Source: Echinarachnius parma | Lineage: Eukaryota; Echinodermata; Echinoidea; Clypeasteroida; Echinarachniidae | Assembly: GCA_037951105.1 (NCBI GenBank) | Contig: JBAMJV010007503.1 | Span: 105,800 to 169,799, forward strand | DNA: 64,000 bases | Reading direction: 5' to 3' | In this document: positions 1 to 64,000 of the stretch, piece by piece | How the letters are laid out: the number at the start of each line of letters is the position of its first letter | Position numbering within the stretch: position 1 is the stretch's first letter | The notes under the pieces: generated by a model | Told to the model about the DNA's origin: nothing | Database searches by the model: none | The model's input: only the letters and a program-made list of their open reading frames with translations | Program-made: the position numbers and the translations under genes

Positions 1-1030
1 TATTCCGTTTTCTAATATCACACAGCAATGTAGTTCTCCCTGCACAATATTGTTAATATAACATATCCATAACAATTTGGCAGCATAAACAATAACAAAA
101 TGAAATTATTTGAATGGAGGATTATAGCATATTCTTCTCCCTGTACGATCAGTGCTTTCCACGTTGTTTCAAAGTTTTTATAGCAAGTTTACATTATTTC
201 AACCTTTAAAAATCACTGTTGAATACACGGTTGAACCAAATTTTAATCACGCAAGGGGCTTCAATGTTTTATCACAAAACATAAGCATCTGAAGATGATT
301 CTGCTAGGATCGAAAATTTAGTTATACAGAAATATGAAGTAACTTTAATCGAAAACAGAATTAGACTTAAAATACAGTTAGCTGTATATACTTACCGGAA
401 TATACGAGACAACACGTTCAATAATTATGGTAGGCCTAGTGCCTAGAGAAAGAAAAAAACACCCGAATGTACATAAAGCTGAGGAAGATATATGACCCTT
501 CATTCAAGTTTGTAGAAGAGAAGATACTGTAATAAATAAACCCGCCCAACACAATGTGATTGTAGCCTATCCCCATGCACCCTCCCTGCTCAAGTCAAAA
601 TATACCTATACCACTTCTAAATGGGTTCCAAAAATTATAATCACGGTTTTAATGATAACATTACCCGCAAAAAGTTCCGTTGCGTTTACATCTATCAAAG
701 CATTTATTTATTTTTTCACTGTATAGGCCTATCAATACAAATTGACAGTAAAAATACAACTTATGTCTGTCATCATCAAGCAACAATACGTGCCGAATGT
801 TAAATTCAATTCCGGTAAAAAGATGACGACCATTTCCCTCATCTCTCGTCTTCCCCTACTGATGACAATTATTATATATCTTTCTCGATTTATAAATATG
901 ACGTGCCATTATCTAGATAATTGAAATTTGTTGACGTTGAGTTAGTTTTTCCTTCTTAGTTCATGTCATGATTTAATATCTATAGGAACGGATAAATCAC
1001 TGTATCGCTGCGGTAGGTAATAGCGGCATT
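1..1030. other. AT-rich stretch without recognised gene
   Basis: No gene, RNA or clear repeat family was seen. It contains two taggcct words (about 431 and 724). Confidence 0.6.
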
Positions 1031-1720
1031 TTAAAGGGATAGTACAGTTTTGGTCAAAAATAATTATTAGTAACTAAGACTTGTAAGTTACCACTAAAAA
1101 ACTAACATTTATAATTCAATGATACTTCAATGGTAATAAAAACATATAAACGGTTAAGTTACGGGGATGTTTTCATTTTAAAAACAGCTGTTAACACTAG
1201 AAGGCGCCTTCCAGACACCTGAAAGTTTCGATCATTTATATTTAAAAAAAAACAGTGAATGTGATAATTATTCAATAGAGAGATCATCAAAAACAAGTTT
1301 AAAACCATGTTGGTATCTTATTTTTTTTAAATGTGAAGGATTTTAAAATATTTTCTTAATTGATTGTACAAAAGTTATTCTCCAACATTTATTTCAATTG
1401 GATATATTTATTGATATTTTAGCTGTTTATGAATCGATTTTGATCAAACAAAGTTAATTATGTTTTTTTAAATTGTGTGCTCTGTCAATTTACTGGCCCG
1501 TTCAGGCAACAAAATTCAACAGAATTTGTTCTGTTGTTTGGGCCACCAGATTTAGGTTTCGGGCCACTCAAAGTTGGAACAATCTTGTTTTTACTTGCCC
1601 GACTGGGCCACAATGGTTATGCAAAAAGGTTAATATCTAGCATTGACTTAGGTTTTCATTACCTCACAATAAAATATGTCTTGAAGCGCCCTCTGAACCA
1701 AAACTGACGTATTCATTTAA
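1031..1720 (+). mobile_element. Non-autonomous DNA element, family F (copy 1)
   Basis: It starts with TTAAAGGGATAGTACAGTTT and ends with AACCAAAACTGA followed by a decayed terminus and TTAA at 1717-1720. That TTAA is shared with the neighbouring family A dimer. Two more copies lie at 28877 and 37912. The core includes the conserved GTTTATGAATCGATTTTGATC region. A 150-base repeat related to 14219-14385 sits at 1489-1640. No coding sequence. Confidence 0.75.
1489..1640 (+). repeat. Dispersed repeat (copy 1)
   Basis: GGGCCACCAGATTTAGGTTT and ATCTTGTTTTTACTTGCCCG match 14219-14385. It lies inside the right part of the family F element. Confidence 0.65.
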
Positions 1721-3118
1721 AGGGACTAAGTAACATTGTCCAAATACTCCAAATCCAATTGGAATTCTAGCGGTTTCCTCATACCTTGTTGTTTTCGTAT
1801 TAACAATAAAAGCATGGGGCAGGTTTCGGTTTTTCAAATTTCTATTTCGTTCAAAAGATATTTACGATTGAAGTGTTCGGATGTCAAATTATCTCGGGAT
1901 CTCTTAAAGGGGCCCTGCAACCCAAATGCATGTTGACCTCTGTTCATCTGTATTAGTGTACACATTCAATATTTTGTAAACGGTTTGACCCAAATATGTT
2001 TTGTATATTTTTAAACATTTTATCATTTATTTGTCTTCATGTTGCTAAGCCCCACCTCCTAAAAAACCCTCCAGAGCAACTTCTATTGTTGACCTGCAGT
2101 GACATCATTTGTCAATCACTGGTCACTTACCATGAGATTAACAAAAGATGAAAGTACAAAAAGAACATCCACACAAAAGCATGCCCTGCATACCTCCATG
2201 TAATAGCTTAGACAGTGCTTTTCTTCTGACATAGCAACAGCTATTGTAATTGAAGTTGTGTGAGTTGGTATTCTATTCAACCGTGTGATGCTATTGTGTT
2301 TAGGCTAATCACAATAGCATGGTAGCTGACCAGTGATTGACAAATGATGTCACTGCAGGTCAACAATAGAATTTGCTCTGGAGGGTTTTTTAGGAGGTGG
2401 GGCTTAGCAACATGAAGACAAATAAATGATAAAATGTTTAAAATATACAAATCATATTTGGGTCAAACCGTTTACAAATATTGAATGTGTACACTAATAC
2501 AGATGAACAGAGGTCAACATGCATTTGGGTTGCAGGGCCCCTTTAAGCCGTGTACAAAGTAAGTGCAATGAGTAAGTGAATATCACTTTGCATTTTCGCT
2601 CATTTCTCATCCAAATAACATCCAATTAACTTGAAATGTTCACACATTACTTTCTGGACATATCAGATCACACAAATACACATTTTTTTATTAACCACGC
2701 ATCACTTTTTGCACTTGTCAACAAAGTTACAATATCTAGTAACTTTGTTGACATGTGCAAAAAGTGATGAATGGTTGATGCAATGTATATTGTTGTTATC
2801 TCATAATATATGTCCACAGGGTATTGTGTGAAAATTACAAGTCAAATGGACATTGTATATGGCCAAGTAATGAGCGAAAATGCAAAGTGATATTCAGTAA
2901 CTCACTGCACTCACTTTGTACACGGAAGAAAAACTCGCCCGGAGTTTTTCTTATCTGAATACTTCAATCATACATATCTTTGTAACGAAAGGGAAATTTG
3001 AAAAACCGACACCTGTCCCATGATTTTATTGTTAATACGAATACAACAAGGTATGAGGGAACCGCTAGAATTAAAATTTTATTTTGAGGATTTGGACAAT
3101 GTTACTAAGTCCCTTTAA
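1717..3118. mobile_element. Head-to-head dimer of a TTAA MITE (family A), with a nested MITE
   Basis: TTAA lies at both ends (1717-1720 and 3115-3118). Inside the ends are AAGGGACTAAGTAACATTGT and its complement. After the nested element (1904-2546) is removed, about 760 bases remain, twice the roughly 375-base unit seen singly at 52810 and 30880. The two units are inverted and meet at about 2730-2750, where the inner termini (CAACAAAGTTAC and GTAACTTTGTTG) face each other. No ORF. TTAA duplication plus AAAGG-type ends fits Kolobok/T2-like MITEs. Confidence 0.8.
1904..2546. mobile_element. Nested foldback MITE (family D), TTAA-flanked
   Basis: TTAA at 1904-1907 and 2543-2546 brackets two inverted arms of over 200 bases that are about 97% identical by eye. 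The arms begin AGGGGCCCTGCAACCCAAAT and end near CACTGGTCA around 2130 and 2322. The short loop between them carries no ORF. The insertion lies inside the first half of the family A dimer, so it is younger than that element. High arm identity also suggests recent origin. Confidence 0.88.
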
Positions 3119-5140
3119 GGATGACTTGGGTGGGCGCCAAGTAACTCATCTTCAGAAGTTTACACTTCGCGAAGTCTGTATGCACTTTGATATTATCACT
3201 AGCATGATCAAGCAGCAATTACTTTACTTGGAGACAAAACACTTTTAGTCACAAGTTCAAAACGGGTTATCAGATCTATGCCCGAGAAGGACAAACAAAA
3301 TGTTCGGTTAACAAAGTAAAGAAAGATCATAGTTGAAGGCGATTACCAACATGAGTCACAATCTCAAAGGAAAGAAACAATATACAATGTATGTGTCATC
3401 GTCATTCGGATGTTTGAAAGTGGAGAGAAAAGTTAGTATTAATTAGTTCAGCATGATTATGAGTACGCTTCATAGTCGTATATACAATACAAATGCATTG
3501 CATCACATTGATGAAGAGCATTTATTTTGGGGTCCGCTCCAAAACACCAAGTTACGCATCTAATTCATAATTTTGAATGTTTGTTTCTACGAATCTTGCA
3601 ATTTTCGCTGTTCAGCAGTCATGACCCAACAGCAAATTATCACCTTAATGATATTTGAAAGAAGGAATGTCAACGCAATTCTGAGGGAATACGATTTTTC
3701 TTTATTTTGTGCTAAATCCGCAAATTTCCAGTGCTGAAATTCATATCCGGGATGTAATGCGATTAGGAAGGAGAAGTGAGAGGAGGAGTGAAATTGGGAT
3801 GTGCACGTATGATACGGTTTGGCTATTGACCATGTCCAGAGCAGACAGGGGTCTCTGTCCCTGTCCCTTTCACCTATCTCTCCATGGCTTGGGACTCTAC
3901 GATGATTGTATGGGTTGGCGGGCAGACTATTCCCAGGGACTGGAAGTTTTTTTTTTGCTCTAACAGCTGAAGCTTTGCTGACTTTTGACCAAAAAGTAGC
4001 TGTTTTTTGACAAAATGTGATTGTTTTGGCTGAATATTTGACGTGATTTCTACCCTGATATTAAACGTTTTCAAAATTCAGGGGGGGGGGGGGTGGGGGC
4101 TGCAGCCCCGGTGTACCTCCACCTCGTACACACATGCATGGGGGCTTATAATATTATACAGAGTAGCAAAATCAAGAACAACATTGAAGACATGGTTGTC
4201 GTCTCCGAATTAGCGTCTACCATTTAAATTAAAGTCTTAAATGACATCTACTTTAAATTACTATCGTATAATTTTTCGTTTGTTTAGTGTATGAAGAGTA
4301 TTTGTTGCATGTATCTAGTGATTATGAATACATCGTTTTATTCCATCCTGCACATGTTCGCCAAAAGCTTTTCACCCATTCAGAGCAATGCGTTTTTACT
4401 GCAACAACTCAGTATAATTTGTACATACGCCAAATATTACTTATTATTCACCAGTATAAAACTGTATAATTATTACGATGGAATTTCTAATTTGATCTCT
4501 ATATCATTATATTTATTTTGTTATAAGATCCTGTCATTCCAATTGCATAATTATGTGTAAAAAGTATACACAGCGTTCATCCAAATAACCATATGTTTTT
4601 GCGAAGATAGGGAAATGGGATGGGCGGAATCGTCGCAGCAATAATACTTTATTCGTTTGTAATTATTGCTTTGTTGCTTCCCTATTTTAAAAAAATGTTA
4701 CCACGAGGACTGTAATTCGCATTTGTGTGGGACTCCTTTTGTTTGGCAAGTCAAAAACTACAAATAACAATGAAGAATTGAAAACGCTTATAGTGTGTTT
4801 TTAGTTTTGATTGAATATTCGTTAACATTCTAATGGGTTTTAAATTACGAGTTTACGCGTAAAGTTGCGTTTGGTATAATATACATATTTTTTAAAACAA
4901 AATTATGTCGTCGCTCCGTTGTGACGTAACAAAAAATATTTGTAAATTATGTGAAGTTTGAGAAGTTAAATGATCTGATTTAAACCGGGATATATTGTGC
5001 TAGAAAAGGGTTGAGCAGGTTCATGACAATTAAAGGAACTAAACTAGGCGAATGAAATCATAAATACTACCCATCATCGCGCATGGTTAGGCCTATAATA
5101 GGCGTACTAATTACTAAACACATGTCGTGGGTTTTCGAAA
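3119..5140. other. Gene-free stretch with one poly-G island
   Basis: A G tract at 4081-4097 is followed by GGGGCTGCAGCCCCGG, a palindrome also hinted at near 14700. The rest is unique AT-rich sequence with only short chance frames. Confidence 0.55.
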
Positions 5141-5390
5141 GAGAAGGGCGCTAAGCAACTTTTTGCAATTTGGAGATGATCATGATAATGATTGTTTAAA
5201 TTTTGAAGGGCTATATATGCAAAACCAAAGTAGCTCTTTTTCATATTTGATGAATATTCCCCAAATTAGACAAAAAAGTCATAGTTATTATTTTTTAAAT
5301 GTCGCACTATATATACGTAGAAGAACCTCCTTGCCTACAAGATGGTTTGCCTAACTCAATTTAGCCACAAATCGACTTAACGCCCTTCTC
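5141..5390. mobile_element. MITE with GAGAAGGGCGCTAAG ends (family G)
   Basis: Terminal inverted repeats GAGAAGGGCGCTAAG and CTTAACGCCCTTCTC enclose 220 AT-rich bases. A second, decayed copy starts at 19746 and shares the CTACAAGATGGT and ACTCAAT segments near its right end. Confidence 0.75.
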
Positions 5391-6217
5391 ACTCTAACCC
5401 GGTAATCTGGGTTCATTACACCGTCCTGTAATATGATATATGGTAGTAATGACGTCATGATATTACTTAGCAGAATCCAGGGGATATGAACATGTATTGT
5501 TTTGTTTTCTCTATAAAAAAAAATCTGCCAGACTTGTGAATGAATCGTATAAACGAATGAACACTAGAAATAAATAGGTCACGATGCTATAGTATATTGG
5601 ACATTTCCTCTCGAAACACTAACATATGCAAGTACTTACAACAATATATTATACTTCGGAGTGGAATTTCATTCATACTGTAGAAATGTATATACCCTCG
5701 AAGGCATTATTTACTATGAATCATGGACTCAAGCTCCGTGCTTATGATGGTTGGTCTACTGCATTTGATTTACTTTGTAATAATATAAATTAATTATCGT
5801 CTTATTGATATATTATGATCGCATTACTATTCAATTTAATTGTTTTCTCATTTAGAAGTATGCGAAAAAAGATTATTTGTATATATTTCATTTAATGCAG
5901 AAATACATCTGCTTAAACAAATAAAAATCATAATAATATGAAAATGAAATCCTGATTCACAGCAAAGAACATTATTCAAATATAAACAAGAGAAATGGTC
6001 GAGCTTTGTAGATTTTCAAAAAACATAATTATTGGCTATAGCCGTCATCATAAATACAGTTGAAATGTCAACATTGTTATATTATTTGCATGATTCAACC
6101 TAGTAAAAGAATGTCATAATAAAAAATATGGCGGAATCCTCATGTCAACTGTTCCTCGTGGTATTGATCTCAATGGTACCCTGGAGCAGGACCATAAACC
6201 CCCATTAACCCTCCATA
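5391..6217. other. AT-rich stretch without recognised feature
   Basis: Nothing beyond AT-rich unique sequence was seen. Confidence 0.55.
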
Positions 6218-6225
6218 TGTATCAA

Positions 6226-6491
6226 GCCAGTAGCCTGGGCGTACACCCCCTCCCCCCCCCCCCCCCCCAAAAAAGGAAAGAAGAAGAAAGGTCCACTTTT
6301 CATCGGTATGGGTCCTCGCTTACCACCCCCCCCCCCCCCCCACCCCTGCTTACACCCCTAAACCATGCGGTCACGGTCTTGGCCACGATCGGTCTCGGGC
6401 CACTTTTGTAAATTACGCAACTCCCCCCCCCCCCCCACCCCCCCCCCCCCCCCCCCCCCCATGAAAAAGACAAATCCTGACTACGGGCCTG
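6226..6491 (-). mobile_element. CAGGCCNGTAGCCAGG poly-G element (copy 1)
   Basis: Read on the minus strand it starts CAGGCCCGTAGTCAGGATTT, then GTAATTTACAAAAG and GCCCGAGACCG, with three long G tracts and AAAAGTGGACCTTTCTTC. The 8-base flanks TGTATCAA and TGTATGAT agree at six positions. The same order of blocks is found at 33824 and 57033. Confidence 0.78.
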
Positions 6492-7040
6492 TGTATGATG
6501 CTGGGATACAGTTATACATGATATTGTGTCTGCAACATTTTTCTCCCTCAAAGGACGAGACAAAAGTTTCAATGGGCTCAACTAAGTTTTCATTTTTTAA
6601 AATTTTGTTATAAACTTCTCTTGTCTCAACTATACAAGTGAATGTTCGTACGGTATAATTGAACTTGATTTGACTCTGCATGCACACATTGGGTTCATAC
6701 TGAAGTCAAGAACAGTAGTCGCAGTATAATAACTAAATAACTGCATCTATTGTGGCGGTAAGGTATACTGTACTCTAACCAAAGGAAGTCTACCCCTATC
6801 CGGTTTATGTTTTTTTTTTTTTTTTTTTTTTTTTTGGGGGGGGTGGGGGGGGGGGGGTTATTTATGTATTTTTTATTTGATAAAAGATTTCCCCTTATGT
6901 ATGATTGATGATTGTTCTTTTCAAACCATCGGGGTGGGGGCACGTACGTGCCCCTAATGCACCCCCCCTTTCCCCTCTGCAGACCAACATTGATTGTCAA
7001 TGTTGGTCTGTACATTACGCCCTTTGCATTCCCCGGATTC
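6492..7040. other. Stretch with a T/G homopolymer block
   Basis: Near 6810-6857 about 25 T are followed by G-rich sequence. Near 6980-7010 ACCAACATTGA and TCAATGTTGGT form a hairpin. GGCACGTACGTGCC at about 6939 is a palindrome. No gene. Confidence 0.5.
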
Positions 7041-7670
7041 ACATTTATTACCGCCTCCCCCCCCCCCCCCCCCCCCCCCCCCTCGATTGTAAATAATTCG
7101 AGGCTATGCCTCTACTCCAAGGCACGTATCCTACTGCCGCCCTTTTGCCACGGGCCATACACCACAGACAACTTGTACAACATCCCACTGGGAACGGTAA
7201 AACTTCATTGGCTTGGTTGCCATGGCTACATAGACCGCACTCCTCTCAGTCCTCTCGATCACATCTATTACCCCCTCCCCCTCCCAGTTTGTAAATTCGA
7301 GGATACTCCCTATAGTACAAGGCAAGTATATCCCTGCCGCACACAGCCACAGGCCATAAACCACAACCAACTTGTACAATTTCCCACTGGGAACGGTAAA
7401 ACTCCATTGACTTGGTAACCATGGTTATATACACCGCACTCCTCTGGATCACAACTATTACCCCCCCCCCCCCCCCCCCTTCTCTACCCCCGTTAGTCTA
7501 TTCGTGGCTACGCCCCTTGTCCGAGGCACGTATGGCCCGCCGCCCACCGCCACAGGCCATAAACCACAGACAACTTCCAACACACAAGCAGCTACAACAC
7601 CCCACTGGGAACTGTAAAACCCCATTGACTGGGTTATCATGGATACATACATCACTACAACTCGATGTTG
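7041..7670 (+). repeat. Three-unit tandem repeat of ~190 bp with poly-C junctions
   Basis: CCCACTGGGAACGGTAAAAC recurs in each unit (about 7189, 7384 and a variant near 7600). It is preceded by CCACAGGCCATAAACCACA-like sequence and followed by CCATGGNTA. Units start at about 7082, 7275 and 7462 and are joined by C tracts of varying length after TCTATTACC. Frames through it show chance proline-rich peptides only. Confidence 0.8.
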
Positions 7671-8159
7671 GGAAACATTCCCTCTATTTGATTGGTTTAT
7701 CTGTAAAGATCGTACAATGGATGAATTCGGGCACATCATATATTGTTTCAATTAAATAATTGTATCGAGCAACACAAATTATCGTGTATTTAATTGGTTA
7801 TATAATTGTAAAAATCGTATACAATGGTGAATAAGAGTAATTACATCGGGTAACACAAATTACCGTGTATGTTGTTTACAAAGAAATACAAATATAAAAC
7901 GATGAAACATACACCACAGGTTATGAGGCAATGTGTTGAGAATAATTATCTGCCCTTCTTTTTGTCCGATATGGTATGCATGTATCGAGTGTCTCTTGGT
8001 GGATATTGCGGTATGATTCCGTTTATTTGGCACTGTAATACATGAACAAATGTTTTCATGTAATATTGTGCCAAATCAAAGGGAAATGTGTCAGTTAATC
8101 CATCAGGGTCGTATAGACTACAAAAGCATTTTTGTTCCTGTTGGTCAGAGGGTCCTTCC
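7671..8159. other. Stretch without recognised gene
   Basis: AT-rich. A weak duplication around ATTGTATCGAGCAACACAAA and ATTACATCGGGTAACACAAA (7758-7870) is the only structure seen. Confidence 0.5.
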
Positions 8160-8162
8160 CGT

Positions 8163-8341
8163 CTAGCCTATCCGATAGGCGTCCGCCTTTGTTTGGCAAG
8201 TACTAATCGCGTTATGGAGACGGACAACCGGCGAGCCCGAACAACCGGCGAGTTCGGGATAGGGTTGGGCTCGCCGGTTGTTCCGTCTCCATAACGCGAT
8301 TAGTACTTGCTAGAAAGCCCGACGCCTATCGGATAGGCTAG
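8163..8341. repeat. Long hairpin, arms about 80 bases
   Basis: CTAGCCTATCCGATAGGCGT is mirrored by ACGCCTATCGGATAGGCTAG. The inner arms (CAAGTACTAATCGCGTTATG, AGACGG, ACAACCGGCGAGCCC) are nearly identical. Probably a very short foldback MITE. No second copy was found. Confidence 0.8.
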
Positions 8342-8459
8342 TCTACAACTGACAATAAGTTTAACTTTGCCCGAAAATGGGCTAATTGGATAATACAAAT
8401 TAATTCCCGATATCCACAAATTGGGCTGATGTAAACCCCATGGACAGCAGACAAACCAG

Positions 8460-8616
8460 TGCACCGTTGCAAAAAGAGATACAATCGATTGTATAAGTTA
8501 CAATTAATTGTAAGTCAGAAATTGTTCGCGTTTCAACCAATCAGAATTGCGCATTTAGAACACATGATCTGATTAATTGTAACTTACAATCGATTGTATC
8601 TTCTTCTGCAACGGAC
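8460..8616. mobile_element. Foldback MITE with ATACAATCGATTGTA arms (copy 1)
   Basis: CCGTTGCAAAAAGAGATACA and AGTTACAATTAAT at the left mirror ATTAATTGTAACTTACAATC and TCTTCTGCAACGG at the right. A diverged relative lies at 59864. Confidence 0.78.
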
Positions 8617-8935
8617 CCCCAAGTGTAGATACAATGGAATTAGACCATATATCAGACCAATCTAGCTATAGATCAAGCGGACATATTGCATTGTAAAAGA
8701 TGCAATTGGTATAGCGCCCCCTCCCGAAAGTTATTAGTTTGACGCGTGTCGTGTGCGGTTTACTATGCCACACAGTTTGACATCAGGTGAAATTTATGCG
8801 ACTGAAGTCACCGAACGTGATCCAAATGCCAAATAGAAATGACAAATTCTGCCTCCCTGTATAAATAATCATTTCAATGTTTGAGTAGATTGGGTATATT
8901 GGGTTATCAGCTGTATAAATCCACTGCAGTACATT

Positions 8936-9307
8936 TTAAAGTGATCCTTAAACTTCATAAGGTATTTCCAAATTATTCCCAAATTAGAGATTTCAATCAT
9001 TATTGTACCAAAACCATCAGATTCTCCAATCTGTATAACGTGTGAAATGTTCCTAGAAAAATAACGCTGTTTACCTATTCACTAGTGAAAAGAGTGAAAA
9101 TTGATGGCAGATTTGGTCATCGACTGTCCATTAACTTTGAACACGATTGAAAAGCGTTCTGGAACGCTTTTCAATTCAATCATAGATATTTCCATTGGAG
9201 TCCTTTGGCAAGCCAAACAACATAGTACAGGAGAATAAAACATTGTGACAGCTCCACGTAATTTGGTTGAACTTGACAAACTTAACGAAGTTAATAGATC
9301 ACTTTAA
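8936..9307 (+). mobile_element. TTAA MITE family B (copy 1)
   Basis: TTAA at 8936 and 9304 flanks AAGTGATCCTTAAACTTC at the left and GAAGTTAATAGATCACTT at the right. The 372 bases share the TTTCAATCAT...TGTACCAAAA and CAGCTCCACGTAATTTGGTT blocks with the copies at 21295 and 24794. Confidence 0.8.
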
Positions 9308-10660
9308 TCGCGTGTCTGACAACTTCTTGCAACAAGGAACTTGGTACTATTACAGGGCCTCTATAACATCAAACACATAACGCCGTGAACTCAGATTACT
9401 TTGGGATCAACAACTACATGTATATAGACACTATATAGCAGACATGTACACAATAAACGGGAAAATGTAAATGAATTAAGAACGAGACCCTCGCGATGCG
9501 TCTATCCCCCCTGAACTTGTCTGCCCGCACAAGTTTGTCCAAATTTTAAGATCATGATAATAACGGATATGAGTAGTTATTAAAGACCTTCGTCTAATAG
9601 GACATGAGTTCTATCTCGCACCCCTGGGTAACGTGTCTTTTTGACACAGCCGGTCGTGTATAGCAACAAGATTTGAAATTGAATTCTAGATTAATACACA
9701 GGAGACACGAACGAACGAACGTCTGCATAATTATTGAGATATAGGTAGTTATTGACGGACATGTTAAAAATAAAATATTCCGTCGAGACACTCAAGTATA
9801 AATTCAAATATGTTTTTTTATCGAAAACGAAATGTCGCCGTACGCAATAATGTTGTTGGAATGTTTTTTTTATTTTTTGTATTCATTCACCAACAACATT
9901 GATCGGTCTGATGGAGATGGGGTGGGATAATCCCACTGATGATAGAGATAAGCGGATAATCCCTGGATTAATGAGATTAGTCGGATTAGAAGGGGCAAGC
10001 TATCACTTCCGCTCAGGCCTGTAGCAAGCAAGAACAACCAAGGAGTTACTACCCGATTAGTTCTAGATGGCGTGTCACGATGATGTACATTACTTGCCGA
10101 TTGGTCCCCGATTGGTCTACATCAATTTGGTTATACCCTATGATTTGATCTACCAGCAAAATCAGAATTTAGAGGATTAGGAATCAGGTATTATGATTAG
10201 GGCTATTAAGATGAGGATTGAAGATTATATTTATGGTTATTGACTGTAGGTCAAGTTCGAAATAAATTGAATTTGAATTAATTTCCATATTTCACAAATA
10301 ATACTTTTTTAAACAAGTAAATATACAAACAAACAACTTTGAATAAAATACAATTTAACATACACAGAAGACTAATAAAGAATGCATATTACATAATCAA
10401 TTAATAATTCTGTTACATAACGTGAAAAATGGGGGAACCAAGAAGAACCAAAGCTTGTTAAATAATTGGTTCCCGGGGTTAATTGTGTCAAAATTGAAAA
10501 GAAACAGAATGTTGGAATTGGGGAAAGGGAAAGTTTCGGGCATCAAGCAGTAGACCGAATGAGACATACACCAAATGGGTGTAGACCAATCGAACATAAA
10601 TATTTACACCAGTGTTCACAGGCAAGACGTTCACCCCAATCCACTCTACAATTCAAGAAA
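9308..10660. other. Stretch without recognised gene
   Basis: AT-rich unique sequence. GAAATAAATTGAATTTGAAT at about 10259-10280 may be a worn retroelement tail. Confidence 0.5.
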
Positions 10661-10662
10661 AC

Positions 10663-10700
10663 TAGCTGTACCCGCGGAAATCCGCGGGTTTTTGTAAGAG
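10663..10700 (+). repeat. Short GC hairpin CCCGCGGAAATCCGCGGG
   Basis: A perfect 7-base stem (CCCGCGG/CCGCGGG) is followed by TTTTTG. It resembles a bacterial terminator, but in this genome it is more likely the edge of a repeat. The array just downstream has similar CGCGG words. No role can be assigned. Confidence 0.4.
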
Positions 10701-10914
10701 AAAGACGATGATGACATAACGACACTTTAAAACTTTACTAAATATCCCACAGTCATCATTTAAATAGTAAGACAAAATAGACTCGGGCGATTCAATCCCA
10801 CCCCACAACCCGTCGGGCCCCGTCCAACGATACATCCGGCCAATGTATAACAAAATCATGATGGTTTAGTATCCACGCAAAGTTATTCAGTTATCCCCCA
10901 TATTTGATATGATC

Positions 10915-11607
10915 CATAATTTGTTCCGCTTGTATTAAAATAGATACAATACACTATATGTTCGTGTTCTTGCTAATAAAGTAGCTTCGCCGCTCCCCCC
11001 CCCCCCCCCCCGCGGCTCCAATTGCCTGTATGACAAATAACCCGTCGTGTCCCCTACACGTTTCATATCATAAACTAAGTTCTCCCGCGTATATCTTTGT
11101 TCATATTCTTGAAAGGAATAGTATATATCCGTCTATACATGTATTTGCATACTACATGAGCAGATACTTCCCCCATCCATTCTACCCCCACCCCCGATAA
11201 TTTGTTCCGCTTGTATCAAATACATGCATTTGCATACTACATGAGCAGATACTTACCCCATCCATTCTACCCCCACCCCCCATCCCCGATAATTTGTTCC
11301 GCTTGTATCAAATTAGATACAGTACACTATGCTCGTGTTCTTGCTAGCTTCACCGCTGCCCCCCCCCCCCCCCCGTGTCTCCAATTGCCTGCATGACACA
11401 TAACCCGTCGTGTCCCCTAAACAATTAATATCCAAACTAAGTTCTCCCGCGTATAAATGTTTTCATATTCTTGTGAAACCCGATGATATATTCCTTTGAA
11501 GGGAATAGTAGCCGTGTATTTGAGCAGATACCTCCCCCGTCCATTCTGCCCCCCCCCCACTCCCCACCCCCCCCCCCCCCCCACTCCCCCACCCCCCCCC
11601 CCCCCCA
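10915..11607 (+). repeat. Tandem duplication of ~370 bp with poly-C tracts
   Basis: GATAATTTGTTCCGCTTGTA recurs at about 10916, 11197 and 11288. CCAATTGCCTG, ATAACCCGTCGTGTCCCCTA, AACTAAGTTCTCCCGCGTAT and GAGCAGATAC follow in the same order in the two full units. A short extra piece lies between them. Each unit has one C tract of 13 bases or more, and the array ends in a 40-base C-rich block (11545-11607). Confidence 0.82.
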
Positions 11608-12959
11608 CCCCCTCGGCGTCTCTTCTGGTACTGCATGGTAGCTTCGTGGCCGACTTAATACATCTTACCACAAGCTGGCGCAATTATAGTATCGTGTACG
11701 GTAGGGCGAATGAGATACTGTAGTGCCCAGAGACGATGGTCAGCAGGTCAGTGAGCTATGCAAATAAACTACTACGGTTCGGTGGGGTAATTAGATGACT
11801 GCGCGACCTGTATACACGGCTGTACATCCATTGCCCGTTGTATAACCGCAGCTAAATTGAAGATGTCGCATTTTGTCGTCGATGCACTTACAAACACGAT
11901 GCCAATCGCAAATAGCGATCATTACCATACCATCCGCGTAATATAAATATTGATATTTATCAAAACCTGGGTAGTTTCGCAACGTGTTATATCTGAAATG
12001 GTTTCTCGATATATTATTTGTTTTATCTACTCCAATTTATATTCTTACAAATACTTTTACGGCGATAAATCGTTAGGCAATGCTCGGCGTCGTAAACAGG
12101 CAATTGCCATTGCTGACTTTCCCTTTTCTTCGATCTGGAAGACGACCACGGGGTGGGAGCGACTCGGGAATGCCTTATTGTCCTCCGCAAAACGTATATC
12201 CTTCGATCGCGACGGTCGGGGAGTCGCCGAATACTCGGGGTTAGGATATCTCGAGTGGGAACCATTTTGGGGGGTTGAAGCTTACCGTATTAATATAATA
12301 GATAATCTAACGATTTGTCAGTAAACATCCGAGATTACCCTACAGGTTAAAAGGGCATCATTCTGTATAATCAACATTTTATTTTGATAAAGTTGTGATA
12401 ACTAAGTTATCATTATGTGATACAACGCTCAGACACATCAGTATCAAACGCTATACATTTCATTTGTATATCTTTCGTATGAATATGATACAAATTACTG
12501 CTGAAAACTGCTTATCTATACAAACTTTCACCTAAAATATCAATAAAATAAGAGACAATATGGGGCCTACAATTTCGATATTGGCAGAATCTTCGGAAAT
12601 TATTTGTACGAACGCAAATTTCACGAAGTTATGCAGGATTACTTTGCTGCTCATCCATTGGTCAACCCCGAAACAAAGGGAATAATAAATGTTTCTAGAG
12701 TATCGCTTTTCATTGGTGGAATCTCGAAGTAGGCGTGGTCTCACGAAGTACACACGCGATATGCAGCGAAAAAGCGGGGCTTGCACGTTACCGTGACTGT
12801 ACCGTACCGTACCCCGGCGCGCTAGCTAGAAATAACACAGTGCACATTGGCTGTGCAGCAAGGTCAGGGTACTGGAAGCGTAGGTTGATCTGATTCAGTT
12901 ACAAACAAATGGAGGCAAAATAATACCTCTAAATTGTTTTCTGAATAGATCCCTTCCTC
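11608..12959. other. Stretch without recognised gene, rising GC towards the right
   Basis: A 124-codon frame at 11950-12324 shows no recognisable domain and is likely chance. TGTACCGTACCGTACC near 12797 is a short direct repeat. It may be upstream sequence of the candidate gene at 13.5 kb. Confidence 0.45.
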
Positions 12960-13595
12960 AGTGTACCGCCCTTCTGACGTGCCATTACCGTCTTGTCACT
13001 GTTAGTTGCTTGAAAGCCGCCTGATTTGTGTTTTCCCCTTCCGATAATGGACTTGATGTAGTATTCCGGTCGTGCACCCAGCCCGGTCGGTCTGAGCTAC
13101 CCTCGCCAGCGACCTCCCGTGAATTGGACAGCAGTTTCTGCCGGGATATCTGTACTGGATATATTTGCCTCGTACTTTGTTGGAATTGGAACTGGAAGCG
13201 AAACGGTGAAGGGGGGTTTCTCTTGTTTACCGGAATTGTTCAAATAACCCCCAGGTTTATTTGTTGTGCCTACTACTAAAAAGTTGACGGAGCAGCTTTA
13301 TTCCCTTCGGCTTTGAACACAACAAGGAGTATATATAACGGGACTCTTCATTGTTATTGTCCCATTATTATGTTAAACCTGCTGATCAAAGCATAGTGAC
13401 ATCTTTTGTTAAGGAGGAGCTACGCAACACAGATCATCCAGGTCCGTCAGAATGATCTTCGCAACCTGCTTCCTGCAACCAAGGAGATAAAATGACATAG
13501 ATTCAGGATACATATATGTTGGATTTATCAGAACAAGGGGAGTCTATTTGTGGTTGCTCTCTAGACGGACCTAGTCCTAGTGGCCTGCTAGCCAG
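12960..13595 (+). promoter_or_regulatory. Possible 5' leader of the candidate gene, with short upstream ORFs
   Basis: This stretch is richer in GC than its surroundings and holds none of the dispersed repeats found elsewhere. It contains a minimal upstream ORF (ATGACATAG, 13492-13500) and a 27-codon upstream ORF (13516-13599). The TGA of the longer one overlaps the ATGATG of the candidate exon, an arrangement that would permit reinitiation. No clear TATA box was found, and the transcription start cannot be placed. Confidence 0.25.
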
Positions 13596-13784
13596 ATGAT
13601 GGGAACCAATGGAGATTGCTTCCTTGGAGATCTGGGGGTGGTCTGTGCAGACTGGCTACCTGGCAGGACTAGCTTCCTGTCAGGGTCTACTGTCAGGGCC
13701 AGGACTCTTCTGTTAGCCCTATTCATACTGGCAGCTTGCCCCAGCGGGAGAACTCATCAAGATACATACACATCATTATTTCAG
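13596..13784 (+). CDS. Candidate first coding exon, secreted or membrane protein (hypothetical)
   Basis: An ATG in a fair context (ATGATGG) opens 63 codons. Residues 37-48 are strongly hydrophobic (TLLLALFILAAC) after Arg34/Arg36 and are followed by small residues, as in a signal peptide or signal anchor with an unusually long n-region. The frame meets a stop two codons after Gln63. The exon could end at CAG|GCACGT (13784/13785), a GC-AG type donor with one mismatch to the AG|GCAAGT consensus. The nearby GT (13789) is a poor donor. With the GC donor the frame would continue into the mini-exon at 17008. No homologue is recognised. It may equally be a chance ORF. Confidence 0.35.
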
Positions 13785-14218
13785 GCACGTTGAGTATTTC
13801 ATTTTACAGAGGCCTGCTGCAACTAGTTACCTAGTTTGTTTATATTTTGTGACTCATTATCAACTGAATTCAGTACTAATTATTTCCACATTTTAAAATG
13901 TATTTTGTTTATAAAATTGGGAGTTGTGTACATTACATGATGACATTTTGTGAACAAAAAGGTTACACTGACCCTCTCAATAATTTGGGTAAAATGTATC
14001 TCAAAATTTTGTCACCTTTATTTATTAGACTCGTTAATTCACATCTGATTTATTATATACTAACTTGAATTAATATCATTTTCGTTATGCACAAGAGGCG
14101 CACCATCCTGCAGTATAATCTATGAACACAATACTGAGATGTGCTGTGGGCAAGTCTCTGTAGAGAATGCTTGAAATTAGCTTTAATAGCTTTAATTAAT
14201 TAATTAATGCTAAATTCC

Positions 14219-14385
14219 ACTGGCCTGAATGGGCAAACAACATTTAACAGAAATTGTTAAGTTTTTCTTCGTTTGGGGCCACCAGATTCAGGTTTTGGGC
14301 CACTAGAATTTTGTTGAAAATCTTGTTTTTACTTGCCCCGACTGGGTCATAAGGCAAACAAGTTAAACAAGTTAATTTCTAGAAT
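14219..14385 (+). repeat. Dispersed repeat (copy 2)
   Basis: GGCCACCAGATTCAGGTTTT, GGGCCACTAGAATTTTG and AATCTTGTTTTTACTTGCCC match 1489-1640 in the same order. Confidence 0.65.
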
Positions 14386-14732
14386 TGCTGTGTAGAGAAA
14401 ACCATTTCTGTCACTCCTTTATACTGATTCACTATGACTATTGGGTGAGTGAATGCATGTACCCACGCAGTAAACCTCTTGACTTGCAGGGGTGAGTTGT
14501 ACCCATGATTTTGTCAAGGGGGGTGTTTTACAAGTCCAATGCACAAATTAATTTTTAATTTTAGGGGGCTACTTTTTCAATCTGATGGATATCAAAAAAA
14601 TAGTTCACATAATACCCAGATGATAATTTTAGGGGCTACCTACAGATTTCAGGGGGCTATTTTGAAAATTAGGGGGCAAAATCGCCCTCAGTCCTCAGCG
14701 GCTCAGCCCCCGTGTATTTCTAGCTTCAATCA

Positions 14733-14850
14733 GTGGCGTAGATCCGTTTCTAAAGAAGTGTGGGGGCAGGGGTTGTTGTTCGGTGTTTGAACACCTAGAA
14801 CAGTCACTTTTTCGCTCAAGGGGGGGGGGGGGGGGGGGGTATTTGAACAC
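14733..14850 (+). mobile_element. Fragment of a CAGTGGCGTAG poly-G element
   Basis: CAGTGGCGTAGATCCG is followed by two GTGTTTGAACACC/TATTTGAACACC palindromic segments around a 19-base G tract. No matching right end was recognised. Confidence 0.5.
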
Positions 14851-15221
14851 CCCAAATACCCACCTTTGGTATGCCTATGAGTGAATCTGTGGTTCAAGGG
14901 CTTCAGTATTTGAGAGTTAGCCATGACCTGCACACATGTGTAATTTTTGTTCAATTAAAATATTTGACCCATTTCTCTCGGGGCATTGTCAAAAATAAAA
15001 AGATATGAACTTGCCCTTTGACTCAGTTTAGATACTCCATTCTAGATCTGATCGCAGTTGAAAAAAAAATCTGATGAATTTGGAGAGTAGCTGTAGCACA
15101 CTTGTGACTATGCATCAATAGTGACAACGTATGTTGCAGTGATCATGCATTGTCGCTTTTAACCCATTGGTGACGGTTTCATTTTGATATAACGCACATT
15201 CTACACAATGATTAGCCCAAG

Positions 15222-15423
15222 TACAGTCAAACCTGTGTTAGTGGCCAGTGGCCACCTGTCTATTAATGTAGCAGCCAACCTGCTTATAGTGGCCACCAAA
15301 GCAATCACCTGCCAAGAAAAACGGTGTTGTCGAAGCTGTCTTTAGACTTTAGAGGTCACCTGTCAACAGTGGCCACTATTCTTGTTTCCCTTAGATGGTC
15401 ACTGTACATATTGTTTGACTGTA
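15222..15423. mobile_element. MITE with TACAGTCAAACCTGT ends (copy 1)
   Basis: TACAGTCAAACCTGTGTTAG at the left and TTGTTTGACTGTA at the right, with TGGCCAC motifs throughout. A second copy is at 29660. Confidence 0.75.
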
Positions 15424-17007
15424 TTTTCTGGACCAACCCTGAATGGCTTAAAGAGGAAAACAGAGAAATATAACAAACTAAGTTTTATGTATACATATCA
15501 AGGTCATCTATGATAAAAATCTTCCAGTGCAATGATGTATGACTACTCCAGTTTGGCATTTCTAATAGACAGATGGAACTATTGTAAGTCAGTCCCCAGT
15601 GGTTTTACTTATTGACATCTAGCTGCTAGCAAGAGTATCCTAAATATGAAATTACCCACTGATAGGAACTAACTTTTCTACTGCATTTGATTTCAGCACT
15701 AAAAACTTCTTGTACTGAATGGCAAATTTTTCAAAAAAAGGTACTAGTTTTGCAGATATTTGCCTTTATTGCAGATGGAACTGGTCTATCTCAGAGTTGC
15801 TATTTAACAAATAAGACCTAATTTCTTTGGTGCAACTCTTCTCAGTTATGTAAATGAAAAAAAACTTCCACTAAAATATAGGCCTATCCTTCAGGAATCA
15901 GTCCTGTAAGTTGTTTGTCTGTGAATAAAAAACATGGGGGCTCAGGGTGAATCTGTCCCAGAAATACTCAAAAGAGCCCCCATAAATTTGCATCTAGTTC
16001 CAGGCAAAACAAACTTTGACACTTGTTATTTTCATGCAGGCTGCTTATATTTATCCCTCTTGCTGTGTGTTTAAAACTAAATGTAAAATAGGATAGTAAG
16101 TACAGAAATTGTGCTTGAGAGATTTCTAACAAAAGGCACTCTTAAAACCAATAACCACTTCCTAATTCACTGGTAGACCTGCAGGCTGTACTAGTACAAC
16201 CTCCTTGCTAGTACAGTAGCGCTCATGTGAGAACTTGTTTGCTGACACTTCAGCTTATTGAAGAATTATAATAAGCTTGCTTCCAGCCTTAAAAATACTT
16301 ACATCTAAACATCATTAATGTTATTAAAAGAGCACTCCTTTAATGTGGATTTGTATTTCCGCATAACTCATGATTGCTAAATCATATTAATACAAAAGAT
16401 GTGTACGTACAAGTATGTGAATATCAGTGCTTTTAATGAAATATGTTACATGCCGTCTTTAGGCAAGTATTTTGTGTATAGTTGTATATCTGGATGATAT
16501 TTGGCTGCAGACTTACAATGTACATACATGTATGAAAGTAGTGTAAAGAACTACATCAGTTAAATAATTATAGGACAATAAATATGATAACTCGTATACT
16601 TTTAAACTCTTTAATTAAGGACAAGCAGTCTAATCTTCCTAGGGCAAGCATTTAAACACTCTAATGTACTAGTAAGTAGTATGTATCAATTAAGAGGAAA
16701 AGCAAGTTATATGAAGAAATTGGTGTAATGAAAGAAAACAGAACAAGGGGTCTTATTACTCGCCCCAGCGTCCAATCATGCCAATACACTGGATGCAGAC
16801 TTGATACCATGTCTAAGCAAGGAGGTAAGAACTAGTACCTCCTCGGTCTAATCAGGGAAATGGGAGTTCTGGTCTAAGTAATGGACCAGGGCCCAGGGGG
16901 GAATATAGCGGTGCATGTTGCTTGTTCAGTCTGACATGTCTGTGGCTGCGAGCTGACTAACAATGAATGTAAATTGATCCTTTATTATTTGCCTGTTTGT
17001 ATTATAG

Positions 17008-17047
17008 GACTTATCCAGAGGCTCTTCGCAAGACCTGCAGTTTGAGG
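17008..17047 (+). CDS. Candidate 40-base internal mini-exon
   Basis: The 40 bases lie between a good acceptor (TTTGTATTATAG, AG at 17006-17007) and a perfect donor GTAAGT (17048-17053). A branch-like CTGACTAAC sits at about 16953-16961, some 47 bases before the acceptor. Two frames are open: DLSRGSSQDLQFE when entered in phase 0, and TYPEALRKTCSLR when entered after one base. The third frame has a stop at its end. Phase 0 agrees with a GC-AG donor after codon 63 of the candidate first exon. Function unknown. Confidence 0.4.
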
Positions 17048-17342
17048 GTAAGTAAAAAAAAAAAACGTGCCCCATTTTCACCCTTTCCCAACCCCCTCCT
17101 CCTCCTCTAGACTCTACCCTTCCTTTGTAATACTGGGCTGGTGTTACCTGGGGTTATGCCGGTGTAATATGTCTGTCTCCACTAAGCCCATTTGTGCAAA
17201 TGACAAGGCAAATATTTAAATTGGGTAAATGAGGAGAATAATTAGGGAACCACTTTTGGTCTGATGAGGTCTATTTATTAGCGGAGGCATTCAAGACTTT
17301 CAAGTCTCGTAGACTAGAAAAAGGGGGACGGGGAGAAACAGG

Positions 17343-17610
17343 CAGTGGTGAAGCGTGGTAGGACTGATGGGGGGGGGGGGGGGGGGTGGCATGCAAACTA
17401 TTTGGGGATACACTTTATTTATTTATTTATTTTGTGAAATTGAGACCCTTATCAGCTTTTGTTTTCTAGTACTTACTTACTTATATGCCGTCCACACGAT
17501 CACCTGGATGTGTGCTTGCTTCTATTTCACAATGGCTTGCCACATCTGCTATTGTTTTTCTCAAGTTATTGTGGGGGCACCTCCCCCCCCCCCCCGTAGC
17601 TACACCACTG
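17343..17610. mobile_element. hAT-like MITE with poly-G/poly-C and perfect 8-bp duplication
   Basis: Inverted ends CAGTGGTGAAGCGTGG and its partner GTAGCTACACCACTG enclose 268 bases, with a G tract near the left end and a C tract near the right. GAAACAGG is repeated exactly at 17335-17342 and 17611-17618. CAGTGG-type ends with an 8-bp duplication are the hallmark of hAT transposons. Confidence 0.88.
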
Positions 17611-17618
17611 GAAACAGG

Positions 17619-18675
17619 GAGTATGTCTAGGAGAAAGGAAGACTCCTATTGAGGTGATTGGGGTTAATAAGGAATTGTCAGCAGCCCCATTTATTGGTAA
17701 TTACCTCTCTTCTTGTCAGACTGGTTCTTGACTGGTTTCCAGCAGGCCATTTGCTCGCTACCTGCCGAGAAATCAAGCAGTTTCATTGATTTGAACAATG
17801 AATAGCGCACATTTATCAGTCGAGTAGCATATTTATCAGTCCAGTAGCTGCACATTTATCAGTCTAGAATTACAATCTATAGTTGCCCCCATCATGTTGG
17901 ATTGTAGTTGTGGTACTATTGTGATGGTCTTTCACCGATACAGAGTGTACGCGTCAGATAAGTGTTCAGATTTTCAGCTAGTATTCACTAAATCCCCCAA
18001 AATTGCACATTTATTTTGTGATTTTACTCAACCCCTTGCATATATGGTAACCTGGTAGGCGATGTACAAAGTCTGTATCATGGGGATTTCAGAGCCTCAA
18101 AGGGAGGTTTAAAATTCAGTGATGTTTAGAATCTGAAAACCGTTTAGATGTTAGCATTGGTTGGAGACAGAATGATTGTCCTGATTATAAATTGGCAACA
18201 AATGAAGGAAGATTTCCCTCAATGAATCATTGCATTTCTGGACCATCTAGTATGATCATGATTAATTAAATGAGTTGTTATGTTAGACCATATTGATAGA
18301 CCATGATTGATTAGACCATATTGAGACCATAGTTGGGAACAACTACATACAATAGTAAATATATTATCCACATACTATTATCCACATTATAACTACATAC
18401 ATGTAGTAAACTTATGTTGTACTTTGTTAGAACTGAACCATACTGTGGTAAACATATATATCAGCCCCTAAAGTCATTAGCTTTTTTAATAGGTACTGGC
18501 TGGGTAGGAAATAAGTCAGATCACCTATTAGCCAACTACTTAGACCAATGATGATGATGTGGAAGTTTAAATTAGACTTAAACGAAAGGGAAATTGTCTT
18601 CAGGAATCCCTCTGTTTCTTATTATTTGATGCAGTCAGTTATTGTACCACCCGAGTAGTTATAAATAGAAAACTT
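17619..18675. other. Gene-free stretch, possibly intronic
   Basis: Unique AT-rich sequence with a three-fold ATTTATCAGTC(CA/TA)GTAG motif near 17814-17866. No exon signals as convincing as those at 17008 were found. Confidence 0.45.
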
Positions 18676-18901
18676 CCAGTAGCGTATCTGGGAGTTGGTC
18701 TTGGGTGGAGGGGGGAGGGGGGGGAGGGGGGGGGGAGGGGGGGTGCATAGGTTTCCATGTATGGGATCAATGAGCCAACCATACATGTAGCAATAAGGCA
18801 ATTTTTAAAAACTGATTAGAAGGCTGTTGTTGGGAGGGAGGGAGGGAGGGGGGGGGGGGGGGGGGGGAAGAATGCCCCCTGGCCCCTCTATACACCATAC
18901 T
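18676..18901. mobile_element. Probable CAGTAGCGTA poly-G element
   Basis: CAGTAGCGTATCTGGGAG on the left and TATACACCATACTG on the right flank two G-rich blocks (18708-18742 and 18836-18867). The end match is imperfect and no duplication is visible. Confidence 0.45.
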
Positions 18902-19120
18902 GATCAGCTCTGTATAACATAATTTTGTATTGTAAACTAAGGGGAAACTTTGTAATATTTTTTCTTCTCATCATTTGCTGAGTCAGTCATTTCATGCCAA
19001 CCCTGTGGAGAGCATACATACATGTACAGTACATCTGCTATACAGATGCTTGGCAGATGCTGGCTTCAATGCCTTCCCTGTACATGTGTGTTATATTTTG
19101 TTGCGTTGAGAACTTACAGC

Positions 19121-19629
19121 GTGTTCACACACAAACATTTTCATCCCTTAATCATGACTAAAGAATCATGACTAACGATACGACGTATCGTTAGTTATGA
19201 TTAAATCAAACTACCTCTTACGTTCACACACACAAAGCCAAGATTCCACAACAGGTGGCTTCCAGGTGCACCGAACATCGTATATAAGTGCGCAGTTTGC
19301 TACTGCGCAGTGTGTTGTCTTTTTTTCTGTCTGCTGTCTCCCTGTGCGCGCGAACGTTCACGTTAAGCCACGCCCAGTTAGTTACGAGTCGTATAGCTAA
19401 TCATGATTGAGCGAGCAACCGTTGTTCACACACGAAAAGAGCGTGATTCTATAGTCAGCTCTCGTACGAAACGACGATCAAACCCGTGTTTCATTAGTCA
19501 TGATTCGCTATACGTCGTTTCGTTAGTCAGCGTTCAGACACACAAATTTCATCGTATAGCTAATCAGCAGCTGATTCTATAGTCAGCTGCTGATTCTTTA
19601 GTCATGATGAAATTTTTGTGTGTGAACAC
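19121..19629. mobile_element. DNA element with GTGTTCACACACA ends and internal palindromes
   Basis: Inverted ends GTGTTCACACACAAACATTT and its counterpart ...TTTTTGTGTGTGAACAC bound about 510 bases. The interior is full of TCATGACTAA/TTAGTCATGA half-sites, a GATACGACGTATC palindrome and a CAGCAGCTGATTCTATAGTC block. Such repeats often bind the transposase. No coding capacity, so non-autonomous. Confidence 0.8.
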
Positions 19630-19633
19630 GGGG

Positions 19634-19760
19634 TTAGACTCTGTTAGAGAAGGGTGCTACCGTATTTGCCGGTGTATAAACCGCACCCCCATTAAAAAAA
19701 AAAATTTTTGTTTTAAAAAGGTTCGGTTAATACATTAGACTCTGTTAGAGAAGGGTGCTA
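19634..19760. repeat. 26-base direct repeat around a 75-base A/T-rich insert
   Basis: The same 26 bases, beginning TTAGACTCTGTTAGAG, occur at 19634-19659 and 19735-19760. Between them lie 75 bases starting CCGTATTTGCCGGTGTATAA and containing A and T runs. It looks like a small insertion with an unusually long target duplication, or a slippage duplication. Confidence 0.7.
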
Positions 19761-19945
19761 ACTGCTAAGTCACTTTTTTGTACTTGTAGAAACTAAATTG
19801 AGTTCTTTTTCTATTTTTCATGAATATTCTCAAAATTATAAATGTTTTCAACCAAAAACTTGGCATCGCATAGAGAAGGCACCAACCTACAAGATGGTAT
19901 GTAGAACTCAATGTAGCAACAAAAAATTGACTGGAATTTTTTAAA
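19746..19945 (+). mobile_element. Decayed family G MITE
   Basis: GAGAAGGGTGCTAACTGCTA at the left and CTACAAGATGGTATGTAGAA towards the right match the copy at 5141. The right terminus is lost against the family A copy. Confidence 0.6.
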
Positions 19946-19975
19946 ATACAAAATCCACAAAACTTACTTACATAG

Positions 19976-20332
19976 TTAGCTCTAGCAGTTCTCATATACC
20001 TTGTTGTTTTTTGTATAACATAATGTACAAGCATGAAAGTTGGAACAGGTCTTGGTTTTTTTTTCTAATTTCTATTTCCTTCAAAATATATTAATAATTG
20101 AAATGTTCGGATTTGACATTATCCACTGGATAAATAAAACTAAAAAGTCTGTGCAATGAGTTAGTGAATATCACTTTGCATTTTCACTCATTATTCAGTC
20201 ATGACATTCATTTACAGTACCATGGAATTTTCACAAATAACCCAGTGAACATATCAGATTACAAAAATACAGGTATGTCATGTCAACCTTTCTTCAGCTT
20301 TTGCACATGTCAACAAAGTAGCTACCCTTTAA
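19976..20332 (+). mobile_element. TTAA MITE family A, 5'-decayed copy
   Basis: The sequence aligns with the family from GCAGTTCTCATATACCTTGT to the end GTCAACAAAGTAGCTACCCT followed by TTAA (20329-20332). The left terminus is lost. Confidence 0.7.
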
Positions 20333-20360
20333 ATCTATTTTAGTACTTTATTAGAATTAA

Positions 20361-20580
20361 GCCTGGCGCAGACAGAGCAGACTCGCCCCGATCCGACTGG
20401 TTTTCAGTCAGGCTAGAGTCAGTTACGCTCAATCGGAGCCGATCCAACATGTTGAATCGGCCTCGAATGACCTCCGACTGGCGCTTGACTGAAAAAATCA
20501 GAGTCCTGAGGCAGCACATACTGAGTTAATCGGGCTGAAAATCAGTCGGATCGGTCGAGTCGGCTCTGTCTGCGCCGGGC
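20361..20580. mobile_element. MITE with GCCCGGCGCAGACAGA ends (copy 1)
   Basis: Long inverted ends GCCTGGCGCAGACAGAGC and GGCTCTGTCTGCGCCGGGC extend about 45 bases inwards (TCGACCCGATCCGACTGG-like). An almost identical copy is at 39674. Flanks are TTAA before and ATTA after, and the duplication is not resolved. Confidence 0.85.
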
Positions 20581-21294
20581 ATTAGATGTCAATGTACCTA
20601 GTATAAGATCTGATTACATTTCTGTCTTGCAAGTGTAGACAATGCTTGAGACAGAAAACAATATATGTTACCCTCATTAATAAAATAATTGCTTTAATCT
20701 TGTAATAATTGATAATTGGTTTCATTTTAATACCCAGCTTAGCATCTTCAGTGCTTTTTTAATGTTCTCCATACATTTAGAGATTTGGTGTAGTTTTAAG
20801 ATATTCTTGAGCCTTGGCACTTGTGCTTGTTAGAATCATAGATGTGAAAGCATTAGCCTTAAAACAAGGCTAGTAGTAGTAGTGGTGGTTGTCAGGTGAC
20901 TGCCAAACATTTGCCAGCCAGACTTTGATGCTTAACTAGCTACTTGGCATAGCATGGGTCCTAATCAGACGAACGAACCCAGCACAGATCGCAACAATCT
21001 GCGTCAGGACTGCGCACAATTTCTAGTACTAGGCAGTTCTACTCATAATAATATTGCCACGTGATGTGACTGACTGACGGAAGAGAGAAAAAAAATAACA
21101 ACTTATAGTGGGAGTACATGAAAGCTTGCATAATCTGGTGCATTCACGTGCACAGGAGGAAATGCCATGGCAACAAGGCCAAGGCTGTAAACAGTCTGGC
21201 GCCCGGCAACCAGATCGAGCCCCATTCTTGTCTAGAAGTAGTAGAACTTCATGTTAGCCATGCAGCCAGGTGAGCAGTTAGTGTTGTGGTTATA

Positions 21295-21671
21295 TTAAAG
21301 GTGCACCTGTAAAGTGTCAGATATTGCCCAAAATGACATTTGAGACTTCAATCCTGTACCAAAATTATTGTAAGATATGTCCGAATGATGTGTGAAAGTT
21401 TTATTGGAAAAGAACACTGCTTTCCTGGTTAAAAAGCGGAAATATGCGTCAGCTTTTACGACAAATTACTGTATGACGTCTGTGAGGTTTATGACTGTTC
21501 ATTAACGCTCTTGAGCTGAATGATAGATATCGTCATACTAAAGGGGCATTTGAAAAAATCTAACCCTATTTTATTCTTCTCTTACCATAAGCTAAACAAC
21601 ACGGTAGAAGAGAAACGAGGAAGCTCCAAGTAATTTTCGTGGAGTTAGACACTTTACAGGCATCCCTTTAA
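21295..21671 (+). mobile_element. TTAA MITE family B (copy 2)
   Basis: TTAA lies at 21295-21298 and 21668-21671, with termini AAGGTGCACCTGTAAAGTGT and ACACTTTACAGGCATCCC. Internal blocks GAGACTTCAATCCTGTACCA and GGAAGCTCCAAGTAATTTTC identify the family. Confidence 0.8.
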
Positions 21672-22024
21672 CCAAGGTCTCAGGCGGAAATCAACCTGAC
21701 GATTATATGTCTTGCTGCCACAAACTGAGGAAGTGTCATGTACGTGTTATGTTTGCTCCTTGCAAGGACAGCCACACATTTTCCTGTAGTTTATCAAACT
21801 TTTTTTTCAGTAGTGTATCAAAGAACGGGGCTCTTCCAAGTATTGTTACATGAATTTCTCATTAAATATAAATTGATTTTTTGTAGCGTTTAAATAGTTG
21901 TTTATAGTTTAAATGTCAAATTCGTTTTAACCAGTTCCCCCTCGAGTTTCTGAAATCCCCGTAGACTTTGTACACAACCCACCTGGTTCCTGTAGTCAAG
22001 GGATAATGTACATACGCCCAACAG

Positions 22025-22078
22025 TTTCAGATTGTTGTGGACAATAAATGAAACCTTTTCAATTCAGTTCAATTAAAC
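22025..22078 (+). mobile_element. Possible retroelement 3' tail
   Basis: TTGTTGTGGACAATAAATGA is followed by CTTTTCAATTCAGTTCAATT. It resembles the 43876 tail in reverse (GGACAATAAA then short AT repeats). No ORF upstream. Confidence 0.35.
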
Positions 22079-22658
22079 TTCTTCCTTTAGAATATGTATT
22101 GCTGATGATATGTCCTTGCTTGTAGAACTTTACAAGTACAAACATTAGTCTCGGACCAATGTTACATTCCCAAGTCCAGATTGGGTCAAGCTTGTCTCAT
22201 GAAGATTCCTAGATGCATGAATTTTGTAAAGAAAATGTGAGTGCATGCAATAAAAAGACCAATAATTACAAGAAATCACATAAAATGGTGATTTTTAAAA
22301 GAGAATGTTATGCGTGGTGCTTACAGAGCTTGATTCAGCCCCTATAAATACCCAAAAAGAGGCCCTTATAGTCATTGCACTATGGATAAATTTACATCTA
22401 CGTGTCTTCAATGCAAAATAACTGTCTGAACCTAGAAGTGTCATGACCATGCGTGCAAGACTTGAAGACTAGCCCACCAAAATACAATATCAGTTTTCCC
22501 TAGTAAGTAGTACTATTAAAAGTGGAATGTGTTGAATTGGATCGATCTCAGCAAGGGATTAGCAAGACTGGGGATCATGTTCCCTGACCCTGGCCTCATT
22601 ACATGGTCATGTAGCCAATGCCACTGGCAAACTTTGACAGCAAACTTCAGCTTACTAT

Positions 22659-23071
22659 TTAAAGGGTACCACCACCCAAAAATAATATTCTTATAACATT
22701 TTTAGTAGTCAATTCCACCTAAAAGTTCCGAAAAATCTGTTTCCAGAAAAAAATTATATAATTGGAAACCCATCACCATACTAAAGCATTCATGGGTATG
22801 CATAGAAAGACTACCTTTTGTCTAGGGCGAACGCATCGTCCGGGATTATATTGTCTCCAAACATCCGCGTGAATAGAATTGGCACTCTCTCCTAAGACGT
22901 TTGGCACATACGGAACCATAAGGTCATGTTGGTTCCGTAAGTGGTGGTAATTAATTGTATCGTTTATGAATCACACAACCCTTTGCTAAGTGTTGAGCAT
23001 CTATTTAATATCACACAACGGCACCAAAACAAATAGTTTTGTGTTGTTCTTTGTTTGGTGGTCCCCTTTAA
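22659..23071 (+). mobile_element. TTAA MITE family C (copy 1)
   Basis: TTAA at both ends surrounds AAGGGTACCACCACCCAAAA and TTTGGTGGTCCCCT. A second copy at 55085 aligns over its whole length. The conserved middle contains ATCGTCCGGGATT and GGTTCCGTAAGTGGTGGTA. Confidence 0.85.
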
Positions 23072-23394
23072 GTAACATGTCTCTTTTTAAAGAGAGACGT
23101 TGTTGTTGCTAATACCATTTTCCTACTGGCTTCTGTTGTTATGACACCAAGAAAATAACAACGGTAGAATGATATTGACCGTTGACTGATCATTTCATCC
23201 CTCTTTTCATCAGACATTTCTCAGGAACTCTTTCATGTTGAGTGTTTCATCAGTGCGGCTGACACTGATGGAATTATTAAACTCTCTGGAGCACTCTTTA
23301 ACCAAAATGTCACGTTTAGTCACAGGACATGAGGGATGGTGTGTGTGCATGGCTGTGAATCATCCTTATATCATAGTACATTGTATTTTAGGCC

Positions 23395-23580
23395 ATCTTC
23401 AATGATCTTAACATTGTCAAAATCCTCAACCCTTACGTACAACTGTAGATGTAGAACTCTAGAGGTTCTCACATACCTCATTGTAAGCGTATTACCAATA
23501 GAAGCGTGGAACAGCCTTCAGTTTTCCGAATTTCTCTTCTGTTATATATTTATAAAATAAGGGAATACATTTTGGAATCG
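23395..23580 (+). mobile_element. Family A MITE fragment
   Basis: Only the first half is recognisable: TTAACATTGTCAAAATCCTC, then AGGTTCTCACATACCTCATT and GCGTGGAACAG. Termini are missing. Confidence 0.55.
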
Positions 23581-24425
23581 GAGAGATCCACTAAAAAGAA
23601 ATGCTTGTAAATTGTTGGAACCCTCAAATAATAATCAAGACTAATTAGTAAATTTATTAAATAAACAAGTCTGTTATTAAACATGTTTATATTTAATCAT
23701 ATAGGCCAAGACCTAGTCTAGATGTAAGTTGTAACCATGTTGTTTACTCAAATAAGGACAGATCTAAGGTCAAATCTCAAGAGGTGGTGCCTGCACCTGA
23801 TGGACTTTGGTATTACATTTATCACATTCATAATATGACTCTGGTGATTGTTGATGTTGTAAAAATCCTGATTAGGCGTCCCATAAATCTAAACATTAGA
23901 TAAATACCACAACACACCTGAGCAACTTCGTGCCTGGGTTGTCTCATTGTCTGGATTATATTGTATTTTTTGTTTTGACAGCTGATTTCAAAACAATACC
24001 TCCAATAAAAGTCAGTAATCCGAGCTACATGTACAAGTATGTATAGAAATAATAATGATTTGTTCATTGTCAGCAGAAATAGTTTTCTGTAAAGGTTTTG
24101 GTTCTTACATGTAAGTGAATATAACAATCTTGAAATATGGTGTCATAAAATGAGTTACAGTTAAATATTATCATGAGTACAACATACAAATATTTTTCTT
24201 CATAATCAGATCCATACATGTTCGAAGAAATACTTTTCTCACAATTTCTCATGTTCCAAGAAACATTTTTTCGGGCAAATTCTCATGTTCTGTTGAAACC
24301 TAGAATCAAGTACTGTACGTCAAATGGCTTAGGCCAGCATAATGTCTGTTCTCCTTGACCTAATCATAATTGCTTTCAAATTGATACACATACATTGTGA
24401 AAACGTTGTCATATGTCAGGTTTCC

Positions 24426-24714
24426 CAGTGGTATAGTTGCTGGGGGGGGGGGGGGGGGGGGCATGTGCCCCCCAATAATTGGACAATCAATGAAAAATAT
24501 AAAAATAATATAAAGAGAAAATCCTTACAAAAATAAAGAAAAAAATAGTGTGTGCCCCCGAATAATTTGCATGCCCACCCCCTCCCCCCTATCAGCCCTA
24601 TCATGCTTACAAAAATGAAGAAAAAGATAGTTTGTGCCCTCCAAATTATTTGGGTGACCACCCCCCCCCCCCCCCACCCCCCAAAAAAAGAAGCCCAACC
24701 ATGCTACGCCATTG
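24426..24714. mobile_element. hAT-like poly-G MITE
   Basis: CAGTGGTATAGTTGCTGGGG at the left and CCAACCATGCTACGCCATTG at the right. Between the G and C tracts are two related inner segments containing AATAATTTGCATGCCC and AAATTATTTGGGTGACC. The duplication is no longer clear. Confidence 0.78.
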
Positions 24715-24793
24715 ATGTTTAATACCTCACCTTATTTTTTTATAATCCTCAGCTGGATTTCCTAGTAAAATGTCTAGGTCGCTGTGGTACGAT

Positions 24794-25140
24794 TTAAAGT
24801 GATCGTTAACTTCTTAAGATTTTTTTCTCCAAAAGTGATATTTGAGACTTCAATCATATACCAATATCATTGTAAGATTGTACTGAAAGATGTGTTATAG
24901 TTTCATAGACAATAAACAGTGATTACCTATTGTAAAAAGTGAACATTGATGTAAGATTTTACCTAATACCCATTTATTATTTTTTTTACCTCAATTGATA
25001 TCTCTGGTTAGGGGGATATATGAAAAATCATAACCCATTTCATTCTTCTGTTGCCATAAGCCAAACAAACAGCAAGGTACAAAAGAAATGTGGAAGCTCC
25101 AAGTGATTTTGGTTGAACTTTACAAAAATTAATGGTTAAA
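24794..25140 (+). mobile_element. TTAA MITE family B (copy 3)
   Basis: It begins TTAAAGTGATCGTTAACTTC and shares GAGACTTCAATCATATACCA and GGAAGCTCCAAGTGATTTTG with copy 2. The right end has decayed near GGTTAAA. Confidence 0.75.
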
Positions 25141-25299
25141 TGACAATAACTCTCTGCCTCAGATATCATCATAAATCTTCTTCTTTACCATAACATTTCA
25201 AGGATCTATGTAATATGTGAAGTCTGATAAAAATGTATGATAAAACTAGAGGAAGCCCAATTTTCTATGTTTATTTTCATTATTTGTGCTTGTTTTACT

Positions 25300-26275
25300 T
25301 GGCAGATGATGGAATGAAATGGGGTTGGGTCAGGTCACTGTGAACAGGGTGAAGGGGTGAAGGGTGGATGATAGGAGAATCAAAGAATGAGCAAGCCAGA
25401 TATTATTTAGAAACGTGGGCCAATATTCATAAAAAGTCCAATTTGTATGATGTGGATATGTTATTAACACAAAGTGTTTTACTTGATAACTAGGGTTAAC
25501 TTAGTTGGTACCTCATGCTAAACCAGCTAACCCTTGTTGGGGACTAGGATAAACTGTTTGTAGCACACTAAACTGTATCATTTAAATGCACTTAGGGTGG
25601 AACTTAGCTAGCTGGGTTTTATGAATATGGGCCCAGAGGAATATGGCTCAAACTTTGGCATTAAAATGTTAAAGGCACCTTTTTAAAGTGGGGTTGTGCA
25701 GGATACACAGAAACATACATACAGTAGCTCTTAGACCTGTTTACTTAGCCATGAGGAAACGGGGTCAGGTCAGGTCAGTGAGGGGGTGGTGGAGTCAGGT
25801 GGACTGGTGGATGATAGGAAAGGCAAAGCAGAAGCAAGCTAGATATCTTTGAGAAACCAGATGAAGATGGCTCAAACTGTTGGTATTAAAGGCACCTTTT
25901 TAAAGTGGGGTTGTGCAAGATACACAAACACATATATACATACAGTAGCTCTTAGACCTGCTTACTTGGCCGATGATGGAACGGGGTCGGGTCAGGTCAG
26001 AGAAGGGGTGGTGGACTGGAAGATGATATGAGAGGCAAAGCAGGAGCAAGCTAGTATATCTTTCAGAAATCAGAGGAATATGGCTCAAACCTTGGTATTA
26101 AACCAAAGGCACCTTTTTAAAGTGGGGTTGTGCAAGATACACAAACACGTACATTATACAGTAGCTCTTAGACCTGCTTACTTGGACGATGATGGAACGG
26201 GGTCGGGTCAGGTCAGAGAAGGGGTGGTGGACTGGTGGATGATTGGAGAGGCAAAGCATGAGCAAACCAGATACC
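25300..26275 (+). repeat. 217-bp tandem array, four units, first split by a MITE
   Basis: AAAGGCACCTTTTTAAAGTG recurs at 25671, 25888 and 26105, a 217-base period. Each unit also holds GTAGCTCTTAGACCTG, GATGATGGAACGGGGTC and GGTCAGGTCAG. A more diverged unit lies before and around the MITE (25300-25416 and 25635-25670). No function is evident. Confidence 0.88.
25417..25634. mobile_element. MITE with GGGCCAATATTCATAAAA ends, inside a tandem array
   Basis: GGGCCAATATTCATAAAA and TTTTATGAATATGGGCCC are inverted ends around about 180 bases. It interrupts a unit of the 217-bp array: the host unit continues with AGAGGAATATGGCTC directly after it. Confidence 0.8.
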
Positions 26276-26345
26276 AGAACGCCAAGTCTGTCAAATTCTG
26301 CTTGATCTTTGACAGTTCATAAATAATTGCTGATACTGTGATATT

Positions 26346-26542
26346 TAGTGGCGTAGCTGGGGGAGGGGGGGGGGGGGGGGGTGGCACGGCCTGTACCCAC
26401 CCACCCCCCCCCCCCCCCCCCCCAATAATTTGACAGATGACAGTAACAAACATAAGGGGGAAATATGTGACATAATTAAGAAATACATGAGGAGTGCACC
26501 CCCCCCCCCCCCCCCCCTCAGTTCCACTACACTACGCCACTG
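26346..26542. mobile_element. hAT-like poly-G MITE
   Basis: Left TAGTGGCGTAGCTGGGGGAG and right CACTACACTACGCCACTG. Three long G/C tracts lie inside. The 8-base flanks GTGATATT and TTGATAGT agree at six positions, an aged duplication. Confidence 0.8.
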
Positions 26543-27469
26543 TTGATAGTACAGTTATTTTTTTATGATACCATCATAATAAAACGTTTGCCCAAACTAG
26601 GAGCTTGTCACTTGGACGTCAAGTGGGTAGGTCTATAGTATAAACAACTTGAGAAGAGATTGGGATGAGTGTGTGTATCAGCATAGAACTATTAGTAGTA
26701 GGTCTATGGTATCAGAAGAGGCCTTCTGTTATCAAACAAGCCTTTCACAGAACAACTTAGTAATCATACTGTATTTGATAGTGCTGTGAATCTGTTATTG
26801 TTAGTTCCAACTTCTAAATCATTTTGCATTAGTGGAGAATTTGTCAATTGACAATGCAAAGTTACCATTGTGAGATTAATGAATAATCAATTAATCATAC
26901 AGACTTGCTGAATGATGTTTTGTAAAACCTTTACAATTTTAAAATCTCTTAACTCATTTTCCCTACATACAGCTCCAGTGTCTAATTAAATCGGTTAATA
27001 AGCACTGCAAAAATAAGCATCACATTTTTTTCTTTCTTCCTGGGTAGAACTATTTAAATGTGTTATTTCTTTTCAAAGTTGAATAAATTTTTCAATAAAA
27101 CAAATGTATATTTTATTTGTTGTGTATGAAAAACATGAAAGCGGCGATTATATAATTGTTGGAAGAAATTCAAGGTTTCTGACCATTTCAATTTCATTAA
27201 CATATAGGTCAATATAGTCTACACATGATATACAGTACTTTCGGATCATATCATCATGAATTTTCTAAGAGCAAGTCATGAGTTTCAGATACTACAGGCT
27301 CGCCCTGCGGTGGTTGTTAGGGAAATCATCAATAATTAAGGCACATTTAGTTTAATTAAATGCTAGTGTAGGTAAGGCAAATGCAGCAAATTAGTGCCTT
27401 CCCCCAATTATATCTTAAAATAGAGCCTTAACTGATGTTGTTTTCCATATCCTCCAAAAGACCATAACC
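26543..27469. other. Stretch without recognised gene
   Basis: AT-rich unique sequence. An acceptor-like CATTTTCCCTACATACAG ends near 26972 without a convincing donor. Confidence 0.45.
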
Positions 27470-28651
27470 AGTGGCGTAGACAGGTTCTTACACCTGGGGG
27501 GGATGATTTGCCGTTCACCGGACCAAGACCAATTTGTTCGCGGCCGAGACCATGCACCTGCCGAAATATTTCGAGACCAAGTGGCTCAGGAGGGGGGGGG
27601 GGGGGGGGGGGGTTGAATGTTAAGATGGTCGTGACCAGGCGGGCCGGAAGCAGTTTTGGATTGGGGGGGGGGGGGGGGGGGCAAAACCTAGGGGGGCTCA
27701 CGATTTTGTGTGTGTAGGCCTAGGGGCTCATGCACAAACACACTCACAGTGCTGCCAACTTTGAGCCAGATGTGAGAGTGAGACATTGCAAGGAGCGAAG
27801 CGACCAAGCCCGAGGGAGCGAAGTGACTGAGCGGGGGGAGGGTGTGGGAGGGGGTGTCCCCCCTCCCACGGTAGGGAGCTTTTGCATTTTTAGACTTGAA
27901 AATGCGCAATCTGGTGCTTACCTAGATAGGAAATTCGGGCTTAAAATTGACTGTATCTGGGAAAAGCGTGTTATGATTTGATCGACCAGAAATTGTAAAT
28001 ATATTTTCACGAAGAAAACAAATAATTTGCACACTAATGAATATGCACCCGAACACAAACACAAATATTGTATTTATATTTAGCGTCATACACAGTTCCA
28101 ACATCACCATATGCCACATTATGTATGATCTAACAACTTAGCCTATATTGCCAAGAATGAGTCCCGACGGGCAAAGCTACCGAGGGCTGGGGCAGAGCCA
28201 AATATAGGGAGGGTTTGGGAGGGGGTATCCCCCTCCCACGGAGAATATTTTGCATTTATATAATATACTTGAAATGGTGCAATTTGGTGCACGTCACACA
28301 AGCAGCCAGAGCAATGCCAGCCTACACTGGAACTACGTGGCCCGGTATACAGAAAAAAATACTCACCCAAGACCATACGCAATTTACACAACAAACTGAG
28401 ATAATCTGTTCGCGCGCGAAGCGCGCAGCGAAAATTGAAAATGGATGTATACATTACTTTGTTAACGTTAGAATTAACAAGTCTTAGCTCATACAACTAA
28501 TGTTTTCTTTCCCACTCGTATACAGATACATACAGAAACCAATATATCCTTCCCTAAAAACCTGGGGGGGATGATTGTACACGTCATCCCCCCCCACCTT
28601 GTGAGGTGGGGGGATGCATCCCCCTCATCCCCCCCGTTGTCTACGCCCCTG
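27470..28651. mobile_element. Possible 1.2-kb composite between CAGTGGCGTAGACAGG ends
   Basis: CAGTGGCGTAGACAGG (27471) has an inverted partner TTGTCTACGCCCCTGC (about 28637-28652). Near each end is CCTGGGGGGGATGAT. Inside are poly-G CAGGCC-type sequence (27490-27682) and the duplicated module described separately. No duplication of the target is visible, so the two ends may belong to different insertions. Confidence 0.45.
27770..28310 (+). repeat. Direct duplication of a GC-rich module
   Basis: GGGTGTGGGAGGGGGTGTCC, then CCTCCCACGG, TTTTGCATTT, ACTTGAAAATG and GCAATCTGGTGC occur in order at 27840-27920. They recur at 28205-28292 with small changes. The first unit is preceded by GGAGCGAAGCGA and GGAGCGAAGTGA. 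The two units are about 365 bases apart. Identity of the module is unknown. Confidence 0.65.
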
Positions 28652-28876
28652 CACGGTTGTACAGAACGTAACCAAGTTGGCGTCGAAGAAATTAATATAC
28701 GGCCTACAAAGTCTTTATTATTCCTAAGGGGAAAATGAAGAACATAATTGCGGCTATAACTGGAAAGTGGAATGTTCATGCCGAAAAATCTATACACGTA
28801 ACGATGACTTATGACATATGTACCATATATATTCGATGATGCTCCTTTGCAATGAAGGGCTGGATTTATATAGCGC

Positions 28877-29418
28877 TTAAAGGGATAGTTGAGTATTGGT
28901 CAAACTTAACTTTAGTAACAATAACCTGCACCATTACGGTACAAAATAATAGTTATAACTTCACCATGCTCGAAAAAGTATAAACAATTTCAAACGACTA
29001 AGTAAAACCCCTATTATCATTCAAAAAGAGCCGTTACAACTCAAGAGGGCGCTCTCTAAAAAATAATTGGTTTTAGCCATTTTTCATACAAAATTGTGCA
29101 TTTAATGTTTTGTTAAAATAATGATTCAATAGAGATATCATCAACAACTTTTTAAAAACCTATTCAGATTTTTTTCAAAGTAGTCTTCAAGCATTTTACA
29201 AAATTTTTCTAAAAATTCAAAATATCCCCTGGTGAAGAATTTTTGAATAAAAATATGTTTATGGATATTTCAGCCGTTTCTGAACCGATTTTGTTGAAAT
29301 AAAGTTTATTCTGTCATTAAAATTGTATGTTCTTTCAAATTTGACAGTCAGTTTTTCATTATCTCACAAAAAAATATTTTGTGAAATGCCCCCCTATACC
29401 AACACTGAACTATCCTAC
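28877..29418 (+). mobile_element. Non-autonomous DNA element, family F (copy 2)
   Basis: It begins TTAAAGGGATAGTTGAGTAT and ends ACACTGAACTATCCTA. The interior shares long blocks with the copy at 37912 in reverse (the CTGAACCGATTTTG and TTATCTCAC segments). The right TTAA is decayed. No ORF. Confidence 0.75.
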
Positions 29419-29659
29419 AGGGTTTCTTAGCGCTGATAAATAGTAATGATAACAAACGCAATATAATTATGAACAATGTACACCAATATGACGTAAATTT
29501 AAAAGAGACAACATACAATTATACTGTATAAACATGCTTTGATTGATCTAAATATAATCAAATACATAAGCAGTGCCAAACCATTTGAGAGCCCCCCCCC
29601 CCCCCCCCCCCACCCCCCCCCCATTATTCCAGCAATACTACGCTGCTGGTCAGGAATCA

Positions 29660-29889
29660 TACGGTCAAACCTGTCCATAGCAGCCAACCTGCCTACTCAG
29701 GCCAACAAATAAGATCCACTGCATAGAAAAACAATGTTTTCGATCCTGTCTATAGGGTTACCTGTCTACAGTGGCCATTTTGCGTGTTTCCCTTCGGTGG
29801 TCACTATACACAGGTTTGACAGTGTCACCTGTCTACAGTTTCCACTTTTCTTGTTTCCCTTGGTGGTCACTATACACGGGTTGACTGTA
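29660..29889. mobile_element. MITE with TACAGTCAAACCTGT ends (copy 2)
   Basis: It runs from ACGGTCAAACCTGTCCATAG to GGGTTGACTGTA. The right end segment (ACCTGTCTACAGT...GGTGGTCACTATACAC) is present twice in tandem, so this copy has a partial internal duplication. Confidence 0.72.
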
Positions 29890-30106
29890 TTTTGCTAGAC
29901 GTTAAAATGTAGGCCTATCTGCATTAGATATGAACTCTCTTTGCTGATCTTGCTTTGTCCGCTAATATACACTGTAGTTCCCGTGCCAAGTATGCCAAGT
30001 GGCACATACAAAGGTCGATAATACACAAGTCTATCATACATTTGGATACATGTTTTTGCCTTTTATTCATGACCACACATGACCACACGGGGGATGGCAC
30101 TTTTCA

Positions 30107-30266
30107 GGATCCTGTGTCATAAAACTTTTCCAATTGTTGTTAGTGTCCAATTATTGTAACTGCTCTGGCAAAAGCCACTCAGTATGTAGCATTTTAGCTG
30201 TTGCCATGGTAGTTACAATAATTGGACACTTACAATGATTGGAAAAGTTGTATGAAACGGAGCCCA
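30107..30266. mobile_element. MITE with GTTTCATAAAACT-type ends (copy 1)
   Basis: Inverted arms: GTCATAAAACTTTTCCAATT...AGTGTCCAATTATTGTAACT, mirrored by AGTTACAATAATTGGACACT...GGAAAAGTTGTATGAAACGG. Related to 45919-46083. Confidence 0.75.
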
Positions 30267-30879
30267 GATGGAGGTATAATAGTCTGTACTGTTATTTAAA
30301 GTAAGAACGCAATATTTTATGCTGATTGCTGAACATTTCTTTTATTTTCAATTTCTATCGCATAGAGACATACTTGATCATCTATTCGCGTTACAAAAAC
30401 GACATTATTATTATTATTTTGTATACGTCAACTCGCGCAGTATTTCTTTCTATTTGGTGGTATTTGTTTTAAGACCGATAGGTGCTAACCTGTAAATAAT
30501 TCAAATGTTCCACTTATCAGTACTGGGTTATCTGTATGAAATTCCTCCCTCTTATTTGTTAATTTTACTCCTCTTATTTGTTCATTTTACTCGGTTTTCG
30601 TTTATCTGAAAGTATTACATGTGGTACTGGCTAAAGAGGCATTTAATCTGCTAATTTAGCAGATCGACCCAATAAGTATATAATTTTCTATAGCAAATAA
30701 CGACATCTCACCCATGTGTTATAAAGATAGAAACGGTTTTAACAACTTGGCATAGTTTGAGTCACTTTCTTAGCAATCGCGAGGTCAGACAATCTTGACT
30801 TGCCTAACATTGTTTGGAACCACATTACCCATGACTATAAATAGATGTGACGTAACGCTTCGGTACAATTAATGTCACC

Positions 30880-31267
30880 TTAAAGGGATCTAGTAACTTT
30901 GTTGACAAGTGCAAAAAGTGATGCGTTGTTAATAGAATGTATATTGGTGTGATCTTATATGTTCAGAAAGTAATGTGTGAACATTTCAAGTTAATTGGAT
31001 ATTATTTGGCCGAGAAATGAGTGAAAATGCAAAGCGATATTCACTAATTCATTGCTCTTATACACGGCTGAAAAGGTCCCGTAGATAATTTCATATCCGA
31101 ACACTCCAATCGTAAATATCTTTTGAACGAAATGGAAATTTGAAAAACAGCAAACCTGTCCCATGCTTTTATTGTTAAGACTAATAAAACAAGGTATGAT
31201 GAGGGGAACCGCTATAATTGCAATCGGATTTTGAGGATTAGGACAATGTTACTGTAAGTCCCTTTAA
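30880..31267 (-). mobile_element. TTAA MITE family A, single copy
   Basis: TTAA occurs at 30880-30883 and 31264-31267. The ends are AAGGGATCTAGTAACTTTGT and its family partner ending GTAAGTCCCTT. The 388 bases align, in reverse, with the copy at 52810 over their whole length, including the GTGAAAATGCAAAG and GGAAATTTGAAAAAC blocks. Confidence 0.85.
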
Positions 31268-32815
31268 TGTAACCAATGATGGCACACGATGATAAACAAA
31301 ATGGGATGGGAAGGGGTGTGGGGCTAGGTTTTGCATTATAAGGGTCATAATGGCGTTAATATTATACACAATTAATGCCCCCGTGACAACTGGCGCCGCT
31401 TCGGCTTATACTAACCATTGGAATCTCTACTTAAATCGCACCTTTGTATTCCTCGTTTTGAACATTGGACTTAAATCAATTCACATCATGATATTGATCC
31501 AAAGCTGTGTGTGGATATAGGACGCTAAAACGATTATTAGTGTCGTACATATTGCGTCACCTTTATGGAGGCCGCTCACGTATAACATAGTAATATAATT
31601 ATGATGTGTTTGCACTTTTGCAGGCTAGCCTTTCTAATCTTGTAAAGATATTACGCACTTGTGAATGTCTTCAGCAGCATTTCCGGCAGTTCATATCAAG
31701 TACATCACGACCTGCTTCAGGTCACATATTATAGTACTTTTCGGTAAAATTCATCTGTAAAAGTAAAAGGAACACTGAGTCAGCTTACCAAGAAAGAATG
31801 CTTTGTCCAACGATCCATTCAATAACATGTACCATAACGTATATACACCCACTCAGATATAGTAACCAAAATAACATATTATTGGTATTTGTAATTATGC
31901 AGGCGGCTTTTATAATGTATGCCTTTATAATGTTCATTTTTTATTCAAATTACTTCCGATGAGTTACGTTAACTAGCCATTGTTAGCAGGTATTCTTTCT
32001 TTTAATTAATAACGACTTTTCTAGGCAATATTAATGTGTAATGCTAATTAATAATTTGAAATATTGAACAATTATGTTACAATTTCGGTGTCACATTTCT
32101 TCAATTACTAGTACATGAATGAGAGTCATTTGTTTCTTTTATGAAAATCCACATCTGGTAAATATCCAACTACGATGGATTGCATGCATCTTTGTCAAAA
32201 GGAGAAATGCATAAACCATAGCGATGTGTATGAACCATATACGATGAACTATAAACTATTATTATTTGTTTTAATTTTTTTTTATCAATTCAATATTGTT
32301 AAAACATAATGCATGCGGGTTTTTTGTTTTTTTACATTTTACATGATAAATTACATATCAAAATGAAAGACTTTCTTGATTTACTCGGTTCGGACTTTGT
32401 ATTTCTTATGATAAATATGGGATTTTAATCCACAATCTTCATGCAATATTATCTGCTCCCGTGGGCTGTAAGGGATTATATGATTTCGATGAACCACCCG
32501 CAGGTGCTGGTAATGATACTCAGTCAACAAGGTTTTCTGTATCAGTGGACAGTGATTGTAGTAATACGTGCTATCTTCTTGGTTGATTACGTTTTGAGGC
32601 AAAGGAAAGGCGACATTTTGTGATGTGATCAGGTATTACAGTTATATACTACGACCAGCAAGGCAAGGGCATGGTACGCAGCATACAGGGAACTAATATA
32701 AACAAAGGATTGTAACCTTTACAAGGGCCACAATAAATTGCAATTAAGAATCCACTTGATCAATTTTTGATAAGTTTACAAGAACAGCTTACGTCATGAT
32801 TATGCAATGACCTCC
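31268..32815. other. Stretch without recognised gene
   Basis: AT-rich. Short frames on both strands at 32381-32623 show no domain. No repeat family was recognised. Confidence 0.5.
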
Positions 32816-32825
32816 AGGAAGAGCA

Positions 32826-33121
32826 CCGAGCATGGTGGCTTAGCGGTTAGAGTGTCCGCCTCATGCACGGGAGGTCCCGGGTTCGAACCCAGACCGGGTC
32901 ATACAAAAGACTTTAAAAATGGTACCCTCTGTCTTCTAGCCAGGCACTCGGCATTTATAGAATGGAGAAGGGAAAGTTAATCACACGAGTTACCAGATGA
33001 CTGGCCCCCTTCTGTAGCTTTCGCTACATCTAGTAGACGTGTGGCCTAGGGCTAATGAATCGGAGATAGGCGCCTCCTTATGTGCCAACATTGGCACGGG
33101 ATGGTCTTTAAATTTAACTCA
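32826..33121 (+). mobile_element. tRNA-derived SINE, full length, with 10-bp target duplication
   Basis: The first ~78 bases are tRNA-like. An A-box (TGGCTTAGCGG, 32836-32846) and a B-box within GGGTTCGAACCC (32879-32890) form an internal RNA polymerase III promoter. An unrelated body of about 200 bases follows, ending in the AT-rich tail TTTAAATTTAACTC. The insertion is flanked by a perfect direct repeat AGGAAGAGCA at 32816-32825 and 33122-33131, the signature of LINE-mediated retroposition. The intact boxes and duplication suggest a fairly recent insertion. The body was not matched to a named SINE family. The tRNA-like part carries a mismatched anticodon arm and is not a functional tRNA gene. 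Confidence 0.9.
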
Positions 33122-33823
33122 AGGAAGAGCAGCGGCCTACCAATAATGCTGTTGAATATTTGGCATTTTATCGTGTATATATACGATTCAAATTGTAATT
33201 TGCATAATGTTGATTTATATGAACAACAAACAAACGAGAAAAAAACACCCACAATTTGCTAATCGTAAATAATTTCGAATGACATCATTCTTCATTGTCC
33301 ACTAAATCAATAATAAACTTTATCTTCATAAATCTCTCAAGGGCACCATTGTTTTACCTTCTGCTCTTTGTCAATTTTATGTATAGATTGTAGTTTATAG
33401 GTGAATATCTTTGTCTTTAGCGCATCGTTTCCAGGTTTCGTATGTCAGTGGCGTACAGTGATTTTTACAGATTTATGGAGGGGGCACACTCTTTGTTTGT
33501 CTCTATTCTGTACTTTTTGTTTGTATTCTTTAATCGGTGATATTTCATACCGGTATACAATGGCCTCGAGTGATTTAACGTTGTGGGGATGGGGCTGGGG
33601 TACATTAATGACAACGGGACACACTCTCAGTTGTTGGTATATTTTTTGATTATTTGATCAGTGATGTTATATGAGCACTTTTCCCCGTGCCCCACCCCCA
33701 CCCCCACGTAGCTATGATACCCTGCATAGTAGTACATTATCACCCTGCTTCATTTAGCGTCTGTTGTCAGTTTCTCAATTGCAAAAAACATGAAAACAGA
33801 ACATGCAGGGCATTAACCCATTA

Positions 33824-34149
33824 CAGGCCTGTAGCCAGGATTTTTCAAGGGGGCTGTGTAATTTACAAAACGGACCGAGACCGAACGTGGCCGAGACCGA
33901 GACCACTGGTTACGTGGTGTAATGGAGGGGGGGGGGGGGGGGGGTGGGGGGGGGGGGGGGGGGGGGGGGGGTCCGAAACCATTGGTTTAGATGGTCGAGA
34001 CCATCCGAGACCGGTATAAAAAGTGGACCCGAGACCGGCAAAAAGTGGACCTTTCTGAATTTGGGATGGGAGGGGGGGGGTGGGGGGGGGGGGGGGGGGG
34101 GGGGGGGGGGTGCGTACGCACCCGACGCACCCCCCTGGCTACGGGCCTG
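33824..34149 (+). mobile_element. CAGGCCNGTAGCCAGG poly-G element (copy 2)
   Basis: CAGGCCTGTAGCCAGGATTT opens and CCTGGCTACGGGCCTG closes the element. Inside are two massive G blocks (33926-33971 and 34070-34110) and the diagnostic GAGACCGAGACCACTGGTT and AAAAGTGGACCTTTCTGAAT. No ORF of significance: the long glycine frames are homopolymer artefacts. Confidence 0.85.
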
Positions 34150-34236
34150 CATTTAAGATGTTTTGATGTTAGTAATTCACTTATTCTCCGTAGACCCCAG
34201 TTCTGAACCTATTTTTTACCGCGGGGTGTACATAAT

Positions 34237-34920
34237 GGGCCGTATGCATAAAAACAAGCAATTGCTTGTGCTAGCCTTTTGCTTGAATAGGTATGCACAC
34301 AAACAAGCAATTGCTTGCAAGCAAAAGCTTTTTGCTTACAAGCTAACCAAACAAGCAATTGCTTAAAACCGTATGCATAAAACGAACCTTTTACTTGTCT
34401 TGATAAGCAATTGCTTGCGTTTTTTCAAGCACCTCCAGACCAGCTTGAGCTCTTGCTTACTAAGGACATTCGCGTTTTAGAATCAAGTTTTTATACCGTT
34501 TCAGGATGATTTAGAACTCCTGGTTCCAGAGGTTATGTTGTGATTACATATTTAATCAAATGGCTGTTATTTTAGACATTTATATCCATGTAGGCAATTT
34601 TGTTCATGATTTGAAAATATTTGCGTAAGAAAAATACTGTTGCAAGGTCGGGCACGACCAGGGAAAGCTGCTATGCAAGGGACTACACGACATTTGCATA
34701 CACTACGAATCCCCTTTGTTGTCATGCAGTGCGATGTTCGCACAACCGTAACGATGCTTTGTTCAACACGTAAGCAATTGCTTAGGCAGTGTAAGCAAAC
34801 GGTTTCAGCACAAGCAAAATCTTATGCATACGAAATTAAGCAATTGCTTGAACTTGATCTTTTGCTTAACAAGCTCTTGCTTGTGCTTGAAGCAATTGCT
34901 ACGTTTTATGCATACGGCCC
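34237..34920. mobile_element. DNA element with seven AGCAATTGCT subterminal palindromes
   Basis: Inverted ends GGGCCGTATGCATAAAA and TTTTATGCATACGGCCC bound 684 bases. The palindrome AGCAATTGCT occurs four times in the first ~180 bases and three times in the last ~155, with many half-sites (AAGCAA/TTGCTT). The middle (about 34430-34760) is free of it. Clustered subterminal repeats like this are typical transposase binding sites of hAT and similar transposons. No transposase is encoded, so the element depends on one elsewhere. Confidence 0.85.
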
Positions 34921-37011
34921 ATTGATTGTTATCAGTGTCCACGTCAACATGGTATCAAATGAGTTGCAATAAAGTAGCTCCAGTGAGTGAATAGTTAAAC
35001 CACATATGAAAAAGCAGAATACAGATAAGGTCCTACAGTTGCAGGTTTCTTAAAGTTAAGGAAAATATTATATAGTGCCTCAAGCTGGTGAAAGTTCACA
35101 TAATGATTTTAATAACCGGGTGACATCACAAATTTGATTGAATCACTCTGATTGTGCTTATAAACCAAAAATGTAATATTTGGTTGGTGAACATCAATTA
35201 CAGAGATGAAATACCAAAACGAGTCTGCATTTTGTAGACCAATTAAACGATCGTAATGGTGGTAAGCTTTTTTGATCTATAAAATACCATATTAACATAA
35301 TTTCACTAACAGGTATATGCTAGTATAGTTTCAATCTTCTCAGATACGTTGTTCTGAGTATTTGTTAAATGTGGTATTATATAGTTTCTTGGGGGATAGT
35401 ACAGGTGTCTTGGCATGACACCCCATAGTGCATGTTGATAACTCCATGCAAATATGGCTTTGTTGATGTGGAGGATAAACACAGACATGGGAATTCGCCA
35501 GACGGTCAGTGTGATAAAACACAAACCTAAACGGAATGTCAATACAACCAGCCCGTTCTCTGAAGATGTCCAACTCGGTAAACCAAGGCTGCGTGCCAAA
35601 GGGCGCTACATCCACTCTCCATAAATTTGTTTAATTAATTGAGTTAACGATTAATCAAATTAAAAAGCTACATACGTAGCTTACTAGAAATCCAAGTTGT
35701 ATGACAAATTACACAATCAAAATCAAATATAGAGCGTTCAATTTCCTATCCCCATTGGCATTTGTACAACGTCGGAAAAAGAAAACCGTTTTTCTCCAAA
35801 GTTGAAAAAGTGGATTAAGCGCCTTTTGGAATTAAGCTATCCTATATTAGAGAACGAGAGATGTGATCCCGTAATCAAATGAAGGGTTTAGTTGAAAACA
35901 GGCAATATCTACATCGTTGTCACTTTGAGATATGTGCAATTGAAGATACTAGAAACTTTATAAATGTTATACAAAAATATAGGTGATATTTTAACAATAT
36001 CTTCAACAAAAACCTCATTACGCTATCATTTGATTTGAATGGCATGGTTTGCTATCGTGCCATGGTGGTCTAACTTTTAAAATTGTCAAAATGGCGTTTA
36101 TCGCTTTTTGTCAAGAAACCCTTTAAATTAAACCTCCGCTGGGAACGAAACAGATAATCAATTCGAAATATACTAGTCTGCTATAGTATTAACACAAAAC
36201 CGGAAGTTTTATCACTGGGGATCGGTGCGTGTGGCCATGCATTATTCCACATAGTTATACGCAAATGATTTAATTCGACACGTTTGATGAGCATGAGTGG
36301 AATTCGAGACTTTGTTATTCCGGACGGACTGTTGGCAATCGGAGATATATAAAAAGAGGAGACGGGTTAGAAATCCATCAACTCCAAAACAATGTGATCT
36401 GAGGGAAGGGAAATTTCATTATCTCTTATAGTTGACACAGTTCATGGGGGAAAAAGAGAATTACGAGAATAATAATCGTGTGAAGAAATGAAGATATTGA
36501 TGAGATAATGATAAAGATCGTGGGTATATTTTGGCCAAGGAAGAAATGGGGGCAAATATTGTATAGGTTTTCAAAACTTTTGGGGTTGCAGGCCCCTAAC
36601 CCCCCCCCCCCCCCCGGGGGGGGTCTGGTACATGAATGTACGCCTATAGTGATGGCGGTAATTCATATGATCATAGTTTCTATGAAAATGGTGATGATTT
36701 ATTATATTTTTAAACATTATTATTGTAATCGATTTACATCATGCAATAATAAAAACAATATTCACGTCAGTGCGATTTGTCAAAATAATTAAATGTGCGC
36801 TTTCGTTTTGTATGATGAGAATGCTGAGAGAAATAATTTCCATACAAGTGAACAAGAATTAGATTTTCAGAAGAAAAAAAAACAGATATTGAAATGAGAC
36901 TGAGATGGCTAGGATATCTGGGGATGTCACAAGTTTTTTAAAGTTTGTTTTAGGGGGGGAGGGAAACAGGACAATGTGAAGAAAAAAAAACAAGATTGAC
37001 GTAGCTATGGA
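34921..37011. other. Stretch without recognised gene
   Basis: Two overlapping minus-strand frames at 35306-35615 show no known domain. A 16-base C tract followed by seven G (36601-36623) forms a GC hairpin. Otherwise unique. Confidence 0.45.
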
Positions 37012-37632
37012 ATTGCATCGAAATCCAACCAAATGCTCGGGCTTATCAATAGGAATCTACGACGCTCTTCCCAGAAGATCCGACAACAAGCCTTCTTCTC
37101 CCTGGTTAGACCTCGCTTGGAATATTGTGCAACAGTCTGGAATCCATCTACAAAGAAGAGCATCTCAAAGATTGAAGCTGTACAGAGGCGAGCAGCAAGA
37201 TTCGTTCTTCAACAATACCGCCATTCTGAGAGTGTGTCTGCTATGATTCAACAACTTCAATGGAGTACACTGGAAAGACGCAGACACATCTCCTGCCTTA
37301 GCCTCCTCTACAAAATTCAGAATGACATGGTAGCAATTACACCTGACCAACTCCTCACACCAATGGCCCCAAGCATCACCAGACAATACCACCCAAATAA
37401 GCTCAAGCATATACATACTCGAACTCAGCTTTACCAGAACTCCTACTTCCCACACACTGTAACAGCATGGAATGCGCTCCCCAATAATATCTTGGCTTCT
37501 ACATCACTAGGAGCCTTTGCGGGAGCAGTTGCCTCAATCGGCAATTAATGGGACACCTCACCGGTTCCCCTCGACTCTACGTCCTGACTGATGGACCCTG
37601 TCGAGTACCCAAGTAGAAGTAGAAGTAGAAGT
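37012..37632 (+). mobile_element. 5'-truncated LINE copy: C-terminal part of the ORF, 3' UTR and AAGTAG tail
   Basis: The frame 37012-37548 encodes about 178 residues and ends at a TAA. It matches the region behind the reverse transcriptase of jockey/CR1-like LINEs: MLGLINRNLRR, then LVRPRLEYCATVWNP, IEAVQRRAARFV, and LERRRHISCLSLLYKI. The catalytic RT and the endonuclease are absent, as expected for 5' truncation during target-primed reverse transcription. About 60 bases of 3' UTR follow, then a tail of AAGTAG hexamers (about 37610-37632). TATGGA occurs at both sides (37006 and about 37633) and may be a short target duplication. The peptide part overlaps nothing in the LINE at 61624, which is cut before this region, so whether they are one family cannot be told here. 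Confidence 0.88.
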
Positions 37633-37911
37633 ATGGAGGCTGGGGTGAGCACGGAGCGCAAGTGCCCTATTTTCTTTTCTTAAAACAAAATCAAGAAATA
37701 CATAAAGTGTGCCCCCATAATACACGCCCCATTCCTATTAATTCGCGTGCCCCCGAATTGGTCCAACGGTACAAAAAAAAAACAATATCAAAAGAGATCC
37801 ATCACAAGAACTCAAGTTGACGGTGGACGAGGCATTGACATGGGACAGGGACAGGCAGAGGTTAATTCGAGGAACTGACCCTGACTGATTGGAATACGGT
37901 GTAAGAACCGA

Positions 37912-38473
37912 TTAAAGGGGTAGTTCAGTTTTGGTATAGAGGGCGCTGAACGAAAAACAAAATTGTGAGATAATGAAAAACTGAGTGTAAAATTTGAAAG
38001 AGCATACAATTTTAATGGCAGAATAAACTTTTATTTATCAAAATCGGTTCAGAAACGGCAGAAATATCAATAAATATATCCGATCGCAATAAATCTGGGC
38101 CCCAGATTTATTTGATGATTTTTTAAAAAAATGTAAAATGCTTACACTTTTTTCAAAAATTGTCAAAAGAGGTTTTTAAATAGTTGTTGATGATCTCATT
38201 ATTTCAACAAAACATCACATGCATAATTTTGTATGAAAAAAGGCTGAAACCAATGCTTTTTTAGAAAGCGCCCTCTTGTGTTTTAATGGCTCTTTTTTAA
38301 TGATATGTAACAGGTTTTTTACTTTGTCGTTTGTAATTGTCTATACCTTTTGAGCATGGTGGAGTTATAACTATTAGTTTGTAATGTTATTGTGCAGGTT
38401 TTGGTTGATAATGCTCAGCCTTATCAAAGGTTGGCAAGCATGGGGATGAAGAGGGCGGTTTACACTATCCTAA
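37912..38473 (-). mobile_element. Non-autonomous DNA element, family F (copy 3)
   Basis: It begins TTAAAGGGGTAGTTCAGTTT and ends ACACTATCCTAAC. The interior is the reverse complement of copy 2, for example AAAATCGGTTCAGAAACGGC. No ORF. Confidence 0.75.
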
Positions 38474-38572
38474 CTACAGTAGATCATCGTGCGTGGGGAT
38501 GATATTCGCTGCGGTTCGCCATTTTGAACCTGGCTAGTTTGTACGCACTATATAACACTGAGCCAGTTTGTA

Positions 38573-38625
38573 TCACACACCGTGCACAAGGCGTTCGTAA
38601 GATAGCACCGCCAGTCTGATTTACC
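38573..38625 (+). repeat. Dispersed GCACCGTGC motif (copy 1 of 4)
   Basis: CACCGTGCACAAGGCGTTCG, then AAGATAGCACCG and CTGATTTAC. Related stretches are at 48711, 52118 and 55039. Confidence 0.6.
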
Positions 38626-38760
38626 AAAAAGGGAAGGACAAGAATAACATACATCGATTTAGAAGGATTTTTAAAAAAAATTTGTAAACAGAAACTGTCC
38701 TCCTTTTGCAAGCCAAGATGCTAGAGTCGAGAGATAATTATCGTGTTAAAGAAAATATCA

Positions 38761-39381
38761 TTAAAGGGCCTTTTGCAAGGCAAATTTCAAAAGTTGCGAG
38801 GTTATGGTCTTATATGAAAGAAATGCCATTTAACAGCATGCCTGACAAAATTAGGGCTTGAAATTTTCGCGGATTTATAGACCTCAAAATAATAAAACGA
38901 CACAGCGCGTTTAATTGTGCATTATACGAGTATTCACCCGGTGCGAAATTTCGCTCACGGCGCATTCCACGGAGTACCACGTTGCTATGCGTGACCGCTA
39001 CGTGACCCGCGCACAGATTGTGATTGAACAACGGCGTAAGCGAATACTGAACAAAATAACCAAAACTCGCTAAAACTGACTACATGTAATTGTATATTCT
39101 TCATTTTCGAGACCATTTCCGTGCCATACCTTTACAAAATATTGTCGGCTTTACAATACCTTTACAAGAATAAGTACAATATTGTTGTAATATTATGCTA
39201 AATCAGTTAAACTCCTTTATTGACCGATATATAGTTTGGTGGAGGGGCGCAGTTGTTTTTACTCGTAGAATCCAAATTACAGGGCTGTTCGATCTGAATT
39301 TTTGAGTGTGTGTTACATTCATCCTCGTCCGTCTACTGGAAACTGTTCAGACGATTTGTAAAAAGCGGACAGTCCCTTTAA
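38761..39381 (+). mobile_element. TTAA-flanked element, family E
   Basis: TTAAAGGGCCTTTTGCAAGG opens the element and GCGGACAGTCCCTTTAA closes it. Only about 8 terminal bases are clearly inverted. A related 5' end recurs at 40256-40370 (GCAAGCCGCACTACAAAAGT, TTATGACCTCAAAATA). No ORF. Confidence 0.6.
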
Positions 39382-39673
39382 AAGGGTTAGTGGACCAAAT
39401 GTTATACATTGGCGAGTCAGAAGATTTTTTCTTTTAGATTTTAAATCTGAGTTTTCATCTCGCTACATGAAACTGTTCAGGTGATTTGTAAACCGAGGAT
39501 ACCCACCCCCCCCCCCCCCCTTATTATATCGATCCTCTGATTGGAGTGAACAGTGGGTGGCATTGTGTTACTAGTAACTAGAGAAGTTCTCATCATTTAT
39601 AGTCAAAGGCATATTACAATGTGGGGTGAGAGTGAGAAGGGAGTTAAGTTGACTCTTGGCTAAATTGAGTTAA
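39382..39673. other. Short spacer with a C tract and a local duplication
   Basis: GAAACTGTTCAGGTGATTTG at about 39468 repeats GAAACTGTTCAGACGATTTG at about 39345. A 16-base C tract follows. Confidence 0.5.
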
Positions 39674-39883
39674 GCCCGGCGCAGACAGAACCGACTCGAC
39701 CCGATCCGACTGGTTTTCAGTCAGGCTAGGGTCAGTTTCGCTCAGTAGGAGCCGAACCAACGTGTTGAATTGGCCTCGAATGATCCCCGACTGGCAAAAC
39801 CGGAGTCCTGAGGCAGCGCATACTGAGTTAATCAGGCTTCACACCAGTCGGATCGGGTCAAGTCGGCTCTGTCTGCGCCGGGC
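39674..39883. mobile_element. MITE with GCCCGGCGCAGACAGA ends (copy 2)
   Basis: It has the same inverted ends as the copy at 20361 (GCCCGGCGCAGACAGAACCG, and ...CGGCTCTGTCTGCGCCGGGC) and the same interior (GAGTCCTGAGGCAGCGCATA). 210 bases, no ORF. Confidence 0.85.
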
Positions 39884-40255
39884 ATAACACATACCATATC
39901 CCAGGTCATGCAGGTCGGAGCCTCCTGTTTATTTAATGCGAAATATTCATAAACTCGTTATGTATTCGTCAAATAATATTTTGTTTTTAAGAAAGCTAAA
40001 TTGTGTTTCTACATTGCTTTTATACAAACTTTAAACATGATCACCTGCGAAGTACAAACAAGCGACTTAGCGCCCTTCTTTTCTAAAACGATAAGACTTT
40101 GTGATACGATGTCGTTGACATTTCAAAGAATCGAATTTCATCGGGAACATAAAAGTAATCTGCAAGCTTTGGATCAAACTTTAATGTCACTAGTGGGACA
40201 ACATCATTTTAAGCCAAAATACATATTGCATGTAATGCACAATATTATGATTAGT

Positions 40256-40380
40256 TAAAGATATTGTTCTACTTTTGCAAGCCGCACTACAAAAGTGGCG
40301 ATACTATTATATATGAAATAAAATACCATTTCAAAAATAGTCTGAGAAGATTATGACCTCAAAATACCTCGAAATACTGT
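40256..40380 (+). mobile_element. Fragment related to family E
   Basis: It begins TTAAAGATATTGTTCTACTT and continues with blocks shared with 38761-38890 (TATATGAAATAAAATACCAT, GACCTCAAAATA). The 3' part is missing. Confidence 0.45.
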
Positions 40381-41143
40381 TTCGTGGAATTATAATTTAC
40401 ATTTTTATCCTGGCATAATGAACGATCATTAGGATAATCTAATTAGCCTAGAAGCTGTTTTGCTTACATCATTTAAATTCTGTATCACCATAATCACTGT
40501 GAACTCTACCATTTTCATCAACTTGTTGTACGTAGTATCCCTGTGGTTCGTGGTATGTTTTTACTAATCTTGAAGAATGTTTGCAAAAGAAGGACACTAT
40601 CTTTAAAAGTATGTGTTTTGTAACAAAAAAACAAACAAAATACAAAACAAAAATTGTGTCCGTTCCATGCACGATGAGAAAGTTGAGACCATCATGACGA
40701 AGACGAATAGTACAGGTATTTCACGAAGATTATACCCTCCGGGAACCCCCACGATAATGCTACTTTTCATCAAATGATCATTTCTTAAGACATTCCATGC
40801 CATACAGGTCTATTAATTTGCTATACACTGCATAATACATTGTACAGACCCAGGCACAATTAGACGTAACCCGTTCCCTTCTAGAAATTGCAAACTCTAT
40901 AGAGTTCCATATACAGGACCGACCAGGTTCCCGTATAGCAATGGCCTACATCTGTAAACCCCATGTTCACTATCATGATCATGCAGTAACACTGATTTCC
41001 CATATGCATACAACGCTAATTACGTGAGATGGAGCAAGGGGAGGAGGTTTGCAACCGGAGATACTTGAAAGTTAGACTTTATATTATTATTTATTATCTG
41101 GCTGACAAGATAAAAGGATGAATAAGGAGGGTTCAGTAGCATA

Positions 41144-41395
41144 CGGGTGTTGGATAGCATAAACGGATGCACGACGGATAGAAAATGTGCACAATTAAAT
41201 TATCCGGTGGTGGAAGTTGTCCCCACTGATGCGTGCACAGAACTTTCCGCTGGATAAAACAGCGGACATCGCCTGACAAGGAGTGCATTCGCCGAACAAG
41301 AAACGGACAAGAAACACATACGAACGGATTACAATTTTGCTCTCTCTCCGTCGGGCGTCCGTTTACTCTATCCAGTGATATGTGACAAAGGCTTA
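41144..41395 (-). mobile_element. MITE with AGCCCGGTCACATATCA ends (copy 1)
   Basis: The right end CCAGTGATATGTGACAAAGG and the interior ACGGACAAGAAACACATACG and TTAAATTATCCGGTGGTGGA are shared with copies at 41398 (opposite orientation) and 49816 (same orientation). Confidence 0.78.
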
Positions 41396-41397
41396 AT

Positions 41398-41637
41398 AGC
41401 CCGGTCACATATCACCGGATTTCGTAAACGGATGTCCGACGGAGAGCAACATTTTCAATCCGTTCGTCTCCGTTTGTATGTGTTTCTTGTCCGTTTCTTG
41501 TCAGGCGATGTAAGTTGTGGAATGTGTTGTGCATGAAGCAACGGAGACGACTTTCACCACCGGATCATTTAATTTCGCAAATTGTCTATTCGTCGGGCGT
41601 CCGTTTACGCTATCCGGTAATATGTGACCGAGCCTTA
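41398..41637 (+). mobile_element. MITE with AGCCCGGTCACATATCA ends (copy 2)
   Basis: AGCCCGGTCACATATCACCG opens and CGGTAATATGTGACCGAGCC closes 240 bases. It abuts copy 1 in inverted orientation with two bases between. Confidence 0.82.
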
Positions 41638-43875
41638 AGTAGTGAATGTAATACAAGCCGGTAATACAAATCAGTGTTCTCACCGTGATAAATACTTTGA
41701 TTTGGTAAAAACAATATTAGAAGGTTATACTCTAACCATCAGCATTATCACAAAAAAAACCTTTTCTCTGCGTCAACAGGGATATCATTTCAATCAAATG
41801 TTTGTCACGTGACCTCTAATGCGGAAATGATTGCAGGGACAGAAAGTCTCAACTCGTACAGGGTTTCCAACATTCTATCCAACCTTCGGGGGGTTCAATT
41901 CCGACCTTGTTTGTTTTAGAATTGTCAAGAAGGTTGCAAAACAGAATAATGTCGATTTTTATTCATCCAGAGGTTGCTTCTAATAGCTCTTGGAATAACC
42001 AAACTGGCTGAGACAATGACATTGAACCGGTGTAGATTTATACTGCGAACTATTTGTTTCTAAGCGACACGAACTATTCTAATGTGTGTTTGTTTGTTTG
42101 TTTGTTTTCTCTCAGCAAATGAAGGCATTTCACCCTATTTGTTTGTTCCCAATATAATATATACTTCATAATGTATAGTGATGTTTGTTTGTTTTTCGCT
42201 CGGCAAAAGAAGGCCTTTCACCCAGTGTGTTTGTACCCATATACTTCATAATGTAGTGATGTTTGTTTGTGTTTCGCTCGGCAAAATAAGGCATTTCATC
42301 CTTTCCCTTCTACATATTGTTCCCTAGATATACAGATATACTTCAGACATAGTGAACCAAGTTCAGATAGGCATGCACTAGGTTAATCGCGACTCTGTAG
42401 AATCGGCATCTGGTTTCGTATGTTGACCGCTGGCTACGGAAGGTCCCATTCGGCATTAGCGCGGTTGAACGTCCTAATCAAATGACTTAACCCGTTCCCT
42501 ACTGAATAATGCCATCCCCATAGTGTAAATACAGAGCCCACCAGGATCCCATATACAATATAGGCAATGGGTTAAATGATGTCTTGTGCTTCATCTGTTT
42601 CTGTTTGTTCACTTTCGACCAATCATAATACGTGTCTCGCTATAAAGGGATGTGATTACATGGACACTCTATAGTCATGATAGTGGTATTATCAAATTGT
42701 TATGCTTGAAGCATATTATTGAACAATTTAAGCAATAACAAAATATCTCAGTTACAATGCCCTGGTCACTGACAATTAACTGTCGGTGCAAGGCAGTACA
42801 AATAGCACATACAAAATAAAGGTTGCAGTGTAAAATAACTATTAAACGTTGCAGTGTAAAATGACTATTGTACGTTCACAGCGTAAAGTGAATATTGTAT
42901 TTCCTTACATCACGTGACCTTTCAGGCTATTAAAATGTTTAGTTTATTTGGTTGCCAAACAATCACTTTCGACCAATCAGAATTTAGCGTTTTTGAGGAG
43001 TATTCCGAAGTACATACTAAATGCGTAATAACCAATAAAAAACATTCGTATCGCGTGACATTATATCTGGGCTATTCAAATGTTTGTGCTTCGTTTGTTT
43101 TCTTCAGTTTACTTTCGACCAATCAGCATGTAGCGCTGTTAACAAGTCATTCGTCACTGTATAAACTTGCAAATGAGGGCGTTTGCGAACATTGTATTTG
43201 ACATTTATTGTTGACAAACGTTAACTAAAACAATGTGGGGGTTTGCACCACACTGTATCCACACGATAATTTAAAACCTCTTAGAACTTGCATGTGTCTG
43301 GTACGTTAAAGAAATCGTGTCGTCGTGCACAAGCAGTCCTGTGGGAGGCGCCATATTTTGAAAAGCACCCCCATCGTTGTGTATATACGCTAGAGAGAGT
43401 ATAATTATGAATATATCCTCCTGCATACATTATTAAGGCATTTGGTACCACTCGATTAGATTCAATCAACATGATCAAGGTGATCCAATGCATTGTAAAA
43501 CCAAAATCAACCAATCACTTGGAGCTTTCACACTAATCTCTTTGACCTTGTTGTTTGGATTATGGTAACAGAAGTATGGAACTGTTTTGATTTTTCAAAT
43601 GTCTCCCTTTTTATGGAGATATTTATAAGATTGAATTTGAAACGTCTATAGACACTTTCGACCGTAGTCAAGAGTATCCGAATTCGGATATTCAATCGTC
43701 CATAGTATCGAACGATCGGGATAAAACATATTTCCTCTGTTTTAACAAGGAGGTACTAGTACCTCCTTGGTTTTAACTAGGTTAATATTATGCTATTCTC
43801 TTTCTATGAAGATCTCACATATCATACTCAAGAATCTTACAGTGAAATTGGTATATGAGTTAAGTCTCAAATATT
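41638..43875. other. Gene-free stretch with repeated CCAAT-type words
   Basis: ACTTTCGACCAATCA occurs at about 42612, 42965 and 43111, with GACCAATCAG-type context. A perfect 24-base palindrome lies at 43746-43769. A worn family A fragment (GGAACTGTTTTGATTTTTCA) is at about 43540-43650. No gene. Confidence 0.45.
42085..42312 (+). repeat. Three-unit tandem repeat with GTTT runs
   Basis: Units of about 93 and 78 bases plus a partial third share GTTTGTTTGTTTTTCGCTCG, AAGGCATTTCA and ATACTTCATAATGTA. No function seen. Confidence 0.75.
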
Positions 43876-43945
43876 ACTTTTCAAGTTCAAGTTCAAGTTG
43901 ATTTTATTGTCCATAAGGAAATTTGTTGCGTTACATGCAATGATC
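43876..43945 (-). mobile_element. Possible 3' end of a LINE or SINE on the minus strand
   Basis: On the minus strand the sequence ends AATTTCCTTATGGACAATAA followed by three CTTGAA-type hexamers. Short repeated hexamers after ACAATAAA are usual at CR1/L2-like 3' ends. How far the element extends to the right is unclear. Confidence 0.5.
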
Positions 43946-44676
43946 AGAAGAAAAAAAATATTTACAAACAAGACATGTATTTACATAAATCATAGGTATG
44001 TTTATAAATTAATTCAAAATATCCATTACATCGTGTATTCATAAAACAGAGGTGCACACAAGGCTTAACAAATAATGTTTACAAACACATACAGATATTA
44101 TCGACATACAGATATTAATATATATTTTAATTATTTTAGTCATTGTGTGTGTCCAGAAAGTCTATCCATTTTATCAAAATTATTCATATCATCTTATTTG
44201 ATATCATTCCATATCAAATATCATTCCATTTCATTTACATAATCATCAATTCCTAAATAAAATATAGCATAATTAATATGATGTTTCATATGAAAATATA
44301 ATCTATAAAAGATATTTTATAACAAGATTCGGGAAAATATAACGTTAATGGATCACTGTAATGCGCAATCTTTAAGTAAATCTTGATTTTGACGATGGAG
44401 ATATTAAAGAGGAGATGGGCGCATCATATTTGGTCAGATTTTTGCACTTGATGCCATTTGCGTTTATAAAATTGTATTTGTCAGTGATACGAGTTCGGGC
44501 ATCTCATAATTACACAGCAGTATGCTAGGGAAGTAACGCAATGTGAATTTTCGTCCACTGTCATCTTTATGCAATTGCATATTTTCTCTTTTCTATGAAA
44601 CCGATGTAAACAAACAAAATTTCCTAGAAACATCTCAAAACTAATTAATTAAAATGAAAATACCCTCCCACTCACC

Positions 44677-44953
44677 TACACACTAAGAAAAAAAGGTAAA
44701 ACAAAGGTGCAAAGTGATGCAACACTGGCGGCTCCTTTTAAGGTATAACTTTGCACCCTCAACATAGGGTGCAATTTTGCACCCCTTCTTGATGGTGCAA
44801 TCTTGTACCTTTGGGGTACAACTTTGCACCTTTAAAGGTGCAAGATTGCACCCTATGTTGAGGGTGCAAAGTTGTACCTTAAAAGGAGCCGCCAGTGTTG
44901 CATCACTTTGCACCTTTAAAGGTGCAAAGTTGTACCTTTTTTCTTAGTGTGTA
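44677..44953. mobile_element. Near-perfect palindromic MITE with TA duplication
   Basis: TA lies on both sides of CACACTAAGAAAAAAAGGT and its complement. Almost the whole 277 bases fold back on themselves, with repeated GGTGCAAAGTTGTACC and GGGTGCAA units. A TA duplication suggests a Tc1/mariner-type origin. No ORF. Arm identity is high, so it may be recent. Confidence 0.87.
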
Positions 44954-45715
44954 TATACCCCCAACCACACCTCAATGTCGATGTTCTTATCCTAAACCAT
45001 GTCGTCATATAGATTCCATGTTGCCCTCTATTTTGGTCTTGATGTCCCGGTTGATTGTATTTTGTCGTGAAGGTGGGTGGTCGGGTTACCACGAGCCCTC
45101 ATCCTCCATCAAGAACATGTAAGTTAAAACGTTTTCGCTCCCTGGGGGTTGTCATGAATCTCAGACCTGTTTGTATATACACGCAAAACCTCGTCTAAAT
45201 ATTGGACTATTTCGTTTACCCGACTCTCGCGGTCGTCGAGTGTAACCTTGTTTACCGGGGATAGATAGATGGAGGTAGTAAGTGTGCCCCGAGGGCGTAG
45301 CTCCATCACACTGATGACGGAGGCGCAACTCAGGGGGGGGGGGCGAGATGGGGGAGGGGTGTTGCCCTCCTTTTTATTATTGTTGCTCCCATTTGCAGGG
45401 TTTCTTGCCCTTTCGTTGCCCTCCATTCATGGAATAGGTAAAGTTAGTAGTTAAATAACTAACAATTTGATTTCATATCAGGCTGTCCGACTCATAGAAA
45501 TCACTGCCCTCTCCTCATCGATCACTCCTCACCCCTCTTGTTGAGATTGACTATCCACTACTAAATTATGACAAAACACGCAACACATTGGATCCGTCAA
45601 TCTTGTTTGATACGATTTGTGGAAGGGAAATTGCAAGAGATACCACTGCCCTGGCAAATCCTTATACATGGCAAAACAACAACATATTAGTGTGTTCATA
45701 TCATTAGAAATATAA

Positions 45716-45875
45716 TCATCATCACTATCTTCAACAACATCATCATCGTCAGCAGCAGAAGCAGCAGCACCACCACCACCCCCGTCATCATCATCATCAT
45801 CAGCAGCAGCAGCAGCAGCATCATCAGCATCATCATCCGCGGCATCATCTTTATCACAATCATCAACATCATCAT
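45716..45875 (+). repeat. ATC/AGC trinucleotide microsatellite
   Basis: Interrupted ATC, AGC and ACC triplets over 160 bases. The Asp/Ala/Gly-rich frame on the minus strand is a by-product. Confidence 0.92.
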
Positions 45876-45918
45876 AAATATAATGCACAGTGTTGTCTAT
45901 CACGAGACCAGGGCACCA

Positions 45919-46083
45919 GGGCACCGTTTCATAAAACTGTTGCAATTTGTGTATAAAGTGTCCAATATTAGTGTAACTACCATGGCAACAGCTGCAATGC
46001 TCCTTGCTGATTGGCTGTTGGCCTATTAGTTACAATAATTGGACATTTACAACAATTGCAACAGTTTTATGAAACGGGGTCCA
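45919..46083. mobile_element. MITE with GTTTCATAAAACT-type ends (copy 2)
   Basis: Inverted ends GGGCACCGTTTCATAAAACT and AGTTTTATGAAACGGGGTCC. The inner arms TGTCCAAT and AATTGGACA are shared with the copy at 30107. Confidence 0.78.
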
Positions 46084-47451
46084 AAATAATTTGATAGGAA
46101 GAATTTGCAGGGTCATAAATGCCGAATATATGATTTCACAATGTAAGAGTTTACTATCTACCCAAGATATCGGATGTTAGCTAAGTTGACGAGATTTAAA
46201 TCGCGACTAAAATGAAGACAAAAACACGGATTTGACTCAACTCCATTGACTGCGCGTTATCGAAAATGTTCTATTTGTAATGTTTGTTATAAGTTAAAAG
46301 GGTTCAACATCAATAAATTGAGATATGATCCCACAAAACTATGCTTCAAATGCTAATTTGTACACATTAGTTACTACCTAATTCCATTGACGCATGAATT
46401 TGTATGATGTAGGCCTATATAGGTTACAAATAAATACACCTGCACTCACAAGGCATATACTCAATCACACTTTAACTTGCTACCAAGATTTCTATAATAT
46501 ACATTGTTTTAACTTTGTTTTAAAACTCTGAAGAAAAAAAGAAACATTCACGGTGCATGCATTATAAGCCCGGATTTATCATTGCCTATGTGTTACACAA
46601 TCGGCCATGTGACGATAATTGGTTCGCGCTAAACATATTGCTTCTGGCGTAGGTCTGCGACATCAATTATGTCTGCGTAATCGATTTCGATGAAATTTCG
46701 CTTCCGCGTGATCGGAACACATTTTCTGAAAACTATGTTTCATGCTGACAACTTGTTTTCTCCACATTCGATGTTAAAACATGTACACCCGTTCGCGCCG
46801 GATTTCTATAAACAAAATTTAAAAAACAGAGAGAAAAAAAAGAAGATAATTGGACGTTTGGGGCTCATGTTCGTCAAAAATAAAATGTATTGCATTTAAT
46901 ACAAATAATTAAACATTATTTATGGTAACCATGGTAACATGACACAATATTTGTATAACATGATGTATGTATGGTTGAACACGATGTTTTGTTTGCTTTT
47001 GGGTTTTCAAATAATACAAAATACGACAGTATGCGATGCAACTAATTAATCTTAAAAGAAGTAAAAAACTGGAATTTCAATCAAATTAGTCCAATGACAT
47101 TCAACTCACGTATACGCGAATATAAACTAGACGTCCCATGTCATTTATCATGTTAAATGCTGTGTTCAACGTTTAAAAGTCATGCGGTAATTGTTTAATT
47201 GTTTAATTTGACGTACAAGCTACTTTAATAATACTCTACGTTGTCGAGTCCATTTTTGGCTAAATCGTTTATAACAATCATCTTCAGCTGGCGCTGTATA
47301 TAAAAAAGCTGCCGTGGCCTCCACAAGATGTCATGCAACCCTTTTTTTCTGGTTCAGGTTTTCAATGTGTGTATGCGTGTGCGTGTGGGGTGTGCTTGCA
47401 AGAAGCAAGGCCTTGTGATGGTAAACATGGATGTATGATAATATAAATGGC
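46084..47451. other. Stretch without recognised gene
   Basis: AT-rich unique sequence. A 69-codon plus-strand frame at 46690 shows no domain. Confidence 0.5.
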
Positions 47452-47515
47452 GTAGCGTGGTCGGACTGATTGGGGGGGGGGGGGGGGGGGGCACGCCAAT
47501 TATTGGTGGTACCTG
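47452..47515 (+). mobile_element. Solo end of a hAT-like poly-G MITE
   Basis: TGGCGTAGCGTGGTCGGACT, a 20-base G tract, then GCACGCCAATTATTGG. This matches the left end of the element at 17343. The other end has been replaced by a family A MITE. Confidence 0.6.
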
Positions 47516-47517
47516 GT

Positions 47518-47865
47518 GAATGGTTGATGAAAATGTGTATACATGTTTGTGATCTGATATGCCCACTTAGTGATGCGTGAACATTCCACGGTAAATGATT
47601 GTCATATGACCGAGTAATGGGCGAAAATGCAAAGTGGCATTTGCCAACTCACTGCACTTACTTTGTACACAGTTTTAAGTATCCAGTAGATAGTTAAAAA
47701 TCCAAACAATGCAATCATAAATATCTTTATAACGAAGGGGAAATTCGGAAAACCGAAACCGGCTACATGTTTCTACTTGGAATACGATTACAATGAGATA
47801 ATGTGAGAACACTAGAGTTTTAGGTAAGTTTTGTCAATTTTTACAATGTAACTAGATTCCGTTAA
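47518..47865 (-). mobile_element. TTAA MITE family A, truncated copy beside a poly-G element
   Basis: Reverse-oriented family A sequence (GGGCGAAAATGCAAAGTGGC, ATCATAAATATCTTTATAAC) ends at ATGTAACTAGATTCCGTTAA, with TTAA at 47862. The other end runs into the poly-G element at 47452. Confidence 0.7.
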
Positions 47866-49815
47866 AATATATTTCTTTATTTTTCACAGATGTCCCCTTA
47901 TGTTTTGTATTGTTGTATTTCATTATTATTAGGGGACTCGTGTCCCTTTTGTGTGGACGACTACTACAATTTTTTCTTTCAATTAATTGCTCCTTGCAGT
48001 ATTTATGTCTCAACTTCTAAATTTCTCTGAAATTCTAGAGCTATATCACATAACGCACCACGATGATGAAACTCCCCAATAAGGAAGGCAATAATAACAT
48101 GAATAAGGCAATAGAGTACAGTCGTTTGCTCATTGATATATAATCTCATTATTTTGTTAAGTGCAAGTATATAAATGACTATTCTCAACAATCAATTTTT
48201 AAATAATACGCATTATAATTATATTCAGTAGCATAGATTCTCGCAAGAATATTGTAGATGCTTTTTTATAGTTAACCAAAAAGCTTTTATCATCCAGTCG
48301 CATGTCTCTCAAATAATGATGTTTTTATTTTTACCTCATAATAAAATGAAATCAATTGGGACAAACCCAAACATATAAACAATGCATGCACGCATATTAT
48401 GACCATAGACGCATGACGCAAAATGCGCCAGTTCTGATTTGTTCCCCCTTTTTTTTCTGTTAGATACGACAACCATTGTATGCAAAAATGTCTTTATATT
48501 TCAGTCAGCAGCTTCGATCACTATATTTATAATTTACAAATGTAAAAAGTCAAAACTCTTTACATACCGTATACACGGACGTGAATACTTGGGATGTATA
48601 GGATAATAGGAGCAGTCTGAATATCCGTACCTACTGCCCAGTATTATGTAATGCTTTTTTTGTGCGCCCAGGCCTACAATGTACATACCGCTGAACCAGT
48701 GAGTATTTAGCACCGTGCGCAAGGCGTTCGCATGCAATTTGTCACCGAATATCATTTTACGAATCCGAATTACATCTAATCAAGATCACAACACGGATTC
48801 TAAATTAATTTGTCTTCTTTTCAAATACCATAGTCATAATATACAAATAAACTGATAATTTCCTAATATAGTAGAATTTCGATGATAATCACGGCAGCAT
48901 AGAGATTCAATGTTGAAAGAAATGCGTATATTGAAACTTTTCCTTGGTCTTTTGTTTGTGTTAGTCGTTGTTGTAGCAATATTTGTGGGAAATTAACCAA
49001 ATATAACAAATTTTTTGACGAAATAATATTGTAAATGATCGCCCAAGGACAGGCTGAGATGCGTTTCTTTCTTCTCATGGAAGGCTGAAGTATAAAGCGA
49101 TTATTAATTCAATTGAGTACACTAAAATGTATTTCCCATAGGCGATAGAAAGTTAACGTGACTGGCCACTTTCAATTACTAATGTGGCTTTTCATATTAA
49201 CACTATAATTATCTCCTCTGGGAAACACCTATTTTCTACTAAATTTACACGCAATGCCTAGTACCTAATGTTTCCAAAGCGTATACGCAACGGCCGTAGG
49301 ACGGATACAACGCATAATGTCAAGGCCAGAATACGCCTCAAGAACATGCAGAAAACAATTAATGTAATTGATCATAATTATTAATTTGCATTTATATTAA
49401 GGTAAATTTATGTTGTTATTGTTTGAACTATTGTATTGTATACCTGAAATTGATCGCCATTTTCAACAAGCGATTGTGTTTTTATCCCGGGGTTTTATAC
49501 ATCAAAAGAACACAATTGCAATTACATAATATAATATTGTAGTATATTAGAGGTAATTAAAAAGATGGAGTAATGCTCTACTTAAATAACAATGACAAGA
49601 AAGTTATCCTTGTGTTGTGATTCTGTCATCGACTGTATTGAAGCTAAGTCGAGTCATTCCGCGAAATAACAAGTCATCGCAATTCAAAGCCCCCATTAGA
49701 AATCGACCTTGTTGTGTCTCGTACATGATTAATGTTGAAGAATTCCTCGAATTTCAACTATTCAGAGTTACATTAAAAGCTGCTCAATCTAACAGTGATA
49801 ATCCTCCACCTGCTA
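47866..49815. other. Stretch without recognised gene
   Basis: Apart from the dispersed motif at 48711, only unique AT-rich sequence. The frame at 49617-49883 runs into a MITE and is unlikely to be real. Confidence 0.5.
48711..48760 (+). repeat. Dispersed GCACCGTGC motif (copy 2 of 4)
   Basis: GCACCGTGCGCAAGGCGTTC then GCATGCAATTTGTCACCG. Confidence 0.55.
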
Positions 49816-50056
49816 ATGGCCCGGTAAGGTATCAACGGATAGCGGAAACGAATGCCCAACGAATAGAAAATTGGCGAAATTAAATTATCCGGTGATGAAA
49901 GTCGTCTCCATTGCTTTATGTACAGAACATAGAACAACGTACATCACCGGACAAGGAACGGACAAGAAACGCATACGAACGGAGACGAACAGATGGAAAT
50001 TTTAGCTCTCCGTTTGACGTCCGTTTACGCAATCCGTTGATATGTGACCGGGCTAT
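49816..50056 (-). mobile_element. MITE with AGCCCGGTCACATATCA ends (copy 3)
   Basis: The right end is CCGTTGATATGTGACCGGGC, with TTAAATTATCCGGTGATGAA and ACGGACAAGAAACGCATACG inside. The left end is partly decayed. Confidence 0.75.
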
Positions 50057-51248
50057 AAGAAGTGCTCAGAAAGAAAATAAAAACGGTTGAAGTTACAGAA
50101 AACGTCAATATTTACTGATCGAATTAGCAACATTCTTGCTTGTTTGCTGGACAATACCATGTATTAATGGAAAATAAAAATCGTGGAAACTTTTCATCTT
50201 TAAAAAAACAAAAATTCTGATTGTTATTGTTTTCGTAATATTTCGAGCTCTCATATTGAAACATGACTCTTTCTTAGTATGCTACGTTCAAGGTTCGTTA
50301 TCAAATTGAGGAAAAGATTTACCAAACAAGGGGCATTTCAGAGGTCAAATAAAAATAGCCGTATGTGTATTCATGTCTAATATAAGCTTTCTTATACAAC
50401 CGTTTTGGCGTAAATAATTATCAAGATATGGAAATAACTAGGATTTGATTATGTATGTGCATGTAAACCCCATGTTCTTGTTTGATGCTTTTTTGTTAAT
50501 TTCTTAGCCCGAACAAATCCGATCCACAGACTAGTTTGTAAGCATAATTAAACTGACATGTTATTCGCCAATCCATCTATAAAACGATTTGGCACATGAT
50601 AACGCATTTACCAAGTACCGCCGCTAAGTGCTTTTATATCTCGACCGAATGTGCATTCAATATCCAGTCATAGTGTTTCTTTGATCTTCAATCTAAAACA
50701 TGATAGGAAGAAAAATAGGAAAAAAGGGAAGAATATAAAGTAGAAGAAAACAAAACAAGGCAAACAAAGAAGTGTAAAAATGAGAAGGAAAACTTTACGA
50801 AAAGAATATAAGACAAAACGTTTGCAAACAGTTTGAAGTGCCGCTGACTGCAAATTGAGAAGAAAAAACAACTTTACGCGAAATCCATCGCAGTAGCACA
50901 ACAGAATACATGCATTCACCATTAAGAATAAACTGAGTAAATTGTCGACTATTCCTTGTAAAACGCCCAGACATGGCAGTCCACAATGTTATCTTATACA
51001 GAGTTAATCAAAATGCATGCAGAACACGTAGTGTTAACTAATAATGTCCCTGAAACATAAATCTTGTCTTTCTTCCAGATCGATCAATCACTAAATCACG
51101 CACGAAAGGAGAGCCGTTGAAGTCAAAGATTGCGAACTCGATTCATGAAATTACCATGCCCATCGACCAGGTGACGATAATGTAAAGGCGTCGTGTTTTA
51201 CATTAACCCTTCAGGATGCACGTTTGCGTTGTCTTTAATAGTAGACCA
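50057..51248. other. Stretch without recognised gene
   Basis: AT-rich unique sequence with a purine-rich block at 50700-50800. No gene. Confidence 0.5.
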
Positions 51249-51258
51249 CACAAATTTG

Positions 51259-52015
51259 GGTGCGGTTCGTTATTCCGAAGGTTCGTTATTCCGAAGGTTC
51301 GTTATTCCGAACACGCAAATTTCCTATACCTGAGTGTTCGTTAATCCGAAAATGAAATAGGGTTCGTTAATCCGAACATTTGTTGCATTATTCCGAAGGT
51401 TCGTTATTCCGAAGGTTCGTTATTCCGAAGGTTCGTTATTCCGAAGGTTCGCTTTTCCTAAAATGAAATCGGGTTCTTTATTCCGAAGGTTCGTTATTCC
51501 GAAGGTCCGTTATTCCGAGGGTTCGTTATTCCGAAGGTTCGCTATTCCTAAAATGAAATCGGGTTCGTTAATCCGAAAATGAATTTGGGTTTGTTATAAT
51601 GCTATAATTGCATATAAAGAGATAAAATAAACTTAAATGTTTGATTGGTCTGGCCAAGGGAGGGAAAGGGGGAGGGGTATGCTTAATGCAGGCTGTAAAT
51701 TAAATAAACAAAACACAAACTATAGTATTATAACAAGCCCGATTTAATTTTCGGAATAACGAACCCGATTTTATTTTCGGATCAACGAACCTTCGGAATA
51801 ACGAACCTTCGGAATAACGAACCTTCGGAATAACGAACCCGATTTTATTTTCGGATCAACGAACCTTCGGAATAACGAACCTTCGGAATAACGAACCTTC
51901 GGAATAACGAACCTTCGGAATAACGAACCTTCGGAATAACGAACCTTCGGAATAACGAACCTTCGGAATAACTGAACCTTCGGAATAACGAACCTTCGGA
52001 ATAACGGACTGTAAC
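51259..52015. mobile_element. Foldback element with arms made of 16-bp tandem repeats
   Basis: The left arm (51263-51600) is built from GGTTCGTTATTCCGAA units, partly varied as GGTTCGTTAATCCGAA and interspersed with AAAATGAAATCGG. The right arm (about 51737-52010) is the same unit in reverse. A 135-base unique spacer separates them. CACAAATTTG stands directly repeated at 51249-51258 and 52016-52025. Its core CAAATTTG is a palindrome, so it could be target duplication or part of the ends. Arms of short tandem repeats are the mark of foldback transposons such as sea-urchin TU and Drosophila FB. Confidence 0.85.
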
Positions 52016-52117
52016 CACAAATTTGTATGTTATGGTCATACGTGGGAGCGTACAGAGTGGTCGGGATCTGCGTACCCGCGAACGTTCTTAATTAGTTTGT
52101 GCGCGCTAATCCATATT

Positions 52118-52166
52118 TCGCACCGTGCATCAAGGCTTTCGCAAGATAGCACCGTGCGTCTGATAT
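52118..52166 (+). repeat. Dispersed GCACCGTGC motif (copy 3 of 4)
   Basis: GCACCGTGCATCAAGGCTTT, CGCAAGATAGCACCGTGCGT, CTGAT. Confidence 0.6.
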
Positions 52167-52537
52167 ACGCATCCAAACAACCTTTTTAGAGCAGGGGCTA
52201 GTCACGTAGACCTACAACTATGTTCAATTGAGTTGTCAGTCCAACTGAACTTATCGATTCGAATCATAATCATATTGATCGCTGGTTGGTCATTATATAA
52301 GCCAAGTGTAAATAAGGGTGCATAATGAAACGTAAGGATTAGATGCCGGAATCTTCTTGTGTGAGGCACACCCATTGGCGCGCACGTGAGGATACTATAT
52401 ATAGGGACTGAAAGCCCGAAATAAAAATTCAACCATGATGTTACTCAACCCCCTGCAAAAGAAAGAGTTTAATCAAAGCAGCGTAACCGCAATTTTAAAT
52501 TGAATTTGAAACTAAACGGCGTTTTTCTCTTTCGTTT

Positions 52538-52813
52538 TTAAAGGGATCTAGTAAAATTGTGAACAAGTAAGATCTCAGGCGGTTCTCACATACCTCGTTG
52601 CATTTGTATTCCAATATATCCATTGAACAGGTTTCGTTTTTCTTCGAATTTCGCTTTCGTTATTATGATTCAAGTGATCGTATTTGATATTCTCCAGTGG
52701 ATAATTACAACAGTGTATGAAGTAAGTGCAATGGGTTAGCAATTATCACTTTGCATTTTTAGCTCAATGCTAGGTAATATGACATTAATTTACAATGTTA
52801 TTAGATCACTTAA
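52538..52813 (+). mobile_element. TTAA MITE family A, internally shortened copy
   Basis: It begins TTAAAGGGATCTAGTAAAAT and ends in ATTAGATCACTTAA. The right TTAA (52810-52813) is the left TTAA of the next copy. Family blocks (GGTTCTCACATACCTCGTTG, CACTTTGCATTTTTAGCTCA) are present but about 100 bases are missing. Confidence 0.82.
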
Positions 52814-53183
52814 AGGGGTCTTAGTAACATTGTCCAAATCCTCAAAATTCTAGCGGTTCCCTCATACTGTTGTATTCGTATTACCAATACAATCGTGGGA
52901 CAGGTTTCGGTTTTTCAAATTTCCCTTTCGTTACAAAGATATGTACGATTGAAGTATTCAGATAAGAAAAACTCCGGTGGAGTTTTTCTTACCGTGTACA
53001 AAGTGAGTGCAGTGAGTTAGTGACTATCACTTTGCATTTTCGCTCATTACTGGCCATGCAATGTCCATTTGACTTGAAATTTTCACACAATACCCTGCGG
53101 ACATATGAGATAACAGCAATATACATTGCATCAACCATTCATCACTTTTTGCACATGTCAACAAAGTTACTAGATCCCTTTAA
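52810..53183 (+). mobile_element. TTAA MITE family A, best-preserved copy
   Basis: TTAA occurs at 52810-52813 and 53180-53183. Termini are AAGGGGTCTTAGTAACATTG and CAACAAAGTTACTAGATCCC. At 374 bases it serves as the reference unit for the family. A small internal hairpin (AAACTCCGG/CCGGAGTTT-like, near 52970-52990) is conserved in the dimer at 1717. Confidence 0.87.
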
Positions 53184-53659
53184 AGTCTAAAAAAAATGTT
53201 TAAAACCTTACATGGTTCGATATTTCAGATACAGTAGCAGTGCTTTTTTTTTATTGCCGCTAGGTGTAATTAATGACGGGTGCGCGCATGCACGGCCGGT
53301 GGCAAGAAAAAGGCGAGAAGTGACATAAAAATCGATAAGATCTTGAAATGTATCGTCCCGAACATTAGAGAGAAGATTGATTAAACTCCTTTTCTGGCTT
53401 TGTACGGGTCTGCGTGTTCGCAGTCTCGAAAAACGTGATTCTAAATAGGCATTTTTTCTCCTTCGAACGTGGTTTAAAGTTAGGAAAGGGTGTCGGTTTT
53501 CGTTTCTGTTTTTTTTTTATGTTCACGCCCGGTGCTTTACATTTCAACCTTGTCCCACACAGCACAAGTCTACCTCGTATCTAATGCGAATGTTATTATG
53601 GCCCAACAGTCCATGGATTACAAGAAAATTCTTCTACTTATATAATACTATATATAGCC

Positions 53660-53950
<291 letters not shown>

Positions 53951-55038
53951 GTTCTCGCTCTACAGAAAATTACGTCAACTTACGCGATATAACCGAGGGT
54001 TGACATCTAATCTGCTGTTGAGCGGTGGGCCTATGTTGGGGGAGATTCCGATATGGGGTTCAGTGTTGAAGCATATTTTGTCTCACCCCCTTGCAAGATC
54101 GTCCCACGAAAGCAATCATTTCTCTAACACGTGTCCGTGTTGCTTGATAATGCAGCGGATCGTTAGGTCGATTCAAGTTTCACTTCCTTGGTTTATATGG
54201 TCTACTTCAAACGCCTCCACTTTCCAGAAGTTACCCAGAAAGTTCCCCTTTTTCGGAGAGACACCCTTGGAAATGCAGAGGACTTGAGGTTAGAAATTTG
54301 TCTCGCTCTTCTTGAAGAGCTCGCATTTTCGATACTATACGGTAAAAGCTTTTATTGAAAGGAGATCTACCATATACAGTGCCCATGATTTAATCGGACC
54401 AAAGTTTTGAAACAAAGAAGCAAAATGAGAGGCAATCGTGATATACGTGCTACCTCTGTTCAAAATATGGAAGAGCTTTTACGAAATTAACCCATCCCCC
54501 AGGCCTGAAATACGGCACTTTCTTAACATGAATGTAGCTACGTGCGCAATAATTGAATTGATTATGGATTAGGTGTACCTCAACATGGGGCTCCTGGTTA
54601 ACATTGTCGTGTATCTCAGCACGATTTCGAACGTATGAGTGATATGAAACATCCATAAAGCAGCTGTCTCGAGACATTGATTTCTATTGATGGATCATTG
54701 GGGATTATGCTTCCAGTATATTAAGCATACTTTAATCGATTTTCTTCAGACATTGAGTTAAAAAGCGACGATCGAAGAACCAGGGATTCCTTACTATTGT
54801 TGATTCCTTCATACGTTTTTTATTGTTAATATAAATTTTGCATAATAATACTTCATTTAACCAAAAAATCCTAGCTATTATTATATTATACTGCGAATAA
54901 TAAGTGAAATCCAGGTGCAAAGCAATGTTTTTGTAAATAGTGCAGAGAATTACGAAAATAGTTTTTTTTTTAAATGCCTATTACAGTGGCGCCGTTTGGC
55001 TAGTAGGTGAGTATGCAACACCAAGCCTGTGTGTATTT
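53951..55038. other. Stretch without recognised gene
   Basis: The plus frame at 53949-54287 shows no domain. No repeat was recognised. Confidence 0.45.
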
Positions 55039-55087
55039 TGCACCGTGCATCAAGTCGTTCGCAATATGGCATCGCGCATCTGATTTA
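55039..55087 (+). repeat. Dispersed GCACCGTGC motif (copy 4 of 4)
   Basis: GCACCGTGCATCAAGTCGTT, CGCAATATGGCATCGCGCAT, CTGATTTAA, running directly into the family C MITE. Confidence 0.6.
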
Positions 55088-55444
55088 AAGGGTACCACCA
55101 CACAAAAATAATATTCTTATAAATGAAAGATAACATCTTTAGTAGTCCATTCCATTAACAAGTTCAGAAAAATATAATTCCAGAAAAAAATATATAATTG
55201 GAAAACGCATCACCATTCTAAAGCATGCGTTCATGGGTCTGCGTGTACGAAGAGCGAACGAATCGTCCGGGATTCTTTTGTCTCCAAACCACTAAATAAT
55301 ACTGGTTCCGTAAGTGGTGGTAGTTAATTGCATTGTTTATGGATTACACAACCCTTTGCAAAATGTTGGGTATCTATTTGATATCACAAAATGGTACCAA
55401 AACATATAATTATATGTTGTTCTTTGCCTGGTGGTCCCCTTTAA
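55085..55444 (+). mobile_element. TTAA MITE family C (copy 2)
   Basis: TTAA lies at 55085-55088 and 55441-55444, with termini AAGGGTACCACCACACAAAA and CTGGTGGTCCCCT. This copy is 53 bases shorter than the first, mainly through a deletion after TGTCTCCAAAC. Confidence 0.85.
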
Positions 55445-55586
55445 GAATCCGAACTGCCCTATACCGTTTTAGTGATAAGACATCGCGGTGGACGCGCTGT
55501 TCATGAAGTCATAATTGCATCAGACATAATATAGTAAGTTTATATCTACTGTAGATCGCTCCCTATATAAATGTCATGCACTGAGA

Positions 55587-56062
<476 letters not shown>

Positions 56063-56104
56063 AACAGCCATCTTGTGCGCTACTGGTGCACTATTAAAGG
56101 ATAA

Positions 56105-56300
56105 TAGGAAGAATGCAATTGTCGTGTAGTAATATAACGTAACCGTTTTGATGAAATACAAGTTATGCCTCAAATCACAACTTGTCCATGATTTGGAAAT
56201 GAACGAATAAATTTCATTTCATTTCATTTTATTCAGATTTCCACAAAATTACATTCGAAACATACAAATCAACAAATATAGTAACAAATATAGTAACAAA
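56105..56300. mobile_element. Possible convergent retroelement 3' tails
   Basis: GGAAATGAACGAATAAA followed by TTTCATTTCATTTCA looks like a plus-strand tail. TTTTATTCAGATTTCCAC directly after it looks like the complement of a minus-strand tail. Coding parts are absent on both sides. Confidence 0.35.
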
Positions 56301-57032
56301 AATATGAACATCTCATGAATACAAAATACAAAATGAACGTCACAGACAACAGAAAAGGTCACATGCTACAACTAAAGTTTGCCAAAATGCGAGTCATGTT
56401 TACACAAATAATACCGCTAGGTTCTACGCTAAACGAGGCAGCAGCCTTACCCCCAAGGCGTTGATCGACGTGTCAATATCACCTCCAAATTGTATTCGAT
56501 GTATTGATTTGATGCTGATGAAAAAGCGAGAAAAAATGTTATTCGTTATCTCTTCTTTCCCCGAAATTGTTATCAATAACCAGACACAAATCAATTTTTT
56601 TGATACATCCGGAGATATTACGGGTATTGCACTTTCTTATTCTTTCTTGTTTACTCGCTGGTCTGATATATAAAAAACATATATATAATGACCTTGCTCA
56701 AAACCAACAGCTTGATCGCCAACTCCTGCGGTCCCGCCGGTTCTTTTCCATTATGCAGCAACCCTACGAGTAACGCATTTCAACACGCTCAACTCATGGA
56801 AAGATGGTTGGCAGCAGAGTCCACAACCCTCGAACGTGGCGAGGATGCCGCCAGATATTGGGTCACCGTCAGCAGGCCCCGCACAGGTTTTGTTGAGGCC
56901 TGATAAGACCATCCCCACTCCCCAGCCTATTCATGACTGCCCCACCCTCCGCTTTACCTGCTAACAAAGGGTCTGAATATTTGACCCGACCCTCTGGCGC
57001 AACTCGCTGGCTGCAAAATATACGTTATGCTG
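56301..57032. other. Unassigned segment, GC-richer from 56690
   Basis: 56690-57030 is clearly richer in GC than its surroundings and holds a 71-codon frame ending ERWLAAE...RPRTGFVEA. No known domain is recognised. It may be a remnant of a retroelement or host exon. Confidence 0.35.
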
Positions 57033-57324
57033 CAGGCCCGATTGTTCCAGGGGGGATGCGTAATAAAAAAATAAATAAAAAAGGACCTAGACCGATACCA
57101 CTGGTTGAGTCGTGTATATAAGCAAGGGGGAAGGGAGGGGGGGGGAGGGGGGGGGGGGGGGGGGGGTCGTCAACAAGACCGTTCATTACCACAAGACCAC
57201 TGGTTTAATGGTTCAGATTGCCGAGACCGTTTACAAAGTGGACCTTTCTGAATTTGGGGGGTGCGCACCAACGCACCCCCCCCCCCCCCCCCAAAAAAAA
57301 TGTAATAATCTGGATACGGCCCTG
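57033..57324 (+). mobile_element. CAGGCCNGTAGCCAGG poly-G element (copy 3)
   Basis: CAGGCCCGATTGTTCCAGGG to GGATACGGCCCTG, with a G block at 57128-57166, CCACTGGTTTAATGGTTCAG, AAAGTGGACCTTTCTGAATT and a C block at 57278-57292. It has the same block order as the copy at 33824. Confidence 0.8.
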
Positions 57325-57361
57325 CGTTGCATAGACGCCTTGCTGTCTTATACGGAAAAAG

Positions 57362-57455
57362 ATGGAGGAGGAGGAGGAGGAGGAGGAGGAGGAGGAGGAG
57401 GAGGAGGAGGAAGAGGAGGAGGAGAAGAGCAACAACAACAACAACAACAACAGCA
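57362..57455 (+). repeat. GGA then ACA microsatellite
   Basis: About 20 GGA units (with two AAG interruptions) pass into ten ACA/GCA units. Confidence 0.95.
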
Positions 57456-59528
57456 ACACAATAATACCATGTTCAGAGTTTAAGGAAAATGATTTTGACA
57501 TGCAGTTAGAATTCAAAAGTGTATGGATATATAACAAAATGACATCAAAGTTCACATAATTATACGCCTATGTTATGATATGTGTTCTCCACCCAAAATA
57601 TAAATAGTCACAGCCAGTTTTAAGGCTTTACAAAACCAACGGTATCCAGGCGCGAGAATATGTTTAATTCAAATCGCTCTATAGTTTTGTCAACGGTATG
57701 TGACAATTTTCAAAGCGTTCAAATAAAGCGATGATCAAACATTTGGTAAGTAAACTGCATCATAGTTCTCATGCATCATCACGCGATCGTGACAGAGGAG
57801 TGCAGTCTGGATGTACGTGGAACAAAAGATAAATATTTGCAGTGGAATGTAGATAGGAGAATAATGATACTTCCGATTTATGAGGGTATGTATTGCAATA
57901 TTGCATTACATGATTGCATGATGCAGCCCGATTGAAGTTAATTATAAATGTAAGAATAATCGCAAAGCAGAAGCGAAATTTATCTTTCGACAATAACTCA
58001 ATATTATGTTCTCGAGAAGCGATGGGCCTGAAAATTGCTCTTAGCGAAAGAGGTTTTTTGTTGTATTTCTTATAAAAGGTGCCCTAAATATTTTGTGTTC
58101 GGTAGGAAATCAAGACGCGCCACTCCTATAAAAAGTGTGTACTACATTCAGACCATACAAACTAGGTATAAAGCAACTGTTTGTATAACTGAAATACCAA
58201 TAGTTTGTCATTAAATATACACATGTTTTGAATTCTTGGACTCTCAACACATATCCAATCTCGCGGGGCGTGTGAGAAGATACATTACTTATTTCATTCA
58301 ATTTATTGATGTCGTTCATGTAATTGTTAACGTTATTTATTAATTTTAATTGATTAATTTATTCCATTCATGTCATTCCATTTTATATTCATTTCATTCA
58401 TGCATCCGTCCAAATTGAAAATTGCGGTACACATTATCACATAATAACGTAACATAAAATATTAGAAGGTACGAGTAAAAAAAAAAAGCAATTATACCAA
58501 ACATAAACTTCAATTTGAATGCGCTCTCCAATACACAATTCGACAACCATATCACTTTAAAGTGTTGAACGTGCTCAGGAATATTGAGATAATGTATGAC
58601 ATCATTCAGCAATATCCAGGAGACGTGGACGGTGGATGCATGATTAAGATACATTATTGATATCGAAACCGATTTCGATTTTCCAGAGAATAGAATACGA
58701 TCTTGTTAGGAATATTGCATTAAAAAACAAAAGTATAAGATGTTTAAAATTGATGTTTTGTCACTCCCATGTCACGACTAATTTCCATCGTTCGTGCTTA
58801 ATTGCTCCTGAATGGATTAATACTTAGAATACTGAGAATACTTCAATAGCAATGGCGCCCGAATCCCATTTTTAAGGGATCTAGTAACATTAACAAAGTC
58901 ATGATTTCAACCCGGCTTAACTATTATACTGATTCAGTAGGACTTTCCAAATATCGGGTCCAAAATACTTCGCAAGTATTTCAGTAAGTCAAAAATGCTC
59001 ACTACAGCAAGTTATAAACGAAATAACAATGTATATAGTAAATATATAATCCATTGCGGATCATTAGCGATATTATTTCCGAAACAATGTATATATTATA
59101 CGGAAATCTATTTTGCATATTATCGGTGGCCGTTGACGTTACACATTTTGTACCAGTTCAGTATGGAAACCAAAGGGTTAACTACGTCACGTCACCATGG
59201 AAACCCAATGTCAGCCATTATCGTCTTGGATATCACGAGCTGCGAGTAATCTTGCAGCTGTGTCTCATGTTTCTTGAACCTGCCCCTGGTATTTGACATT
59301 CATCAATGATTTCATCGGTTTCCGTGACAATTTAATCTCACTGATATATTGCGAGTTAAGTGTTACTTTTGCGTGTTTCAGTAGCCGCTGCATCGGACTG
59401 GCTATCCGTTTCTTGACATCTAGCACTCGGACCACACAATATGTGCATGCGCGTGCTATTCGTCGACCCCTGGGTGTTTTTATTTTTTCAAGTTTGTTCA
59501 AGTTTTTTCAAGTTTTTCAAGTTTAGCC
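57456..59528. other. Stretch without recognised gene
   Basis: AT-rich. A short family A terminus (AAGGGATCTAGTAACATTAA) is at 58876. A run of TTTTTTCAAGTTT units at 59484-59523 precedes the hAT-like MITE. Confidence 0.5.
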
Positions 59529-59676
59529 CAGTGGCGTAGCTAGGGGGGCACGTTCCCCAATCCATTATTTGCCAAAACAATTAAAAGCACTTGGTGAAAT
59601 GCATGGAAACATAAAGCAATACATAAAGTGTGCCCCCCCCCCCCCCCTCAATCGATCCGACCACTCTATGCCACTG
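59529..59676. mobile_element. Minimal hAT-like MITE, 148 bp, perfect 8-bp duplication
   Basis: CAGTGGCGTAGCTAGGGGGG at the left and a poly-C run then CACTCTATGCCACTG at the right. GTTTAGCC is repeated exactly at 59521-59528 and 59677-59684. The interior shares AATACATAAAGTGTGCCCCC with degenerate copies near 37700. Confidence 0.88.
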
Positions 59677-59863
59677 GTTTAGCCTATGGTTTAGCCTATG
59701 ATCCAGTATAGTCGCCGTTTTGTATCGTGTTATCTGTTGTATCTTTATCAAGATGTTTAAATAGGTTCGCCTCAAACACATTTCAAAATGCTGCAGTTAC
59801 GAGCATTGTGAATTAAAAAAGAGAAGCAAACAATCAAGCCTTCAAGAATGGAAAGCTTCACAT

Positions 59864-59995
59864 GGGCCCCATTGCAGAAAAAATTGCAATCGATTGTAAC
59901 TTAGTCAGAAAATAAATTATGCAGATTTGAACCAAACAGATTTGCGCATTTTGTCACATTGCATCTTTACAATCGATTGGAACTCTCGGGGTCCT
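59864..59995. mobile_element. Foldback MITE related to 8460 (copy 2)
   Basis: GGGCCCCATTGCAGAAAAAA, AATCGATTGTAACT and the right CAATCGATTGGAACT...GGGGTCC match the arms of the copy at 8460, with more decay. Confidence 0.6.
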
Positions 59996-60028
59996 TCGTA
60001 TGGTTCCCGTAGATCCGGGACCCACTGT

Positions 60029-60330
60029 CCAGGGGGGGGGCTTCGCAAAGGTCATAAGTTGGACTTAGAAATTATGGAAAGCTGTTAGTTTCTTTAAAAC
60101 TATTTTGTAAAATTTATTTAAAAACGGATAAGATGTTGATTCGAATCATTGATATTTTATATTTTCATGGGGATTTCATGTTTTTGATGTAAAATTTATG
60201 AAAAGTCTAAAATACTTGCATTTTCGCTTTTTAATATATTTTATTCCAAGTCTACAAATGGCTTTCCATAATTTGTAAGTCCAACTTAGAGTCAAGTTCA
60301 ACTTAGAATCTTTCTGAAACACCCCCCAGG
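60029..60330. mobile_element. MITE with CCTGGGGGGNNTTC ends and AAGTTGGACTTA arms
   Basis: CCAGGGGGGGGGCTTCGCAA and TTTCTGAAACACCCCCCAGG are inverted, as are AGTTGGACTTAGAAATTATG and CATAATTTGTAAGTCCAACT further in. 300 bases, AT-rich core, no ORF, single copy in the window. Confidence 0.72.
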
Positions 60331-61129
60331 TCCACCGTAGGCAATGGGATAATAGCGCGTAAATGGAGACCTGCGGTTGTATCGCGTCATGATCGCGGTC
60401 GTTCTCGTCCGTGGTTGCTGCTTTCCCAGACACGACGCATTGTCAGAAGGCCAAGAAGAGGGAAAGAGGGGGCTACATTTATCATAAGGTTGGATTGCGG
60501 CATGGTCAGATGGTGAGGGAGGCTAGGATAATAAAAGAGATTAAACAGTAAAGTTTATGAAGTATCTGCTTTTTCGAATATAAACTCATGCAAACTCGAA
60601 CAGGGCCCTACTCGCAAATTCTCGTGCTAACTCCTCGCGATCCCCGTTCACAAAATACACGAAAACGCGCACAAACGCATGGAAATGTTTCAGAATTTTC
60701 TCCTTGAAAATTATCCGTGAACCTGACTGTAATGTTTATATTTGTCCCTTCATAATCCTTACTGTAATTTAACCCTTTATTTATGTCCCGATTGGTCCTC
60801 TATACCTCCTTACTGACGACACAGTGATTGCAGAAAACAGGAAGCTTGCAAATCTATCGTTTTCACTATAATGAATTGCGGTCGACATCAATCAACCAGT
60901 TTAACGCATCGATGTCGACCAGTGTATCGTTCTGGACCGCCTTTGTTTAGGAAGGCGCTTCAAAAAGAAAATAATTATGGTAGAGAAAAGTTCTTTCACA
61001 AGATGAATGATGACGCTTTTCAAATAGTATTGTTTATTTTCAGGAAACCTGTTCAGTTATCTATTGGACTGAATGTTTATCTTTATATTATAGCATGTTG
61101 TTTTGTCATTATACATTAATCCCGCGCCG
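60331..61129. other. Stretch without recognised gene
   Basis: Unique sequence. The 82-codon frame at 60871 shows no domain. Confidence 0.5.
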
Positions 61130-61623
61130 AAACCTTGTCCCTTTTTTTAATACAAGGTTTCAAGGAGACGGGAAAAATATTTGTAGGGGCAGCAAAAATT
61201 AGTTGCTGTGGCTACACAGCAACATTTTGTTTATTTTATATTGTATATTTAAATAACCGATACTATATTATGATATGATGAATCCGATCACATGTTATGT
61301 GCAATTAAAATGTAGCTTATTTGACTGTCATTTTTATCTCAAAATAAATTATATGAACGTTGTTTTTATTTTATATTACCATTGACTTACATATTTTTAA
61401 ATATTTTATACTGTAAACCGATATTATACATCTTTACAAACTACTTGGAGGATCACAGATATCCAGGGTATTTTATGAGCAATTTAACTCACACTCAGCT
61501 ATTTTTGGTATATGAATGATTTATATTTTATTTCATTACCTTTTCAGTTCGTTTTTTTTTTTTTTTTTTTTTTGTCTTGGTTAGTTGTTAGTAATACATC
61601 GCTAAAGTGTATAAGTAAGTGGT
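61130..61623 (+). other. Possible 5' UTR of the LINE, with a poly-T tract
   Basis: The 490 bases before the LINE ATG are AT-rich and hold a T tract of about 23 bases near 61551-61573. No internal promoter or 5' terminus of the element can be recognised, so the element's true start is unknown. A GTG lies in another frame at 61619. The ATG at 61624 was chosen because it opens the frame that carries the Cys cluster and all downstream domains. Confidence 0.35.
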
Positions 61624-64000
61624 ATGCCTGTGTGTGCTAGATGTAAAAACTGTAATCTCTTCTCTTCTTCTGGGATGCTTTGCATACATTGTTCCTCTGA
61701 ACTTTTTCCTTTTAATCATTTCTATGATGATCAAGAGTTTCTATGGACATTATATAGTTATTTTCATGCAAGTCAACACATTGATATTGATAAATTCTTA
61801 TACTTACAAGTGAATCCTTTTGATATGAATAATCTTGATACAATACACTTGTTAGATGATACTTGTGTTGGTTCAGATGATGCCAGGAATGTATTTGTTA
61901 ATAGGAAATGTGAATACATGTTTTTGGATGATTTTAAAGAAAAGCATACACATGATGATACGTATTTGTCTTTTATGCATGTTAATATCAGAAGCTTATG
62001 CAAACATTTTAATGATTTACAATTGCTCCTTGCATCTCTGGAATTTACTTTTAGTATTATAGGCGTAACTGAAACGTGGTTTTGTGCCAACACTGATATT
62101 CAACAATATAATTTGCGTAATTACTCCCTTGTTCATACCACAAGATATAATAGACCAGGAGGCGGTGTACTCTTGTACATACGAAATGATATTGATTATA
62201 TTGTACGAGCTGACCTGTCAAGCTGTACACCTGAATATGAATCAATTTTTATACAAACAATATCTAACAATAATAAAATAAATGTAATAGGTTGCATTTA
62301 TCGACCACCAAATACAAGTGTAAGGGACTTTATGGATCAATTGAATACATCAATTGAACTTGTTACTAGTGAAAAAAGGGATATATATCTCATGGGAGAT
62401 TTCAATATAAACTTGCTTAATTATGATCACCATAGTCCAACAAATGATTTTATAGATAATTTGTTGTCCCTAGGACTTTTCCCCTTAGTAAGTAAACCTA
62501 CAAGATTATCACCACACTCCACAACATTGATAGACAACATATTCACTAATAATGTTACTCACATAATTTATTCAGGTTTACTTCTTACTGATATTTCAGA
62601 TCATCTCCCAATATTTGGATTATGCAAGAGTAATAGTAATCAATTGCCCACGTACCAATCAAACAAAGTAAAAAGACTCATTACTAAACAAGGTATTGCA
62701 CAGTTTAAAATAAAATTATTGGATATTGATTGGTCTCATATTGAAAACTTTAACGATGTGAATTGCACTTATGAATATTTTATTCAAAAATTTAATAAGA
62801 GTTATAATGATTGTTTTCCTCTTAAAGAAAATCAAAAGAAAAAGTGTAAGTTTAGAAAACCATGGATTACTAAGGGTATACTTAAGTCAATTAACAAAAA
62901 GAATAGACTGTATAAAGCATTTATATTTAATCCCACTGATCAAAATAAGATTAAATATAATAAGTATAAGAATACTCTAACATCTTTGATTCGTACATCT
63001 AGAAAAGAGTACTTTTATAACTTGTTTAATAAACTTAGGGGTAATATTAAAAAAACTTGGGATGAAATAAATAAATTGTTAGGCAAATTTAAAGGGTATA
63101 AATTGCCATCTGAAATGTATGATGGTCATAATAAATTTAATACTCCAGGAGAAATAGCAGATGCATTTAATTTACATTTTGCAAATATCGGTAAAAATCT
63201 TGCTGACAGTATACCTACTCAACCAAACATGTTTCAATCATACCTCAATTATAATAATCCCTCATCATTGTTTTTAAAATCTGTTTCTGTTTGTGAACTG
63301 GTAAAATTGTGCTCATCCTTGGATGGAACAAAAGCAAGTGGATATGATGGCATTTCCCCGAAAGTGATTAAAGAATGTATACACTCATTTGTAGAACCTT
63401 TATGCATTATATTTAATAAGTCGCTATTAACTGGTGTAGTACCTGATAAGTTGAAAATATCAAAGGTGATTCCAATATTTAAAAAGAATGATTGTAAAAA
63501 TATAGAGAATTATAGACCTATCTCATTGTTATCAATATTTGCAAAGTTATTAGAAAAGGTTATGCATTCGAGGTTATATTATTTTCTTGATAAACATCAT
63601 ATACTCATTGATGAACAGTTTGGATTTAGACCAAAATACTCAACCTCCCTTGGTGTTCTTAGTCTTACACATTATATATCTCAACAACTTGATAATGGTC
63701 AATATTGTATTGGTTTATTTATGGACCTTTCCAAGGCATTCGATACCATCGACCACCACATCCTGCTAAATAAATTACAATCATATGGAATTCGAGGATT
63801 ACCCTTAAAGTGGTTCGAAAGTTATCTATCAAATAGAAAACAGTATGTGATGGTCGATGGTATCGCGTCAACCCAATCAAATGTCACTTATGGAATTCCC
63901 CAAGGTTCTGTACTGGGCCCCCTCCTGTTCCTATTATACATTAATGATATTATTTCATGTTCATCTCTTTTGCAGTTTTCATTATTTGCAGATGATACTG
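61624..64000 (+). CDS. LINE retrotransposon ORF: endonuclease plus reverse transcriptase, 3' part beyond the window
   Basis: An uninterrupted reading frame of about 792 codons runs from ATG at 61624 to the window edge. Residues 4-24 hold a Cys/His cluster (C4, C7, C10, C20, H22, C23) that could bind zinc or nucleic acid. An AP-like endonuclease follows: MHVNIRS at 118, TETW at 149-152, GGGVLLYIRND, YRPP, MGDFN at 257 and SDHLP at 325. The reverse transcriptase then shows NYRPISLL from 629, MDLSKAFDTIDH from 700 (first catalytic Asp 701), IPQGSVLGPLLF from 758 and FADDT at 788-792, where the window cuts in. The order EN then RT and these motifs are those of the jockey superfamily (CR1/L2/Crack/Daphne-like). 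The clade is not resolved. The protein would nick target DNA and copy its RNA at the nick. No stop or frameshift is seen, so the copy may be young. Codon use is very AT-rich, like its surroundings. Confidence 0.95.
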   Translation, partial: MPVCARCKNCNLFSSSGMLCIHCSSELFPFNHFYDDQEFLWTLYSYFHASQHIDIDKFLYLQVNPFDMNNLDTIHLLDDTCVGSDDARNVFVNRKCEYMFLDDFKEKHTHDDTYLSFMHVNIRSLCKHFNDLQLLLASLEFTFSIIGVTETWFCANTDIQQYNLRNYSLVHTTRYNRPGGGVLLYIRNDIDYIVRADLSSCTPEYESIFIQTISNNNKINVIGCIYRPPNTSVRDFMDQLNTSIELVTSEKRDIYLMGDFNINLLNYDHHSPTNDFIDNLLSLGLFPLVSKPTRLSPHSTTLIDNIFTNNVTHIIYSGLLLTDISDHLPIFGLCKSNSNQLPTYQSNKVKRLITKQGIAQFKIKLLDIDWSHIENFNDVNCTYEYFIQKFNKSYNDCFPLKENQKKKCKFRKPWITKGILKSINKKNRLYKAFIFNPTDQNKIKYNKYKNTLTSLIRTSRKEYFYNLFNKLRGNIKKTWDEINKLLGKFKGYKLPSEMYDGHNKFNTPGEIADAFNLHFANIGKNLADSIPTQPNMFQSYLNYNNPSSLFLKSVSVCELVKLCSSLDGTKASGYDGISPKVIKECIHSFVEPLCIIFNKSLLTGVVPDKLKISKVIPIFKKNDCKNIENYRPISLLSIFAKLLEKVMHSRLYYFLDKHHILIDEQFGFRPKYSTSLGVLSLTHYISQQLDNGQYCIGLFMDLSKAFDTIDHHILLNKLQSYGIRGLPLKWFESYLSNRKQYVMVDGIASTQSNVTYGIPQGSVLGPLLFLLYINDIISCSSLLQFSLFADDT

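Follow-up and report, generated by a model that had tools for sequence, protein, structure and literature searches.

Six families of repeats with unrelated interiors (A to F) have TTAA-flanked ends in common in the stretch of DNA that we analysed, which comprises 64,000 bases (C7492:105800-169799) from a 1.2 Gb genome (14,790 contigs) and is called the window throughout. With both strands pooled, the window contains 22 copies of the octamer TTAAAGGG, where Markov shuffles lead one to expect 2.7-3.1, and 20 of these 22 octamers are ends of the families named in the original prediction, which had proposed unrelated families with common TTAA-flanked ends and is thus borne out on this point. Our results make it probable that the six families are nonautonomous Kolobok-type MITEs, like the T2-MITEs of Xenopus, and that Kolobok transposases move them in trans. 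This is an ordinary and abundant class of repeat. Its kind is already described, since 16 major T2-MITE subfamilies, some of them old with young members, are reported for X. tropicalis in PMC6004289.

Families and copies in the window

All-versus-all BLASTN of 24 representatives, taken from the window and from fetched loci, gave no cross-family match among A to F at E<=1e-3, so the interiors are unrelated as had been predicted; the sole match that crossed family labels joined D to an element of locus L027 (70% over 153 bp). Within the window, BLASTN groups the A, B, C, and F copies into the predicted families. Of D and E, the window has one copy each; D is repeated across the genome, and BLASTN locates E at two further positions of the genome sample (20 loci, 200 kb, or 192.5 kb without N, contig starts only). 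Typical sizes are about 387 bp for A, about 545 bp for F, 360-434 bp for C, and 643 bp for D. The elements recognised are as follows.

1031-1720, + strand: F copy, right end decayed, TTAA at 1717-1720 in common with A (TIR score 11; BLASTN over 1031-1491)
1717-2736, + strand: A copy split by D, without its inner end where it meets the next copy
1904-2546, + strand: D element within A, inverted arms of about 230 bp (perfect 30 bp TIR)
2734-3118, - strand: A copy, inverted relative to the copy at 1717
8936-9307, + strand: B copy with TTAAAGTGATC ends (TIR pair)
19981-20332, + strand: A copy, left end decayed (BLASTN; right end TTAAAGGG)
21295-21671, + strand: B copy (TIR pair; BLASTN to B)
22659-23071, + strand: C copy (TIR pair)
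24794-25139 (approximate), + strand: B copy, right end decayed (BLASTN)
28877-29421 (approximate), + strand: F copy, right TTAA decayed (BLASTN)
30880-31267, - strand: A copy (weak TIR score of 9; full-length BLASTN to A; alignment)
About 35880-36126, strand not given: candidate element with a decayed left end (TIR-like match with a local score of 12, no chance control)
37912-38428 (approximate), - strand: F copy, one end lost (BLASTN)
38761-39381, + strand: E copy, TTAAAGGG at both ends (E-type ends also in L014 and L016)
40255-40606, + strand: further TTAA element with AGATA ends and an E-like TIR (TIR score 16)
47514-47865, - strand: A copy, ends decayed (BLASTN)
52538-52813, - strand: A copy abutting the next A, with a common TTAA
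52810-53183, + strand: A copy (TIR pair; at least 39 more genome copies, nearly full-length, listed at 94%)
55085-55444, + strand: C copy (TIR pair)

Fourteen of the 16 positions listed in the original prediction begin with TTAAAGGG, TTAAAGTG, or TTAAAGGTG, and the other two (19976 and 47518) fall in A copies whose ends are decayed or missing. Several boundaries had to be redrawn. The element placed at 1717 is indeed an A, but forms part of an inverted A pair (1717-3118), one copy of which carries D. F does start at 1031, but runs to 1720. The positions 52538 and 52810 are two A copies as stated, but they abut with one common TTAA. Finally, the complementary sequence expected at the other edge is decayed or missing at the right ends of the elements at 24794, 28877, and 37912, and several older copies in the window have lost one TTAA. 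Two candidates, at 40255-40606 and about 35880-36126, were added to the predicted set; by eye, the likeness of the former to E is confined to the TIR. The E pair itself was not detected in either TIR scan of the window, and its left TIR lacks, by eye, some bases present in L014.

Two pairs of neighbouring copies (F at 1031-1720 with A at 1717, and A at 52538 with A at 52810) thus abut, each with one common TTAA. Among 1,911 TTAA sites, six are flanked on either side by end-like sequence, whereas independence of the two sides would predict 2.2. We considered an insertion preference for the ends of other elements and set it aside, as the excess is weak and chance probably explains at least the site at 58557. 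The same A-A pair is also found on a second contig (L003, compared with window 52418-53304); the right flanks are about 92% alike along 143 bp, and this is perhaps a haplotype or a duplication.

A common terminal motif with divergent inverted repeats

Family A accounts for eight of the TTAAAGGG octamers in the window, C for four, F for three, D and E for two each, and B for one. The octamer at 36126 has a possible decayed partner, and that at 63089 has no partner above score 9. The enrichment extends to the genome sample, where 56 octamers were observed against 9.0 expected and TTAAAGGG has the highest observed/expected ratio among all TTAA+4-mers seen at least 15 times. Some of these octamers are not element ends; for instance, three in L018 start the same local repeat. 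Density amounts to 0.34 per kb in the window (22 per 64 kb) and 0.29 per kb in the sample (56 per 192.5 kb). Because the two values are close, the window is typical of the genome, and what had been described as a very dense array is normal for it. By simple arithmetic, the excess corresponds to some 150,000 element equivalents genome-wide, a rough figure because the sample consists of contig starts only. The representatives cover 8,007 of the 64,000 bases in the window and 17,101 bases in the sample, values that are biased upward because the representatives were taken from the same sequence.

A scan of the window for TTAA-anchored inverted repeats (threshold 9) gave scores from 9 to 30 for the recognised elements, which included copies of A, B, C, D, and F and the element at 40255-40606, with the A copy at 30880 reaching only 9. 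Three shuffled windows yielded three to four pairs each with a top score of 10; the unshuffled window has four more pairs at score 9, which appear to be chance matches. Moreover, a motif-free scan of the window and the 20 sampled loci (TTAA anchors, spacing 150-1200 bp, score of at least 11) returned 34 pairs, to be counted as copies and not as independent families. Of these, 23 start with AG, including 17 with AGGG, and three start with AGTG; one of the AG pairs, in L018, sits within a perfect palindrome. The control anchors TATA, AATT, and ATAT returned 13, 19, and 22 pairs, and their most frequent starts had counts of 1, 1, and 5, respectively. By eye, the 17 AGGG pairs comprise nine of F, three of A, three of C, and two of D or D-like elements, and one of the three A pairs (52538-53183) bridges two abutting copies.

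The ends had been read as TTAA followed by AAGGG, but they parse instead as TTAA|AGGG or TTAA|AGTG. Considered end by end, A, D, and F mostly show AGGGA or AGGGG, E shows AGGGA and AGGGC, C shows AGGGT and AGGGG, and B ends are often AGTGA. Hence, many B ends (AGTG), the left ends of C (AGGGT), and one end of E (AGGGC) deviate from a strict AGGRR terminus. Beyond about five bases the TIRs of the families diverge.

These features agree with the predicted T2/Kolobok-type ends. Kolobok elements are described as duplicating TTAA and as having 5'-RR ends, unlike piggyBac (PMC9587614), and the AG start of 23 of the 34 pairs of copies displays the 5'-RR termini of the superfamily. T2-MITEs of Xenopus (T2-A1/Xmix, T2-C, and others) are described as many subfamilies having TTAA and terminal AGGRR-type sequence (PMC6004289). 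The ends found here differ from these in reading AGGGA, AGGGG, or AGGGT together with AGTGA, and the likeness lies in ends and target, not in a sequence alignment.

Target site, empty sites, and age of copies

TTAA stands on both sides in all seven A loci fetched outside the window and in 10 out of a set of 12 D loci that includes the one in the window; both sets are best-ranked matches. The two D exceptions are L035, without the left TT, and L033, in which the left edge was not scored. Relatives without the insertion were sought for 32 elements by fusing their flanks with one TTAA and comparing these with the window and with the sampled and fetched loci. Clean relatives with a single TTAA were obtained for three of the 32, one D and two A insertions. 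For the D inserted in A, the A copy of L020 retains one intact TTAA with an ungapped junction (81% over 247 bp); at this site most other relatives do not read an exact TTAA, and the 30880 copy reads TTCA. The A copy of L004 has an empty relative at 39989-40087 of the window (82% over 100 bp, one TTAA); at the same site L026 reads TTGA, and a second window match (5125-5270) is gapped nearby. The A copy of L007 is matched by L010 (77% over 86 bp, one TTAA), which contains a second match as well. Thus, the comparison of sequences supports a duplication of TTAA upon insertion for D and A, and bears out this part of the original prediction for these two families only.

Other junctions were less clear. 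The A copy of L005 is located at the TTAA that terminates an F copy, and a short match in L002 reflects the adjacent F-like end. In L038, where D lies within an A-like end, four to five extra bases relative to the relatives make the site ambiguous. Junction-spanning matches of L003 and of the window at 52.5 kb were discarded as empty sites, as they derive from element repeats and are uninformative.

Judging from pairwise identity, some A and D copies are young. Outside the window, seven A copies that rank best among the 39 near-full-length copies listed are 97.7-99.2% identical to each other (4,223 candidates in the genome search, of which 40 were scored). For D, besides its own match, at least 39 further full-length or near-full-length copies at 98-99% were found among the 40 that were scored of 1,596 candidates. 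Such lists favour similar copies, so they indicate that young copies exist and not that all copies are young. Inside the window, A copies differ by up to about 30%, and the C and F copies compared are 65-91% alike. Old families with young copies are likewise described among the Xenopus T2-MITEs (PMC6004289).

The proposed mobilising transposase

In the mechanism that we favour, Kolobok transposases supplied in trans would cut at the terminal AGGG/CCCT ends, and the excised element would insert into TTAA with duplication of the target. The enzyme would be a Kolobok one as judged solely by end motif and target. Like autonomous members of the superfamily, the elements would combine TTAA duplication with 5'-RR ends (PMC9587614); unlike them, no long coding frame was noticed in elements of A to F. 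In the six-frame translations of L001-L028, the 41 open frames of at least 130 aa that passed our filters included, by eye, none recognisable as Kolobok; non-LTR reverse transcriptase-like frames were present. The four open frames scanned, out of 23 in the window, had no Pfam match at E<=0.01, an Rfam scan of the window returned no family at gathering score, and two family-end patterns had no match in viral contigs, a set that may omit records of the source genome.

Whether one enzyme serves all families is a separate issue. Common ends, together with interiors that are unrelated and TIRs that diverge after some five bases, are what would be seen if, as had been proposed, one transposase moved all the families; it would require only TTAA and AGGG. 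However, autonomous Kolobok elements of Xenopus have AG and TTAA in common and otherwise distinct TIRs (PMC6004289, Table 5), so the pattern observed would also arise from several enzymes; common AGGG ends do not call for a single one, and we regard a single enzyme for all six families as unlikely. Still a little less likely, in our opinion, is one permissive transposase of the Kolobok type that reads little beyond AGGG next to TTAA and moves six or more MITE families whose origins are unrelated. Since the Xenopus TIRs differ beyond AG, the shared AGGG is maybe a superfamily signature used by several transposases. More than one Kolobok transposase may thus be involved, each reading the subterminal sequence of its own family, with AGGG and TTAA as superfamily-wide features.

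The TTAA target alone would also suit piggyBac-derived MITEs, which likewise duplicate TTAA. The CMITEs of corals, linked to piggyBac, are described as several TTAA-duplicating families with common end motifs (PMC2872659), and TTAACCCA is enriched in our genome sample (17 observed against 4.2 expected). This origin is nevertheless quite improbable for A to F. PiggyBac ends start with CC[C/T]T according to PMC2872659, whereas those found here start with AGGG; only one of the 34 TTAA pairs starts with CC (CCTG, in L010), and it belongs to none of the six families. Nine of the 17 TTAACCCA octamers come from that same locus, and the other eight are scattered over seven loci and are unexplained. 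Besides their CCC ends, the coral elements are reported to have interiors conserved between families, the opposite of what is observed in A to F (PMC2872659). The least probable alternative, which we hold to be very doubtful, is that some of the families correspond to long terminal direct repeats (LTDRs) of KolobokP elements, occurring solo. These repeats measure about 450 or 660 bp, have short TIRs of their own, and occur alone (PMC9587614), and C (360-434 bp) and D (643 bp) come near these sizes. On the other hand, D has inverted arms of about 230 bp, A and F are about 387 and 545 bp long, and no family copies flanking a coding interior were noticed on incidental reading of the window and the sampled and fetched loci.

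Nonautonomous Kolobok-type MITEs mobilised in trans therefore remain our preferred reading, and the present data document, for a genome of 1.2 Gb, several TTAA/AGGG MITE families that are abundant and partly young. If matching transposases are found, this would be a good genome in which to ask what portion of the Kolobok TIR, apart from AGGG, mobilisation in trans requires.

Several other repeats and frames lie nearby. A palindrome of 277 bp (44677-44953), 82% self-complementary and with TACACACTAAG ends, lacks TTAA flanks and is probably another type of foldback element or MITE. Two repeats with GCCCGGCGCAGACAGAGC inverted ends (20354-20582 and 39667-39891) are 85-89% alike; both have TTAA before the left end, and their right sides read TTAT and CTAA. 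An inverted-repeat family with CCGGTGGTGG and GGTCACATAT motifs is present at 41152-41644 and 49810-50064, and a large inverted array of 16 bp units (TTATTCCGAAGGTTCG) spans 51247-52029 in two opposed blocks. Long poly-C or poly-G runs are many across the window (e.g., 6228-7495, 11531-11624, and 33898-34136). Read by eye, reverse transcriptase-like frames in both the window and the sample and a GPCR-like frame in L012 suggest an animal genome. The open frame at 37000-37548 had no Pfam match at E<=0.01; by eye, it resembles a reverse transcriptase of non-LTR retrotransposons in its C-terminal part.
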